This document shows positions 1 through 53,697 of a DNA stretch of 53,697 nucleotides, piece after piece (the stretch's first letter is position 1; the number at the start of each line of letters is the position of its first letter). Source of the DNA: Leisingera sp. JC1 (GTDB taxonomy: Bacteria > Pseudomonadota > Alphaproteobacteria > Rhodobacterales > Rhodobacteraceae); contig NZ_LYUZ01000082.1 in assembly GCF_001679925.1 (NCBI RefSeq), positions 57,310 to 111,006 of the forward strand. The letters run 5' to 3'. The notes under the pieces were generated by a model. The model searched no databases. It was not told the origin of the DNA and saw only the letters and a program-made list of their open reading frames with translations. Made by a program: the position numbers and the translations under genes.

Positions 1-787
1 GCCCAGTTTTCTTTGTGATGACTTTGGCTGCCCGCCCTGTCGGGGCCGCAAGCGCGAACATCCGCCCTTGGGCAAGCAAGAACTCGGTCAGACCACCCGC
101 AAGGAAGGTTTTCCCCGTTCCCGCATAGCCTTTCAGCAAAAATACCCGCTGGGTGTCGTCTGCGAGGAATCCATCGAGCGCCGAAATGCCCCTCTGCTGG
201 TCGGCCGTGAGCTCCTCTTCGAACATGTCCCACAACGAGATCCGCGTCTGCGGTGGCCTGACCAGGGTCTCTAGGCCAGCGTAGCGGTTTTGGACAATGT
301 TCTCCCTCGCGTCGGCTGGGCACATGTCCTGCGAGGTCTCATGACATGCTGAAGGCGTTATGGACGCGGCACGTCCCCGCGCTTGCCAGTCAATATCCGG
401 GCGCATTTCAAGGCAGAACCAAGCGGTCAGCGAGAGGGCGTCATCGAGCAGATCGTGGGCTTCAGCCACCGATACAGGACGCTTTCCGTGTGCGGCGATG
501 TTTCCGAGTTTCCGGACGGTGTGCAAAAGCCCCAGAATCCGCCGATCCAGAAGATTATTATGCTGAAGCAGTTGCAGGCGGTCGAACTGCTTCTCTTCAT
601 CGTTCAATTGCAAACCATGGTGCCGAAAAAGGTGGCAAACCATTGCCTCCGAAAAGCTGCGTAGGCGGATGGTCGAAAAATCAGGGAGCTTGTCGGCATT
701 CTGCTCTGCTTCGGTCGCCAGCGTATGCAGGTCCGGCCAGAGAGGCAGCAACACGCCAAAGCGCTCTGGATTTCCCGTCATATCCAT
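1..787 (-). CDS. DUF4145-like domain fused to RecD-type helicase, N-terminal part
   Basis: My own reverse-strand reading is open from the ATG at 787 to the left edge, about 262 residues. Residues 1-135 resemble a DUF4145 domain, with the segment LGNIAAHGKRPVSVAEAHDL. A superfamily 1 helicase/ATPase domain begins near residue 175, with a Walker A motif GYAGTGKT and then APTGRAAKV, as in RecD/TraA-like helicases. GGGGGA lies five bases before the start. DUF4145 is also known at the N-terminus of restriction and helicase proteins. It is the last gene of a leftward set with XRE and DUF4258. A role in DNA processing, transfer or defence is inferred; the C-terminal motor is outside the window. Confidence 0.75.
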   Translation of the reverse strand, partial: MDMTGNPERFGVLLPLWPDLHTLATEAEQNADKLPDFSTIRLRSFSEAMVCHLFRHHGLQLNDEEKQFDRLQLLQHNNLLDRRILGLLHTVRKLGNIAAHGKRPVSVAEAHDLLDDALSLTAWFCLEMRPDIDWQARGRAASITPSACHETSQDMCPADARENIVQNRYAGLETLVRPPQTRISLWDMFEEELTADQQRGISALDGFLADDTQRVFLLKGYAGTGKTFLAGGLTEFLLAQGRMFALAAPTGRAAKVITKKTG

Positions 788-1030
788 GGTGTCCCCCTTT
801 ACTGGCAAACGGCATCTCTTGCGGAAATAGTCTCCAGGCTTCTGCGCTAGATCACCCTGGAATCGTATGCCTTTGAAATCGGGCCGAAATGGGGGGTAAG
901 CATGACATTCCACCAGCTAAATTGGAGGCTAGACAAGCCTCGCTGCGAGGGCAACCTCTCGATCGTCGAAGAGCGGGACTTGCCGCGCGGCATGCGGGCT
1001 GCTGGGATGAGAACTGCATTACCTGCATCA

Positions 1031-1525
1031 TTAGAGCAGCCGCCCGTCAGATCCCAAATATACGCCATCCGACAAATAAATCGGCGCGCCCTCGGCAATG
1101 CACAGGTCGTCATATAGATCGCGAAGATCGCTGCAGCCGGCGGTGTGGTCGACCTCTGCCGGCTGCCCCAGATATCGGGCCATCTCATCGGCCAGTAGAG
1201 TAAGGGCGTCGAACAACTGATCCCGCGTGCCGGACAGGCAGATCTCGGCGAACCTGCGGCCTTTGCCATCGCTGTCGATGCAAAGGTCCACCTCGCCCCC
1301 GGCAATTTTCTGGGTCCGCACCTGCAGGGCGTTGATCAACGCTTCGCGGTCCCGGTAGATCGGCGGGGCGCCAAAATCGCTAGCGGTGGCCGTCTTGATG
1401 GCCCCGCGTTGGTGGCCGCCGATGCTGCCAATGGTCAGGCGGAGCAACGTGTGCTCTCCTGCTACGGCATAATACTGTTCGCGCGCATGGTAGAATTTTG
1501 TGGATTGATAGATAATAGCGGACAT
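1031..1525 (-). CDS. Hypothetical protein, 164 aa
   Basis: I do not recognise a family. The start at 1525 (MSAIIYQS) was chosen because AAGGATG precedes it by a few bases; the longer reading from 1594 has no such site. The product looks soluble, with mixed alpha/beta composition, no signal peptide and no membrane segment. It has an acidic C-terminal half and ends YLGSDGRLL. It lies 99 bp downstream of the DUF4258 gene and 243 bp upstream of the helicase gene on the same strand, so it probably belongs to the same accessory module. Function unknown. Confidence 0.6.
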   Translation of the reverse strand: MSAIIYQSTKFYHAREQYYAVAGEHTLLRLTIGSIGGHQRGAIKTATASDFGAPPIYRDREALINALQVRTQKIAGGEVDLCIDSDGKGRRFAEICLSGTRDQLFDALTLLADEMARYLGQPAEVDHTAGCSDLRDLYDDLCIAEGAPIYLSDGVYLGSDGRLL

Positions 1526-1624
1526 GTTGCATCCTTCGCTTGCATGGTCTTGAGTTAAGCGCGCAGCGGTATCGTTCGTGGGCGTACCACTCACACGACG
1601 CGCATTCTGCGGTCCCTTGAAAAA

Positions 1625-1960
1625 TCACATGTACTTGGTGTTCCGAAGGCAGGAATTGCTGCGGAACGGTCGTGATCGGCCTTTGCGCTGGTGATAACAG
1701 GTCACGACATTACCTGCGGCGTCGACAATCGCCCTCACCTTGGTCGCAGCTGCAATCATCTCCTCATCGAGGCCAGCGGCTGTCAGGTGCCGGACGGTCC
1801 GTCCTGACAAGATGTACTCCTCGCAATCATGCCGCGCCTTGACCCGTGTCCCATGCAGAAGGACAAGTTCGAGACTGTCGTGCCGAATACTCCGTTGGGC
1901 CATACGCGTTGCCGCATGGTTGCTGAGGACGAAAGAGGCGTCTGCACACATAGCCATCAT
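1625..1960 (-). CDS. DUF4258 domain protein
   Basis: The 111-residue product matches the DUF4258 pattern: a histidine-bearing opening (LSNHAATRMAQRSI), a central strand region and a C-terminal VRAIVDAAGNVVTCYHQ segment. This small domain recalls BrnT/RelE-like toxins, though no activity is established here. The ATG at 1960 overlaps the stop of the upstream XRE gene as ATGA, with a GAGGAGGAG ribosome site inside that gene's end, so translation is probably coupled. The pairing with an HTH protein recalls a toxin-antitoxin operon; that is inference. Confidence 0.65.
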   Translation of the reverse strand: MMAMCADASFVLSNHAATRMAQRSIRHDSLELVLLHGTRVKARHDCEEYILSGRTVRHLTAAGLDEEMIAAATKVRAIVDAAGNVVTCYHQRKGRSRPFRSNSCLRNTKYM

Positions 1961-3120
1961 GCCCACTCCTCCTCGAACTGCTTTTTGAGCTTGGAGCGGT
2001 GACGCTGGAGTTCTTCAAAGCGGCGATAGATCGGATCTTCGAACGGGAAAACCAAGGCAATTTTGCCGCCTTCAGAGGCCGCAGCTTTGCGGCTCTGATA
2101 CTCAGAAAGCGTATCTTCGTTGAGATGCAAATCTTCCTGGAACGGGTTCACCCAGCTTTGAACACGGTCATCATCCGTATACCGCTCAGGGTACCAACCT
2201 TCTTCATGGCAATGCTTCGCCACGAGGTCATCATACTCCGCGGCCAGTTCCGGATGGCGTTCGGCATAGAACGCGCGCCAGGCCTTCAGCTTCTTGAGAC
2301 CTGCCTTCCGCTGTTCCTCCATGCCCTGCTCATGCGCTTCCCGAATGGCCTTAGCAAGCTCTTCAATCGAGAGGCCACCGCCCTTGGCTTCCTTGGCCTG
2401 ATGCAAAACCGAGGACAGCCGAATGCGTCCTTTCGCGATGGCCTCAGCCAGCTGCGGTTGCCCCCCAGAGAGAGCCTCTACGAGCTCAATGTCCGATATA
2501 AATCCGGCCGCATTCGGGGCCTCTTCGACCGCTGCCCCCACGAACCACTTTGTGTCGACGTGGTCTGAAATCTGCGCCGACAGCCGAACGATTGCCTCGC
2601 TGAACAGATTCCGCGACGTTTCGGTGCCAGGGTGTGACGTCTCGATTCCGAAGCATTTTTTGAGCTTGCTGGCTTGGTCCTCAAGGTGCCCCCCTTGCAG
2701 ACGCGGATCGGAGAGGCCGTTTTCAAAGGCAAGGCGAGCTACTTCGTCGTCCTGCACCGGCACTTTCAGTGCATGTCCGGCCACAATCGAAAAGAGAACG
2801 GGTGCCAGTTCCATGATCTGCTTCTGGCTGACCCCATAACGCCAACGCATGAGTTCGTAGGCATTGTGGGACGCAGCAGAAACATGGGCCTGGATGGACA
2901 CTTCTCCCAAGTCCACGTCGGCAAAGAACGGATCGAAATCCTGAGGCTTGCAGTTCAAAACGCGGGCAATCGCCTCCAGATCCTTGGGCTTAGGCGGATT
3001 GGTTCCCGCTAGCCAGCGACTTACTGTGCGCTTATGCTTCTTGATCGCTGCGGCGAGTTCGTCGCGCGATTTCCCCTCTGCTTTCAGCTTCTTCTTGAGA
3101 AGTTCTGCCTTGAACGCCAT
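1957..3120 (-). CDS. Long XRE-family DNA-binding protein
   Basis: The 387-residue product has an N-terminal XRE helix-turn-helix at about residues 8-60 (RDELAAAIKKHKRTVSRWLAG). A long, mainly helical, charged region of unknown family follows, including a Lys/Glu-rich stretch near residues 255-290. The start at 3120 is preferred over 3141 because AGGGAGG lies 6 bases before it. It overlaps the DUF4258 gene by four bases. Its promoter region carries a repeated GCCATTTT element and an inverted repeat, so it may regulate itself. Sensor or effector function of the long C-terminal part is unknown. Confidence 0.65.
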   Translation of the reverse strand: MAFKAELLKKKLKAEGKSRDELAAAIKKHKRTVSRWLAGTNPPKPKDLEAIARVLNCKPQDFDPFFADVDLGEVSIQAHVSAASHNAYELMRWRYGVSQKQIMELAPVLFSIVAGHALKVPVQDDEVARLAFENGLSDPRLQGGHLEDQASKLKKCFGIETSHPGTETSRNLFSEAIVRLSAQISDHVDTKWFVGAAVEEAPNAAGFISDIELVEALSGGQPQLAEAIAKGRIRLSSVLHQAKEAKGGGLSIEELAKAIREAHEQGMEEQRKAGLKKLKAWRAFYAERHPELAAEYDDLVAKHCHEEGWYPERYTDDDRVQSWVNPFQEDLHLNEDTLSEYQSRKAAASEGGKIALVFPFEDPIYRRFEELQRHRSKLKKQFEEEWA

Positions 3121-3154
3121 CGGTGCCTCCCTTGTGTCCATGACATCAAGGTAG

Positions 3155-3271
3155 GTGCCATTTTATCCTATGTAAATTTGGCATTTTCTGTCACAAATCG
3201 GGGAGAGTTGGCTGAGAATGTCCTCCTTTTCGACTACATTTGTTTTGATATGACAAAATGAGTGCCATTTT
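3155..3271. promoter_or_regulatory. Candidate operator of the XRE gene
   Basis: GTGCCATTTT occurs at 3155-3164 and 3262-3271, and a related GGCATTTT at 3180-3187. The distal copy forms an inverted repeat, AAAATG at 3255-3260 and CATTTT at 3266-3271. The sites lie just upstream of the XRE start in an AT-richer stretch. Binding by the XRE product is inference. Confidence 0.4.
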
Positions 3272-3365
3272 TGCCGAGATGAATACTTAAGTCGGCGCAA
3301 CCAAATCAAGCAATGTACGTCAGCAATCGCTTAGATTGTATCTTGGCGGGCCGCATGCCTTCCTC

Positions 3366-3480
3366 ACAAAATACGGCGGCGGCTTCGGTCGCTTTCACAC
3401 CGATGGCCATGTCGAAAGCGATAACAACATTGTCGAATGCGTGTTCCGTCCGATCCCCTGAACCGCAAGAACAAGGTCCT
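3366..3480 (+). pseudogene. Degenerate IS66 TnpC C-terminal remnant
   Basis: A forward reading gives GRFHTDGHVESDNNIVECVF followed by RPI, which resembles the conserved C-terminus of IS66-family TnpC (DNNxxERxxRP). A stop follows, and the expected LNRKN continuation appears in another frame, so a frameshift is present. No start, terminal repeats or other IS66 genes are visible. It is a short scar of a past insertion between the XRE gene and the transfer genes. Confidence 0.5.
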
Positions 3481-3484
3481 CGCA

Positions 3485-5335
3485 TCACGCATATTCTGCA
3501 ATGATGGCCCGTGTCGTCTGGACCGCAGCTGCCAGTTCTGCTCTATCCGGCTCCTTGAGCCCCAGCCCCACCGGATCAAATGACAACTGCACTGGCCCAC
3601 CTCCACTAGCTCCCGCGCGAGCTGCTCGACCCCGCGCGCGATTTGGCCGCGAAGGCGTGGAACTCTGCGTATTCGATACGGGCATCTCCGCCGTTGCCGG
3701 TGAGGTCGCTACCCCAGAACCATTTGCGCCTGCGGCCGCCCGCACTTCCTGCAGCTCTTGCTTCAGCTTCTCGACCGTCTCGCGAGTCTCGGACATCTGT
3801 CGGTCCCGCCGAAGGCCGTCCTCGTCCGGATATGGGAAGCTTCCCGATTGACCGGCGTGCAGAACCTTCAACACCGGGTCCTCGAAATATTTCACCCTTT
3901 TTGCGCGGATGGGCATCTGCGCGTCGATCACAAGGATGACCTCGTCGAGGTCCATGCGCCGGGCCTCATCCTCTGTCAGAAGCGGGGTATCTTCTGTCCT
4001 CTCCGAAACGCTGCGCCCCTCGAATGGATTGCGTCCAACAGCGCGGGAGCGGGTCACCACACGCTTGGTGGTCTTGCCGACGGCCTGGCTCAACTCCTCG
4101 ATTGTCTTCTGCTCGGATGGGGTGAGGTAGAGCTTCACTCCGGCGCCGCCCTGAAGCGACCGGCGGGTGTTCTCACCATAGATCTCGTCCAGCGCCGGAA
4201 TGGTCTGGGTGACAATGGCGAGGTTGCCGCCGAAGGAGCGCAGAGTTTTGATGCTCTCGGCGACGATCGGCAATTTGCCGAGCCGGTCGAACTCGTCGAG
4301 CAAGATCATGACCGGCCACGGCTCGTCATCGCCGGGTTCCCGCGCCTGCAGCGAGGCAATCAGGTCCGAAAAGAAGAGGCGGATCAGCGGGGCAAGCGGG
4401 CGGATCATCTCGGATTCGACCACAAGATAGATCGCATGTGGGCGGCGGCGGATATCCCGGAATGAGAAGTCAGAGGTCGCGGTGGCCGCGTCGATCGCGC
4501 GGTTGTCCCAAGTGTCGAGACCCGATGTCATCAGGAGGGAGAGGTAGGAAGTGAGGGTGTCGTTGTTGGTCGATGCCATACGCTCGAAGATCAGTTTGGC
4601 CGACTTGTTCTTCACCTCCTGCGAACGCTTCAGGTATTCCTTCTGCTTGTCGCCCCCCGAGGCTGTGATGCGGTAAATCTCGCCGATGGTCGGAACGCCG
4701 CGCTCGAAGGCCAGAAGACCGGCCGCTACGAAGAGGTCGATACCCCCGGCTAAAAGCCCGCTCAGCTTTTCATTGTCGGTCTGCAGGAAGAGCTTGGCGG
4801 TGAGTTTCAGCTCCATCTGCTGCCGGTCGGGGTTGGTCATGGCAGCAATGCGCGCCAGCGGGTTGTAGCGATGCGTCGGTCGGTCCCAGTCGGTCGGCGC
4901 GAAGCGGAAAACCTTGTCCCCCATGCTGGCGCGGAAGCGCGAGGTCTCGCGGAAGTTCTCGCCCTTCACGTCGAGCACCACGGCCGAGCCCTTGTAGGTC
5001 AGCAGGTTCGGGATCACAAAGAAACCGTTCCTCTTCATCTCGCTGCGGGTCTGCCAATGCGTCGTCCCGAAGCGGGTCAATGCATCCCCCAGAAGCGTGA
5101 CGCTCAGCATCAGCGATGCCAGTCCGAAGCCGCCAAGGATGAGGTTCACCCAGAGGAAGTCTTTCGGTGCAGACTGAGACAGACCCCGATATTCGCGGGC
5201 AAGCAGGGTGACGTCGAAACGCGTGAGTGAAAGCCCATAGCGGAACATGACATAGCCGCTCGCCACGACATAGCCCATGGCGAGGCCGACCAGCACGAGG
5301 CTCAACACACCGAGGGCAATCTTGCCTTTATCCAT
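3485..5335 (-). CDS. VirD4/TraG-type coupling protein lacking P-loop segment
   Basis: The 616-residue product has two N-terminal membrane segments (about 5-30 and 60-85). The VirD4 landmarks VIPNLLTYKGSAVVLDVKGE, the Walker B-like PVMILLDEFDRLGK and the late QGGAGVKLYLTPSEQ are present. Type IV coupling proteins bring the relaxosome to the secretion channel. In relatives a stretch with the Walker A motif lies between the EMKRNG-like segment and VIPNLL. Here EMKRNGFF runs straight into VIPNLL, so about 40 residues with the P-loop seem deleted in frame near 5020. The start at 5335 overlaps the relaxase stop, indicating coupling. The family is clear; activity is doubtful. Confidence 0.88.
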   Translation of the reverse strand: MDKGKIALGVLSLVLVGLAMGYVVASGYVMFRYGLSLTRFDVTLLAREYRGLSQSAPKDFLWVNLILGGFGLASLMLSVTLLGDALTRFGTTHWQTRSEMKRNGFFVIPNLLTYKGSAVVLDVKGENFRETSRFRASMGDKVFRFAPTDWDRPTHRYNPLARIAAMTNPDRQQMELKLTAKLFLQTDNEKLSGLLAGGIDLFVAAGLLAFERGVPTIGEIYRITASGGDKQKEYLKRSQEVKNKSAKLIFERMASTNNDTLTSYLSLLMTSGLDTWDNRAIDAATATSDFSFRDIRRRPHAIYLVVESEMIRPLAPLIRLFFSDLIASLQAREPGDDEPWPVMILLDEFDRLGKLPIVAESIKTLRSFGGNLAIVTQTIPALDEIYGENTRRSLQGGAGVKLYLTPSEQKTIEELSQAVGKTTKRVVTRSRAVGRNPFEGRSVSERTEDTPLLTEDEARRMDLDEVILVIDAQMPIRAKRVKYFEDPVLKVLHAGQSGSFPYPDEDGLRRDRQMSETRETVEKLKQELQEVRAAAGANGSGVATSPATAEMPVSNTQSSTPSRPNRARGRAARAGASGGGPVQLSFDPVGLGLKEPDRAELAAAVQTTRAIIAEYA

Positions 5336-7676
5336 GGGTGATCCCCTTCTCGCCATGGGTCGCGGCGTGGCGCGAGCGCTGCGCCTCGATCTGCTCTTCG
5401 GCCAATGCATCGAGAACGCGCTCCATCGCCGGGCCATGCGCAGTGACCTCGCTGCTCTGGAGATAGGTCTTGGCGAGTTCCAGTTGGCGCAGCGGATCCT
5501 TGGTAAACTTGTCCAGGACGTCCGCATTTCCCGCCCTCAGCGCGTCGATTGCGTCGGGGCTTAGACGTTCGTTCACTTGCCGGACGATGTCATGTCGCTC
5601 TGCCTCGGATATCGGATCTCCGGCGTCGGCGTTCCGCACGAAGGCCATGACGGTTGGGGCGGCCTCTTCCAGGTAGCGACGCTCGGCGTAGTCCTGTCGC
5701 GCCTGGTCCTCGATCTCGAAACTGCGCTCGCTGATATAGGCACGTGACGCGCCGAGCGAACGAAGGTAGTTGATTTCATCCTGGACGGCCTGCCCGAATT
5801 CATCATCCGGCATCTCCGTGCGATAGCGGGCGAGGGTGCGGAACTCTTCGGTGATTGGACCGAGATGATCCGAAGGATCACGCAAGGCGAGGTCCATGTC
5901 GCCAGCATGAAGCGTGCGGTCCTGTTCCGATACCGCGTATTGCGGCGGCTTTCGGCTGTCGGTCATCTGGTCCCAGGCCATCGACGCCAGTTCGGCATGC
6001 TGCGGGGATCTCTGCGAGTAGGCGTCGAACGCGGCGCGGGCCTCTTCAACCTCCACGGCGCCCGCCCGCCTTACAGACGGGTCGTCAGAGAACGGATGAT
6101 CGAAATCCGTCCGGCGGAACTGCGCCACCAGCGCTCTGAACGCCTGCCGCTCCGATGGGGCAAAGATGTCGGACCCGTCTTGCGCGAGATCACTCCCAGG
6201 TGTCGTCAACCGCTCACCAAGCGCTGCCTCAGCGTCATCCACCTCGTCGACCTCGGTTGGCGCGCGCAGGACGCGTACATCGGTCAAAACATCGCCCAGC
6301 CGAACATGCACGGCTTCCAGCCGGTCGAGCGCTTCTTCCCGGTCCGCAGATTTCTCCAGATCGAGGTCGCTTGCTTTGGCAATCCCCTGCAGATCCTGTG
6401 CCAGCCACTGGCGCTCCAATGCGGCATTGCCTGCCCCCTCCCGCAGGCGCGCGGCCACAGCCTCGGCATCGATGCCCGTGCCTTGCAACGCCTCGGCCAG
6501 CTTTGGTGCCACCTCTCCATCGTCAAGACGCGCGAGGTGTTCTTCACTTAAGTTCGGCCTTGCATAGATGCCGTCCCGGGATGGGGCATCGACCAGGGCG
6601 GCGGAGCGATCCCCGAGCGGGTTCAAATGCGCGACCGAGGCCAGAACGTCGGTCAGCTTGCGCTCGATCACCGGCCTCTCGGCCGCCGGCGCCCTGTCGA
6701 TCGCCGCCTCGATCTGGCGAATGTTCTGAGAAAACTCGGTGATCAGCGTGTCGAACGCTGCTTCGTCTTGGGACATGTAGATGGCTCCGTCAGATTGAAT
6801 CTGACCGCCGCTGGCAAGGATGGTGCTGGCCCTCTCGAGCGCCTCGGACACGTCTTCGAAATTCGAACGGGACGCCTCCGCCGCGAGCCCGCGATAGATC
6901 AAAGTGTTGTGCCGGACGGTTTCCAGAGCGGCCGCCAGGTCAGCACCGGTTCTCTGGCGCTCGACTGGGGGACGACCTTCGTCGCGAGCCTTGTAGATTT
7001 CATCGATCTCGGCGCGGTAGGTCGTGACGCCGCGATCCAGACGACGCGTTGCCTCGAGCCGGATCCCGTGTCCTCTGGCCGCTTCGACCATCGCCTCGCG
7101 AAAGGCGTCGTAGTTGAAGTGATGATCCTTCCCGAGAAAGAACATTTCGCCATCCTTGCTGCGGCGGTTCAGAACGATATGCGCATGTGGATGCGCGCGA
7201 TCTTGGTGTATTGCAGCAATATAGTCGAATTGCGAGCCCTCACCTTGAAAGAACTTCTCGCAGACGGCCTGGGTGATATCGCGCACCTCTTCACCACTGG
7301 TCCCAACCGGGAATGCCATCAGCAGATGCGACGTATGGCCAAGCTTGGGGCTGTAGCGCTCGTTCCACTGGTTCTCGAACCGCCGCGCCACTCGGTTGAT
7401 CTCGGCTTCCGAGAGTTGCTTCTTCCCGTCATGGGTGCCGCGGCTGTCGAGGATATGGGTCGACTTCGTCGTGAGATATGTGAGCTGCGCCCGTAGCTGC
7501 GCCCCGGTGTGACAGCCCCCTTTCGAGATAGCCTTGAAGATCGCGGGCGAATAGCCGCGCGCGGCCCGAACCATCTGCGCGCGCCTGGAAAGCCCCTGCC
7601 AGGATCCCGAAACCCGGCTCCAGCCGCGGTCAAAGAGCGCCGGGTCGATGCCACGGACCCGGTCACTCCGCGCCAT
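5328..7676 (-). CDS. Relaxase/mobilization nuclease, MobA/VirD2 type
   Basis: The 782-residue product has an N-terminal relaxase domain with the histidine triad HQDRAHPHAHIVLNR near residue 155. This metal site serves strand nicking at oriT. Likely nucleophile tyrosines are upstream, around YLTT and YSPK. The rest is long, acidic and helical, of unknown fold. The ATG at 7676 lies 7 bases after AGAGGG and overlaps the MobC-like gene; the stop overlaps the coupling-protein start. The order mobC-relaxase-virD4 is typical of a mobilization operon. No mating-pair (virB) genes are in the window. Confidence 0.88.
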   Translation of the reverse strand: MARSDRVRGIDPALFDRGWSRVSGSWQGLSRRAQMVRAARGYSPAIFKAISKGGCHTGAQLRAQLTYLTTKSTHILDSRGTHDGKKQLSEAEINRVARRFENQWNERYSPKLGHTSHLLMAFPVGTSGEEVRDITQAVCEKFFQGEGSQFDYIAAIHQDRAHPHAHIVLNRRSKDGEMFFLGKDHHFNYDAFREAMVEAARGHGIRLEATRRLDRGVTTYRAEIDEIYKARDEGRPPVERQRTGADLAAALETVRHNTLIYRGLAAEASRSNFEDVSEALERASTILASGGQIQSDGAIYMSQDEAAFDTLITEFSQNIRQIEAAIDRAPAAERPVIERKLTDVLASVAHLNPLGDRSAALVDAPSRDGIYARPNLSEEHLARLDDGEVAPKLAEALQGTGIDAEAVAARLREGAGNAALERQWLAQDLQGIAKASDLDLEKSADREEALDRLEAVHVRLGDVLTDVRVLRAPTEVDEVDDAEAALGERLTTPGSDLAQDGSDIFAPSERQAFRALVAQFRRTDFDHPFSDDPSVRRAGAVEVEEARAAFDAYSQRSPQHAELASMAWDQMTDSRKPPQYAVSEQDRTLHAGDMDLALRDPSDHLGPITEEFRTLARYRTEMPDDEFGQAVQDEINYLRSLGASRAYISERSFEIEDQARQDYAERRYLEEAAPTVMAFVRNADAGDPISEAERHDIVRQVNERLSPDAIDALRAGNADVLDKFTKDPLRQLELAKTYLQSSEVTAHGPAMERVLDALAEEQIEAQRSRHAATHGEKGITHG

Positions 7677-8250
7677 TCTCATCCCTCTCGGCGAGGCCCG
7701 CCAGGGCAGAGCTGATCTCAAGGTCCAGCAGGCTGCGCCGCGCACGCGACATCTCCTGGACCTGGTCGGCCAGATCGAAGACCAGACCCGCAAGGGCGCG
7801 GACGTCACGGTGACTTGAGGCCGGGTAGGACAGTCTCTCGCCCCGCACCTTGGCCTCGTTCAGACGTCGCGCGATCTGGTTCACGTTGTTGCCGACCCGG
7901 TTGAGTGCGGCGCCGAGGTTGCGCAACTCGTCACACATCTCGTCGTCGGGCAGGAAGACACCTTCGGCCGCCAGCATCAGGCGGCGCATGGCATCCGAGC
8001 GGTGCGCAATCCCGCGCCGCGACAGCGCCGCGTCGAACCGGCGCAGGTCGTCGTCCGAGACCCGGATTCCCACAACCCGCGATCGGCTGCCGTTCGCTGT
8101 CTGACGCTCATCCCGGTGGTTCACCACGTTGTAGATCGTCTTCAGGCTGACATCGTAGCGCGCGGCCAATGACGCTGCGGAGACGCCGTTCCGGCGCTCC
8201 TGGGCGATGGTCGATCGCTCAATCTCTGACAGTCTGCGACGGCGGGGCAT
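7663..8250 (-). CDS. MobC-like relaxosome accessory protein
   Basis: The 195-residue product starts with a resolvase-like helix-turn-helix (residues 8-45, SLAARYDVSLKTIYNVV). It carries the MobC signature LGAALNRVGNNVNQIARRLN near residues 110-130. MobC proteins bind oriT and help the relaxase open the strands. The start at 8250 (MPRRRRLSE) is favoured by composition, but the ribosome site is weak (AGGAACG about 13 bases away). It is the first gene of the leftward mob operon, directly beside the hairpin-rich region, and overlaps the relaxase gene. Confidence 0.8.
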   Translation of the reverse strand: MPRRRRLSEIERSTIAQERRNGVSAASLAARYDVSLKTIYNVVNHRDERQTANGSRSRVVGIRVSDDDLRRFDAALSRRGIAHRSDAMRRLMLAAEGVFLPDDEMCDELRNLGAALNRVGNNVNQIARRLNEAKVRGERLSYPASSHRDVRALAGLVFDLADQVQEMSRARRSLLDLEISSALAGLAERDENGAE

Positions 8251-8284
8251 TTTGAAGTTAACGTTCCTATTTCTTGCCAACTTC

Positions 8285-8481
8285 GTACAAGCCCGCCGAC
8301 TCCCAACGCAAGTGGAGTCGGCCATAAGGGCTTGTACTCAATGTAGAAACTCGCCCTGCAGGGGCGATTTCCCGTCCTTTGTCAAATGGATCGCGCGTCG
8401 CGCTCATTGCACCACGCGATGCGGTCTCCGCATCGCGTATCGCGTCTTTTGCGCCCCGTCTCTTGCATCCCGCAAGACGGG
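8285..8481. other. Candidate oriT: cluster of four inverted repeats
   Basis: Four perfect or near-perfect hairpins are packed between mobC and virC1. (1) 8285-8337 is a nested repeat, outer arms GTACAAGCCC/GGGCTTGTAC and inner arms GCCGACTCC/GGAGTCGGC. (2) 8351-8367 has TCGCCC/GGGCGA arms. (3) 8414-8438 has ACGCGATGCGG/CCGCATCGCGT around a 3-base loop. (4) 8455-8481 has CCCGTC/GACGGG arms followed by TTTT, which may be a terminator. Further right, CGCATCCCGAC occurs at 8598-8608 and 8710-8720. No gene is evident from 8251 to 8802. The position between divergent mobilization genes suggests oriT; the nick site is not identified. Confidence 0.5.
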
Positions 8482-8802
8482 TTTTGCTGCGTGCTGACCG
8501 TCTCGCGTCACCCGCGGAACGAAATATGCAAGACTGCCTCCCGTCGTCTGGAGCGCGCTATCTGTCACCTGCGTTCCGTCCGCAGCACATCGCCAACCGC
8601 ATCCCGACATTTGGAGGGTGTGTGGTGCCCCGCGACGAATGCTGACGGCGCCACGGAAGACGTCGCACGTTCATCGCACAACGCCGCCCGCTGCATGCCA
8701 AACGCGGGTCGCATCCCGACTTCTGCTTGACCCCTCCGCCTCATCCGTTTAACGACATTTTTGCATTATCGTTGCGATTCACTATTTTTGTTGAGGATCA
8801 GA

Positions 8803-9522
8803 ATGCCGAACGAAAATCTTGTGGTGGTCGCAGCGATGGCCCGGAAAGGGGGCAGTGGAAAAACGACGCTTTCGCGCGCCTTGATCAGTGCCGCGATCGC
8901 CGCCGGACGCAGAGTGATGTTGATCGACACGGACAGCACGAGGGTACTCGGGGCCTGGCATGCTCGGGCGGAAGCCGGTGGGCTGAGTTCGCCGCTTCTC
9001 TGCTCGGCCACCGTCGAAAGCGTGGCGGGTGTCGAGGATCAGATCGATCAGGTCTACATGGCAGGCACGGCAGACTTCATCTTCATCGATACCGCAGGGG
9101 TCGGTGCCGAATGGTCAGACGGCATCGCGGTGCTTGCGGACCACATTGTGACGCCCGTCATGCTGTCAACGTCTGACTTTGATGTCGGCGCACAGACTGC
9201 CGATTGGTATGAGAAGCTGAAATCCCGCGTTGACGACCCCTCCAGCCTTCCGCGCCACCACGTCGTCCTCAACATGGTTGACCCGAAAACGACCCGTGCT
9301 GACGCCGCCCTGATTGAAGAAGCGCTCACCCGTTTTCCGGTGATTGAGACCGTCATGATGCGGCGGAACACTTACAAGGAGATGGATCAGAAGGGACTTC
9401 TCCACGCCTTGGCGCTGGAAAAGCAATCTGATCCAAACCCTCTGATGCGTCCACATGTACGTCATGTCGTCGAGGCTCTTGAGGAGGCGACGGACATCCT
9501 CAACAACATTCTTGCGGCGTGA
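8803..9522 (+). CDS. VirC1-like ParA-family ATPase
   Basis: The 239-residue product has the deviant Walker A motif KGGSGKTT at about residue 13, LIDTDST (A-prime) and FIFIDTAG (Walker B). The C-terminal pattern, KGLLHALAL then NPLMRPHVRHVVEAL, resembles Agrobacterium VirC1 (GMLHLTLL, then DPTMRLIERNL). VirC1 stimulates relaxosome assembly and brings the transfer DNA to the cell pole. GAGGATCA precedes the start. The next gene looks like VirC2, and both diverge from mobC. A plasmid-partition ParA is the alternative; the VirC2-like partner and mob context favour VirC1. Confidence 0.75.
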   Translation: MPNENLVVVAAMARKGGSGKTTLSRALISAAIAAGRRVMLIDTDSTRVLGAWHARAEAGGLSSPLLCSATVESVAGVEDQIDQVYMAGTADFIFIDTAGVGAEWSDGIAVLADHIVTPVMLSTSDFDVGAQTADWYEKLKSRVDDPSSLPRHHVVLNMVDPKTTRADAALIEEALTRFPVIETVMMRRNTYKEMDQKGLLHALALEKQSDPNPLMRPHVRHVVEALEEATDILNNILAA

Positions 9523-9532
9523 GGACAGTCGA

Positions 9533-10165
9533 TTGCGCAAGAAGATCCCGACCATTACCAGGCCCGACCCAGCCTACGCCGCCACCCTGCAACAAGGTGA
9601 CCGCGAGATTCCCGGGAAGGAAGATGAGGCACAGGTCGCAGCAACAAAGACAGTCACCCCAGCCGCTGACGTTGACGCTGATCGGCACGAGTCAGAGCTT
9701 GTGCCGGAAGGTACCGTGGCACCGCACCAAGTCACTGCGGAAAGCTCTGACCCGCATACCAACCTGAGAGCTCCCCTATCGGCGCGCGCTTTGAACCCGA
9801 CCAGGAAGATCGACATCAGGGTCAACGCACTCGAACGGCAGGAAGCAGCGCTGGAGACTTGTGGTGTTGAGCCAGCACATGTGGTGCGTGCCGCCCTGCG
9901 CCGTGCAGTCAAAGGCTGGCAACTTTCGCCGGTCTTCGCCCCAGTCGCGGAGGAGCGGCGCACTCGCAACACGCAGTGGCAGGCCCGGACATCTCTGGCA
10001 GTCGATGCGGACAGCCTGAATGTCCTCCTCCGGGACCACGACCCCCTCGACGTGTTGAGTAAATGGGCCCTGATCCGCGGTCAGGTGGAACCACGCATAT
10101 GGGGCGAAATCGACAAAATCTTGGACGAAATTGCTGTTCGTGCTGCATCGCCGCATGAACCGTAA
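9533..10165 (+). CDS. VirC2-like DNA-binding protein
   Basis: The product has about 210 residues if it starts at TTG 9533, which lies just after GAGGACAG and 10 bases past the virC1 stop. The N-terminal half is polar and probably disordered. The C-terminal half (from RKIDIRVNALERQEAALE) fits a ribbon-helix-helix fold as in VirC2, which binds near the transfer border. It contains WQARTSLAVDADSLNVLL and LSKWALIRGQVEP. The gene order with VirC1 supports the call. The start codon is uncertain because no ATG is well placed. Confidence 0.62.
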   Translation: MRKKIPTITRPDPAYAATLQQGDREIPGKEDEAQVAATKTVTPAADVDADRHESELVPEGTVAPHQVTAESSDPHTNLRAPLSARALNPTRKIDIRVNALERQEAALETCGVEPAHVVRAALRRAVKGWQLSPVFAPVAEERRTRNTQWQARTSLAVDADSLNVLLRDHDPLDVLSKWALIRGQVEPRIWGEIDKILDEIAVRAASPHEP

Positions 10166-10325
10166 GATACCTATCTGAAAAGATAACTTTCATTTCGCCG
10201 GTGGATTGTCGCCCACCCGGAACGGTTCATCTTGCAGTTGCAGAAACCTAGTCCTAACACCAGCCAACAGGAATTTCAGACCTCAGTAGTGACGAGTTGC
10301 GAGGTCCATTTAGGAGGAACGCATT

Positions 10326-10565
10326 ATGAATACGAAGCCCCGCCTGACTGGCGAACCGATCATGCGCATCCTCTGCAAGACATCTGAAAATCTGGTTGGC
10401 TACCTTTACCAATGGAACAATGGTGACGTACAGCCTGCCTGGTTCGATGGCGCCATGGCGGACGTTCGCTATGAGCCATTCATTCAAGCGCCGGAACAGA
10501 ACCCTGTCGATCCGAAGATCCCCAGACCGCGTCAGCAAGATCTGACGCACCTTGAAAAGGCCTAG
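10326..10565 (+). CDS. Small hypothetical protein, 79 aa
   Basis: I do not recognise this protein. A strong ribosome site, AGGAGGAACGCATT, precedes the ATG and favours this frame over the longer opposite-strand reading. The sequence is rich in Pro, Asn and Trp (LYQWNNGDVQPAWFDG) and ends in PRPRQQDLTHLEKA. It has no signal peptide or membrane segment. It sits alone between the VirC2-like gene and the broken Fic gene. Confidence 0.5.
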   Translation: MNTKPRLTGEPIMRILCKTSENLVGYLYQWNNGDVQPAWFDGAMADVRYEPFIQAPEQNPVDPKIPRPRQQDLTHLEKA

Positions 10566-10656
10566 CTCAAGGCCTCGCGTCGGTTTGTGGGTCATGCCAT
10601 CCCACAGGTCCTTTGAGCGATAGAGTTGACTTCTATGCCTCAGAAGTGATCTAGAT

Positions 10657-10687
10657 ATGAGTTATAGAAAGGATGTCTATAACTCAT
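10657..10687. promoter_or_regulatory. 12-bp inverted repeat abutting the Fic start
   Basis: ATGAGTTATAGA (10657-10668) and its exact reverse complement TCTATAACTCAT (10676-10687) flank a 7-base loop. The likely ribosome site (AAAGGATG) is in the loop region, and the right arm runs into the ATG at 10686. It could be an operator or an RNA hairpin hiding the start. Confidence 0.55.
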
Positions 10688-10931
10688 GGCTTGGAACTGG
10701 ACGCTGCCCGATTGGCCGGATTTCCGGTATGACGCCTCCGCTCTGGAGCCGTTCGAGCAGACGTTTCTGCTGTCGTCCGGAGAAATCCTCGGCGCGGTCC
10801 ATCATGTCAGCCAGCCGGAGCGCGAGCAACTCCGCATCGAACTGCTCAGCGAGGAAGCGATGCAGACGAGCGCCATCGAGGGTGAAATCCTCGATCGGCT
10901 CAGTGTCCAGTCTTCGCTGCGCCGCCATCTA
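10686..10931 (+). pseudogene. Fic-family protein, truncated by IS21
   Basis: Residues 1-82 match the N-terminal domain (DUF4172-like) of Fic adenylyltransferases: FRYDASALEPFEQTFLLSSG and the inhibitory-helix motif TSAIEGE. The reading enters IS sequence at 10932 after SSLRRHL, so the catalytic HPFxxGNGR motif is gone. Fic proteins transfer AMP to target proteins, and TSAIEGE is the usual autoinhibitory segment. The missing 3' half does not reappear beyond the IS, so part of the locus was lost. Confidence 0.8.
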
Positions 10932-11179
10932 TGCGCATTCCGGGCTTCGCGGACAGCCATTCCAACGGCACGCGGACAGTCATTCCGGGGTGCGCGGACA
11001 AAGTTCGCGCGGGATGCTGAGCGTTTGATCTGACATCTCAGGTGTCGGTTTGTTCGTCAATGGTTTTGGCCGCGGGGGCATCGCGGGTCTTGCGCATCGA
11101 CGGACCTTCGAGAGGCAATCTGTGCGCGTTGTGGATCAGCCGATCGAGGATGGCGTCTGCGAAAGTCGGTTCGTCGATG
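10932..11179 (-). repeat. Duplicate of the istB-side end of the IS21 element
   Basis: This 248-bp stretch is identical to 11181-11428, the end of the IS21-family element with the last part of istB. A single T (11180) separates it from the full element. A matching 248-bp copy of the opposite end lies at 13774-14021. It is either a remnant of a tandem or nested insertion, or an assembly duplication. Confidence 0.9.
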
Positions 11180-11286
11180 TTGCGCATTCCGGGCTTCGCG
11201 GACAGCCATTCCAACGGCACGCGGACAGTCATTCCGGGGTGCGCGGACAAAGTTCGCGCGGGATGCTGAGCGTTTGATCTGACATC

Positions 11287-12057
11287 TCAGGTGTCGGTTT
11301 GTTCGTCAATGGTTTTGGCCGCGGGGGCATCGCGGGTCTTGCGCATCGACGGACCTTCGAGAGGCAATCTGTGCGCGTTGTGGATCAGCCGATCGAGGAT
11401 GGCGTCTGCGAAAGTCGGTTCGTCGATGATGTCGTGCCACGCATCGACCGGCAGCTGGCTTGTGACCAGCGTTGCGCCGGAACCGTATCGATCTTCGATG
11501 ATTTCCATCAGATCCCGACGCTGCGGCGCGGTCATGCGTTCCGGCCCCCAGTCGTCGAGAATGAGCAAGTCCGCTTTGACAAGCTGTCGGAACATGCGGG
11601 GGAAGCGGCCGTCGTCATGGGCCAGTTGCAGTTCCGAAAAAAGCCTCGGCAGGCGTTTGTAGATCACGGTGGCATTGTCGCGGCAGGCTCTTTGTCCCAA
11701 GGCGCAGGCCAACCAGGTTTTGCCGACCCCACAGGGGCCGGTGATCAGCAGGTTGCGCTTTTCCTTGATCCATCGGCCAGCGGCGAGCTGTTGGAACAAA
11801 GCCTTGTCCAGGCGGCGCGCGGCGCGGAAATCGACATCTTCGATGCAAGCGCCACCGTGACGAAGCTTGGCGGCGCGTAGCCGGGACTGGAACCGCTTGG
11901 TCGTGCGGTTCGCCACCTCACGGTCGATCAGGAGGCCGAGCCATTCGGCATGGCCCATGTCGGCTGCGCTGTCCTGCGATTGCAGTTCGGTGAAAGCGTC
12001 GGCCATACCGTCCAGCTTGAGCTGGCGCAGCAGGTCGTGGGTTGGGTGATCGAGCAT
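11287..12057 (-). CDS. istB: IS21 helper ATPase IstB
   Basis: The 256-residue AAA+ ATPase has a Walker A motif GPCGVGKTWLACALG (about residue 107) and a Walker B motif ADLLILDDWGPE, typical of IstB, a DnaA/DnaC relative. It chooses target DNA and stimulates IstA. It begins 12 bp after the istA stop, so the two are co-transcribed. The C-terminal part is duplicated outside the element at 11041-11179. Confidence 0.93.
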   Translation of the reverse strand: MLDHPTHDLLRQLKLDGMADAFTELQSQDSAADMGHAEWLGLLIDREVANRTTKRFQSRLRAAKLRHGGACIEDVDFRAARRLDKALFQQLAAGRWIKEKRNLLITGPCGVGKTWLACALGQRACRDNATVIYKRLPRLFSELQLAHDDGRFPRMFRQLVKADLLILDDWGPERMTAPQRRDLMEIIEDRYGSGATLVTSQLPVDAWHDIIDEPTFADAILDRLIHNAHRLPLEGPSMRKTRDAPAAKTIDEQTDT

Positions 12058-12069
12058 GTGTATCCTTTC

Positions 12070-13599
12070 TCAGTGGAAATAGTCGGCGCCGCGAATGTTG
12101 GGGTGGGTGATCGCCGGTTCCTCTGCGGGCCGATCCGGAGCCCGGCGATATCTCTTGTTCTTCAGGATGGATTGCAGGGAGTTGTAGGAATGGGCGCCGA
12201 TGGTGAGCGCGTAATCTACTGCCGCTTCAAACTCGGTTGCCGCGTATCCCTTGGATAATCTCAAGATGCCGAGGCAGGCGCGGAACCCCTGCACGGGGTG
12301 TTTGCGCTCGCGCATGATAACCTCGACAAGGGCTGCGGTGTTGGGGCCAACCTTGGCGGCCCACCGGCACAGGCGTTCTGGTGTCCAGTCCGCATAGGCC
12401 CGGTGATTGGACGGCATGTGATCCATCACCGTGGTGTGCTTGCGGTTGCCTGATGTCCGAGCATGCGAGGCAACGCGCTGATCTTTATGGAATATCTCGA
12501 TGGTCCGACTGGTGATACGCACCCAGACCTCGGCCTTCAGCAGGGTGTGGGGCACGGAGTAATAATGCCGGTCTATCTCGACATGGTAGTCGAGCCCCAC
12601 CTTGCGGCAGCGCCATTCCGCGAACTCGTATGGCTCCAGCGGAAGCGGCTGGAGGGCGTGGCGTTCGATCTGTTCGAACAGCTCCCGGCGGCTGGCCCCG
12701 AGATGACGGGTGCGCCGGTTGTTGAAGCGCTCCAGCAGTTCCCTGATCGCCGCGTTCAACTCGGCCAACGAGGAAAAGCGCCGGTTCCGCAGCCGCGCAT
12801 GGATCCACCTCTGCGCGAGCTGCACGGCCACCTCGACTGTGGCCTTGTCGCGAGGCTTGCGCGGGCGGGCCGGGATGATGGCCGTGTCGTAATGTGCCGC
12901 CATGTTCGCGTAGCTGCGATTGATTTGCGGATCGTGGAAGCAGGCCTTGGTCACCCCGGATTTGAGATTGTCCGAGACCACCGTCGCGGGCACGCCGCCC
13001 AAGAATGCGAAGGTTCGCGTGTGACTGCCGATCCAGTCGGACAGGCCTTGCGTCCAGGTAGCTTCGGCATAGGTCAGGTTCGAAGCGCCAAGTGCTGCGA
13101 CAAAGAACTCGGCCTGGCGCACCTCACCAGTCTCGGGGTCCACTATCTCGAAGGTTTGCCCGGCGTAGTCCACGTAAAGCGCTTCGCCCGCCACATGATG
13201 TTGGCGCATCACCGGGGCCAGCCTGCCCTCCCAGCGGCGGTAAAGCTCGCAAAAACGGCTGTAGCCATAGCCCTTGGGATGCGCCTCCCGGTATTCCTCC
13301 CAGAGCAGCGACAGGGTCACTCCGGGCCTGCGCAACTCGCTATGCACATGCGCCCAGTCCGGCTTCGGGTAGGTCGTAGCTGCATCTGGCGGTGGGGCCG
13401 GGAACAACAACGCTTCCAGCGCAGCATCCGTCAGATCATCCGGCAGCGGCCAGGACAAACCCGCCCGCGCCGCCCGGCCGACATACTCGCTGACCGACGT
13501 ACGGCCGACGCCGATGCTGTCGCCCACCTCCCGGGTCGTCAGGCCGCTTGCGCGCAGCCTCAAGGCTTCTCTGATCTTCCTCATCGGCAATCTCGCCAT
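12070..13599 (-). CDS. istA: IS21 transposase IstA
   Basis: The 509-residue transposase has an N-terminal helix-turn-helix (LRASGLTTREVGDSIGVG). The DDE catalytic core has acidic residues seen in ALYVDYAGQTF, TVVSDNLKSG and KPRDKATVEVAVQ. The SH3-like C-terminal region includes RHYYSVPHTLL. GGAGGGACCCA precedes the ATG at 13599. It cuts and joins the IS ends with IstB. The reading frame is intact, so the element may be active. Confidence 0.94.
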   Translation of the reverse strand: MARLPMRKIREALRLRASGLTTREVGDSIGVGRTSVSEYVGRAARAGLSWPLPDDLTDAALEALLFPAPPPDAATTYPKPDWAHVHSELRRPGVTLSLLWEEYREAHPKGYGYSRFCELYRRWEGRLAPVMRQHHVAGEALYVDYAGQTFEIVDPETGEVRQAEFFVAALGASNLTYAEATWTQGLSDWIGSHTRTFAFLGGVPATVVSDNLKSGVTKACFHDPQINRSYANMAAHYDTAIIPARPRKPRDKATVEVAVQLAQRWIHARLRNRRFSSLAELNAAIRELLERFNNRRTRHLGASRRELFEQIERHALQPLPLEPYEFAEWRCRKVGLDYHVEIDRHYYSVPHTLLKAEVWVRITSRTIEIFHKDQRVASHARTSGNRKHTTVMDHMPSNHRAYADWTPERLCRWAAKVGPNTAALVEVIMRERKHPVQGFRACLGILRLSKGYAATEFEAAVDYALTIGAHSYNSLQSILKNKRYRRAPDRPAEEPAITHPNIRGADYFH

Positions 13600-13773
13600 T
13601 GGGTCCCTCCCGCTCTCAAAAGAGCGAAAGGCTACCCGCCACGTGATTGCTCAGCACCCCGCCAAAGGGCTCCGCGATCTTGTCCGCGAGCCCCGGAATC
13701 TTGTCCGCGCTAAATCGGAATGGTTGTCCGCGTCAGATTGGAATCCTTGTCCGCGCTACCCCGGTGCGCGCAG

Positions 13774-14021
13774 CACCTCCCGGGTCGTCAGGCCGCTTGC
13801 GCGCAGCCTCAAGGCTTCTCTGATCTTCCTCATCGGCAATCTCGCCATTGGGTCCCTCCCGCTCTCAAAAGAGCGAAAGGCTACCCGCCACGTGATTGCT
13901 CAGCACCCCGCCAAAGGGCTCCGCGATCTTGTCCGCGAGCCCCGGAATCTTGTCCGCGCTAAATCGGAATGGTTGTCCGCGTCAGATTGGAATCCTTGTC
14001 CGCGCTACCCCGGTGCGCGCA
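13774..14021 (-). repeat. Duplicate of the istA-side end of the IS21 element
   Basis: This 248-bp stretch repeats 13525-13772, covering the first codons of istA and the IS terminus ending GGTGCGCGCA. A single G (13773) separates it from the full element. The copy offset is 249 bp, the same as for the repeat at the other end. After 14021 the truncated AAA+ gene begins. Confidence 0.9.
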
Positions 14022-15470
14022 CTTGATGTCAAACCGCCCGGCTCTCAGCACCGCGGGGTCGAGGTGCTCCGGGTGGTTGCAGGCACCAACCACAATGATC
14101 CCTTCCTCCAGGCTGACGCGGTCCATCTGCTCAAGGAACCCGGCGACCACCTGGCGCCTGTAGCTGGCACTGTTGTCGCCGACGCTGTCGCGGGAACCGA
14201 TCGCGTCAATCTCATCCAAAAAAAGGATACAGGGCGCATTCTTCCGGGCTTCATCGAAGCTTCTTCGCATCGCGAGCAGCAGGTTGCCCAAGTGACCGGT
14301 GGCCTGCCATTCAGCGCAGCTTGTTTGGACGTAATTGACCCCGGCGCTCCGGCCCATCGCGCGGGCGAGGTGGCTCTTGCCGGTGCCCGGCAGGCCAAAA
14401 AGCAGCAAGGAGTGCGGAATCTCATTCCATGCCACTTCGCCTTCGGCCCAGAGCCGCAGGTCTGCGACCAGTTGCCGGGCGGTGTCATAGGACCGGCCAA
14501 TGCCTGTGATCTCTTCCCTCGGCGCGTGGGCTTCGGGCGGTGAAGCGGCAGCGGCGGTTAGCGCCTGGGACAGGCGCTGAGCCATCTTCTTCGCTGTGGG
14601 CGCACGCAGGGCAAATGAGAGTGCGGCGGTGGAGAGCTCTTGCAACTGGCCGTTCGGGGGCAGGGCGGCGCGGGCGGCGGCTTCATCAATGCGGCCCGTC
14701 CGGCTGTGCGTCTGACGCAGCAGGGCGATCAGAAGATCTGCGTCCACTTGCGGCAATGCCAACTGATGACAGTGCTCCGTCACCAGCGGCGCCGGCAGCG
14801 CCATCTCATCCGGCAAGCAGATCCACAAAGGCTGGCTGTGCGCCAGGCCTTTGATGATGAGATCCTGCAGTTCATCAAAGTGCCGCTGCTCAATCTCGCC
14901 TTCGCGGGCGCTGGGAACAGCAAGCGTCACGCGCTGAGGCAGCTGCACCTGGCGCCGGGCGTCATAGGCCTGCCAGCCCGGCGGCAGCAGGGCGTGGTTA
15001 AGGAGGTTTTCCACGCTTGAAAAACCGGAAGCAGGAACATTGCGAAGGATCAGCACGGCGCCACGGGCAAGCTGCGCGTCCACTGCAGCCGGGGAGCCGA
15101 AGGCCGCGGCGATCCGCAGCAGCAGAAGCAGCTTGTCTGCCGGCAGGTCTGTGGCCGGCAGCCATTGGCCTGTGTCGTCACAGGCATATGGGTCGGCGCC
15201 TTCCTGCTCCAGCGCTTCCCAAAGATCCGGCGGCAGATGCCGCGCGTCCGGGTGCTCGCTCAGATGCTGCAGCAAAGAATGGGGGTGATCCGGTGCAGGG
15301 GGCACAAGGGGCTCCTCGGCGCCAGCACTGTCGTCTGGCGCGTCTTCTTTGAGTGTCTTGCGGCGCGCCAGCTGTAGCTCTCTGTAATAGAGATGATAGC
15401 GGCGGGCGCAGTCTTCGGCGAACTGCCACCAATCGGGGCGCGGGAGTTTGGAGAGATCGAGCTGGCTCAT
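14022..15470 (-). pseudogene. AAA+ ATPase, C-terminus removed by IS21
   Basis: About 483 codons remain. Residues 1-330 are a Leu/Ala/Pro-rich region of unknown fold. An AAA+ module of the FtsH/Cdc48 type follows, with Walker A FGLPGTGKS, Walker B CILFLDEIDAIGSRDS, sensor 1 VVGACNHPEHLDPAVLRAGR and the arginine-finger region. The frame runs into IS sequence after AGRFDI, so the C-terminal lid and any downstream domain are missing. AGGAGG precedes the ATG at 15470. It follows the GIY-YIG gene by 86 bp, and the two were probably one operon. The substrate is unknown. Confidence 0.82.
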
Positions 15471-15556
15471 GGCAAGCCTCCTGTGAACGGGCAAAAGGGA
15501 TCGGGCGCCCGGTGAAACCGGGCGGGAAACGTTGGAACTTGAAGGGGAGGGGGCGC

Positions 15557-16471
15557 TTAGCTGTCTTCTTCTGGCTCGATGGCGTCGAGCATCGCGAAGA
15601 TCACCTGGGCCGCATCGGCGAAATAGACCTCACTTTTGACCCTCAATTCACCGGCGTAGAGGTCTGGCGGCGCGACCAGATCGGGAAAACCCGCCTGCAG
15701 CTTCGCGTGCAGCCGCTTCTCGGTCTGCAAGGCTAGCTGCCCGGTTGCCATCGGAACGGTCTTCAGGATCTTCGCGTCCAGGTCACGGTGCTTCAGCAAC
15801 TGGTGGCGCAGGCGGGAATCCGGGTTCCGTGAAAAACCTAGTTTGACCAAGCAGGTCCCGTTTAGAAGCTTGAACTGCATGGCGTAGAGATGGCTCGGTG
15901 CTGCGGGCCAGTCCTCTCCGCATAAGCCGCACCCGAACCGGCCAGTTTGCATGTTGGCACGGGCCACCCTTTGTTCATGGCCGCATTCTGGATGCCGGTA
16001 TAGGCGATAGTTCGGGCCGCCGTCCGGGTCCGGTCCGATCAGCTCCCAGCCCTGGGCTTCGGCTTCTTCTTGCTCCTTCTGCTGCTGGCAGAGTTCGCAG
16101 CGTACGTCGCAGGTCCCGGCGGCAGCTCTTTTGATCAGCTCAAACTGGCGGCGCAAACGGTGTCGGCAGTCCGCGATGTAGAAGCCGTGATGGCGGCTTT
16201 GCGGGTCGCGGCCTGCCCACTGCAGCCCGGCGGCTTCGGCATCGGCCTGCCAGCGCGCTTCAATGCAGCGCGGGCACTGCGGCTGGCTGTTCATCACCAC
16301 AAAAATTTTGCTCATGTGCGTTGCCCCGCAGGCCTTGCAGGACAGGAGAAGGTGATAACGGTCCTTGACCCGCTGCAGGATGCCGAAGCCTCTGGCTTCG
16401 GCGGCCGCGCGCCAGTGGGGGTGAATGGTGAGCGGGAAGGCGGCGGGCGTCGCGGTTGATGTATGGGACAT
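15557..16471 (-). CDS. Cys-rich protein with GIY-YIG-like (T5orf172) domain
   Basis: The 304-residue product has several CxxC pairs in the first 200 residues (CKACG, CPRC, CELC, CGLCG), suggesting treble-clef or zinc-ribbon repeats. The C-terminal part has YAMQF, then LVKLGFSRNPDSRLRHQL, then TEKRLHAKL, like the T5orf172/MUG113 branch of GIY-YIG nucleases. GGAGTTCTC precedes the ATG at 16471. It lies directly upstream of the AAA+ gene. DNA binding or cleavage is inferred from the family; a mobile-element or defence role is open. Confidence 0.65.
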   Translation of the reverse strand: MSHTSTATPAAFPLTIHPHWRAAAEARGFGILQRVKDRYHLLLSCKACGATHMSKIFVVMNSQPQCPRCIEARWQADAEAAGLQWAGRDPQSRHHGFYIADCRHRLRRQFELIKRAAAGTCDVRCELCQQQKEQEEAEAQGWELIGPDPDGGPNYRLYRHPECGHEQRVARANMQTGRFGCGLCGEDWPAAPSHLYAMQFKLLNGTCLVKLGFSRNPDSRLRHQLLKHRDLDAKILKTVPMATGQLALQTEKRLHAKLQAGFPDLVAPPDLYAGELRVKSEVYFADAAQVIFAMLDAIEPEEDS

Positions 16472-16627
16472 TGAGAACTCCATTTGCGCAAAGCGGGAGA
16501 GGGGGCAGGCGCCGGATATGGGGCACCTGCCGGGAAAATCTGGAATTGGGTATGACGCGGCCGGGCGCAGGCGGAGAGATCCGCTGCGGTGGCCAGATCA
16601 GGTTATGTCAGGAAGGGATTGGGCGGA

Positions 16628-16873
16628 TCAGACCGGCGCAAAATCCGGGGCTGTCACTGCCATCTCCACCACGGCGTCGACTTGCCGCGCCGCTCGATTC
16701 AGCGCTTCGGGGACACCGGGATCATCGGTAGTGAAAAGGTCCCGGTGCTCATGCATTAGCTGCTGGAACCGAAGTGCCTCGTCCGGGCTCTCAGATTCGA
16801 TCAGAAAATGCAGCAGCATGCCCATGCGCTGCATTGGCAAATCATCGGCGCTGACGAAAATCGGTTGCTCCAT
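16628..16873 (-). CDS. Small acidic hypothetical protein, 81 aa
   Basis: I do not recognise this family. The product is acidic and mostly helical (MLLHFLIESESPDEALRFQQ), without a signal peptide or membrane segment. The start at 16873 has only a weak ribosome site. It reads in the same direction as the GIY-YIG and AAA+ genes and may be the first gene of that operon. Confidence 0.45.
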   Translation of the reverse strand: MEQPIFVSADDLPMQRMGMLLHFLIESESPDEALRFQQLMHEHRDLFTTDDPGVPEALNRAARQVDAVVEMAVTAPDFAPV

Positions 16874-17131
16874 TGCACTTCAGTTCACAGATCGGACGCA
16901 AGAACGGGTCGGACAAGTAGCGCCGGGTGCGAACGTTGATCGAATTCCTGAGTTTGTCGTTTCAAAGCGATTCCTCTCGTGCCGTGCTGAGATGCAGTTC
17001 GCTTTCCAACAAAAATTTCGGTTCAAAACCAGTGGGGTAGTTGATCACGTTCGCTCCAGTTCCGTGAGATATCTAAATTTTAGATAATCTGATTTATAGA
17101 TCATTGTGCCGCTGAGCAAGGCGAAGCGGCA

Positions 17132-17389
17132 ATGAGCAACACGATTCACAGCAAAGGTCAGGAGGTGCTCTGCCAAGTCTTGGTCGAAGCAAGAAAGGCG
17201 GCTGGCCTGTCGCAGGCGGAACTTGCGAAAAAGCTAAACTGTCACCAGTCTATGGTCGCTAGGGTCGAAAGCGGTCAGCGTCGCATTGACGTTGTAGAGC
17301 TTATTGTCATCGCGCGCGCCATCGGTGTTGAAACTCGGGAAATCTTGGCCGTCGTTGAGCCGAATGTGTTGTTGGACCAGCGCTTGTGA
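17132..17389 (+). CDS. Small XRE-family regulator
   Basis: The 85-residue product is essentially one XRE/Cro helix-turn-helix. Helices 2 and 3 lie in SQAELAKKLNCHQSMVARVE, followed by SGQRRIDVVELIVIARAIGV. Such minimal proteins act as repressors or antitoxins. It diverges from the 16873 gene across a 258-bp intergenic region that includes an AT-rich stretch (17070-17105), so it may regulate that module. No toxin partner follows it. Confidence 0.75.
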   Translation: MSNTIHSKGQEVLCQVLVEARKAAGLSQAELAKKLNCHQSMVARVESGQRRIDVVELIVIARAIGVETREILAVVEPNVLLDQRL

Positions 17390-17552
17390 AGGCCTATTCG
17401 CTGTGGAGATGTGCTGGATAGTGGGACACTCCAACTGACCGGTTGCAAGGTTTACAACAGGCTGCGCTAGTTTGCGAAAATCCATAGTTAGTGTTTTCCT
17501 GGCGACCAGAAATAACGTCCCAAACTGCAGAGCCTTCCAACCTTCCGTGTAT

Positions 17553-18275
17553 CTATTGTGCCGGGTTGTCATGTTGTTGCGGAAGGGGGCTTCCATTCCA
17601 GACATAGCCTATCCCGCGAACTGAGCGGATCAGAACCGGGGCTTCTCCAGGCTCCTCGATCTTTCGCCGAAGCCGTGCGACATGGCCGTCGATGGTGCGG
17701 TCCAATGGTGCCCAGTTGCGGCCGTGCAAAGCCATTGAGATGTCATCGCGGCTCAGTACCCGGCCAGGATAGCGTAGAAAAAGTTCCAGCAGTTGTTGTT
17801 CCATGTTTGTCAGATCAATAGTCTGTCCATTCGGACGGAGGATTATTCCACGCTTCATATCCAGCACATTGCGACCCAGTGTGATCCGGCTACCGGCCAC
17901 TGATGGCGTCCGATACCGTTCAAGGACGGCTGCAATCCTCAGGATAACCTCCCGGACGAGGAAAGGTTTGACCACGTAATCGTCGGCGCCGTTTTCCAGG
18001 CCCTGAACCCGATCAAATGGTTCGGTCCTGCCGGAAATTATCAGGATTGGAAGGTTGCGTTGCTGGCGAAGTTCCCGGGCCAATTCCAGCCCGTCCTCCT
18101 GGCCCAGTTTCAGGTCCAGGGTGACAATGTCTATATGGTGGTCCCTGATGGCCGTGAACAGGGATTCCCGGTCCCAGGCCTCAACCACGGTCCAGCCCTG
18201 TCCCTCCAGCCCAATGCGCAGCGTTTCCCTCACATCGGGTTCGTCTTCAACGGCAAGGACAGAAATCTGAGCCAT
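17553..18275 (-). CDS. OmpR-family response regulator
   Basis: The 240-residue product has a receiver domain (acidic pocket VEDEPD, phospho-acceptor in TLDLKLG, Lys in VVKPF). A winged-helix domain follows, with LTNMEQQLLELFLRYPGRVL and TIDGHVARLRRKIE. The start at 18275 places VLAVEDE near the N-terminus; an ATG at 18311 is possible. It sits at the edge of the stress island with no kinase beside it. The hybrid kinase at 22.1 kb is cytosolic and may or may not be its partner. A TTGAC-type box lies about 120 bp upstream. Confidence 0.9.
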   Translation of the reverse strand: MAQISVLAVEDEPDVRETLRIGLEGQGWTVVEAWDRESLFTAIRDHHIDIVTLDLKLGQEDGLELARELRQQRNLPILIISGRTEPFDRVQGLENGADDYVVKPFLVREVILRIAAVLERYRTPSVAGSRITLGRNVLDMKRGIILRPNGQTIDLTNMEQQLLELFLRYPGRVLSRDDISMALHGRNWAPLDRTIDGHVARLRRKIEEPGEAPVLIRSVRGIGYVWNGSPLPQQHDNPAQ

Positions 18276-18393
18276 GAGAGCATATGTCCAGTTCTGGCCC
18301 ATTGTAGCCATTTCCCACTTGCGGGGGAAGCCACGCGGGGCGGTTCAACTGTTAGCTGCCAGAACCCTCTGCGACCCGCAGGTGCGGTCCTCA

Positions 18394-18407
18394 TTGACGG
18401 CTGTCAT
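18394..18407 (+). promoter_or_regulatory. FNR/CRP-type box, TTGACGGCTGTCAT
   Basis: One mismatch from TTGAC-N4-GTCAA. On the plus strand CACCAT follows after 21 bases (18429-18434), pointing to the zinc-finger gene at 18574. The response-regulator gene is on the other side. Confidence 0.5.
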
Positions 18408-18573
18408 TGCAGGTTTTGCGGCACGGCGCACCATGCAAATCCCCGCTGCCGTCCCTGCCGATTCCATGGCCCTAGGGCTAGGGGTTTCACATGGGGCAGC
18501 GGCTCAAAGAAGTTTTTGCACCTGGCCAGGGTCCAACCGGCCTTCGGTGCGCCAAAATGGGACAGTACGAGTC

Positions 18574-18894
18574 ATGAAAACGAACATCGCCAATGTTGAT
18601 GAACTTCAGCACCGCCTTGAAGGAACTGGACAGCTGCCGCTGTGCGGCCGCTGCGGTCAAAACCAGCTAGAGCGGCAGCACGTCAAGACCGCGGTCTGGC
18701 GAGAAGCGGAACTGATGGTCGTGGAGAACATTCCGGCCCTAGTTTGCCCGGCCTGCGGTGAGGAGTTTATCGGTTCGGAAACAGCGGCCGAATTGCAGCG
18801 GATGTGTCAGAACGGAGAAAGTACAGCCGGCTTGGTCTCGCGCCTGATCGTGCCAGTGATCGATTTTGCCATGCTGAATCCGGAACGCGTATGA
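18574..18894 (+). CDS. YgiT-type zinc-finger protein
   Basis: The 106-residue product has two CxxC knuckles (LCGRCG at about residue 25 and CPACGEEF near 58). It has the YgiT/MqsA-like layout, ending in TAAELQRM and SRLIVPVIDFA. In MqsA this N-terminal zinc domain belongs to an antitoxin, but here no MqsR-like toxin and no C-terminal HTH is present, so it is a stand-alone domain. A 20-codon membrane peptide gene overlaps its stop. A candidate FNR-type box lies 170 bp upstream. Confidence 0.65.
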   Translation: MKTNIANVDELQHRLEGTGQLPLCGRCGQNQLERQHVKTAVWREAELMVVENIPALVCPACGEEFIGSETAAELQRMCQNGESTAGLVSRLIVPVIDFAMLNPERV

Positions 18895-18953
18895 CATCGG
18901 CAAAACCGGTGGTCCTTGGACTGCTCATCTTGCTGGCCCTGGTGCTTTCCTAG
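18891..18953 (+). CDS. 20-residue membrane micropeptide
   Basis: The reading frame MTSAKPVVLGLLILLALVLS overlaps the zinc-finger gene stop as ATGA. Residues 6-20 form one hydrophobic helix, so the product would be a single-pass membrane peptide. The coupling suggests translation by re-initiation. There is no homology evidence, and chance cannot be excluded at this length. Confidence 0.3.
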   Translation: MTSAKPVVLGLLILLALVLS

Positions 18954-19034
18954 GGTCGGCTTTTTGAGCGGCGTGGTGAAATGGGGGATCTGCTGCCAAT
19001 CGGGGTAACCAGTCTTCTGGTGTCAGACGCGAAA

Positions 19035-19072
19035 CGGCCCTGCTGGCGGGTGGTAACCGCCCAGCAGGGCCG
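19035..19072 (-). terminator. Strong GC hairpin after the first EF-hand gene
   Basis: The arms CGGCCCTGCTGG and CCAGCAGGGCCG, with an inner CGG/CCG pairing, flank a short loop. On the minus strand the hairpin is followed by TTTC only, so it is a weak intrinsic terminator between convergent genes. Confidence 0.5.
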
Positions 19073-19100
19073 CCCTGTTGCGATGGCTTCAGCCGCAGAT

Positions 19101-19340
19101 TCAGTCCAGCGCAGCCAAAGTTCCCGCTTCAGTCGCGGCGTCCATTTCCTCCTGATCGAGGCTGCCGTCCTCATTGGCGTCCATTGCGGTGAACTGGTCT
19201 TCAGTGACATCGGGGTAGACCGCTGTCAGTTCCTCGTAGCTCGCCATGCCGTCTTCGTCGGCATCGACGTCCGACATCGCTGCCAGGGCAGCACTTGCCG
19301 CCATGGCCATAGCAGCAGCTGTAAGTGCGTAAACTTTCAT
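19101..19340 (-). CDS. Small secreted EF-hand protein 1
   Basis: The 79-residue product has a signal peptide (MKVYALTAAAMAMAASAALA, probable cleavage after residue 20). Two EF-hand loops follow, DVDADEDGMASYEE and DANEDGSLDQEE, with the canonical Asp/Glu ligand positions. A periplasmic calcium-binding role is inferred. GGAG lies before the ATG at 19340. It resembles the genes at 19464 and 41314, including the shared YPDVTEDQF linker. A perfect TTGAC box with a TATCCT -10 lies upstream. Confidence 0.8.
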   Translation of the reverse strand: MKVYALTAAAMAMAASAALAAMSDVDADEDGMASYEELTAVYPDVTEDQFTAMDANEDGSLDQEEMDAATEAGTLAALD

Positions 19341-19417
19341 GGTAATCTCCACTGCAAAACGGTGCGTACTTGTTACGGACCGGCAACAGCAGGATAGTCA
19401 CGGTCAAACGGGTTTCA

Positions 19418-19431
19418 TTGACGGGCGTCAA
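19418..19431 (-). promoter_or_regulatory. FNR/CRP-type box, perfect TTGAC/GTCAA, with -10
   Basis: The box is centred 84 bp before the EF-hand 1 start. On the minus strand TATCCT (19391-19396) follows after exactly 21 bases, a class II activator spacing. Confidence 0.75.
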
Positions 19432-19463
19432 CGCTGTTTGCGGGCCAACCCGGACCGGCGGGT

Positions 19464-19847
19464 TTACGCCTCACGGCTGTCTTCCGTCCATAAGCTGGGC
19501 CCGCTCTTAATAGTGCTCACTTGACCGGCGTGGCGGTCCAGAGCGCACCGCGCCGGAGCCAGGCAATGCTGCAGCACAGACGCAGCCAGCTTGCGTGTTT
19601 CCAGGCAGCCCTCTGAGGCGGCGGCGGCATATTCCGCCCCGTCCAGGAAACCGTCCCGGCTGCAGTCCATTGAGGCAAAAAGGGTTCTGCTGACATCTGG
19701 GTAGGCTTGGGTCAGCTCCTGGTAGCTGAGTTTTCTGTCGTTGTTGGAAACAACATTGCCTAGCGGTTCGACCGGCGTTGCCAGCAGGGCAAAGGCGGCT
19801 GCAACGGCAGCGGCCAAACCTGGGACTGCATATGTGAATACTCTCAT
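19464..19847 (-). CDS. Small secreted EF-hand protein 2, degenerate
   Basis: The 127-residue product starts at 19847 after GGAGGTGA. It has a signal peptide (MRVFTYAVPGLAAAVAAAFA). The first EF loop is poor (SNNDRKLSYQE); the second is better (DCSRDGFLDGAE). The core YPDVSRTLFASMD matches EF-hand 1. The C-terminal extension has Cys residues and no known domain. It is a diverged paralog in tandem with 19101, and its calcium affinity is doubtful. Confidence 0.72.
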   Translation of the reverse strand: MRVFTYAVPGLAAAVAAAFALLATPVEPLGNVVSNNDRKLSYQELTQAYPDVSRTLFASMDCSRDGFLDGAEYAAAASEGCLETRKLAASVLQHCLAPARCALDRHAGQVSTIKSGPSLWTEDSREA

Positions 19848-19925
19848 TCTCACCTCCAAAACCAAAAGGCGCGCTACAGATACGCGCCAGCGGTTTCAGG
19901 TTAGAAAGCGCCCCGCGACCGGCCA

Positions 19926-19939
19926 TTGATAGCCGTCAA
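19926..19939 (-). promoter_or_regulatory. FNR/CRP-type box, TTGATAGCCGTCAA
   Basis: The box is centred 85 bp before the EF-hand 2 start. TAACCT on the minus strand (19898-19903) follows after 22 bases. Confidence 0.7.
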
Positions 19940-20006
19940 TGGCGGCGCGGCTGAGCCGAGGCTATAAGCGGAAACGGGGATATTTCTAGGCGGGAAGCTG
20001 CCGCCG

Positions 20007-20020
20007 TTGACGCCCGTCAA
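20007..20020 (+). promoter_or_regulatory. FNR/CRP-type box, perfect TTGAC/GTCAA, with -10
   Basis: TATCTG (20043-20048) follows after 22 bases. The box is centred 50 bp before the GTG at 20064. It lies 67 bp from the oppositely directed box at 19926. Confidence 0.75.
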
Positions 20021-20063
20021 TGTTGTGCGGTTATGCGTCCTGTATCTGCTACGGGAGTTGTCT

Positions 20064-20414
20064 GTGAAGAGTGCCGGTCCAATGCCCCACCCAGATAAAC
20101 TGCCGCTGCAGGCTGCTGGTGATGACCACGAGATCGCGCCAGAGAGCACTCCTTGGACTTTCGAGACAATGGGAACTGGGGCGACCGCCGGGGGACTGCT
20201 TTGCGATTGCGAAAAGCTTGGGTCAGAGCCGGAAAAATCTGTCGGGGCGCTGGCTGACTTGGGTCTGAGCTGTGCCGAAATAGCAAGCTATTACTCGGTG
20301 GAGCAGAGGTGTGTTCAGCATTTGCTGGGGCGGCGGCAACTGGTACAGGAAAAGACCAAGCTGCGCGCGTTTGCGCGGTTGATGCGAGCCAAGCTGTTTA
20401 CTCGTTTTCGGTGA
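20064..20414 (+). CDS. Hypothetical protein with HTH-like segment
   Basis: The family is not recognised. The GTG at 20064 follows GGGAG and gives 116 residues; an ATG at 20082 is possible. The N-terminal half is polar. The segment LGLSCAEIASYYSVEQRCVQ resembles a helix-turn-helix, and a basic C-terminus follows (LRAFARLMRAKLFTRFR). Two Cys (LLCDCEK) occur mid-protein. The perfect box upstream with a -10 supports it as a real, co-regulated gene. A DNA-binding role is inference. Confidence 0.5.
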   Translation: MKSAGPMPHPDKLPLQAAGDDHEIAPESTPWTFETMGTGATAGGLLCDCEKLGSEPEKSVGALADLGLSCAEIASYYSVEQRCVQHLLGRRQLVQEKTKLRAFARLMRAKLFTRFR

Positions 20415-20449
20415 GAGCGAACCGCAGGGCGGTGGCGGGGTGCCGGGTG

Positions 20450-20902
20450 CTATCCGTACCGCGCGTCGAATGTACCGCAGTTGAGGCCAATCAGATCAAG
20501 GCCTGCCGCCAAGTGGTCGCATAGCATGGGAGTGCCACAGAGGTATCCGGCGGTACTGCCATTCTGATGATCTTCTGCCATGGCACGCAATTCCGGCCAG
20601 TCGTCAATGCTGGTGCCGTCACGCCCCAGCCACATCAGTGCAACCAGGTCCATCTGCGCATCCAGGCTGAGGTCGGATATGATAGAGATCAGTTCCTCCT
20701 CCACAGGATCGGAGGGGCGGTCCTCAAGAATGCCAAGCGCCATGTCGTCCTCGTCCATGCCGCTGGCAGAGGGGTCGGTGCAGTCCGATTTGCCGTCATA
20801 GTCTCTGGCGAGGGCGATGATGTAACACACTGTGTCCAGTGGCACCTCTAAGTCCAGAGGTGCGACTTCAGGTTGCACGGTACTGTGGTCTAAACTTGCC
20901 AT
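20450..20902 (-). CDS. DUF3775-family protein
   Basis: The 150-residue acidic protein resembles DUF3775: YIIALARDYDGKSD, then EEELISIISDLSLDAQMDLV, ALMWLGRDG and WPELRAMAEDH. The family is common in alphaproteobacteria and has no known function. The start at 20902 (MASLDHS) lies 26 bp after the universal stress protein stop. It is probably the third gene of an SPW-Usp-DUF3775 operon driven by the box at 21981. Confidence 0.75.
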   Translation of the reverse strand: MASLDHSTVQPEVAPLDLEVPLDTVCYIIALARDYDGKSDCTDPSASGMDEDDMALGILEDRPSDPVEEELISIISDLSLDAQMDLVALMWLGRDGTSIDDWPELRAMAEDHQNGSTAGYLCGTPMLCDHLAAGLDLIGLNCGTFDARYG

Positions 20903-20928
20903 GGCAGATCTTTCTGCGTTGTCTAGTT

Positions 20929-21450
20929 TTAGCGGGCTAGGATTACTGTGCATTGCGCACGGCGCAGCACCTTATCTGCGACGCTGTCGTGCAGAAATCG
21001 CCGCGCCGGCCCCAGCCCTTTCTGCCCGACCACGACTATGTCGCACCCTTCCAGTTCGGCGACGTTCAGGATTTCTTCGGCGTAATCACCGGGCAGGGTC
21101 AGGGTGCGAATGTTGCTGGCCCCTGCGGCGCGGGCGGATTTCTCGGCCCATCGCTGGATCAGCCGTCCGATTGCGGTCACGGCCTGCGCGCTGGTGCCGG
21201 CACGGCTGGTTTCACTAATTAGCTGGCTGATGTTTTCAGGCACATTGGTGAGCGCCAATTCTCCCGCTACGTGGTCCACGATGTGCTCGGCCTCTGCCAG
21301 ATTCATAAATTCTTCTGCGCGTCGGCTGTGCAGCAGGACATGCAGGATGATCAGCTCTGCCTCCAGACCCGCAGCCAGGCCTGCAGCAAATTGAACTGCC
21401 CGCTTCGCAGCTTTGGAGCCGTCTGTTGCCACAAGGATTTTCTGAGCCAT
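20929..21450 (-). CDS. Universal stress protein
   Basis: The 173-residue product has a single UspA domain: KILVATDGSKAAKRAV at the N-terminus, and DIVVVGQKGLGPARRFLHDSVADKVL at the C-terminus in the G-x2-G-x9-(G/S) region of ATP-binding Usps. The first glycine of the usual GSVS is replaced (HDSVAD), so nucleotide binding may differ. Usp proteins protect during growth arrest and low oxygen and are classic FNR/ANR-family targets. It lies 79 bp downstream of an SPW gene on the same strand. Confidence 0.9.
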   Translation of the reverse strand: MAQKILVATDGSKAAKRAVQFAAGLAAGLEAELIILHVLLHSRRAEEFMNLAEAEHIVDHVAGELALTNVPENISQLISETSRAGTSAQAVTAIGRLIQRWAEKSARAAGASNIRTLTLPGDYAEEILNVAELEGCDIVVVGQKGLGPARRFLHDSVADKVLRRAQCTVILAR

Positions 21451-21529
21451 AGCGGGCCCCTTCAATATCGGCAGGCACGCAGAAGCCAGCCCGCCGACAT
21501 TTTGTCCGGCAGGCTGGTGCTGGGATGTG

Positions 21530-21907
21530 TTAAGCGTGGCCGCCGCGGTAAACTTCGATGGCGGTCCAGCCACTGAGAGCGGCGACTATCAGACCGCTGA
21601 CCACGGTATTCGCCGTTGCGGGGAAGGAAGCTTGGAACCCGAGCACCCATGGTGAGATCACCAGCCAGGCGCCGAGCGCTGCGCCAATCCATTCTTCCCA
21701 TTCGCGGAAGGCGAACAGCTCAAAGGCTGCAAGGACCGCGACAACGGCGCCAATGATCATAAAATTCCAGGTTGCAGCTGGAATACCAGCTGTCGCTTCC
21801 GCACCACCGTCTGGCAAGCCGAGCAGCCGTGGGGACAGTATCAGCCAGATCCCGACAATCAGCGTGATCCAGTCTTGCCAGTGCTGTTTACTCAATTGCC
21901 GTTTCAT
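21530..21907 (-). CDS. SPW-repeat membrane protein 1
   Basis: The 125-residue product has four hydrophobic helices in two repeats. Each repeat has the SPW-family pattern: HWQDWITLIVGIWLILSPRL, then EEWIGAALGAWLVISPWVLG. The start at 21907 is a basic MKRQLSKQHWQDW. The family is of unknown function and is often near stress genes. It is the first gene of the Usp operon. Related proteins lie at 24573 and 34117. Confidence 0.85.
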   Translation of the reverse strand: MKRQLSKQHWQDWITLIVGIWLILSPRLLGLPDGGAEATAGIPAATWNFMIIGAVVAVLAAFELFAFREWEEWIGAALGAWLVISPWVLGFQASFPATANTVVSGLIVAALSGWTAIEVYRGGHA

Positions 21908-21980
21908 TGGTTCATCCTCTTGTCTTGAACCGCGGCCTTCTGCCGCCCTAGTGATTTTGCCACTTTGGTGTGTTTCTGCA

Positions 21981-21994
21981 TTGACTGCCGTCAA
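21981..21994 (-). promoter_or_regulatory. FNR/CRP-type box, perfect, shared by SPW1 and kinase genes
   Basis: The box is about 80 bp from both the SPW start (21907) and the kinase start (22075). On the minus strand CAAAAT (21954-21959) follows after 21 bases, so SPW1-Usp is the better target. The plus side lacks a good -10. Confidence 0.7.
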
Positions 21995-22074
21995 TCTGAC
22001 CCCTCGCGACTGTGCTGCTCCCTCGAGGCGGATTGCTGTGGTAATATCCGGAGGCACAGAACGGAGCGCAGTTG

Positions 22075-23637
22075 ATGGCCAAGCAGAGACAGCCATCTAC
22101 CGGACAGAAGGCTGCATCCCGCAGCGGCGGAGTGGCGCAGTTCATTACAGCTGCACCGGCGGCACTAGCGTTTCTCGACGCGGATCTTCGTTATACCGCG
22201 TGGTCGAAAGCCTGGGCGCGATTGCACGGGTTTGGCGTCCGCGACCTTGCTGGGGTGCGGCATCAGCAACTGCGTCCAGACAGCCCCGCGGCCTGGTGTT
22301 CGGCCCTGCGCCGGGCGCTGGAGACGGGCAGTGGCAGCGCAGGAATGGATAGTTTTGCGGCGGGCGGTCGACGGACGGTAGTGCTGCGGTGGCGGATAGA
22401 GCCGGTAGCAGACCTGGACGGAGCCGTGGCGGGGCTCAGCCTGTATTGCGAGGCGGCGGAGGCGGACGGTGACTATGAGACGGAGCAATCCAAGCGGCAG
22501 CGCCTGGAAACCATCGGGCGGCTGGCTGGTGTCATCGCTCATGACTTCAACAACCTGCTGACGGTGATCCTCGCCAATCTGGAGCTGGCGGCGTTCCGTA
22601 TCCGGAATGAGGACTCGCGCGAATTGCTGCGGCGGGCGAGCGAAGCGGCGGAGATGGGAGCCAGCTTCAATAAGCGGCTTCTGGCACTGGCGGGCGGACG
22701 GAGGTCTGAACCTGCTGTTATTAAAGTGAACCGGCATATCACCGACACTTGGCAGGTTGTGGAAAGAGTTTTGAGTGAGGATACCCGGCTGCAGTTCCAT
22801 CCCGGCGCGGATGTCTGGCCGGTAAAAGCCGACCCAGGCGAGTTGGACGGTGCTATTTTAAACTTGGTAGTAAATGCGCGTGATGCGGTTGAGGGCAGAG
22901 GTGAGGTCACGATTGCCACGAAGAATGTTCAACTGACGGCTGCGGAGGCTGCCGGAATAGCCGGTGCGATGCCTGGTGATTTTGTGCGTATCTCCGTTGC
23001 TGACACCGGCAGCGGAATGCCGTCCGAAGTTGCAGAACTGGCGATGGAGCCGTTTTTCACCACCAAACCAACCGGTGCGGGCAGCGGGCTGGGGCTGACG
23101 AGCGTCGGGATGACAGTGGCCCGAGCGGGTGGTTTCCTGCTGCTGGACAGCCTACCAGGGGAAGGGACCACGGTCAGCCTGTACCTGCCGCGCACCCTTG
23201 AGGTGGCGCAGGATCCGGACGACGGGGAGGATGCGGATCTGCCCTTTGGAGAAGGTCAGTTGATCCTGGTCGTAGAAGACGACCCGCTGGTGCGGGAAGC
23301 GGTCCTGCAGCGGCTGGAGGTGTTAGGTTATGCCGTTCTGGAGGCCCCCGACGGCGAGGCAGCACTAGCGCTGCTGAAACAGGGGGAGCCGGTAGACTTG
23401 GTGTTTTCCGATGTTGTGATGCCGGGCAGGCTTTCGGGCTATGACCTGGCACTGCTACTGCGCCGCAGGTTTCCGGGGGTCGGGGTTCTGCTGACCTCGG
23501 GCTATGCTTCGCGCATGGTGCCACGGCGGCGGCGGTTTATGGTTCGCTCCGAGCTGATCGCTAAGCCTTATTCGTTGCAGGTGCTGGCGCGGGCGGTCCG
23601 CCGGGCCCTATTGGCAGCAGGAAAGGCCGAGGGGTAA
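22075..23637 (+). CDS. Hybrid histidine kinase, cytosolic
   Basis: The 520-residue product has a PAS-like region (about 20-115, FLDADLRYTAWSKAWARLHG). A HisKA/dimerization segment with H at about 155 (AHDFNNLLTVILANLELA) follows. The HATPase has N (NLVVNARDAV), G1 (VADTGSGMP) and G2 (GSGLGLTSVGM) boxes. A receiver domain comes last (LVVEDDPLV, SDVVMPG, KPYS). No membrane segment is seen, so it should sense an internal signal. The PAS has no obvious haem or flavin signature. It diverges from the SPW-Usp operon. Confidence 0.9.
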   Translation: MAKQRQPSTGQKAASRSGGVAQFITAAPAALAFLDADLRYTAWSKAWARLHGFGVRDLAGVRHQQLRPDSPAAWCSALRRALETGSGSAGMDSFAAGGRRTVVLRWRIEPVADLDGAVAGLSLYCEAAEADGDYETEQSKRQRLETIGRLAGVIAHDFNNLLTVILANLELAAFRIRNEDSRELLRRASEAAEMGASFNKRLLALAGGRRSEPAVIKVNRHITDTWQVVERVLSEDTRLQFHPGADVWPVKADPGELDGAILNLVVNARDAVEGRGEVTIATKNVQLTAAEAAGIAGAMPGDFVRISVADTGSGMPSEVAELAMEPFFTTKPTGAGSGLGLTSVGMTVARAGGFLLLDSLPGEGTTVSLYLPRTLEVAQDPDDGEDADLPFGEGQLILVVEDDPLVREAVLQRLEVLGYAVLEAPDGEAALALLKQGEPVDLVFSDVVMPGRLSGYDLALLLRRRFPGVGVLLTSGYASRMVPRRRRFMVRSELIAKPYSLQVLARAVRRALLAAGKAEG

Positions 23638-23640
23638 GAC

Positions 23641-23673
23641 GCAGGCCGGAACGCCGGGGCGGATCCGGCCTGC
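23641..23673. terminator. 10-bp GC hairpin after the kinase gene
   Basis: GCAGGCCGGA and TCCGGCCTGC are perfect arms around a 13-base loop, four bases after the kinase stop. No T tract follows. It could also end a minus-strand transcript starting near the box at 23787. Confidence 0.5.
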
Positions 23674-23786
23674 CGGAATGCCCGCGGCCTCGCTAGGAAC
23701 AGGGTTGCAAGGGCATTCGCTCTGCCGCGCAGCCCGTGTAGCGGGCGGCGGCGGCAGCAGTCTGGCAGTTTGCACCGCAAAGTGCA

Positions 23787-23800
23787 TTGACGGCCATCAA
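23787..23800. promoter_or_regulatory. Orphan FNR/CRP-type box
   Basis: TTGACGGCCATCAA lies where no gene starts within 100 bp on either side. On the minus strand a CAGACT-like -10 follows after about 22 bases, and the hairpin at 23641-23673 lies downstream. A short regulatory RNA is possible. The 23638-23825 interval holds no convincing gene. Confidence 0.55.
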
Positions 23801-23825
23801 CGGCCATGAAGAGAGGTGCAGTGTT

Positions 23826-24275
23826 TCAGGAGGAGAGTGCTTCGCGAATTGCATCAGCCAGTGAATGGTAGGGCAGGCGGACCAGGTTCTTTGCAATTTC
23901 CAGTGTCACTTTTGCCTGCAGACTGACTGGCACTTCATCGTGCCATACACCCAGAATGCTGGGCGAAGCAAACAATACAAGCTTGTCGAAGTTTTGATCA
24001 CGTAGCGCCGAGTTCAGGAAATCGGACACATCGCGCAAGAATTCGCACTGGTCGGCCCGCTGCGGCGAGTGGTGCGATTGCGTGGCCGGACGGCGCCCGC
24101 TGCCGTTGTGGGCAAAGGCGTGCCCGGGTTTGCCTGCGATGATGCCGCGGACGTGCCGTTCTGGAGCCTGCAGCACAATCTCCAGCCCTGCGGGGCTATG
24201 GGGTTTAGGCAACCCCTGCAGGATCCGCGCACGGTGCGAATTGATGATGACATACCAGTTGCGGTCCGAGTTCAT
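23826..24275 (-). CDS. Host attachment-family (Host_attach) protein
   Basis: The 149-residue product fits the family named for attachment to host cells. It has an opening NWYVIINSHRARIL, a middle FLRDVSDFLNSALRDQNFDKLVLFASPSILGV, and a C-terminal VTLEIAKNLVRLPYHSL. The fold resembles eRF1-like domains (baeRF), and the name does not prove the function. GGAG precedes the ATG at 24275; the longer frame from 24521 overlaps a regulatory box and is rejected. A box with CAAGAT lies about 230 bp upstream. Confidence 0.72.
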   Translation of the reverse strand: MNSDRNWYVIINSHRARILQGLPKPHSPAGLEIVLQAPERHVRGIIAGKPGHAFAHNGSGRRPATQSHHSPQRADQCEFLRDVSDFLNSALRDQNFDKLVLFASPSILGVWHDEVPVSLQAKVTLEIAKNLVRLPYHSLADAIREALSS

Positions 24276-24507
24276 GAGGTTCTCCGGAACCAGCGCATTC
24301 AGCGGTGCTGGGGCTGTCGTGCCATGCTGCAAACTCTCTGATCCGATGCGGGCAGGCGGCAAAAAAAAGCGTGGAACAGGATGCGGTAGGCTTCTGAAGG
24401 GAGCCTTGGGGTTGGCAAGCTGCTTTACGTATCGTGTCCGGTGCGGGCATGGCATCCTCGCTATTCGCCTCTCCAGAACTATCTTGAACGGTTTTGCGAA
24501 GCGCGCA

Positions 24508-24521
24508 TTGACTGCTGACAA
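24508..24521 (-). promoter_or_regulatory. FNR/CRP-type box, imperfect, TTGACTGCTGACAA
   Basis: On the minus strand it reads TTGTC-N4-GTCAA. CAAGAT (24481-24486) follows after 21 bases, pointing to the Host_attach gene with a leader of about 200 nt. Confidence 0.5.
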
Positions 24522-24572
24522 GACTGATAGGGCTATTGTCTCCCATGGCCCGCTGCCCGATGGCGAAAAGGG

Positions 24573-24929
24573 TCAGGGCATGTCGTCCCAAGTAGGTTGC
24601 AGCAGTGATAAGCCTCCCATCAGCGCCAGCACAGAGCCGCAGACCAGTGATTGGGCCAGTGCGGCGGGAACCAGATAGAACCCGAGCATCCAAGGCGCCC
24701 AGATTACCCAAAGCCCAAGCAGCGTGATGGCCAGTTCCAGCCATCTGAGAAAGACAAACATTTCCAGCATGGCCAGTGCCGCTGCCGCTAGACCGGATGC
24801 CAGGGAGTTCATGGCGATATGCGTAAGGTCAAGGCCGACAGGCCAGTCGATGCGGAAGGCAAGCGGTGCCAGTAAAAGCCAAAGGCCAGCAGTGAAACTC
24901 ACGCAGTCTTGCCAATGGGCGCGGTTCAT
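24573..24929 (-). CDS. SPW-repeat membrane protein 2
   Basis: The 118-residue product has four hydrophobic helices in two SPW-like repeats: HWQDCVSFTAGLWLLLAPLA and LELAITLLGLWVIWAPWMLG, where AP replaces SP. It begins 28 bp after the BON gene stop, so BON-SPW2 form one operon. A membrane role of unknown nature in stress is inferred from context. Confidence 0.82.
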   Translation of the reverse strand: MNRAHWQDCVSFTAGLWLLLAPLAFRIDWPVGLDLTHIAMNSLASGLAAAALAMLEMFVFLRWLELAITLLGLWVIWAPWMLGFYLVPAALAQSLVCGSVLALMGGLSLLQPTWDDMP

Positions 24930-24957
24930 TGTGCGAACCTTCTCTGAGTTGGGTAGA

Positions 24958-25608
24958 TCACGGTTCCACGCTGAGACCGTCGACTACGCTGCTGACGCCA
25001 GGCACCGCCCAGGCAGCTCGTCGGGCGGCATCCCGTTCGGCCTCGGTGCGCACTCGCCCGGTCAATGTGACCGCGCGGTCGTCGATATTGATCTGAATGC
25101 CCTTGGCCTCCCTGGCGGCGTCGCGCCGCAGGGCGGTTTCAATGCTCATCCGAACGTTTGTGTGGCTGACTGCGGAGGTGATCCCGATTTGGTTGATGAT
25201 TTGCTTTACACCTGAAACCTTCTGAACCGCCCGTTCGGCCGCGGCTTTCTCAAAGCTCCAGCCGGCCTGTCCGGTGAGGGTCAGAACGCCGTGCTCGACC
25301 TCGACCTTGACCGTGTCCTTGGGGACCGAGTCGCCCCAGCGCAGTGCCTCAACCGCACGCCTGGCGATTTCATCGTCAGCGTCCAGATGCTCACCGATGG
25401 GCCGCACTTCAATTTCCATCACGACAGCGCGCACGCCGCTGACGCGTTTGACGGTCTTGCCGATTGCCTGTTTCTGCGCGCCGGTTGGAACATGGCCGGT
25501 GAGGGTCGCGATCCCATCCTCCACGGAGACGCCGATTGAGGCCGCGTCGATGCTGGGGACGAGGTCCAGTTCCTCGATGATTTCCCGTCTGAGTGTGGTG
25601 TCTTTCAT
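24958..25608 (-). CDS. Triple BON-domain protein
   Basis: The 216-residue product has three BON domains (about 5-70, 80-145, 150-215). Each carries the pattern of a VxxGxxxLxG strand and a VxGVxxVxxxI end (DGIATLTGHV, HGVLTLTGQA, DRAVTLTGRV). BON domains often bind membranes or lipids. No signal peptide is seen, so it may be cytoplasmic, like the OsmY-related BON proteins found near Usp genes. The start at 25608 is preferred to the much longer open frame because of the MKDTTLRREI opening and the regulatory box upstream. Confidence 0.82.
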   Translation of the reverse strand: MKDTTLRREIIEELDLVPSIDAASIGVSVEDGIATLTGHVPTGAQKQAIGKTVKRVSGVRAVVMEIEVRPIGEHLDADDEIARRAVEALRWGDSVPKDTVKVEVEHGVLTLTGQAGWSFEKAAAERAVQKVSGVKQIINQIGITSAVSHTNVRMSIETALRRDAAREAKGIQINIDDRAVTLTGRVRTEAERDAARRAAWAVPGVSSVVDGLSVEP

Positions 25609-25682
25609 GGCTGGATTCCCGAACGCACCGCAGCGCCTTTCGCCGCGGTGACACCAGTATGAGCCATTTGCCGGAAGTTTCA

Positions 25683-25696
25683 TTGATGGCGGGCAA
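25683..25696 (-). promoter_or_regulatory. FNR/CRP-type box, imperfect, with -10
   Basis: The minus-strand reading is TTGCC-N4-ATCAA. CATACT (25656-25661) follows after 21 bases. It is centred about 80 bp before the BON start and 80 bp before the divergent LysR start. Confidence 0.6.
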
Positions 25697-25767
25697 GACT
25701 TGTGTCTCCGCGCTTCGGGACACGGGAAGCTTCTGTTAGACTGTATCGCCCGCATTGGAGATGAGCC

Positions 25768-26652
25768 ATGGATATCGAACTGGCACGGACCTTTCTGGCT
25801 GTGGCCGAAACCGGCAGCTTTCTGGAGGCCGCCAAGCGGGTGCATGTGGCTCAGTCGACCGTCAGCCTGCGCATCCGTGCGCTGGAACAGCAGCTGGGGC
25901 GGAGCCTGTTTGACCGCAGCAAGACTGGGGCAGCGCTGACAGAGGCCGGGCGGCATTTTCAGCGCCATGCGCAGACATTGGCGCGGACTTGGATGCAGGC
26001 CAAACTGGATGCGGCGCTGCCTGCTGGGATGGAGACGGTGCTGGCGGTCGGGGCGCCCCCCAGCCTGTGGGACGGGTTCCTGACTGGAGCCTTGCCGGGT
26101 CTGCGGCGGGCGCTCCCAGAAGTGGCAGTGCGGGCATCAGCCATGGCGTCTGACGCTCTTGTCCAACTGTTCGGCCAAGGCGGACTGGACCTGATGGTCG
26201 CCTACCGTCCTCAAGCGGCGGCGGGGCTGGCGGTGGAGCAGCTGTTCGAGGATGAATTTGTGCTGGTCAGCAGCGACCCGGACACCAGCACGGATCCGTT
26301 CGGCACCGAGTATGTGCTGGTCGACTGGGGGCCGGAATTTCGCGCCGATCACCTGCTGGTCTTGCCGGACATTCGCACGCCGGGGTTGCAGCTGGATATC
26401 GGAACGCTGGCCTTGCAGCACCTGCGGAACGTGCCGGCCTCCGCCTACTTTCCTAAACGGCTGGTTGCGGCGGATCTGAGGGCGGGCTGGCTGCGCCGGA
26501 TCGAAGGGGCGCCGCGGTTTGGCTATTCGGCCTATGCCGTGATCAGTGAAGGTCAACGCGGTGAGTATGCGGGGCAGGCGGTGCAATTTTTGCGGCAGTA
26601 TGCCCTCGGTGGCGGAACCGTGGAGCGGGATGAGGCGGTAGGTGGCGTGTAG
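25768..26652 (+). CDS. LysR-family regulator
   Basis: The 294-residue product has an N-terminal winged helix (FLAVAETGSFLEAAKRVHVAQSTVSLRIRALEQQLG) and a C-terminal periplasmic-binding-like effector domain. GGAGATGAGCC precedes the ATG. It diverges from the BON-SPW2 operon, a common LysR arrangement, so it may regulate that operon or itself. The effector is unknown. Confidence 0.9.
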   Translation: MDIELARTFLAVAETGSFLEAAKRVHVAQSTVSLRIRALEQQLGRSLFDRSKTGAALTEAGRHFQRHAQTLARTWMQAKLDAALPAGMETVLAVGAPPSLWDGFLTGALPGLRRALPEVAVRASAMASDALVQLFGQGGLDLMVAYRPQAAAGLAVEQLFEDEFVLVSSDPDTSTDPFGTEYVLVDWGPEFRADHLLVLPDIRTPGLQLDIGTLALQHLRNVPASAYFPKRLVAADLRAGWLRRIEGAPRFGYSAYAVISEGQRGEYAGQAVQFLRQYALGGGTVERDEAVGGV

Positions 26653-26670
26653 GGCACTGAAAAATATGAT

Positions 26671-26682
26671 GTATTCGAATAC
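26671..26682. promoter_or_regulatory. 12-bp palindrome upstream of groEL
   Basis: GTATTCGAATAC is a perfect palindrome about 108 bp before the groEL start. It is neither CIRCE nor a TTGAC box. It could be an operator for a dimeric regulator. Confidence 0.3.
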
Positions 26683-26784
26683 TCGATAACATCGGTGAGA
26701 AAAAATCATCACTGAAGCGCTTTTACAGATCAGGCGCATGGCACATTTTCGCGGGACGAGACAACTTTTGGCTGGATCAGTCCC

Positions 26785-28416
26785 ATGAGTGCGAAAGACA
26801 TCATTTTTTCCGAGAACGCCCGGCACCGTATGCTGGGCGGTGTAAATGTTCTTGCCGATGCGGTGAACGCGACGCTGGGTCCTCGCGGCCGTAACGTGCT
26901 GATCGAAAAAAGCTTTGGAGCGCCGCGCTCGACCAAAGACGGCGTGTCCGTTGCCAAGTCCATTGAGTTGCCGGACCTGGTGGAAAACACTGGTATCCGG
27001 CTGATCCGCGAAGTGGCGGAGCGCACTGCCAAGCTGGCAGGCGACGGCACGTCCACTGCCACTGTCCTGGCCCGCTCCATCCTGCGCGAAGGCTGCAAGG
27101 CGGTTGCAGCAGGGATGAACCCGATGGACGTGAAGCGCGGAATTGACCGCGGCGCCGAAGCCTTGGTGGAAGCGTTGACGGGTCTGTCGCGCCCGGTGAA
27201 CACCAGCGCGCAAATCACACAGGTTGCAACCATTGCTTCCAATGGCGACACCGAGGCCGGGCAAATTCTGACCGAAGCGATGGAGCGGGTAGGGAGAACC
27301 GGGGTGATCACCATCGAGGAGGCCAAGTCGCGCGAAACCCGGTTGGAAACGGTGGAGGGAATGCAATTTGATCGCGGTTACCTTTCCCCTTATTTCATCA
27401 CCGAGGCGGACAGCCTCAGCGTGGAGTTGGAAGCGCCGTTCATCCTTCTGTTTGACAAGAAAATCTCAAATCTAGCGCCGTTTATTCCGGTGCTGGAGGC
27501 GGTGATCAAACACGGAAAGCCGGTACTGGTGATTGCCGAGGATGTGGATGGGGAGGCACTGGCGGCTCTGGTTGTCAACAAGCTGCGCGGCAGCCTGCAA
27601 TGCGCTGCGGTGAAGGCGCCCGGTTTTGGCGACCGCCGCAAGGAGATGCTGCAGGACATTGCAGTGCTGACCGGAGCCACAGTCATTTCCGCCGATTTGG
27701 GTATGAAGCTAGAGAATGTCACGCTGGACATGCTGGGGCAGGCGGCGCGGGTTATGGTCAGCAAGGATGACACCACACTAGTCGGCGGCGGCGGTGCCAA
27801 ACCGGAAATAGAGGCGCGCTGCAAAGCGATCCGGCAGCAGATCGAAGAAACAAAGTCTGACTATGACCGAGAAAAGCTGGAGGAGCGGCTGGCGAAGCTG
27901 AGCGGCGGTGTCGCGATTGTCCAGGTCGGCGGTGCCAGCGAAGCGGAGGTTAAGGAGCGCAAGGACCGGATCGAGGATGCGCTGCATGCCACCCGCGCGG
28001 CGACCGAGGAAGGGATTGTGCCGGGCGGCGGCGCAGCGCTGCTCTATGCGGCGCGGGCGCTGGATGGGCTGGAAGCCGCAAACGGCGATATGCGGGCTGG
28101 CATTGCCATCATCCGCAAAGCGGCGGCAGAGCCGGTGCGCCGGATTATCCGTAATGCGGGCAAGGACGAAGCGCTGATCGCAGGCAAGCTGCTGGAGAAG
28201 AACGACACCGCCTGGGGCTACGATGCGCAGAATGACTGTTTGGCCGACATGTTCGAGGCGGGGATCGTGGATCCTGCCAAGGTGGTGCGGATCGCCTTGC
28301 AAAACGCAGTGTCGGTTGCCGGTCTCATGATGACCACCGAAGCGGTGGTGGTGGACCATCCCAAGGCGGCAGCGCACTCCGCTTATCCGGGTGGCTTGGA
28401 CGGTATGGATTTCTAA
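26785..28416 (+). CDS. groEL: GroEL chaperonin paralog without adjacent GroES
   Basis: The 543-residue product is a full-length Hsp60. ATP-site motifs are present ([23 protein letters not shown], where S replaces a usual T, and [15 protein letters not shown]), with the hinge [11 protein letters not shown]. The C-terminus ends [10 protein letters not shown], without a long GGM tail. GroEL folds proteins with a GroES lid; no groES is nearby, so a chromosomal GroES must serve. It is probably a secondary stress chaperonin. The regulator is unknown; no CIRCE or TTGAC box is seen upstream. Confidence 0.95.
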
Positions 28417-28531
28417 CGCGGCCTTGCGGCTTCCGGTGCAGCAGACTGAAGCCTTGTGGTGAAGTTGCAGCCGGGCGGCACTGCCTTTCGATGGTTTGTT
28501 TCCGCTGCCGCTCAGACAGAATGAGAAAAAC

Positions 28532-29905
28532 ATGGCCGATACCAGGACAGACCCCGGCAACGTGAACGAGGCCGAAGATCGGCTCAACCGGGCACTGGCG
28601 GAGCGGGACGGTGCGGCGCTGGCAGAGGTGCTGGAGCCGCTTGCACTTAGTGATGCGCTGCGAGAGCTGACCAACCTTCCGCCAGAGGACCGGAGCCTTG
28701 CGCTGTCGCTGCTTCCTGCTGCGCGGGCTGCGGAAATCGTCGAGGAAGCCCCGAACGAGCTGGCTGCCAGCCTCGTGGTGGGGTTGGAATCCGGGACCGC
28801 CGCCGGGATCATTGATGAACTGGGTTCGAACATCAGGGCCGATGTGATCGGCGGTCTTGATGATACGGAGGCGGAGGCTATTCTGGCTCGTTTGACGCCG
28901 GCTGATGCAGCTGACGTCAGGCGTCTTTCAAGTTACGAAGGCCACGTCGCCGGCGGTCTTATGGCAGCAGAGGCCTTCACGTTTCAGGAATCTGACAAGG
29001 TCGGCGATGTCTTGCGGCGTTTCGTTTCGGATTCCGAGGATTTCGAACGGTATCGTGGTCAGCACCCCTATGTGGTCAATTCCAGCGGCGTTCCTGTAGG
29101 AGTGGTTTCGCTGCGACGGCTGCTGACTACCCGCCGGGGGGCCAGCCTGACGGAGATCATGACAGCGCCGCTGACTGTTCCGGCCAACACGCCGCTGGAG
29201 GAGCTTCAGGATATTTTCAATGAACATCCGTTTCTGGGGCTTCCGATTGTGGAGGAGGGCGGTGTGCTGGCTGGTGTGGTCTCGCGCTCTGCCGTGGATG
29301 AGGCGCTGCTTTCGCGGGCTGAGACGGAGAACCTGCGGCGGCAAGGGGTGTTTGGAGACGAACTGCGGACGATGCCGTTGAAACTGCGCGCTCGCCGGCG
29401 ACTGCAATGGCTGTCGGCAAATATCGTTCTCAACGTCATCGCTGCGAGCGTTATTGCAGCCTACGAGGAGACCCTGGCGGCGGTGATTGCTATTGCTGTC
29501 TTTCTGCCAATGGTTTCGGACATGAGCGGCTGCTCCGGCAATCAGGCTGTTGCAGTCAGCATGCGCGAGCTTTCTCTGGGTTTGGCACGTCCCGCTGATG
29601 TCTGGCGTATTTGGAAGAAAGAAGCGGCAGTTGGTGTGATCAACGGGATTGTTCTTGGTATCCTGATCGGGCTTGTGGCCTGGGGCTGGAAGGGCAATCC
29701 GTTTTTGGGGCTTGTGATCGGCGGGGCGCTGGCTCTGAACACTTTTGTGGCTGTGTCAATCGGCGGTATCGTTCCCTTGGTGCTGAAACGTGCCGGCCAG
29801 GACCCTGCTGCCGCCAGCGGGCCGTTGCTGACCACGATCACCGACATGGCCGGGTTTTTCCTGGTCCTCAGCTTTGCTAGCGCGATGATGCCGTTCCTGG
29901 TATGA
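28532..29905 (+). CDS. mgtE: MgtE-family magnesium transporter
   Basis: The 457-residue product has an N-terminal superhelical MgtE_N domain (LTNLPPEDRSLALSLLP repeats). Two CBS domains follow (about 130-255), then five membrane helices with the pore motif MVSDMSGCSGNQAVAVSMREL, where MgtE usually has PxxxGxxGNQ. The CBS and N domains gate the channel by magnesium. The start at 28532 has a weak ribosome site. It follows groEL by 115 bp. Confidence 0.88.
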   Translation: MADTRTDPGNVNEAEDRLNRALAERDGAALAEVLEPLALSDALRELTNLPPEDRSLALSLLPAARAAEIVEEAPNELAASLVVGLESGTAAGIIDELGSNIRADVIGGLDDTEAEAILARLTPADAADVRRLSSYEGHVAGGLMAAEAFTFQESDKVGDVLRRFVSDSEDFERYRGQHPYVVNSSGVPVGVVSLRRLLTTRRGASLTEIMTAPLTVPANTPLEELQDIFNEHPFLGLPIVEEGGVLAGVVSRSAVDEALLSRAETENLRRQGVFGDELRTMPLKLRARRRLQWLSANIVLNVIAASVIAAYEETLAAVIAIAVFLPMVSDMSGCSGNQAVAVSMRELSLGLARPADVWRIWKKEAAVGVINGIVLGILIGLVAWGWKGNPFLGLVIGGALALNTFVAVSIGGIVPLVLKRAGQDPAAASGPLLTTITDMAGFFLVLSFASAMMPFLV

Positions 29906-29925
29906 CACCTGTGTCTCCCGGCAAA

Positions 29926-30324
29926 TCATGCCGCGGATTCACTCCCTTGGCCCTGCGCCGCCCGTTGTGGCTCGCCTCCTAGGCGGAGCATTCCGCAAAG
30001 CCGCCCCTTTCCGTCCAGCACCGGCATTTGCCGGAACCGCCCGATCCCCATCAGAAATACCGCATCATCCAAAGGTTCATCGGCACTGCAATAGACTGGG
30101 TTGCGGGTCATAACTTCACCGGCGGTCACCGTGGCGGGGTCGCCGCCGGCTGCCAGCACCCGGATCACTATATCCCGGTCAGTGAGAATGCCTAGCAGGC
30201 AGTCCCTGCTGCCGATGACAACCGCACCCGTGTTCTGCTGCTGCATGATACGCGCGATACTGCGGATGGGAGTATTCGTCCCAGCGGTCGCAGTTGCACG
30301 TGACATGGCCTGCCTGACTATCAT
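29926..30324 (-). CDS. Tandem CBS-domain protein
   Basis: The 132-residue product has two CBS domains: MIVRQAMSRA, GAVVIGSRDCLLGILTDRDIVIRVL, and then EVMTRNPVYCSADEPLDDAV, MPVLDGKGRLCGMLRLG. Such stand-alone CBS pairs bind adenine nucleotides and report energy state. The start at 30324 is preferred to the longer open frame. A perfect box with a TATCCT -10 lies upstream. It faces mgtE end to end. Confidence 0.85.
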   Translation of the reverse strand: MIVRQAMSRATATAGTNTPIRSIARIMQQQNTGAVVIGSRDCLLGILTDRDIVIRVLAAGGDPATVTAGEVMTRNPVYCSADEPLDDAVFLMGIGRFRQMPVLDGKGRLCGMLRLGGEPQRAAQGQGSESAA

Positions 30325-30378
30325 AGCTGCACTCCTGTACTGAACGTTGGGAGGATAACCTTCCGGGCCGAAACGGCA

Positions 30379-30392
30379 TTGACCGCCGTCAA
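30379..30392 (-). promoter_or_regulatory. FNR/CRP-type box, perfect, with TATCCT -10
   Basis: TATCCT on the minus strand (30352-30357) follows after exactly 21 bases. The box is centred 61 bp before the CBS start. Same hexamer as at 19391. Confidence 0.78.
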
Positions 30393-30410
30393 CAGCCCGC
30401 GAACCGCCAG

Positions 30411-30710
30411 TCAGAGGTTTTCGTACCGGCCGAGCTGCCGCAGGAGATGTTCCCGCTGCTCCAGAAGGTCCAGCACCAGTGCCACGCCGGCGGCATTGAT
30501 ACCCAGATCGCAGCTGAGCCGCCGCGCCTTCTTGGCGCGGGTTATGGATAGGCCGTGGAAGCGCCAGTTCGCCGCTCCGGTGCCTTCGGGTTCCAGGACG
30601 CCTTGCTGCACCAGTTCCACGACCCAGCTCTCTTCGGCGCGGCAAAAACGGCATAATTGCTGCAGGGTAAGACTGTCGAGAATCTGGCTTTCCGGTGCGG
30701 TGGTTTTCAT
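30411..30710 (-). CDS. cbpM: Chaperone modulator CbpM
   Basis: The 99-residue product has the CbpM layout: LTLQQLCRFCRAEESWVVEL near the start, then GVLEPEG, and a C-terminal INAAGVALVLDLLEQREHL helix. CbpM binds the J domain of CbpA and dampens its DnaK stimulation. It begins 4 bp after the cbpA stop, so the two are one operon. Confidence 0.85.
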   Translation of the reverse strand: MKTTAPESQILDSLTLQQLCRFCRAEESWVVELVQQGVLEPEGTGAANWRFHGLSITRAKKARRLSCDLGINAAGVALVLDLLEQREHLLRQLGRYENL

Positions 30711-30714
30711 GCGC

Positions 30715-31647
30715 TTATCCCCCTATGCTGGCGCGCGGGTTGAACGGGATTTCCCGGGCCATTTGCTCAAACAGTCTGCGAGCGGCATCGGTCGTGACCT
30801 TCGGGTTTACTATCTTGAGAGTGGCGTAGATGTCGCCGGAGGGCGATCCTGGCAGCCCCTTGCCCCTAAGGCGAAGGATCTGGCCATTGCGGGCGTTGGG
30901 CGGCACTTTCACCGCGAGGCTGCCAACTGGCGCGGGCATACGGATTTTGCCGCCGAGAACCGCCTCCCAAGGCGCTAGCGGCAGATCGAGGTACAGATCC
31001 TTGCCGTCGGCCCGGTAAACCGGGTGGGGTGCAAAGAACACTTCCAGCAGAAGGTCGCCGGGCGGACCACCGCCGGGAGACTGCGGACCTTGGCCGGGCA
31101 GACGGATGTGCTGGCCTTCCACAATCCCCTTGGGGATATAGACCGGGATATCGCGGGACTTCAGCTGTACGGTCCCATCTTCGACTGCTACAGGGGTCTG
31201 CAGCGTCAGCACCCGGCTGCCGCCAGTGTAGGCGTCCGGGATATCGATCCGGATGCGGGCATGCTGGCTGGTGCTGCGTTCGTGCCTTGCCTTGGCAAAG
31301 GGCGAGGGCCGACGGAACAGGGTTTCGAAGAAGTCGCTGAAAACTTCGCCCCGATCAGTGCCGCCGCTGGTAAAGCGGAACCCCTGCTGCCAGCCTGGCG
31401 GCGGTGTGAAGGCCCCGCCGGAGGATTGTTGCTGCTGGTTCCAGAGCCGGTCATAGGCGGCGCGCCGCTCTGGATCCTTCAGCACCTCGTAAGCTTCGGT
31501 AATCTCCCGGAACCGCGTCTCGGCCTCGGGAGAGGCGTTGATGTCGGGATGAAACTGGCGCGCCAGTCTGCGGTAGGCTCGCTTGATCTCTTCGCTGCCG
31601 GCGTCCTTCTCCAACTCCAACGCCTGGTAATAATCCTTGAACTCCAT
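30715..31647 (-). CDS. cbpA: DnaJ-like co-chaperone CbpA
   Basis: The 310-residue product has an N-terminal J domain (YYQALELEKDAG to about residue 70) with the HPD motif in RQFHPDINAS. A glycine/proline-poor linker and two C-terminal substrate-binding domains follow (IRIDIPDAYTGGSRVLTLQ, DLYLDLPLAPWEAVLGG). There is no zinc-finger region, which is typical of CbpA rather than DnaJ. It partners DnaK and is followed by CbpM. The start at 31647 is MEFKDYY. A box lies 67 bp upstream. Confidence 0.92.
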   Translation of the reverse strand: MEFKDYYQALELEKDAGSEEIKRAYRRLARQFHPDINASPEAETRFREITEAYEVLKDPERRAAYDRLWNQQQQSSGGAFTPPPGWQQGFRFTSGGTDRGEVFSDFFETLFRRPSPFAKARHERSTSQHARIRIDIPDAYTGGSRVLTLQTPVAVEDGTVQLKSRDIPVYIPKGIVEGQHIRLPGQGPQSPGGGPPGDLLLEVFFAPHPVYRADGKDLYLDLPLAPWEAVLGGKIRMPAPVGSLAVKVPPNARNGQILRLRGKGLPGSPSGDIYATLKIVNPKVTTDAARRLFEQMAREIPFNPRASIGG

Positions 31648-31707
31648 GCCAGCGCCTCCGCTGCTCCGGTCCTTCCGCAACTGTGCCACACCGGCGCCGG
31701 GGGGCGA

Positions 31708-31721
31708 TTGACGGCCATCAA
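31708..31721. promoter_or_regulatory. FNR/CRP-type box between cbpA and hsp20
   Basis: TTGACGGCCATCAA is centred 67 bp before cbpA. The minus strand lacks a clear -10. On the plus strand CGACAT (31743-31748) follows after 21 bases, pointing to hsp20 with a leader of about 130 nt. Confidence 0.6.
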
Positions 31722-31786
31722 TGCCGTACAGCCGGGAATCTGCGACATATGTGCGGTACGCAGCTTGTCCCCATGACGGCTAGATG

Positions 31787-31857
31787 CAGCCGGAACTTTC
31801 CGGCTGACGCGGAACCTCCTTCAGCCGGGAAATCCGGCCAGGACAACCGGCTGAAGG
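31787..31857 (+). promoter_or_regulatory. Two hairpins in the hsp20 leader
   Basis: CAGCCGGAA/TTCCGGCTG (31787-31806) and CCTTCAGCCGG/CCGGCTGAAGG (31818-31828, 31847-31857) are both perfect. They share CAGCCGG/CCGGCTG, so alternative pairing is possible. The ribosome site AGAGGAG follows them. Confidence 0.4.
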
Positions 31858-31883
31858 ATCAATCGGACAGAGGAGCTTTGGGT

Positions 31884-32390
31884 ATGTCCAAGACATCGAA
31901 ACTTCCAGCCGGCAGGTCAGACGCCTCCTTACCAGCAAGTTGGATGGGCTTCAGCAGCCTGCGGGACGAGATTGACCGGATGTTTGCGGCCCTTGAGCCG
32001 ATGAATATGCTACAACGCGGCTTTTCTGACGGGGAACCTGTGGGCCGCGTGATGCAGCCGTTCCCTGCCATTGACGTGACTGAAGCAGAAGATGGCTACC
32101 AGGTTTCGGCAGAGCTGCCTGGTGTTGCATTGGAAGATATCGACATCAAACTGGCCAATGGAACCCTGACTATTCAGGGCGAAAAGACTGAGCAAAAGGA
32201 TGAGGCCGGCAAAGGGTATCACCTGAGCGAACGGCGCTGGGGGAAATTCCAGCGGCTACTGAGGGTGCCGGACAATGTGGATGAAGGCCGTATTGAGGCG
32301 CGCTATGCCAATGGGATACTGCTGGTGACGCTTCCCAAATCGGAAACAGCGCTTGCCGCAGAACGGACAATTGAAGTCAGTGCCGGCTGA
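31884..32390 (+). CDS. Small heat-shock protein Hsp20, first copy
   Basis: The 168-residue product has an alpha-crystallin domain from about residue 55 to 155 (FPAIDVTEAEDGYQVSAELP, then ANGTLTIQGEKTEQKDE and ANGILLVTLPKSE). The tail has an I-x-V (TIEVSAG), as in canonical oligomerising holdases. AGAGGAG precedes the ATG at 31884. The leader contains two hairpins. Divergent from cbpA. Confidence 0.9.
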   Translation: MSKTSKLPAGRSDASLPASWMGFSSLRDEIDRMFAALEPMNMLQRGFSDGEPVGRVMQPFPAIDVTEAEDGYQVSAELPGVALEDIDIKLANGTLTIQGEKTEQKDEAGKGYHLSERRWGKFQRLLRVPDNVDEGRIEARYANGILLVTLPKSETALAAERTIEVSAG

Positions 32391-32652
32391 ACCAGCCTGA
32401 GCACGGCAATGGTCCGCGGCGGGCATTGGGGATAGCAGGCCGTAAGGGGGAAAGGCGGGCTGCTGCCCGCCGCGGATCAGAAAATTGCGGTGAATGTTCC
32501 GTTGTTCCGGGAACGCGTTGCGCACAATTCTTTACAAAACAGTCTCTTCCTCAAAGCGGCTGGCAGGCGCAGACTGGCACTCCGCTGGCAGCGCTGCGCC
32601 GGTGAGTCGCGCCGTGTCTGCCTGGTTCATCCTGTCTGGGGGGAGAGCCGGA

Positions 32653-33489
32653 ATGCATTACGGGAAATTCACAGCCACTGCTTCTGCAGGGCGCTGCCGG
32701 GCGTGCCCGGTCAGCCACCTGGGTATTTGCGCAGCAGCGGGGGAGCAGGTCTCTGCTTCATTTTCAAGCCGGGCCCGTCTGGCCGGGTTCCGGGCGGGGG
32801 AAACGATTGTGCCGCAGGGCGAAAAGGCCGGGTACGGCGGCATCATCGTGGAAGGCGCGGTGAAAGTCGTAAGCATTACGGAAGCCGGCGCGGCGCATGT
32901 GCTGCAGCTGCTGCATCCAGGTGAATGGGTTGGTCCGGTGTTTCCGGAGCGGCCGGGCGTCGCCTGGGATGCCGCGAACGATGTCAAAATTTGCTGGATA
33001 GCGCTGCCTGCGCTGGAGGCGCTGATGCAGAAGGAACCCAAGCTGAGCCAGGCGCTGCTTACCGCTGCCACCCGCCAGTTGAATGCACAGTGGGACTGGG
33101 CAGTTCTGCTGCGCAGCGGCGGCACATTATGCAGGGTGGCCAGCTGGCTGCTGCGCCAAGCTAAGGAGGCAGGTGCTGAACAGGGCGGCTGCGGCCAAAG
33201 TGAGGTTGTAGTTATCGACCTGCGGCGCCGGGATTTGGCCTCATTGCTGGATATGACGGTGGAGACCCTGTGCCGGGCGCTGAGCCAACTGGAGCAGCGC
33301 CAAGCCATCGTTATGCTGACCCCGAAACAGGCTGCGATCAGCAATATGGGTGTGTTGCAGCAGATTGCGCGGAGCGAGCATGGTGCAGGGGAGGGGAAGG
33401 CAGAATTAGGTGGATCGCTTCCGCATAATTCCGAACTTGTGAAGCACTCGCCGTCTGCCGCCAGCGAAGCTTCCAGTAGCGGCGCTTGA
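32653..33489 (+). CDS. FNR-type transcription regulator with four cysteines
   Basis: The 278-residue product has a Cys motif near the N-terminus (C15, C18, C26 in GRCRACPVSHLGIC) and a central C114 (VKICWIAL), the pattern of an oxygen-sensing 4Fe-4S FNR. A cyclic-nucleotide-like sensor domain and a dimer helix follow, then a helix-turn-helix (RRRDLASLLDMTVETLCRAL). In E. coli FNR the recognition residues are E209, S212 and R213; here they are E204, C207 and R208. A 30-residue polar tail is extra. The start at 32653 follows GGAGAG. It is the likely regulator of the TTGAC boxes. Confidence 0.85.
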   Translation: MHYGKFTATASAGRCRACPVSHLGICAAAGEQVSASFSSRARLAGFRAGETIVPQGEKAGYGGIIVEGAVKVVSITEAGAAHVLQLLHPGEWVGPVFPERPGVAWDAANDVKICWIALPALEALMQKEPKLSQALLTAATRQLNAQWDWAVLLRSGGTLCRVASWLLRQAKEAGAEQGGCGQSEVVVIDLRRRDLASLLDMTVETLCRALSQLEQRQAIVMLTPKQAAISNMGVLQQIARSEHGAGEGKAELGGSLPHNSELVKHSPSAASEASSSGA

Positions 33490-33541
33490 TCAGCCAAAAC
33501 CTGCTGGAGCTCGACCGGGCAGGGCAGGAACCGGTCGGCCT

Positions 33542-33555
33542 ATGACCGCTGTCAA
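33542..33555 (+). promoter_or_regulatory. FNR/CRP-type box, one mismatch
   Basis: ATGAC-N4-GTCAA, centred 79 bp before the 33628 start. The -10 is unclear; CATACT lies farther downstream at 33594. Confidence 0.5.
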
Positions 33556-33627
33556 TGCCCCGCCGGCAGGGATGTGGTTTGGGTGGCCTTGTTCATACTA
33601 TTGCGGAGCAAAACCACGGAGGGTGTC

Positions 33628-34014
33628 ATGAAAGTGTCCAGTCAGCAATTTCAGAATGAGCGACCAGCCATGGCTGCGGATCGAACGGTCCCTTTGCCGG
33701 TAGCGCAGGCAATGCAGGTCTGTGCCGAAGTCTGGGGGGAGGCCTGCAGTTTCACCATGGCCCGTCTCGACGAAAACTTCAAAACGCAGCACTGCATACT
33801 GGGCTGCATCAGTCTTGACGAGATCCAGATGGTGCAATGGCGCCATGTTCAGAAGATGATGGATGATTACCACGAAGAAGCCGGGCGAATGGCCCGGTAC
33901 TGGCAGGGATTGCCGGAAACTCCGCGGTTTCAGCCTGCGCCGTGGGGGCATCAGCCGGCAGGGCGCCGCGATGGAAAGGCTCCGGAGCACCCGGCTGGCA
34001 GTCAGGCAGCGTAG
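33628..34014 (+). CDS. Hypothetical protein, possibly phasin-like
   Basis: The 128-residue product has a helical core with CAEVWGEACSFTMARLDEN and MVQWRHVQKMMDDYHEEAGR, loosely like phasin-family helices. The C-terminus is Pro/Gly-rich and probably disordered. No signal peptide is seen. Its start at 33628 is 79 bp after a box, the usual distance in this island. Polyester-granule binding would be a guess; the family is not certain. Confidence 0.5.
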   Translation: MKVSSQQFQNERPAMAADRTVPLPVAQAMQVCAEVWGEACSFTMARLDENFKTQHCILGCISLDEIQMVQWRHVQKMMDDYHEEAGRMARYWQGLPETPRFQPAPWGHQPAGRRDGKAPEHPAGSQAA

Positions 34015-34032
34015 GGTCTGCGGTCCGGCGGG

Positions 34033-34046
34033 TTGACTGCTGTCAA
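34033..34046 (+). promoter_or_regulatory. FNR/CRP-type box, perfect, before SPW3-hsp20-lon
   Basis: CAGACT (34068-34073) follows after 21 bases. The box is centred 77 bp before the SPW start at 34117. Confidence 0.72.
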
Positions 34047-34116
34047 TGAAATCCTGTGCCGATGCGGCAGACTGGAGGTAAGGCAGTTTTCTGCCGTTTG
34101 GGGAAAGGACGTGCCG

Positions 34117-34473
34117 ATGATACGCAAGCATTGGCAGAATTGGATCATCACCGCCTTGGGTTGCTGGCTCGCCGTCACGCCGTGGCTTCATAATTCAGGG
34201 CTAGCCGACGGCGGTTTGGCCATCCCGGTCAGCTGGAGCTTCATCGCAGCCGGATCGGCAGCCGCAGTCCTGGCGGCCGCAGCCCAGTACACAGGAAACA
34301 GCTGGGAGGAATGGGGCTGCGTGGCAATTGGTCTTTGGCTGGTCCTCTCGCCTTGGACACTTGGATTTACTGACAATGAGCCGGTTGCATGGACGGCGGT
34401 TCTAAGCGGTGGGGCTATCATGGTGCTGGCCGGTTGGTGCATCGCGCAGGACCCCTGGCGGAGGAAAACCTGA
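34117..34473 (+). CDS. SPW-repeat membrane protein 3
   Basis: The 118-residue product has two repeats with TP or SP motifs: HWQNWIITALGCWLAVTPWL and EEWGCVAIGLWLVLSPWTLG. It starts at 34117, after a perfect box. It is the first of SPW3-hsp20-lon, which read together with short gaps. Membrane protein of unknown function. Confidence 0.84.
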   Translation: MIRKHWQNWIITALGCWLAVTPWLHNSGLADGGLAIPVSWSFIAAGSAAAVLAAAAQYTGNSWEEWGCVAIGLWLVLSPWTLGFTDNEPVAWTAVLSGGAIMVLAGWCIAQDPWRRKT

Positions 34474-34554
34474 CCCAGCGCTTGGCAGGCGGGTGCTCTG
34501 AGGCCTGCGGCAGAAACTCCGGGTAAGGGAAACTAGGATAAACTTTGGTGAAGC

Positions 34555-34970
34555 ATGGACCGTCAGCCTCCTGAGAACATGTTGCTTTCCGAAGCGATGG
34601 CGCAGCTTGCGGCGACAGAGAAGTTCTGCCGCCAGCTGTTTCTGCTCACATCCTTGCAGGACGGGCAGCCCTGCTGGGAACCGCCGGTGGATCTCTTGGA
34701 AACCGACGACGAGCTGCTTGTCTATGTGGTGTTGCCAGGCGCCAAGGCCGATGACGTTGAGGTGCGCATCAGAAACAACGAACTGATCATCCGGGGGCGG
34801 CGGGAGCCGCCGCCGGAGCTGTGCCATGCCACAGTGATCCGGCTAGAGCTGCCCTTTGGCCGGTTCGAACGGCGCATTCCGATCCCGCCGGGCACCTATG
34901 CCGTCAAGCGGCAGACGGTGCGGGGGCATTTGCTGATCCGGCTGTGCAAGAGCGGAGAGGGAGAGACGGC

Positions 34971-34974
<4 letters not shown>
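34555..34974 (+). CDS. Hsp20-like protein, second copy, truncated tail
   Basis: The 139-residue product has an alpha-crystallin domain (WEPPVDLLETDDELLVYVVL, then IRNNELIIRGRREPPPE and GHLLIRLCKS). It ends soon after the last strand, so the C-terminal I-x-I tail used for oligomerisation is missing. Cys residues are unusual for the family. Its stop overlaps the Lon start as ATGA, so the two products are made together. It may pass clients to Lon; that is inference. Confidence 0.82.
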
Positions 34975-37364
<2,390 letters not shown>

Positions 37365-37390
37365 GCGGCAAATTAGTTCCGAACAAAGGT

Positions 37391-37426
37391 CCGGGCGCCG
37401 ACAGATTAGGCGCCCGGATTTTTTTA
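37391..37426 (+). terminator. Intrinsic terminator after lon
   Basis: CCGGGCGCC (37391-37399) and GGCGCCCGG (37409-37417) form a perfect 9-bp stem with a 9-base loop, followed by A and seven T. Confidence 0.92.
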
Positions 37427-37451
37427 AGCCCTAGAACTTCATCAGTCGTTG

Positions 37452-37730
37452 TCATTCAGCGGTTGCGAACCCGTCTTCTTCGATCAAAACATGATCATCG
37501 GGATGGAACGTTTGCCCGGTTCCGTCTGCAAGCTTTAGCAGGCAGCCTTCGCCGCAAGCTTCAGTTGCGGATTCACCCGGGTCCAGTGCGATCTCAAAAC
37601 TATCGCTGCCGGAACTGAAGGTGACAGTTACTGAGTCGCTCCTGGTGTTGGTGATCGTAAGCGCGTTTGCGCCGCTGGCCAAAACCAGGGACATTGCGGC
37701 CAACATCCCTGCACTGGTTACTGTACTCAT
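37452..37730 (-). CDS. Small secreted protein, 92 aa
   Basis: The start at 37730 gives MSTVTSAGMLAAMSLVLASG and an Ala-Leu cleavage-like site near residue 24 (signal peptide). The mature part is rich in Asp, Ser and Thr, with beta-prone stretches (SVTVTFSSGSDSFEIALDPG) and two Cys in ACGEGCLLK. I do not recognise the family. It is 23 bp downstream of the 35-codon basic gene and probably shares its transcript. Confidence 0.6.
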   Translation of the reverse strand: MSTVTSAGMLAAMSLVLASGANALTITNTRSDSVTVTFSSGSDSFEIALDPGESATEACGEGCLLKLADGTGQTFHPDDHVLIEEDGFATAE

Positions 37731-37753
37731 TTTTTGACACCCAGGACTGCAGG

Positions 37754-37861
37754 TTATTTCTTTCCGGAGTCCGATGCGGACTGGGCAGGCTTTCCGGAGG
37801 CAGACGCCGGCTTTGCCGGCGCCGGCTTGGGCTTCTTCGGTGTGGATCTTGGATCGGTCAT
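37754..37861 (-). CDS. 35-residue Lys/Pro/Ala-rich peptide
   Basis: The sequence starts MTDPRSTPKKPKPAPAKPAS and is basic and likely disordered, like a histone-tail or low-complexity peptide. It is not a known family. The ATG at 37861 is 77 bp from an FNR-type box, the usual distance for the island. This supports a real small gene, although short ORFs are weak evidence. Confidence 0.4.
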   Translation of the reverse strand: MTDPRSTPKKPKPAPAKPASASGKPAQSASDSGKK

Positions 37862-37931
37862 GATGTTCACCTTGTCTCTGCGGGACCAATTTCCCGCAAC
37901 GTGACGGTGGCGGATCGCAGCCGAAGATTCA

Positions 37932-37945
37932 TTGACGGCGGGCAA
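37932..37945 (-). promoter_or_regulatory. FNR/CRP-type box, imperfect
   Basis: TTGACGGCGGGCAA is centred 77 bp before the start at 37861 and would drive the 35-aa and 92-aa genes. No clear -10 is seen. Confidence 0.45.
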
Positions 37946-38405
37946 TGGCCTGGGCGCCATCGGCTAGTTGCTGCTGGTGCCCGCTTTAGGAACAAAAGGG
38001 TTTGCGCGACAGGTTTGCTTGTAATCCAGACTGGCTGGCTGGGCGGAAATCAGCTTCAGGCAACCAAGGCGGGGGACCGGCGCAAAGGGCCAAAGATCTA
38101 AAAGAATTTGCGACCCAAATTTGCGGGGTTAAACAGAGGTTCTTCTGTTGGCCGGATTTTCGAGAACGCGACGCTGCCCTTTAGCGGGTTCTCTTGCAGG
38201 ACCGGCTGCCGCATCCCATCTGCGGAAGGTAAACCGGCGTGGGCTTGTGCTCTGCCATGGCAGCGCCGGGTCAATGAGCCCGGATTCGGGATGCGAAGGT
38301 TCAGGACAATGAATGTGGAAACAGGTCTGCGGATGCCAGCGCCGGAATTCCGCATTCGGTCACACCCGAGTCTGGGCAGGGGCCTGTCTTGCGGAGTTCA
38401 AGACT
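37946..38405. other. Intergenic, no convincing gene
   Basis: About 460 bp. Open frames on both strands overlap, and I see no domain or ribosome site. No TTGAC box lies close to the antiporter start. Confidence 0.5.
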
Positions 38406-39338
38406 ATGAGCTGGATGGATATTGCTAGCCTGGCCGCGGGTTTGGCAGCGCTGTTTCTTGGCGGCGAATTGCTGGTGCGTGGAGCGGCAGGCGTTGCAGA
38501 AAAACTAGGCCTGCCGATGTTTCTAATTGGGCTTACCGTAGTTGGGTTTGGCACTTCCATGCCGGAACTTCTGGTATCTCTGGATGCCGCTCAGCGCGGC
38601 ATACCGGACATTGCCATTGGCAATGTAGTGGGTTCCAATATCAGCAACATTCTGCTGATCCTGGGGCTTGCAGCTTTGGTTCGGCCGATCCCGCTGGCAC
38701 ATGCTGTACCCAAGTGGGATGCAGTTGTCATGGCTGTGGCTGCTCAGGTGCTGTTTGTGCCTTTCTGGCAAGGACAAGTGGACCGCGCTGCGGGGGCGGT
38801 CCTGTGTGCTGCATTGGCGGCCTATCTGGCATTGGCGTACCAGAGCGCGCGTGCAGGCGCAGCGCTCGAGGATGCGAAGCCGGAAACCGCGAATGGACTG
38901 TGGCGGCCGCTGCTGGCTGCTGCCGCAGGGTTGGCGCTGCTGCTGCCCGGTGCCCGGCTGCTGGTCGACGGCGCGGTGGCAGTGGTGCGGGGCCTTGAGG
39001 TACCAGAGGCCTATATCGGCCTTACTGTGGTTGCTGTGGGCACTTCGTTGCCGGAGCTGGCAGCAACACTGGTGGCGGCATATCGGCGGAGGCCGGAAAT
39101 TGCCTTGGGCAATATTGTCGGGTCGAATATTTTCAATGCGCTTGGCATCCTGGGACTGACTGCTGTTACCGTGCCGATACCGGTAGACCTGCGGTTCCTG
39201 GTTTTCGACCTGCCGGTAATGGCAGCGGTATCTGTCCTCCTGATGCTGATTTTGATGCGCGGGCAGTATCTGGGCCGCATTGCCGGGCTGTGCCTGCTCG
39301 CAGGGTTTGCGGTTTATGTCTGGAGGGCGCAGGCATGA
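38406..39338 (+). CDS. CaCA-family Na/Ca-type exchanger
   Basis: The 310-residue product has about ten membrane helices in two inverted halves. Each half has the alpha-repeat: VVGFGTSMPELLVSLDA with GNVVGSNISNILLILG, and VAVGTSLPELAATLVAA with GNIVGSNIFNALGILG. This is the YrbG-like K-dependent Na/Ca exchanger group. Calcium or another cation is probably exported. It precedes the SLC13-like gene by 13 bp, so they are one operon. Confidence 0.9.
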   Translation: MSWMDIASLAAGLAALFLGGELLVRGAAGVAEKLGLPMFLIGLTVVGFGTSMPELLVSLDAAQRGIPDIAIGNVVGSNISNILLILGLAALVRPIPLAHAVPKWDAVVMAVAAQVLFVPFWQGQVDRAAGAVLCAALAAYLALAYQSARAGAALEDAKPETANGLWRPLLAAAAGLALLLPGARLLVDGAVAVVRGLEVPEAYIGLTVVAVGTSLPELAATLVAAYRRRPEIALGNIVGSNIFNALGILGLTAVTVPIPVDLRFLVFDLPVMAAVSVLLMLILMRGQYLGRIAGLCLLAGFAVYVWRAQA

Positions 39339-39351
39339 GGGGAGCTGAGCG

Positions 39352-41139
39352 GTGTTCATAGATCCGGGCAACTTTGCTCCGGCGCTGGCGCTGGCATTGA
39401 CGGTAATGGTCTTTGCTGCCTTTGCCAGCGAGCGGTGGCCTGCGGATCTGGTGGCCTTCACCGGGGCCTGCGCCGCGCTGGCGTTGGGACTGGTAAGCAC
39501 GGAGGATGTGCTAGCGGCACTGGCAAATCCGGCACCGGCAACAATTGGCGTCATGTTCATTCTGAGTGCCGCGCTGGTGCGGACCGGGGTGCTGGAAGGG
39601 CTGACCAGATTCATGGCGCGGATGGCAAAACGCCATGCTGTCCTAGCGGTGGCAGCTTTCTTTGCCACGGCGGCTGCGGCTTCGGCGGTACTGAACAACA
39701 CGCCGGTGGTAATGGTGCTGATCCCGGTTGCTATCGGCCTCGCCCGGCAGGCCGGCACGGTCCCGTCCAAGCTGCTGATCCCCTTGTCTTATTCTGTGAT
39801 TCTGGGCGGCACGGTCACTATGATCGGCACCTCCACCAACCTCTTGGTGGACGGGGTCGCCCGTGGCCTGGGGATGGTTCCGTTTGGGCTGTTCGAGATT
39901 GCGCCGCTGGGGCTTGCGGTTACATTGGCGGGGGGCGGGTTCCTGACTCTGGCGGGGCGGCATCTGCTTCCGGAGAGGGTAACGGTTACTGCCCAGACGG
40001 CTGAGCGGGAGGCGAAGAGCTGGCTGGTGGATGTCTTCATCCCAGCGGGCTCGCCGCTGATTGGCGCGCCACCGCTTACGGCGCTGGAGCTGACACGGGG
40101 CGGTACGCGAGTGATAGACGTGGTTCGCGGCGATGCGTCACTGCGCCGCGATCTGGCGGCGGTACGGCTGGAGGCCGGAGATATTGTGGTGCTGAAAGCC
40201 CGTGACAGCGCACTGATGGCCTTCAGCGAAGGAACCGCGCGGGGAGCCGGGATTCCGGACATAGAGAGCGGCCGCACCCGATTGTCACAAACTGCTGAAC
40301 TGCTGGTGGGGCCGGGGTCAAAGGCCGTGGGTCGCACCTTGGGGCGGCTGCGCTGGCGGCGGCGGTTTGGGGTCTATCCCTTGGCGCTGCACCGAAAAGG
40401 CGCCTCTGCCGGGGGGCGTCTGGAAAACACCGTGTTGCGGGTAGGGGACACGTTGCTGGTGGAGGGAACGCTTGCTGACATTCAGCGGCTAGCTCTGGAG
40501 CAAAGCCTAGTGAGGCTGGAGCAGCGGAAGGCCCGTGCCTTCCGGCACCGCAAGGCGCCGCTGGCAGTGGCGATCCTGCTGGGAGTTGTGGTGCTGGCTG
40601 GGTTTAATGCGGCGCCGATCCTAGCGTTGGCGCTGATTGGAGCGGCACTGGTGATGCTGACACGCTGCATCGAGCCGGACGAGGCGTTTTCGGCGGTGGA
40701 CGGTCGTCTGCTGATCCTTATTGTTTCAATGCTTGTTGTCGGCCGCGCATTGGACCGCAGCGGCACCGTCGAGCTGATTGTTGGAGCGCTGAAACCGTGG
40801 ATGGCCTTGGCAGGGCCATGGGTGGCGTTGGCCATTGTCTATGCCGTAACTTCGGTGCTGACCGAAGTTCTGACCAACAGCGCGATTGCGGTGATCATGA
40901 CGCCGCTGGCAGCGGGGCTTGCGGCAGCCCTGGGAGTGGATCCGCGTCCATTTGTCGTGGCGGTGATGTTTGCGGCATCCGCCAGTTTCGCCACCCCGAT
41001 CGGTTATCAGACAAACACTCTGGTCTATGGAGCAGGCGGCTACAAGTTCGCGGATTTCCTGCGTATCGGCGTGCCAATGAACATAGTCACAGGCGCGGTT
41101 ACCGTGCTCTTGATCCCGCTGTTGTGGCCGCTGGCTTGA
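39352..41139 (+). CDS. SLC13/DASS-type transporter with RCK_C domains
   Basis: The 595-residue product begins at GTG 39352. It has about 11-12 membrane helices with SVILGGTVTMIGTSTNLLVD and a second-half SFATPIGYQTNTLVYG, both typical of the SLC13/ArsB ion transporter superfamily. Two TrkA-C/RCK_C domains lie between the halves (about 225-385). The substrate cannot be read from sequence: sulfate, dicarboxylate or other anion. The same operon as the CaCA exchanger. Confidence 0.85.
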   Translation: MFIDPGNFAPALALALTVMVFAAFASERWPADLVAFTGACAALALGLVSTEDVLAALANPAPATIGVMFILSAALVRTGVLEGLTRFMARMAKRHAVLAVAAFFATAAAASAVLNNTPVVMVLIPVAIGLARQAGTVPSKLLIPLSYSVILGGTVTMIGTSTNLLVDGVARGLGMVPFGLFEIAPLGLAVTLAGGGFLTLAGRHLLPERVTVTAQTAEREAKSWLVDVFIPAGSPLIGAPPLTALELTRGGTRVIDVVRGDASLRRDLAAVRLEAGDIVVLKARDSALMAFSEGTARGAGIPDIESGRTRLSQTAELLVGPGSKAVGRTLGRLRWRRRFGVYPLALHRKGASAGGRLENTVLRVGDTLLVEGTLADIQRLALEQSLVRLEQRKARAFRHRKAPLAVAILLGVVVLAGFNAAPILALALIGAALVMLTRCIEPDEAFSAVDGRLLILIVSMLVVGRALDRSGTVELIVGALKPWMALAGPWVALAIVYAVTSVLTEVLTNSAIAVIMTPLAAGLAAALGVDPRPFVVAVMFAASASFATPIGYQTNTLVYGAGGYKFADFLRIGVPMNIVTGAVTVLLIPLLWPLA

Positions 41140-41313
41140 GTCTGGTGGACAGCTAGGGGATGTGGAAAGGGGACGGGTTTGCGCGGGGTTGGATAAGTAA
41201 CTGAATTTGCTTTTTTAAAAGTTTACTTTGGTCCCTTGCCTTTACCGCTTGCCGCTCCCATGTCAACGATAGGCAGCTCATGACGGGTTGCCGGGTTTCT
41301 GATGGAGAAACAC

Positions 41314-41562
41314 ATGAGCAGAGTAGCTTTAGGCGCTCTTCTCGCGGCCCTGGCGGCAGTTTCGGCCAATGCAATGAGTGCCGGAATTGATACAGATGGC
41401 GACGGCAAGGCGTCCTTGGAAGAACTGCAGGCTGTCTATTCCGGCGTGACCAGCGAACTGTTTGCGGAAATTGATGCAGATGCGGACGGTTTCGTGGATG
41501 ACGAGGAAATGGCGGATGCGGTCGCTGCCGGAGTTCTGGAAGACCCGGTGACAGAGTTGTAG
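41314..41562 (+). CDS. Small secreted EF-hand protein 3
   Basis: The 82-residue product has a signal peptide (MSRVALGALLAALAAVSANA) and two good EF loops, DTDGDGKASLEE and DADADGFVDDEE. The layout matches the genes at 19101 and 19464 (YSGVTSELFAEID linker). GGAG lies 7 bases before the ATG at 41314. It is beside the CaCA exchanger, which fits a calcium theme. No TTGAC box is seen upstream. Confidence 0.8.
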   Translation: MSRVALGALLAALAAVSANAMSAGIDTDGDGKASLEELQAVYSGVTSELFAEIDADADGFVDDEEMADAVAAGVLEDPVTEL

Positions 41563-41626
41563 CAGCTGGTGCGGCGGCGTTCCTGCAGCCTGTTCCGGCT
41601 GAACCCTTTCGGAAAGGGGTATCACC

Positions 41627-42094
41627 ATGACAATTCGCAGACTGCTTGATGAACTGGAAACGGATATCCAGTGGATTGCTCCAGTCTCACCCATGGATGT
41701 GGCCATCGCTCTGCTTGCGCAGGAGGTTATCTCAGCGCTGCTGGTGTCCTCGGACAAGCGGTCGATGGCCGGCATTCTGACCAGCAGTGATATCGTGCGT
41801 TATCTTGAGGCCCACCAGAAGCTGCCCGGTCATTTGCGGGTGCGGAGCGTGATGACGCACCCCGTCATTTCCTGCGATGCCCGCCAGTCCGTGCAGCGGC
41901 TGGAATGGCTGATGTCAAAGCACCATGTGCGCCATATTCCAGTTACTGAGGATGGGGAACCTGTTGCGGTGATCAGCATTCTGGACGTCACCCGCTACCG
42001 GCTGCTGACCGCGGAACAGGAGGCAGCTGAACTTCGGGACTATGTTGCTGGGGCATCCTGGCGGGTCAGACCGCGCCCGCACCGGCAGAACTAA
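41627..42094 (+). CDS. Tandem CBS-domain protein, second copy
   Basis: The 155-residue product has two CBS domains (DVAIALLAQEVISALLVSSD, GILTSSDIVRYL, then MTHPVISCDARQSVQRLEWL, HIPVTEDGEPVAVISILDV). It probably senses adenine nucleotides. It follows EF-hand 3 by 64 bp. It is a relative of the 29926 gene but does not carry its box. Confidence 0.85.
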   Translation: MTIRRLLDELETDIQWIAPVSPMDVAIALLAQEVISALLVSSDKRSMAGILTSSDIVRYLEAHQKLPGHLRVRSVMTHPVISCDARQSVQRLEWLMSKHHVRHIPVTEDGEPVAVISILDVTRYRLLTAEQEAAELRDYVAGASWRVRPRPHRQN

Positions 42095-42144
42095 AGCGGA
42101 TCGAAACCGCGCCCGCCTGGCTGGCGCATCTGAGGACTACGCTT

Positions 42145-42432
42145 ATGGTTTTGGCAGGCCATACCACATTGGCAGCCGCCAGACAGGCGGCACATGCTCT
42201 GGCGGGGAAGCTTCTGCGCCTGATTCCGCGAACCGGTTCGCGTACTGAGTTGCGCCAAGGGGATACGCCACCGCCGCGTCCGGAAACCCTGATGGAGGAT
42301 GGCTGGGAACCGGCGGAAACGCTCCAGCAGGAAGCGGCAGAGCGGCGGTGCCTGCCGCCGGATTGCGATGCCAACGAAGTGGAAAACGGCGATACGCCTG
42401 GACGCTATGGCGGCGGCCGGTACCGCGGCTGA
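42145..42432 (+). CDS. Hypothetical protein, 95 aa
   Basis: I do not recognise this protein. GAGGA precedes the ATG by about 8 bases. The N-terminus is Ala-rich and amphipathic (TTLAAARQAAHALAGKLLRL); the rest is acidic, proline-rich and glycine-ended. It is at the right end of the island and converges on the deacetylase fusion gene 33 bp away. Confidence 0.4.
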   Translation: MVLAGHTTLAAARQAAHALAGKLLRLIPRTGSRTELRQGDTPPPRPETLMEDGWEPAETLQQEAAERRCLPPDCDANEVENGDTPGRYGGGRYRG

Positions 42433-42465
42433 ACCGCTGGAAGAGGCTCCTCGCGCAGCGTCCTG

Positions 42466-44718
42466 TCAGTGGTCCAGGGTTTTCTCGTAGACCGATTTGC
42501 CGTCGCCGTCGCGGTAGAAATCTGGAAACTCGGCGCAAAGCACGTAACCCATCCGTTCATAGAACCGGCGCGTCGCCGCATAGGGCGGGCTGCTTGAGGT
42601 GTCGATGTAGACCTTGCGGCCCTTAGCCTGGCGGATTGCGGCCTCGGACCGTTGCATCAGCAGCCGCCCCAGGCCCGTGCCCTGATGGGACGGGTCTACT
42701 GCGATCCAGTAGAGATCCCAGCTCTGATCGCTGCCCGGAACCGGGCCGAAGCAAGCGTAGCCCTGCAGCCTGGTGCCGGATTCGGCCAGCAGGAAGTGGT
42801 AGCCGGAGGCGGATCCGGCGCTGAGCCGCTCCTGCGCCAGCTCGCCAGCGATTTCGATTTCCTCCGTGGAGAATTTGCCGGTTTCCGCAACCAGCTGCGT
42901 GATCCGGGCGACGTCTCCGGCCCGCAGAGTTTTGCGCCAGCGGCGTTTAGGGGACGGGGCGGGGCGGGGCGATGCCGCCGGTTTCGGGCGCTGCGCAATC
43001 CCCTCCGCCAATCCGCTGAAAAAGGCAGCAGCATTGTCGCCCAGGGTGCGCACCAGGTAGCCGCCTTCCTGAACCACAAGAATGGGAAACGGCTGCCGCC
43101 CGATGCAGGCGCCAGTCTGGCGGAAGTCTTGCGGTCTCAGCTTCCAGGTGCCGGTCGGGTCGCCGCGGCCAGTGTCAAATCCAAGGCAAAGGACCAGAAA
43201 ACCCGGATCATGTTCCGCAATCCGCGCCAGAGCCTTTTGCAACGCGGTGTGGAAGTCTCCAGGCGTTGCCTGTTCGGCCAGAGGCAGGTTGAGGTTGTAC
43301 CCGGCGCCGCTGCCTTGCCCTGTTTCATCGCGAAAGCCGGTGAAATAAGGGTAGGCAAAGCTGGGGTCGCCGTGGATGGAGACCGTCAGCACGTCGGCGC
43401 GGGTGTAGAAGATATCCTGCTGGCCGTTGCCGTGGTGGTAGTCAATGTCGAGCATCGCGACCCGCCCGTGCCGGGACAGGAAGTTGGCGGCAATAGCGGC
43501 GTTGGAGAGGTAACAGAAACCGCCGAAGGTCTTGTATTCGGCGTGGTGGCCGGGCGGGCGGACCAGTGCATAGGCGGCAGGGGCGCCGTTCAGCACATCC
43601 TCTGCAGCGGTGAGTGTGCAATCGACAGCGCGGCGGGCGGCAGGCCAGGCATTTCGGTTGATCGGGGTGAATGTGTCGATGCACCAGTATCCAGCCAGCA
43701 CGGTGCGTTCGCGCGGACGGCGGGCCGTATTGCGGACCGGAAAGACATAGGGGTAAACCGCGCCTTTTTCCGGCGCCTCGGCGCAGGCGCTGCGAAGGTA
43801 GTCCACCAGTTTCGGGTCATGCGCCGCCTTGATCCAGCGGTCCGGGAAATGCCGCGGCGGCAGGCGGGCGAACAGACCGGTGGCGTCCAGCGCTGCGGTG
43901 ACGGCGGTAATTCGCACCGGGCTTTCGACGTAGCCGCGGGTATGGATATGGTGGATGTCGTGGCGATCGTTGATAACCATCGAAATCTGCAGCCCGGTCG
44001 GCGGCGGCATGCTGACCGCGCGGGCGGCATAGCGCGGCGGCCGCAACCCGTAGCCCCCCGAGGTGACAGAGGCCACTACTTTCCGGACGTATTCCGGCGG
44101 GCAGAGGTCCGCGTATTTCCGTTCCAGGATGGCGCGGAAAATCTCCTTGAGTCGTTCCGCTTGCGGCAGGTCAAACTGGCCCAAGCCATCAAACACCAGA
44201 TGCGGCATATCGGTGTCCTCTGGCGAGAGCGGCAGCTCATAGCTGGTGCCGGTGATGGGACGGGCACCGTAGCGTTCGTAGAATTTGAGCCGGGCCGCGT
44301 TTTGGGCCAGGGCTGCGCTGTCGTGGACGCTTTCAGGATTATCGGGCAGGCATTCGAAGTAAAGCCCCGCAGCCCCCAGCGCGGCTGCCTCCTGCCGGAT
44401 CCGCTGATAGAGTGCCCCGCCGGTGCCGGAGCCTGCGGTCTCTACCGGGGTTGCCGCCAGAATGTCCAGGAATGCGAAATCGAGTTCCGGGTCGAACAGC
44501 AGCAGGGCAGTACCGCGCACGTCGCCGCGCCCGTTTTCCGCGACAAAGAGCGACGGGATGAACCGTTTGGCAAACGGATTGTTCAGGTGCTCCGGCAGCG
44601 CGTCGATATCGGCGGACCGTTTGCCCGGAAACTGGGCGCGCAAGATCGCCAGAGCCTTGCCGATTGCGGCTTGGCTGGCGGGGGCGTGGGCATCAGCAAT
44701 CTTGCGGATGCGGAACAT
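42466..44718 (-). CDS. GNAT-deacetylase-GNAT triple-domain protein
   Basis: The 750-residue product has three parts. Residues 1-170 are a GNAT-like domain. Residues about 235-580 are a class II histone deacetylase or acetylpolyamine amidohydrolase, with GHH near 390, zinc ligands in LDIDYHHGNG near 423 and GFDTGRGDP near 511. Residues about 600-750 are a second GNAT (WIAVDPSHQGTGLGRLLMQ, then YIDTSSSPPYAATRRFYERM). One chain thus joins acetyl transfer and acetyl removal. It is the last gene of the radical-SAM/ATP-grasp operon, overlapping the previous gene by 26 bp. Small-molecule substrates are more likely than histones. Confidence 0.85.
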   Translation of the reverse strand: MFRIRKIADAHAPASQAAIGKALAILRAQFPGKRSADIDALPEHLNNPFAKRFIPSLFVAENGRGDVRGTALLLFDPELDFAFLDILAATPVETAGSGTGGALYQRIRQEAAALGAAGLYFECLPDNPESVHDSAALAQNAARLKFYERYGARPITGTSYELPLSPEDTDMPHLVFDGLGQFDLPQAERLKEIFRAILERKYADLCPPEYVRKVVASVTSGGYGLRPPRYAARAVSMPPPTGLQISMVINDRHDIHHIHTRGYVESPVRITAVTAALDATGLFARLPPRHFPDRWIKAAHDPKLVDYLRSACAEAPEKGAVYPYVFPVRNTARRPRERTVLAGYWCIDTFTPINRNAWPAARRAVDCTLTAAEDVLNGAPAAYALVRPPGHHAEYKTFGGFCYLSNAAIAANFLSRHGRVAMLDIDYHHGNGQQDIFYTRADVLTVSIHGDPSFAYPYFTGFRDETGQGSGAGYNLNLPLAEQATPGDFHTALQKALARIAEHDPGFLVLCLGFDTGRGDPTGTWKLRPQDFRQTGACIGRQPFPILVVQEGGYLVRTLGDNAAAFFSGLAEGIAQRPKPAASPRPAPSPKRRWRKTLRAGDVARITQLVAETGKFSTEEIEIAGELAQERLSAGSASGYHFLLAESGTRLQGYACFGPVPGSDQSWDLYWIAVDPSHQGTGLGRLLMQRSEAAIRQAKGRKVYIDTSSSPPYAATRRFYERMGYVLCAEFPDFYRDGDGKSVYEKTLDH

Positions 44719-45700
44719 GGCGCGGGTCCTTTTCAGCTGCGGCGAGGGGGAGCGCTGCGAGATGCGCGATCAGGGCGTCATAGCCCATCCCGGCCTGTTC
44801 AGCGGCGGCGGCGAAACCGGCATCCGGCGCCAGGCAGGGGTTGGTATTCACTTCCAGGATCCAGGGGCGGCCGTCCTCATCTACTCGGAAATCCACACGC
44901 GCATAGCCGGAGAGACCAAAGACCTGCCAGGTGCGCCGGGCGAGATCCGCAAGCTGGTCCAGCAAAGCATTGTCGCTGTCCGGAAAGGTGAACCGCCGGG
45001 GTGTGTGATGGTAACTGTGTGCGGTTTCATCCCATTTGGCGGCGTAATCGACGATGCGGGGGGCATCGGAGGTGAAATCCTGAAACAGGATTTCGGCGGC
45101 GGGCAGCATTTTTACGCCTTCACGGCACTCCAGCAGCGAAAGGTTGAATTCGCGCCCGGGGATGTATTCCTCTGCAAAGAACCTGCCGCCAAAACGGGCT
45201 TCGCGGCTGACAATCTCCTCAGTTGCGTGAGCGCCGGACACAACTGATTGAGCATCGATTCCCAGCGAGGCATGTTCCGTGACGGATTTGACAATCACCC
45301 GGCCAAGCTTCGCGAGGGCAGGGCCGGATTGCGGCCAGGTCGGTGTCGGCAAGCCGTGCCGGGACATGAGGCTCTTTTGCGCGGTCTTGCTGAGGGCAGC
45401 CAACTGCGCTGCCGCGGAGCAGCCGGTATAGGGAATACCCACTTCTTCCAGCAGCGGCAGCACCTCAGCCGCGCGCTGCATGTCGCGGTCAATTGCTTCC
45501 ACCATGTTGAAAACCAGCCCTGGGCGGTCTTTTACCGCCCAGGGCAGCGTAGCAGGGAGGCCCGAGACATGCGCGAGCCGGGCGTCAAAGCCTTGCCGGC
45601 TCAGCGCGGCGCGGATTGCCTCCGCTGTATCGCGGGTGTCACGTTCGTCGGGATCGTCTCCGCTCGCCCCGTGCAGAACGATGATGGAAAGCGGTTTCAT
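44693..45700 (-). CDS. ATP-grasp ligase, D-Ala-D-Ala ligase-like, copy 1
   Basis: The 335-residue product has the ATP-grasp layout: an N-terminal segment with VFNMVEAID and GIPYTGC, a central RVIVKSVTEHASLGID lysine segment, and a C-terminal GYARVDFRVDEDGRPWILEV-NTNP metal and ATP site. It joins a carboxylate to an amine. It overlaps both neighbours. Being unlinked to cell-wall genes, it more likely builds a peptide-like metabolite than D-Ala-D-Ala. Confidence 0.87.
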   Translation of the reverse strand: MKPLSIIVLHGASGDDPDERDTRDTAEAIRAALSRQGFDARLAHVSGLPATLPWAVKDRPGLVFNMVEAIDRDMQRAAEVLPLLEEVGIPYTGCSAAAQLAALSKTAQKSLMSRHGLPTPTWPQSGPALAKLGRVIVKSVTEHASLGIDAQSVVSGAHATEEIVSREARFGGRFFAEEYIPGREFNLSLLECREGVKMLPAAEILFQDFTSDAPRIVDYAAKWDETAHSYHHTPRRFTFPDSDNALLDQLADLARRTWQVFGLSGYARVDFRVDEDGRPWILEVNTNPCLAPDAGFAAAAEQAGMGYDALIAHLAALPLAAAEKDPRHVPHPQDC

Positions 45701-46707
45701 AGCGCTGCGCTGAGCGCCTCGGTTCTGTCCGCCAGGCGGCAGCGGCGGATGGCGGCATCCAGAATGCCGCCGATCAGCCCCTGGTAATCAAGCCCCGCCT
45801 TGGCCGACAGGATCGGCAGGTCGGAGTGGCTGGGGTGCAGGCCCGGCAGGGTGTTCACCTCCAGAAAATGCGGCGTGCTGCCAGCGTCGGAGCGCAAATC
45901 GATCCGTGCCGCGTCGCGGCAGCCGAGCGCATGGTAGGCGGCCAGCGCGGAGGCGCCAGCGGCGCGTGCCTCGAGGTCTTCGGCTAGGCGGTAGCGGACG
46001 CGGGTTTCCCAATGCTCCTTGTTCTGGAAGCTGTAGATTTCCGCCTCTGCCGAGTCGAGCAGCAGGATTTCCATCACCGCAATCACCCGTGCCTTCGCCC
46101 CGTTGCCGAGAATGCCGGCGGTGAATTCGCGCCCGGGCAGGAAACTCTCAGCCAGGACCGGCTGGCAAAAGCGCTGGCGCAGGGAGCGGGCAGCGGCGGC
46201 GGCTTGGTCCGCATTGGCCGCTTTGGAGGCATGTTCGCAGCCTTTGCCGGTGCCTTCGACCAGCGGTTTCAGGAAGACCGGAAACGGCAGGTCCAGACCG
46301 GCGTCATCCTCCGGAGTCTCCAGCACCGCAAAGGGGGCTGTCGGGATGCCCGCATCGCGCACAACCCGCTTGGCCATCGCCTTATCCAGCCCCAGCGCCT
46401 GGGTCAGCGGGTCGGAAAAGGTATAGGGAATATCGAAGGCTTCCAGCAGGGCAGGGACCTGCGCTTCACGGGCGCGGCCTTGCAGCCCCTCTGCGATATT
46501 GAAGACCAGATCCCAGCGGTCGCCTGCCGCCAGCCGCTGCGCCAGTATACGGACATGGCCGATCCGCTGGGTCTGATGTCCTGCTGCGCGCAGGGCGGTT
46601 TCGATGGCGGCAATAGTTTCCGGGCTGTCGAACTCGGCCATCGCCTCAACGCTGAGGCCGCTGCCCCGGTGGTCGTCGCGCAAATCGTATGTCAGGCCGA
46701 TTAGCAT
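45697..46707 (-). CDS. ATP-grasp ligase, D-Ala-D-Ala ligase-like, copy 2
   Basis: The 336-residue product has the same fold: LVFNIAEGLQGRAREAQVPA, then PYTFSDPL, FPVFLKPLVEGTGKG, EIYSFQNKEHWE and HFLEVNTLPGLHP. It shares low but clear similarity with the neighbouring copy, so two successive ligations or two substrates are possible. It overlaps kamA by 7 bp and copy 1 by 4 bp. The start at 46707 (MLIGLTYDLRDD) is chosen over the longer frame inside kamA. Confidence 0.87.
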   Translation of the reverse strand: MLIGLTYDLRDDHRGSGLSVEAMAEFDSPETIAAIETALRAAGHQTQRIGHVRILAQRLAAGDRWDLVFNIAEGLQGRAREAQVPALLEAFDIPYTFSDPLTQALGLDKAMAKRVVRDAGIPTAPFAVLETPEDDAGLDLPFPVFLKPLVEGTGKGCEHASKAANADQAAAAARSLRQRFCQPVLAESFLPGREFTAGILGNGAKARVIAVMEILLLDSAEAEIYSFQNKEHWETRVRYRLAEDLEARAAGASALAAYHALGCRDAARIDLRSDAGSTPHFLEVNTLPGLHPSHSDLPILSAKAGLDYQGLIGGILDAAIRRCRLADRTEALSAAL

Positions 46708-48023
46708 GGCCGGTGTCCCTTTGATGAGCCCAGGCTGCCGCCCGGATCGGGGTAACGGTAAAGAGTGTTTTCGAAGTTGCGCAGGATCAGGTCGCCGCCG
46801 TCGCGCCCCGCAACATAATCCGGCAGCAGCGGGATCTTGCCGCCGCCGCCGGGGGCGTCGATGACGAACTGCGGCACCGCATAGCCGGTGGTATGGCCGC
46901 GCAGGCCCTCGATGATCTCCAGCCCCTTGGCTACCGGCGTGCGGAAATGGGCAGAGCCGGTGATCGGGTCGCACTGGTAGAGGTAATAGGGCCTGACCCG
47001 CCGCATCAGCAGCGCCTGGTACATCGGCTTGAGGATATCGACGCTGTCATTGATCCCTTTCAGCAGTACGGTTTGCGAGCCGAGCGGGATGCCCGCGTCC
47101 GCCAGCCGCTTGCAGGCCTCTGTGGCCTCTGGTGTCAGCTCGTTGGGGTGGGTGACATGGATCGACGTCCACAGCGGGTGGTGCCGTTTTAGCATCCGCA
47201 CAAGCTCGCGGGTGACCCGCATCGGCAAGACGATCGGCATTTTAGTGCCAAGCCGGATGAATTCCACATGCGGGATCGCGCGCAGGCGTCCCAGAAGGTA
47301 ATCAAGCTTGTCATCAGCGATGGTCAGCGGGTCGCCGCCGGACAACAGTACATCTCGGACCTGGGGGTGCGCAGCGATGTAGTCCAGCGCCCGGTCCCAC
47401 TGGGAGACCGAAAACTGGTATTCACCGCCCGCCTGGCCCACCATCCGTGACCGTGTGCAATAGCGGCAGTAGGTCGAGCAGGTGCCGGTGGCCAGAAACA
47501 GCACCCGGTCCGGGTAACGGTGGACCAGTCCCGGCACCGGGGTGTCGTGGTCCTCGCCCAGCGGGTCACCTGCCTCTCCCGGGAGTTGCAGGTATTCATG
47601 TCTGACGGGAATATGGGTGCGCCGCAGCGGCTCATCCGGATCATCCAGCCCCATCAGACTGGCGTAATAGGGGGTGATGCCGACCGGCAGCCCGCCCTGA
47701 TGCCGGGCCAGTGCCTCCTGTTCCTCATCGCTCAGGTCAAATATCCGGCTGAGCACCTCTTGGCTGCGGATGCGGTTGCGCATCTGCCAGCGCCAGTCGT
47801 TCCAATCTTCCGCGGCGGCCTTCGGGAAGAAGATCTTGCGGAAAGCTTTTGTCCTTTCCCCGGCCGGAAATTTCGGCGGCCGTGCCCGGCGGTTTTTAAG
47901 GAGGGGTGGAGAAATGCGGGCCTTAGCGTGGTCTGGCAACTGCAGATCGGCGTGGTCCGCGGCGGTCTCTGGAGGGTCCTGGCTTTCCTGAACGCCGGGA
48001 CCTGCAGCAAGGGGATGGTCCAT
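46701..48023 (-). CDS. Lysine 2,3-aminomutase-family radical SAM enzyme
   Basis: The 440-residue product has the radical SAM cluster CSTYCRYC near residue 180. KamA hallmarks include VRDVLLSGGDPLTIADDKL, YQCDPITGSAHFRTPVAKG and YAVPQFVIDAPGGGGKIPL. KamA converts lysine to beta-lysine using PLP and an iron-sulfur cluster. AAGGA precedes the ATG at 48023. It is the first gene of the four-gene operon and probably supplies a beta-amino acid to the ligases. It could also act on glutamate or another amino acid. Confidence 0.9.
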   Translation of the reverse strand: MDHPLAAGPGVQESQDPPETAADHADLQLPDHAKARISPPLLKNRRARPPKFPAGERTKAFRKIFFPKAAAEDWNDWRWQMRNRIRSQEVLSRIFDLSDEEQEALARHQGGLPVGITPYYASLMGLDDPDEPLRRTHIPVRHEYLQLPGEAGDPLGEDHDTPVPGLVHRYPDRVLFLATGTCSTYCRYCTRSRMVGQAGGEYQFSVSQWDRALDYIAAHPQVRDVLLSGGDPLTIADDKLDYLLGRLRAIPHVEFIRLGTKMPIVLPMRVTRELVRMLKRHHPLWTSIHVTHPNELTPEATEACKRLADAGIPLGSQTVLLKGINDSVDILKPMYQALLMRRVRPYYLYQCDPITGSAHFRTPVAKGLEIIEGLRGHTTGYAVPQFVIDAPGGGGKIPLLPDYVAGRDGGDLILRNFENTLYRYPDPGGSLGSSKGHRPC

Positions 48024-48235
48024 CCATGGGTTTCCTTGCGCCCAGAGTGCCGTCGCGCGCCAATCGTCGTTGCTGTCGCAGCTCTGGGACAAGAAAAACC
48101 TGTGGCCGTTTCAGACGAAAATCAAGCAGTTTTGCAGGCGCTTATACAGAGTTTTGGCGGCTTTCCGCCAAGGGCTGCCGTCTGCGGACCGGGTGTGGAA
48201 ATCCCGCAAGTGAGGCGGCTGAAAGGGCTGCATTT

Positions 48236-49681
48236 TCACTCTTCCGTGAAGGCGCCAGACTTGGCTGAATGCTGTACTGGATTGCTCCAGACCGGAACAA
48301 ACAGGGCGGATCCGTTGCGCCAAACCCGGGCCAGGACGGCATCCTTGCGGCTAGAGGCCAGCTTGGCTTCGGCAGTGCGGAAAGCAGCCAGATCGGGCAG
48401 AGGTATTCCGTCCAGATGGGTGATCACATCGCCGGGGGCGAGGCTGCCGGGCCGTTCCGCGCCACCGGTCCACACCAGCAGCCAGCCCTTCTCATCAGCG
48501 GGGATCGCCAGTTCGCGCCGTGTTTCGTCATCCGCTGGAACCACGGCCAGCACGAGACCAAAAAGAGAAAGTTCCACCTCGCTCTGCGGTTCCTGCATGT
48601 TCATCCCTGCCGGGGCAGAGGCGATCCTGATCGCCTGTTGTGACGGCGTGCCGTTGCGCCACAGCGATAGCTCTGCGACGCTGCCTTCCGGCAGTCCGGC
48701 AATCAGCTCCACCAGTTGTTGGGAGGCGTTAACGGGGGTGCCGTTCACCGCCAGCACGATATCTCCAGGCTGCAGCCCGGCGGCCATGGCCGGAGAGGCG
48801 GGCTCAACCCTGGTGATGATCTCGCCTGCCTGCCCCTGCGCATCTGTGAGCGCTGCCAGCCCTGGGGTAAGCGGCTGGCTCTGGGCGCCAATATAACCGC
48901 GCGGCACGCGGCCGTTTTCCAGCAACTGGGCGGCGACCTCCATCGCGAGGTCGGCCGGCACCGCGAATCCCATTCCCGTGCAGCCCTCGCACCAGGACAT
49001 CATGGCAGTGTTGACGCCCACCACATAACCGCCAGTATCAATTAGCGGGCCACCGGAGTCGCCGCTGACCACCGAGGCGTCGATCTGGATGAACCGGTCA
49101 TAAGGGCTGGTTAGCAGATCGCGGCCCAGCCCGGCGATAATGCCTTCGGTCGCAGACAGGCCAAGGCCGAAGGGGTTACCCAGAACCACCACCCGGTGTC
49201 CGGTTTTAAGGCTGCCGGGATCGCCCCAGCCAAGAGAGGGCAGCGGCTCATCTGCTGATATTGCCAGCAGCGCAATATCGGTGTGCTCATCCAGACCGAT
49301 CAGGCTGCCCTCATAGGAACGGCCGTTTAGCAGGCTGACAGTTATGGAACCTGCACCATTCACGACATGGGCATTAGTTACAATCTGACCGTCCGCACTG
49401 ATAATGAACCCGCTTGCCGTGGTGCCGCCTGGCTCCGGAGACGTCGTGTCGTCCTGTGCCGGAGCGTGGCCGGAGGTGTTCTTGCCGGCTGCGGCATAGC
49501 CCCCATAGGTCCTAATCATAACGGTGGCAGGCAGCAGTTCTTCAACGATCGTCGCAAAGGAACCGGTGGAATCCAATTTGGAAGGCTGTGGGTCGGATTG
49601 CGCCTGGACGGCAATGGGGCAGGCTAGCAGGCAGGCGGCTGCAATCTGCAGAGCTGCATTTCGGAAAAGTTCGATAGGCAT
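48236..49681 (-). CDS. DegP-like secreted serine protease with PDZ domains
   Basis: The 481-residue product has a signal peptide (MPIELFRNAALQIAAACLLA) and a trypsin-like domain with TNAHVV (His), EHTDIALL (Asp) and SGDSGGPL (Ser). Two PDZ-like regions follow (GYIGAQSQPLTPGLA and SLAPGDVITHLDGIPL). Cysteines near MSWCEGCTGMGF are unusual. Periplasmic quality control is inferred. It reads toward kamA with a 212-bp gap, so co-transcription is uncertain. Confidence 0.88.
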   Translation of the reverse strand: MPIELFRNAALQIAAACLLACPIAVQAQSDPQPSKLDSTGSFATIVEELLPATVMIRTYGGYAAAGKNTSGHAPAQDDTTSPEPGGTTASGFIISADGQIVTNAHVVNGAGSITVSLLNGRSYEGSLIGLDEHTDIALLAISADEPLPSLGWGDPGSLKTGHRVVVLGNPFGLGLSATEGIIAGLGRDLLTSPYDRFIQIDASVVSGDSGGPLIDTGGYVVGVNTAMMSWCEGCTGMGFAVPADLAMEVAAQLLENGRVPRGYIGAQSQPLTPGLAALTDAQGQAGEIITRVEPASPAMAAGLQPGDIVLAVNGTPVNASQQLVELIAGLPEGSVAELSLWRNGTPSQQAIRIASAPAGMNMQEPQSEVELSLFGLVLAVVPADDETRRELAIPADEKGWLLVWTGGAERPGSLAPGDVITHLDGIPLPDLAAFRTAEAKLASSRKDAVLARVWRNGSALFVPVWSNPVQHSAKSGAFTEE

Positions 49682-50282
49682 AGACTGATCACGCGGGGTG
49701 GGTTGTACGCTGCGGCGTGAGACTTTCCGTCTGTCCAGCGGTCCGGCTGCATCTGCCGCAGTCCCGTAGAGCGGCAACACAGAGTAGACATGCTACTAAA
49801 TGGCATCGATGCCGGGAAAGAAAAGATGCTGCCGCGGATTTTGTTTCGCAGGGTTGCAGGTCCTAACCAGTCCGGCAAATACTTTACTCGAGGCGTAGGA
49901 CCTGGCGGCACCTGCCTTCTTGAACCCTCTTTGGACCAAAATACGGAATGTGGCTGGTAGGCTGAAAAGAACAAGCTGCCAAATGTAGCGGGTTTTGGGG
50001 CGACAGCAGAGTGCCGGTCACGTGCTGCGCTAAGCTGTGAAACGTTATAGAACACAGCCGGAGCGGCAAAAGGCCGAACGCCGGAGAGGCATCGGGCTGC
50101 TCCTAGTTGTCTGCTTAACCATGTTCGCTTGTTGAAAGAAACTGGGTTAAGCATCACAATAAGCTCTGTTCGCAAATTCGGCATCGACGTACTGCAACCA
50201 GGCATCGAATCCATTGCCAATCAGCTCGTGGGCACGCACTCGCTTCTGGGATATGTAATCCTGAGCCCCAGCGGCCCGTCGA
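49682..50282. other. Intergenic with possible gene remnant
   Basis: No full gene. On the minus strand 50147-50284 reads as an open frame with protein-like composition (QKRVRAHELIGNGFDAWLQY) but has no start codon, so it may be the end of a lost gene. The rest shows no recognisable feature. Confidence 0.35.
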
Positions 50283-51344
50283 TCAGTTCAGCTGCTCTTC
50301 AGATTCATCAAGTTCCACCGCCTCCGCATCCAGCGCATCCTCCAGTACCACCGCGGGAGCACCTGGCGTAAAGACGGTCTGAGCGATGGGGGGATTGTCG
50401 GCCTCGGTGCGGTTGACGCGCAGTTCCCGGTATGCGGTATACAGTCCGCTCGCTACGATCAGAACCATTCCGGCGAAAGTCGTGTAGGGCGGCACCTCTC
50501 CCCACAGCAGATATCCGAGGGCCGCAGCCAGAGGCAGATAACTGTAGTCAAAAGGTGCAATCACGCTGGCGTTAGCGATTTGATAGGCGCGGGAAACCAG
50601 CGTGTAGGCCACTGTTCCGATACTCCCCAGCAAAGCGAGCATGGCAACGCCCTCCGCCTGAGGCACCGGCCAGCCCATGCGGAGGTGGCTTAATTCAGGT
50701 GTGATCACGATCATCTGCGACACCGCGTATCCCATCGGTACGATCAGAACACCTGAAAATGAGATTGTGTAAAGACCGATGGTCAGCGAGGTATCTTGCT
50801 CACCGATCTTGCGCACAATCGTCTGACTGATGGCATAAGTGAGAGCGCAAAGGAGCGGAAGGATGGCAATCCAGCCAAAACTGTCGCCTGCCGGGTTCAT
50901 TGCAATGACTACACCTGTGAAGCCAACAAGCAGTGCTGCTGCACGGTGAAGCCCGATTTTTTCGTGTAGAAAAAGGGCCGCAAGTGCCGCTGTCATTAAA
51001 GGTGCCGAGAAAAACAGCGTAGTGACCTCGGCCAGTCCCATGAAGGGAAATGCTGAATAGAACATCGCGAATCCGGAGGCGAAAAGCATGGCCCGCGCCA
51101 GATACCACGGCCAGAGAGGGGTGAAGATGCGATGCGGTGCGCCTAGCCAAAGGACGAGCGGCAGTAGAGTGATCAAGGCTACGATGGACCGGACAAATAT
51201 CAGCATCCAAACCGGGTAATGGCTTAACATGTCCTTCATCAGAACGTCCTGCCCGACAAACAGGACCATCCCGGAAAGCACACAGGCAATCCCTTGGGCA
51301 GTGCGGGGCAGCGGTGGTGCGCCAATTTCGGGTGAGGCTGACAT
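50283..51344 (-). CDS. EamA/DMT-family transporter
   Basis: The 353-residue product has ten membrane helices in two EamA repeats (LSGMVLFVGQDVLMKDMLSH, then LLGSIGTVAYTLVSRAYQIA). An acidic C-terminal tail (EAVELDESEEQLN) follows. The start at 51344 (MSASPEIG) has a weak ribosome site and is chosen at the head of the first helix. Metabolite export is likely; the substrate is unknown. Confidence 0.88.
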   Translation of the reverse strand: MSASPEIGAPPLPRTAQGIACVLSGMVLFVGQDVLMKDMLSHYPVWMLIFVRSIVALITLLPLVLWLGAPHRIFTPLWPWYLARAMLFASGFAMFYSAFPFMGLAEVTTLFFSAPLMTAALAALFLHEKIGLHRAAALLVGFTGVVIAMNPAGDSFGWIAILPLLCALTYAISQTIVRKIGEQDTSLTIGLYTISFSGVLIVPMGYAVSQMIVITPELSHLRMGWPVPQAEGVAMLALLGSIGTVAYTLVSRAYQIANASVIAPFDYSYLPLAAALGYLLWGEVPPYTTFAGMVLIVASGLYTAYRELRVNRTEADNPPIAQTVFTPGAPAVVLEDALDAEAVELDESEEQLN

Positions 51345-52040
51345 TAGGGCAGTTTGCCAATTCCAATAGGTTTGTCTTGCACTGCAGCGACCTGAATGTC
51401 GACAATATCTGACTGCCAGTACCAGCGAACGCGTTGGTTGTGTCTTGTAATGTGAACCGGAAACCGGAGGGAGGTGTTGCATCCGCCTGGCGTGAACAGT
51501 GGCCTCACGGCCCTTGGACGAAGCCACCCGCGCCAATGCCGTGGAGAGGCTTCGTTCTTGGGCTCTTCACGGTCATCGGAGGCAGCGCAGCATCCAGCCG
51601 ATTAGGTTCCGGCTAAGCGTTGTGGACGGCCCACGGTTATCCTTGATCAAGGCGAGGACGGCCCAAAGCTGCCAATCACGAGGGGCGCCGCGCTGCCATG
51701 CAGTATTCACCAGACCTGCCGTTCGAGGCCTGGCGCAATTTTCTCAATGCCTGAATGACCGGAAAGCACTAACTCGATAAAAACGCAGCATGCTGGCAGA
51801 CGAATTAATCCGCTTGGGATCAACCGCAGTCAGCAACACTTCCATTTGCTGCACATAATCGAACATATTGGGCACGCCTCACCCACATACCACAATATCA
51901 GGTGGACACATGTGTTTCCACTATGTTCTAATTTTTCCCGACTCAGATGAAACGCAATCACTGCACTCCCCTCCATCAGGGAAGATTGCCAAGCTTTAGG
52001 GACTACAGCCTGCAATTGGAACACATCGATAGGGCGACAA
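51345..52040. other. Intergenic, about 700 bp, no convincing gene
   Basis: Short open frames only. A possible coding tail, MQYSPDLPFEAWRNFLNA followed by stop, occurs near 51698-51754 without a recognisable family. Composition is less GC-rich toward 52040. Confidence 0.4.
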
Positions 52041-53462
52041 ATGGGTAAGAATATCTGCATCTTCTCGGATGGAACTGGCCAGATGGGTGGTGCCAGACCT
52101 GACCAGCGGCTTTCAAATGTCTACAAGATGTATCGGGCCATGCGCCCTGGCCCGGATTCCCCCATTAACCCAAAGGATCAAGTCGCGTTCTATGACCCTG
52201 GTCTGGGAACGGGCGAAAGCGGCGGACTCTTCGGCCGTATCAAACCGATCCTGGAAAGCGCGGTCGGCACCGGTATCGATCACAACATTATCGATTGCTA
52301 CGAGCAGATCATTGCCCATTACGAGCCCGGCGACCGAGTGCTTCTGTTTGGGTTCTCACGGGGGGCCTACACGGTTAGAGCACTTGCAAACGTCATGAAC
52401 CTGTGCGGTGTCCCAACGCAGATGCCCGACGGTTCGCCGGTTCCGCGTCACGGTCCCGGCTTACGCAAGATCGCCAAGGATGCAGTTAAGTTCGTTTACA
52501 ACCACGGCGCCGGGAAACCGCGGACACAGAATCCGTATTTTGTGAACCGCGAGGAGCTCGGCCGACGATTTCGCAAGAAGTATTCGAGCTTTCCCCTCGA
52601 GGGCAAAGACAATCAAGGTAACGTCCAGCCGACTTTCATCGGGGTCTTCGACACGGTGGCGTCACTGCGGACCGCCGTCGTCCGCACGCTGGTGTGGGGG
52701 GGCGCTTTTGCGGTCGGCGCTGCATTTGCCACCAGCTTAGCGCTTGGGTGGTCATGGCTCTTGGTTATCTCACTTGGCGTTCTCCTCGTCGCTATTGTCT
52801 GGCAGCTCGGCTCATTGCTGCTCGACAACTTTAAATTTTTCTCGGACGATCCCGATCGCGAATTGAAGCTCTGGCGCCCAACGGATTGGCCGCAAATTCT
52901 CAAGACGGGACATTTTGCCGCCTGGAACAAGCGCAACTACGACAAGTGGCTGGATCCCGACGTCCAGCACGCTCGCCACGCAATGGCAATCGACGAAGAC
53001 CGTGGTGACTTTCCTAGAGTTGGGTGGGCATCCAGGGCGGCAGCGATCGAAACCAAAGACCGCGAGCCGAAGTGGCTCAAGCAAGTCTGGTTTCCAGGCT
53101 GCCACAGCGACATCGGAGGAAGCTATCCCGAGGCCGAGTCCCGCCTCAGCGACATAGCTCTAGACTGGATGGTAGATGAGTTAAGGGAATGTGTTAAGTC
53201 GATCCGGATCAACGAAAATTTCCTCAATCGCGCACCTGACCCTTTGGGCCTGCAGCACCGCGAAGACGCGATGGTGGCAATTGGACCGTTTTGCATTGGC
53301 TGGAAGAAGGGCATCCGAGAGGTTGGCGACGATTTCCCGCTTCACCCCTCGGTTGAAGAGCGCATGCGAGCCAGGGCTGTAGCCCAGTGCGGCGAGGTCA
53401 AGCCTTATCGGCCGGTGCAATTGAAAGGGCGGCGTGATTTGAAGTGCTATTTCGAAGAGTAG
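52041..53462 (+). CDS. DUF2235 protein with two membrane segments
   Basis: The 473-residue product has the DUF2235 alpha/beta-hydrolase layout: KNICIFSDGTGQMGG near the start, the nucleophile motif GFSRGAYTVR at about residue 110, and the later WFPGCHSDIGGSYPE. Between them lie two hydrophobic helices (about 216-260). Relatives include Tle1-type phospholipases of type VI secretion. No immunity gene or VgrG is seen, and the inserted membrane part is a departure. It borders an IS256-family element. Confidence 0.82.
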   Translation: MGKNICIFSDGTGQMGGARPDQRLSNVYKMYRAMRPGPDSPINPKDQVAFYDPGLGTGESGGLFGRIKPILESAVGTGIDHNIIDCYEQIIAHYEPGDRVLLFGFSRGAYTVRALANVMNLCGVPTQMPDGSPVPRHGPGLRKIAKDAVKFVYNHGAGKPRTQNPYFVNREELGRRFRKKYSSFPLEGKDNQGNVQPTFIGVFDTVASLRTAVVRTLVWGGAFAVGAAFATSLALGWSWLLVISLGVLLVAIVWQLGSLLLDNFKFFSDDPDRELKLWRPTDWPQILKTGHFAAWNKRNYDKWLDPDVQHARHAMAIDEDRGDFPRVGWASRAAAIETKDREPKWLKQVWFPGCHSDIGGSYPEAESRLSDIALDWMVDELRECVKSIRINENFLNRAPDPLGLQHREDAMVAIGPFCIGWKKGIREVGDDFPLHPSVEERMRARAVAQCGEVKPYRPVQLKGRRDLKCYFEE

Positions 53463-53490
53463 AAAAGGTTGAGGTCAAACCGTTAGTACG

Positions 53491-53697
53491 GGACTATCCT
53501 GAATTTTGTGCCCCGGCGTGGTAGCTCACTTTTGAGGAGACCCACGTATGAGCATAGACAAAGACCTGTTGGACCGGCTGATGGAAGGGCGTTCGCCCGG
53601 CGACCTTTTCGGCAAGGAGGGCATTCTTTCCGAACTGACCAAGGCGCTTGCGGAACGTGCGCTGAGCACCGAGTTGGACGAACATCTCAGCGAAGAG
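53491..53697 (+). mobile_element. IS256-family element, left end, cut by window
   Basis: The sequence from GGACTATCCTGAATTTTGTG onward looks like the terminal repeat, followed by the transposase start. The right end is outside the window, so the target duplication cannot be checked. Confidence 0.6.
53548..53697 (+). CDS. IS256-family transposase, N-terminal part
   Basis: Fifty residues are visible. The opening MSIDKDLLDRLM and the segment LTKALAERALSTELDEHL match mutator-type (IS256) transposases. GAGGAGA precedes the ATG by about 9 bases. The DDE core is beyond the right edge. Confidence 0.75.
   Translation, partial: MSIDKDLLDRLMEGRSPGDLFGKEGILSELTKALAERALSTELDEHLSEE

What the first reader, a model, noticed from the sequence alone, without database searches (positions are those of the whole stretch)
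18394..37945. A TTGAC-N4-GTCAA palindrome marks at least thirteen promoters in one stress island
The sequence shows boxes at 18394, 19418, 19926, 20007, 21981, 23787, 24508, 25683, 30379, 31708, 33542, 34033 and 37932. Most are 60-85 bp before a start codon. At 19418, 19926, 20007, 21981, 24508, 25683, 30379 and 34033 a -10-like hexamer (TATCCT, TAACCT, TATCTG, CAAAAT, CAAGAT, CATACT, TATCCT, CAGACT) begins after 21 or 22 bases. That places the box near -41.5, the class II FNR/CRP geometry. Usp, SPW, CBS, BON, EF-hand and SPW-hsp20-lon genes would share one switch. Inference: a local low-oxygen or energy-stress regulon.
Basis: partly seen in the sequence, partly recalled or inferred. Interest (0 to 1): 0.82.

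Follow-up and report, generated by a model that had tools for sequence, protein, structure and literature searches.

The report
One switch site shared by stress genes
In a marine bacterium, thirteen near-identical short DNA sites lie between the genes of one stress-survival cluster, most of them just in front of a gene, and they are probably docking sites for an oxygen-sensing-type switch protein encoded in the same cluster, so that the cluster would turn on together as a self-contained unit.

Summary
The boxes are real. Twelve TTGAC-N4-GTCAA sites with at most one mismatch, five of them exact, lie in the window (chance 0.97 and 0.02); the thirteenth (25683) has two mismatches. Genome-wide the motif is not enriched (101 against 119 reversed-pattern controls at one mismatch); the excess is this island. 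All 13 boxes are intergenic, 10 lie 54-78 bp before a start codon, and a -10-like hexamer peaks at a 21-base gap, the class II geometry claimed. New here: 11 of 13 boxes have a central GC, against 0 of 18 other TTGAY-N4-RTCAA sites in this genome and 1 of 28 published Rhodobacter FnrL ChIP sites. Boxes and spacing recur beside homologous regulators only about 37-39% identical (G395, same genus; G144, another genus). Nine of nine promoter-proximal island SPW genes have an exact TTGAY-N4-RTCAA box; 0 of 16 non-island SPW genes in the genus do. The likely reader is the island's own FNR-type protein (32653-33489: four conserved cysteines, helix MTVETLCR), which is not FnrL. Closest known system: the FixK2-controlled microoxic stress cluster of Bradyrhizobium. 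Oxygen as signal is inferred. Verdict: a dedicated, locally confined FNR-type regulon; a new variant of a known kind.

The parts
18394..18407 (-). box, faces the response-regulator gene (118 bp to ATG 18275; 82 to ATG 18311)
19418..19431 (-). box of the first EF-hand gene, 77 bp; TATCCT at gap 21
19926..19939 (-). box of the second EF-hand-like gene, 78 bp; TAACCT at gap 22
20007..20020 (+). box of the small gene 20082-20414, 61 bp; TATCTG at gap 22 (weak)
21981..21994 (-). box of the SPW-Usp-DUF3775 run, 73 bp; CAAAAT at gap 21. The sensor kinase starts 80 bp the other way without a -10
23787..23800 (-). box between convergent genes; its TG flank faces the 3' end of the kinase gene, CAGACT at gap 22; same layout in G394 and G412
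24508..24521 (-). box upstream of the Host_attach/baeRF gene, 232 bp; CAAGAT at gap 21
25683..25696 (-). box (two mismatches) of the BON-SPW run, 74 bp; CATACT at gap 21
30379..30392 (-). box of the CBS gene, 54 bp; TATCCT at gap 21; CBS spacing is 56 bp in two distant modules
31708..31721 (.). box between divergent CbpA (60 bp) and Hsp20 (162 bp); the TG flank faces Hsp20
33542..33555 (+). box of the small gene 33628-34014, 72 bp; no clear -10
34033..34046 (+). box of the SPW-Hsp20-Lon run, 70 bp; CAGACT at gap 21 (weak)
37932..37945 (-). box 70 bp before a small basic ORF (start 37861, read by eye); no clear -10
32653..33489 (+). CRP/FNR-type regulator with FNR-like cysteines C15 C18 C26 C114 and recognition helix MTVETLCR; proposed reader of the boxes; no box directly in front of it
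17553..18311 (-). OmpR-type response regulator (receiver + Trans_reg_C)
22075..23637 (+). PAS histidine kinase with C-terminal receiver
18574..18894 (+). YgiT-type zinc finger protein
19101..19340 (-). EF-hand protein
19464..19847 (-). second EF-hand-like protein (below Pfam cut-off)
20450..21907 (-). SPW - universal stress protein - DUF3775 run
23826..24275 (-). Host_attach / baeRF-type protein (start codon is my choice)
24573..25608 (-). BON (three domains) - SPW run
26785..28416 (+). GroEL; no box directly in front
29926..30324 (-). two-CBS-domain protein
30411..31647 (-). DnaJ-type (CbpA-like) protein and its MerR_2 (CbpM-like) partner
31884..32390 (+). Hsp20
34117..37364 (+). SPW - Hsp20 - Lon

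Best explanation
The boxes are operators of a local regulon. The island's own FNR-type protein (32653-33489) binds TTGAC-NGCN-GTCAA as a dimer, centred 40.5-41.5 bp before the transcript start, and activates transcription in class II fashion. Shown by sequence: the boxes, their placement and orientation, their -10 spacing, their conservation, and the FNR cysteines and helix. Inferred: that this protein rather than FnrL reads them; that a [4Fe-4S] cluster forms and responds to oxygen; that the linked PAS kinase and OmpR-type regulator feed a second signal in; that the products (Usp, SPW, CBS, BON, Hsp20, DnaJ, Lon) protect cells during oxygen or energy limitation. The central GC probably keeps this regulon apart from that of FnrL, whose sites mostly have other centres.
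For: Enrichment confined to the island and its partial copy. 13 of 13 intergenic; -10 score peaks at gap 21. Central GC 11 of 13 (counted) against 0 of 18 other own-genome sites and 1 of 28 FnrL ChIP sites of R. sphaeroides; tests. In the 12 boxes written towards the gene chosen for each, the gene-side half is RTCAA in 12 and is followed by TG in 11. Boxes in G412 keep 144 of 154 bases against 1645 of 1922 in flanks, p 0.005. The regulator is in 5 of 21 genus genomes; all 5 have TTGACNGCYGTCAA sites on its island, and 2 of the other 16 have any such site. In the modules of G395 and G144, with regulators about 37-39% identical, boxes stand 56 and 56 bp before CBS, 72 and 75 before SPW, 171 and 175 before Hsp20; at these six promoters the -10 score at gap 21/22 ranks first of 90 offsets and 0 of 5000 shuffles reach it. 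Four cysteines and ETLCR invariant in 7 of 7 aligned; best matches among solved proteins are entries named FNR. SPW genes: box in 9 of 9 promoter-proximal island copies, 0 of 16 outside.
Against: No binding, expression or transcript-start data. Box and regulator lie on the same island, so their co-occurrence is partly co-inheritance, and the distant modules were found through the regulator. The regulator gene has no box directly in front; the nearest is at 31708, before Hsp20. Boxes 23787 and 24508 do not fit simple promoter spacing, and 33542 and 37932 lack a clear -10. FnrL sites include TTGAC half-sites, so FnrL binding to some boxes is not excluded; 1 of the 10 further predicted FnrL sites in the same table (RSP3341, TTGATtgcgATCAA) is GC-centred. 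GC-centred boxes also occur beside FNR-like proteins with another helix (G253) and near others in G199, so the Ser-to-Cys change alone cannot explain the centre. The most distant module (G239, about 30% identical) has only one good box. The facing gene of three boxes in divergent regions was a choice.
Confidence: 0.72

Rival explanations
1. The chromosomal global regulator FnrL reads the boxes; the island protein does something else. The island would be an extension of the ordinary FnrL regulon.
For: FnrL is present (L009, 458.6 bits on the FnrL model, cut-off 300). FnrL controls Usp genes in D. shibae and uspA in R. sphaeroides. FnrL sites include TTGAC half-sites, and one ChIP site and one predicted site have a GC centre.
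Against: Centre GC in 11 of 13 island boxes against 0 of 18 other own-genome sites and 1 of 28 FnrL ChIP sites. That one ChIP site has no listed target gene and matches the repABC parS core. All four genus orthologues and the distant modules carry such boxes beside this regulator type, though they were found through the regulator.
Confidence: 0.17
2. The boxes are bound by another protein of the island, the OmpR-type response regulator, and the FNR-type protein is a side branch.
For: Response regulator and PAS kinase travel with the module in G395, G262, G144 and G239.
Against: The half-site TTGA and the 14-bp palindrome are the CRP/FNR pattern; OmpR-type proteins usually bind direct repeats (recalled). 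The class II spacing fits FNR-type activators.
Confidence: 0.05
3. The boxes are partition sites (parS) of a RepB/ParB protein: the inner 14 bases resemble the repABC parS consensus GTTNNCNGCNGNNAAC.
For: In 9 of 13 loci read from other genera, GTTGACAGCTGTCAAC-type sites lie near repA, repB or repC-like genes (named by eye); published parS is that sequence.
Against: parS needs AAC at the end; written towards the gene all 13 boxes read AAT. Boxes sit at fixed promoter distance. In G412 the island is on a 4.36-Mb contig, so presumably the chromosome.
Confidence: 0.02
4. Chance or inherited copies of one promoter in a GC-rich stretch.
For: One rearranged partial copy of island promoters exists on contig C97.
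Against: 0 of 100 shuffles reach the counts; the genes behind the boxes are of many unrelated families; the flanks differ between promoters.
Confidence: 0.02

Closest known systems
FixK2-controlled microoxic stress cluster of Bradyrhizobium diazoefficiens (bll4634-blr4655; passages of PMC9104804 and PMC6515984 seen)
   Same: FixK2-dependent genes with TTGA-type boxes: GroEL5 (-150), HspC2/Hsp20 (-86), Usp (-72), host attachment protein (-69), an operon with DnaJ (-48); Usp, host attachment, CBS, DnaJ and Hsp20 proteins rise in microoxia
   Different: FixK2 answers to FixLJ; here the regulator has the FNR cysteines and sits inside the cluster with a PAS kinase and an OmpR-type regulator, and the boxes are GC-centred (0 of the 19 FixK2 boxes visible in the passages are; my count)
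FnrL regulon of Rhodobacter sphaeroides and Dinoroseobacter shibae (PMC2908626 section 11 and passages; PMC5398030 passages and section 25)
   Same: FNR-type activator with an iron-sulphur cluster, TTGAY-N4-RTCAA sites, Usp among targets
   Different: FnrL is global and 20 of its 28 listed ChIP sites are YR-centred (my count); the island protein scores 95.6 against the FnrL cut-off of 300 and its refined sites lie only on the island and its partial copy
FnrN and sHSP RLV_1399 of Rhizobium leguminosarum (PMC11784457 passages)
   Same: Hsp20-type gene induced at 1% oxygen in an FnrN-dependent way, with a box centred at -87.5 from the start codon
   Different: one gene behind a regulator that also controls other loci (hup, fix)
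HcpR sites with TTGACnnnnGTCAA (PMC1274295 passages)
   Same: same half-sites, predicted for a CRP/FNR-family protein
   Different: hcp, frdX and norB genes of delta-proteobacteria and cyanobacteria; unrelated gene set
DosR dormancy regulon of mycobacteria (recalled, no call)
   Same: similar cargo: Usp, CBS, Hsp20, baeRF-type proteins
   Different: different regulator family and box

Membership tests
FNR group of the CRP/FNR superfamily | all four cluster cysteines present (criterion of PMC2908626) | tested here: met
   C15, C18, C26, C114 invariant in 7 of 7 aligned homologues; the profile matches solved proteins named FNR, E 4e-23
FNR group of the CRP/FNR superfamily | Glu209, Ser212, Arg213 equivalents in the recognition helix | tested here: inconclusive
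   Glu and Arg kept, Ser replaced by Cys (ETLCR) in 7 of 7; the positions are named in PMC2908626
FNR group of the CRP/FNR superfamily | oxygen-labile [4Fe-4S] cluster | not testable with these tools
   needs purified protein
FnrL (NF045989) | score over the curated cut-off of 300 bits | tested here: not met
   95.6 bits; the genome's own FnrL L009 has 458.6
FnrL sites | TTGAY-N4-RTCAA with the centres seen in FnrL ChIP sites | tested here: not met
   GC centre in 11 of 13 boxes against 1 of 28 ChIP sites
FixK | lacks at least one FNR cysteine (PMC2908626); FixK model NF050806 | tested here: not met
   all four cysteines present; 56.1 bits against cut-off 300
FixLJ-FixK cascade | FixJ-like (NarL-type) response regulator (type recalled) | tested here: not met
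   the window's regulator has Trans_reg_C, OmpR type
Class II CRP/FNR-dependent promoter | site centred near -41.5 | tested here: inconclusive
   -10-like hexamers peak at gap 21 in the window and at 21/22 in six distant promoters; no mapped transcript starts
repABC parS | GTTNNCNGCNGNNAAC | tested here: not met
   all 13 boxes read AAT, not AAC, on the gene side

The most novel reading that the evidence does not exclude
This is an insulated, transferable low-oxygen survival island: an FNR sub-family whose DNA choice is set by the central GC of the N4 spacer, so its regulon does not cross-talk with FnrL, and which carries its own regulator, its own two-component input and a dozen matching promoters into new genomes.
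Probability: 0.35. Interest if true: 0.68.

Novelty: new variant of a known kind. Interest (0 to 1): 0.52.

Why it matters
FNR, FixK and DNR proteins are described as having virtually identical predicted sites (PMC2908626 passages), which leaves open how a cell with several of them avoids cross-talk. Here two FNR-type proteins in one genome appear to be separated by the two central bases of the spacer. That can be tested with a few oligonucleotides. It would also give a signal and a context to poorly characterised genes (SPW, Host_attach/baeRF, BON, DUF3775) that travel together in marine bacteria.

Tried and rejected
Whole-genome enrichment of the motif: rejected; at one mismatch the genome has 101 sites and the reversed-pattern control 119. 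Family-wide box counts as a regulon census: rejected; 103 of 394 genomes have a TTGACNGCYGTCAA match, but in 9 of 13 loci that I picked from the capped listing and read, repA, repB or repC-like genes (by eye) lie near. A matrix scan of the distant modules was first run at a threshold of 11 that is too low, and its 31 control loci included 13 chosen because they held the pattern; its control rate (4.69 per 10 kb) is no lower than that of the modules (1.00-4.68), so that count is not used. At scores of 22 or more I count by eye: G395 5, G262 2, G144 3, G239 0, controls 3 (two in L083, one in L107, both near FNR-like genes). Boxes as parS: rejected on the flanking base. Paper searches: no paper held 'SPW repeat', none reached 4 of 5 or 4 of 6 of the terms with SPW, none held all six terms on FNR spacer specificity, and TTGACNNNNGTCAA was found in one paper only. 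These cover open-licence PMC papers only. No structure was predicted.

The six weaker profile hits in the family (L105-L110) were read and set aside because their helices are ETVSR or ESISR, not ETLCR. Profile A1 was built from the four strong hits among others, so their E-values are partly by construction. The regulator of G407 was left out of A1 (it is nearly that of G394).

The start codons of Host_attach (24275) and the response regulator (18275), the gene that each box in a divergent region faces, and which SPW genes count as island genes are my choices.
Full report
The observation. The window is a 53.7-kb part of contig C82 of a 5.19-Mb genome; the only two named relatives of its regulator that were found are Leisingera. 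TTGAC-N4-GTCAA occurs 5 times exactly (expected 0.02) and 12 times with up to one mismatch (expected 0.97) in the window, all between 18394 and 37945. The thirteenth listed box, 25683, has two mismatches. Genome-wide there are 8 exact sites against 4 for the reversed pattern, and 101 against 119 at one mismatch. So the motif is ordinary in the genome and exceptional in this island. Of the 3 exact sites outside the window, one is in a partial, rearranged copy of island pieces at the end of contig C97 (98% identical to 19904-20040 and 24430-25151), and the two others lack a central GC. With the refined pattern TTGAYNGCYRTCAA all 7 distinct exact places are in the island (6) or in that copy (1).

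Placement. All 13 boxes are fully intergenic in a stretch that is 17% intergenic by my gene list (p 1e-10). Ten lie 54-78 bp before a start codon. Over 15 box-gene pairs the mean -10 score is highest at gap 21 of 90 offsets (z 3.1), and over 12 start-facing promoters 0 of 5000 shuffles reach the gap-21/22 score. That would centre the box at -40.5 to -41.5. Written towards the gene chosen for each, the 12 boxes all end in RTCAA and 11 continue with TG; their mismatches to TTGAY-N4-RTCAA are all in the distal half. For 11 promoters compared with G412 the boxes keep 144 of 154 bases against 1645 of 1922 in the flanks (p 0.005).

A new feature: the centre. Of 28 distinct TTGAY-N4-RTCAA sites in the genome (control 6), 8 are in the island, 2 in the copy, and 18 elsewhere. 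The two central bases are GC in 6 of 8 island sites, in 1 of the 2 in the copy, and in 0 of the 18 elsewhere (6 of 8 against 0 of 18: p 1.2e-4). Over all 13 island boxes the count is 11. One of the other 18 lies just before the genome's own fnrL (TTGACCCAGATCAA). In the R. sphaeroides table (PMC2908626, section 11 read in full) 1 of 28 listed ChIP sites has GC (p 2.8e-7 against 11 of 13), and that one, on a plasmid with no target gene, matches the repABC parS core. One of the 10 further sites predicted there (RSP3341) also has GC. Island boxes and FnrL sites are therefore different populations of sites, with a small overlap.

The likely reader. The gene 32653-33489 encodes a CRP/FNR protein with cysteines C15, C18, C26 and C114 and the helix MTVETLCR. 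The four cysteines and ETLCR are invariant in 7 of 7 aligned proteins (window, G412, G394, G395, G262, G144, G239). It is not FnrL (95.6 bits, cut-off 300; the genome's FnrL, L009, has 458.6). The regulator is found in 5 of 21 genus genomes (own, three at 79-81% identity, one at 38%), in 4 of 394 family genomes at E 1e-30, own included, only in the own genome among 385 of the class at profile E 1e-40, and in no plasmid record at 1e-25, records near this genome possibly left out. TTGACNGCYGTCAA occurs in all 5 regulator-bearing genus genomes and in 2 of the other 16 (G396, two far-apart places; G403, one), where no island protein homologue lies within 1.5 kb. In G407 two places are on a second contig that carries island genes, and one of the three places in G395 is away from the island.

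Comparative test. In G412, G394 and G407 the island, or the part on hand, is syntenic and boxed (L030 and L031 are the same contigs as G407:C72 and G394:C40). In G395 (same genus), G262 and G144 (other genera), with regulators 37-40% identical, a smaller module keeps the response regulator, PAS kinase, FNR-type gene and Hsp20; G395 and G144 also keep SPW, CBS and Host_attach. In these two the boxes recur at like distances: CBS 54 bp here, 56 and 56 there; SPW 70 and 73 here, 72 and 75; Hsp20 162 here, 171 and 175. The G144 CBS box has two mismatches. At these six promoters, which were not used to find the rule, the -10 score at gap 21/22 ranks first of 90 offsets and 0 of 5000 shuffles reach it, although two of the six hexamers are weak (CAGGCT, GACACT). 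G239 (about 30%) has only one good box. Among 30 of the 31 SPW genes found in the genus (one had no locus), an exact TTGAY-N4-RTCAA box lies within 260 bp in 9 of 9 promoter-proximal island genes, in 0 of 5 copies of the SPW gene that follows BON (the box is in front of BON in the window, G412 and G394; the C97 copy is cut), and in 0 of 16 SPW genes outside the island.

Mechanism and its limits. Best reading: an FNR-type dimer bound at about -41 activates the island promoters. The cysteine pattern predicts a [4Fe-4S] cluster and hence a response to oxygen or nitric oxide; this is inference. The regulator has no box directly in front (the nearest, 31708, precedes Hsp20), so its level may be set by the linked two-component system, an arrangement like FixLJ-FixK in logic but with different parts (an OmpR-type regulator). 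The cargo matches known low-oxygen responders: in Bradyrhizobium, GroEL5, HspC2, Usp, host attachment protein and DnaJ depend on FixK2, with boxes listed at -150, -86, -72, -69 and -48 (PMC9104804, passages), and Usp, host attachment, CBS, DnaJ and Hsp20 proteins rise in microoxia (PMC6515984, passages).

Against this reading: no binding or expression data; co-location is partly co-inheritance, and the distant modules were found through the regulator; 23787 faces the 3' end of the kinase gene (with a -10-like CAGACT conserved in G394 and G412); 24508 is 232 bp from Host_attach; 33542 and 37932 lack a -10; GroEL and MgtE have no box directly in front; and GC-centred boxes also lie near FNR-like proteins of another type in G253 and G199, so the Cys in the helix is not the whole explanation of the centre.

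Verdict. It is a new variant of a known kind: an FNR/FixK-type stress regulon that is carried and controlled locally, with a site distinguishable from that of the cell's global FNR protein.

Noticed in passing
window 23787-23800: A box with GTCAATG and CAGACT at gap 22 faces the 3' end of the kinase gene here and in G394 and G412; it may make an antisense or small RNA, or be left over from a Host_attach-Hsp20 neighbourhood as in G395.
   Followed up: partly
contig C97:39387-41877 (L006): A rearranged, 98% identical partial copy of island pieces (19904-20040 next to 24430-25151) lies at a contig end.
   Followed up: partly
L072-L078, L080, L082: GTTGACAGCTGTCAAC-type palindromes lie near repA, repB or repC-like genes (by eye), i.e. 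repABC parS. The FnrL ChIP peak on plasmid P002 in PMC2908626 has the same core and may be parS (my inference).
   Followed up: partly
G166 (L084): 92 forward matches of TTGACNGCYGTCAA in one 3-Mb genome; the two read are long AAAATTGAC..GTCAATTTT inverted repeats between open frames, perhaps terminators.
   Followed up: partly
L116 (G253), L117 (G199): FNR-like genes near GC-centred boxes without the island cargo (only a weak YgiT-type match in G199): TTGACAGCTGTCAATG between a divergent FNR-like pair in G253; two sites in front of another gene in G199.
   Followed up: partly
window 12070-15494: Transposase-like gene (rve, Mu-transpos_C_2) and an AAA ATPase gene to the left of the island, consistent with a mobile or rearranged border.
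   Followed up: no
L037 (G407): The regulator's C-terminal tail is shortened by a TAG; the DNA-binding part is intact.
   Followed up: no
G262 (L066): A gene resembling a ribosome hibernation factor (by eye) starts 343 bp after an exact box at 18431 of L066.
   Followed up: no
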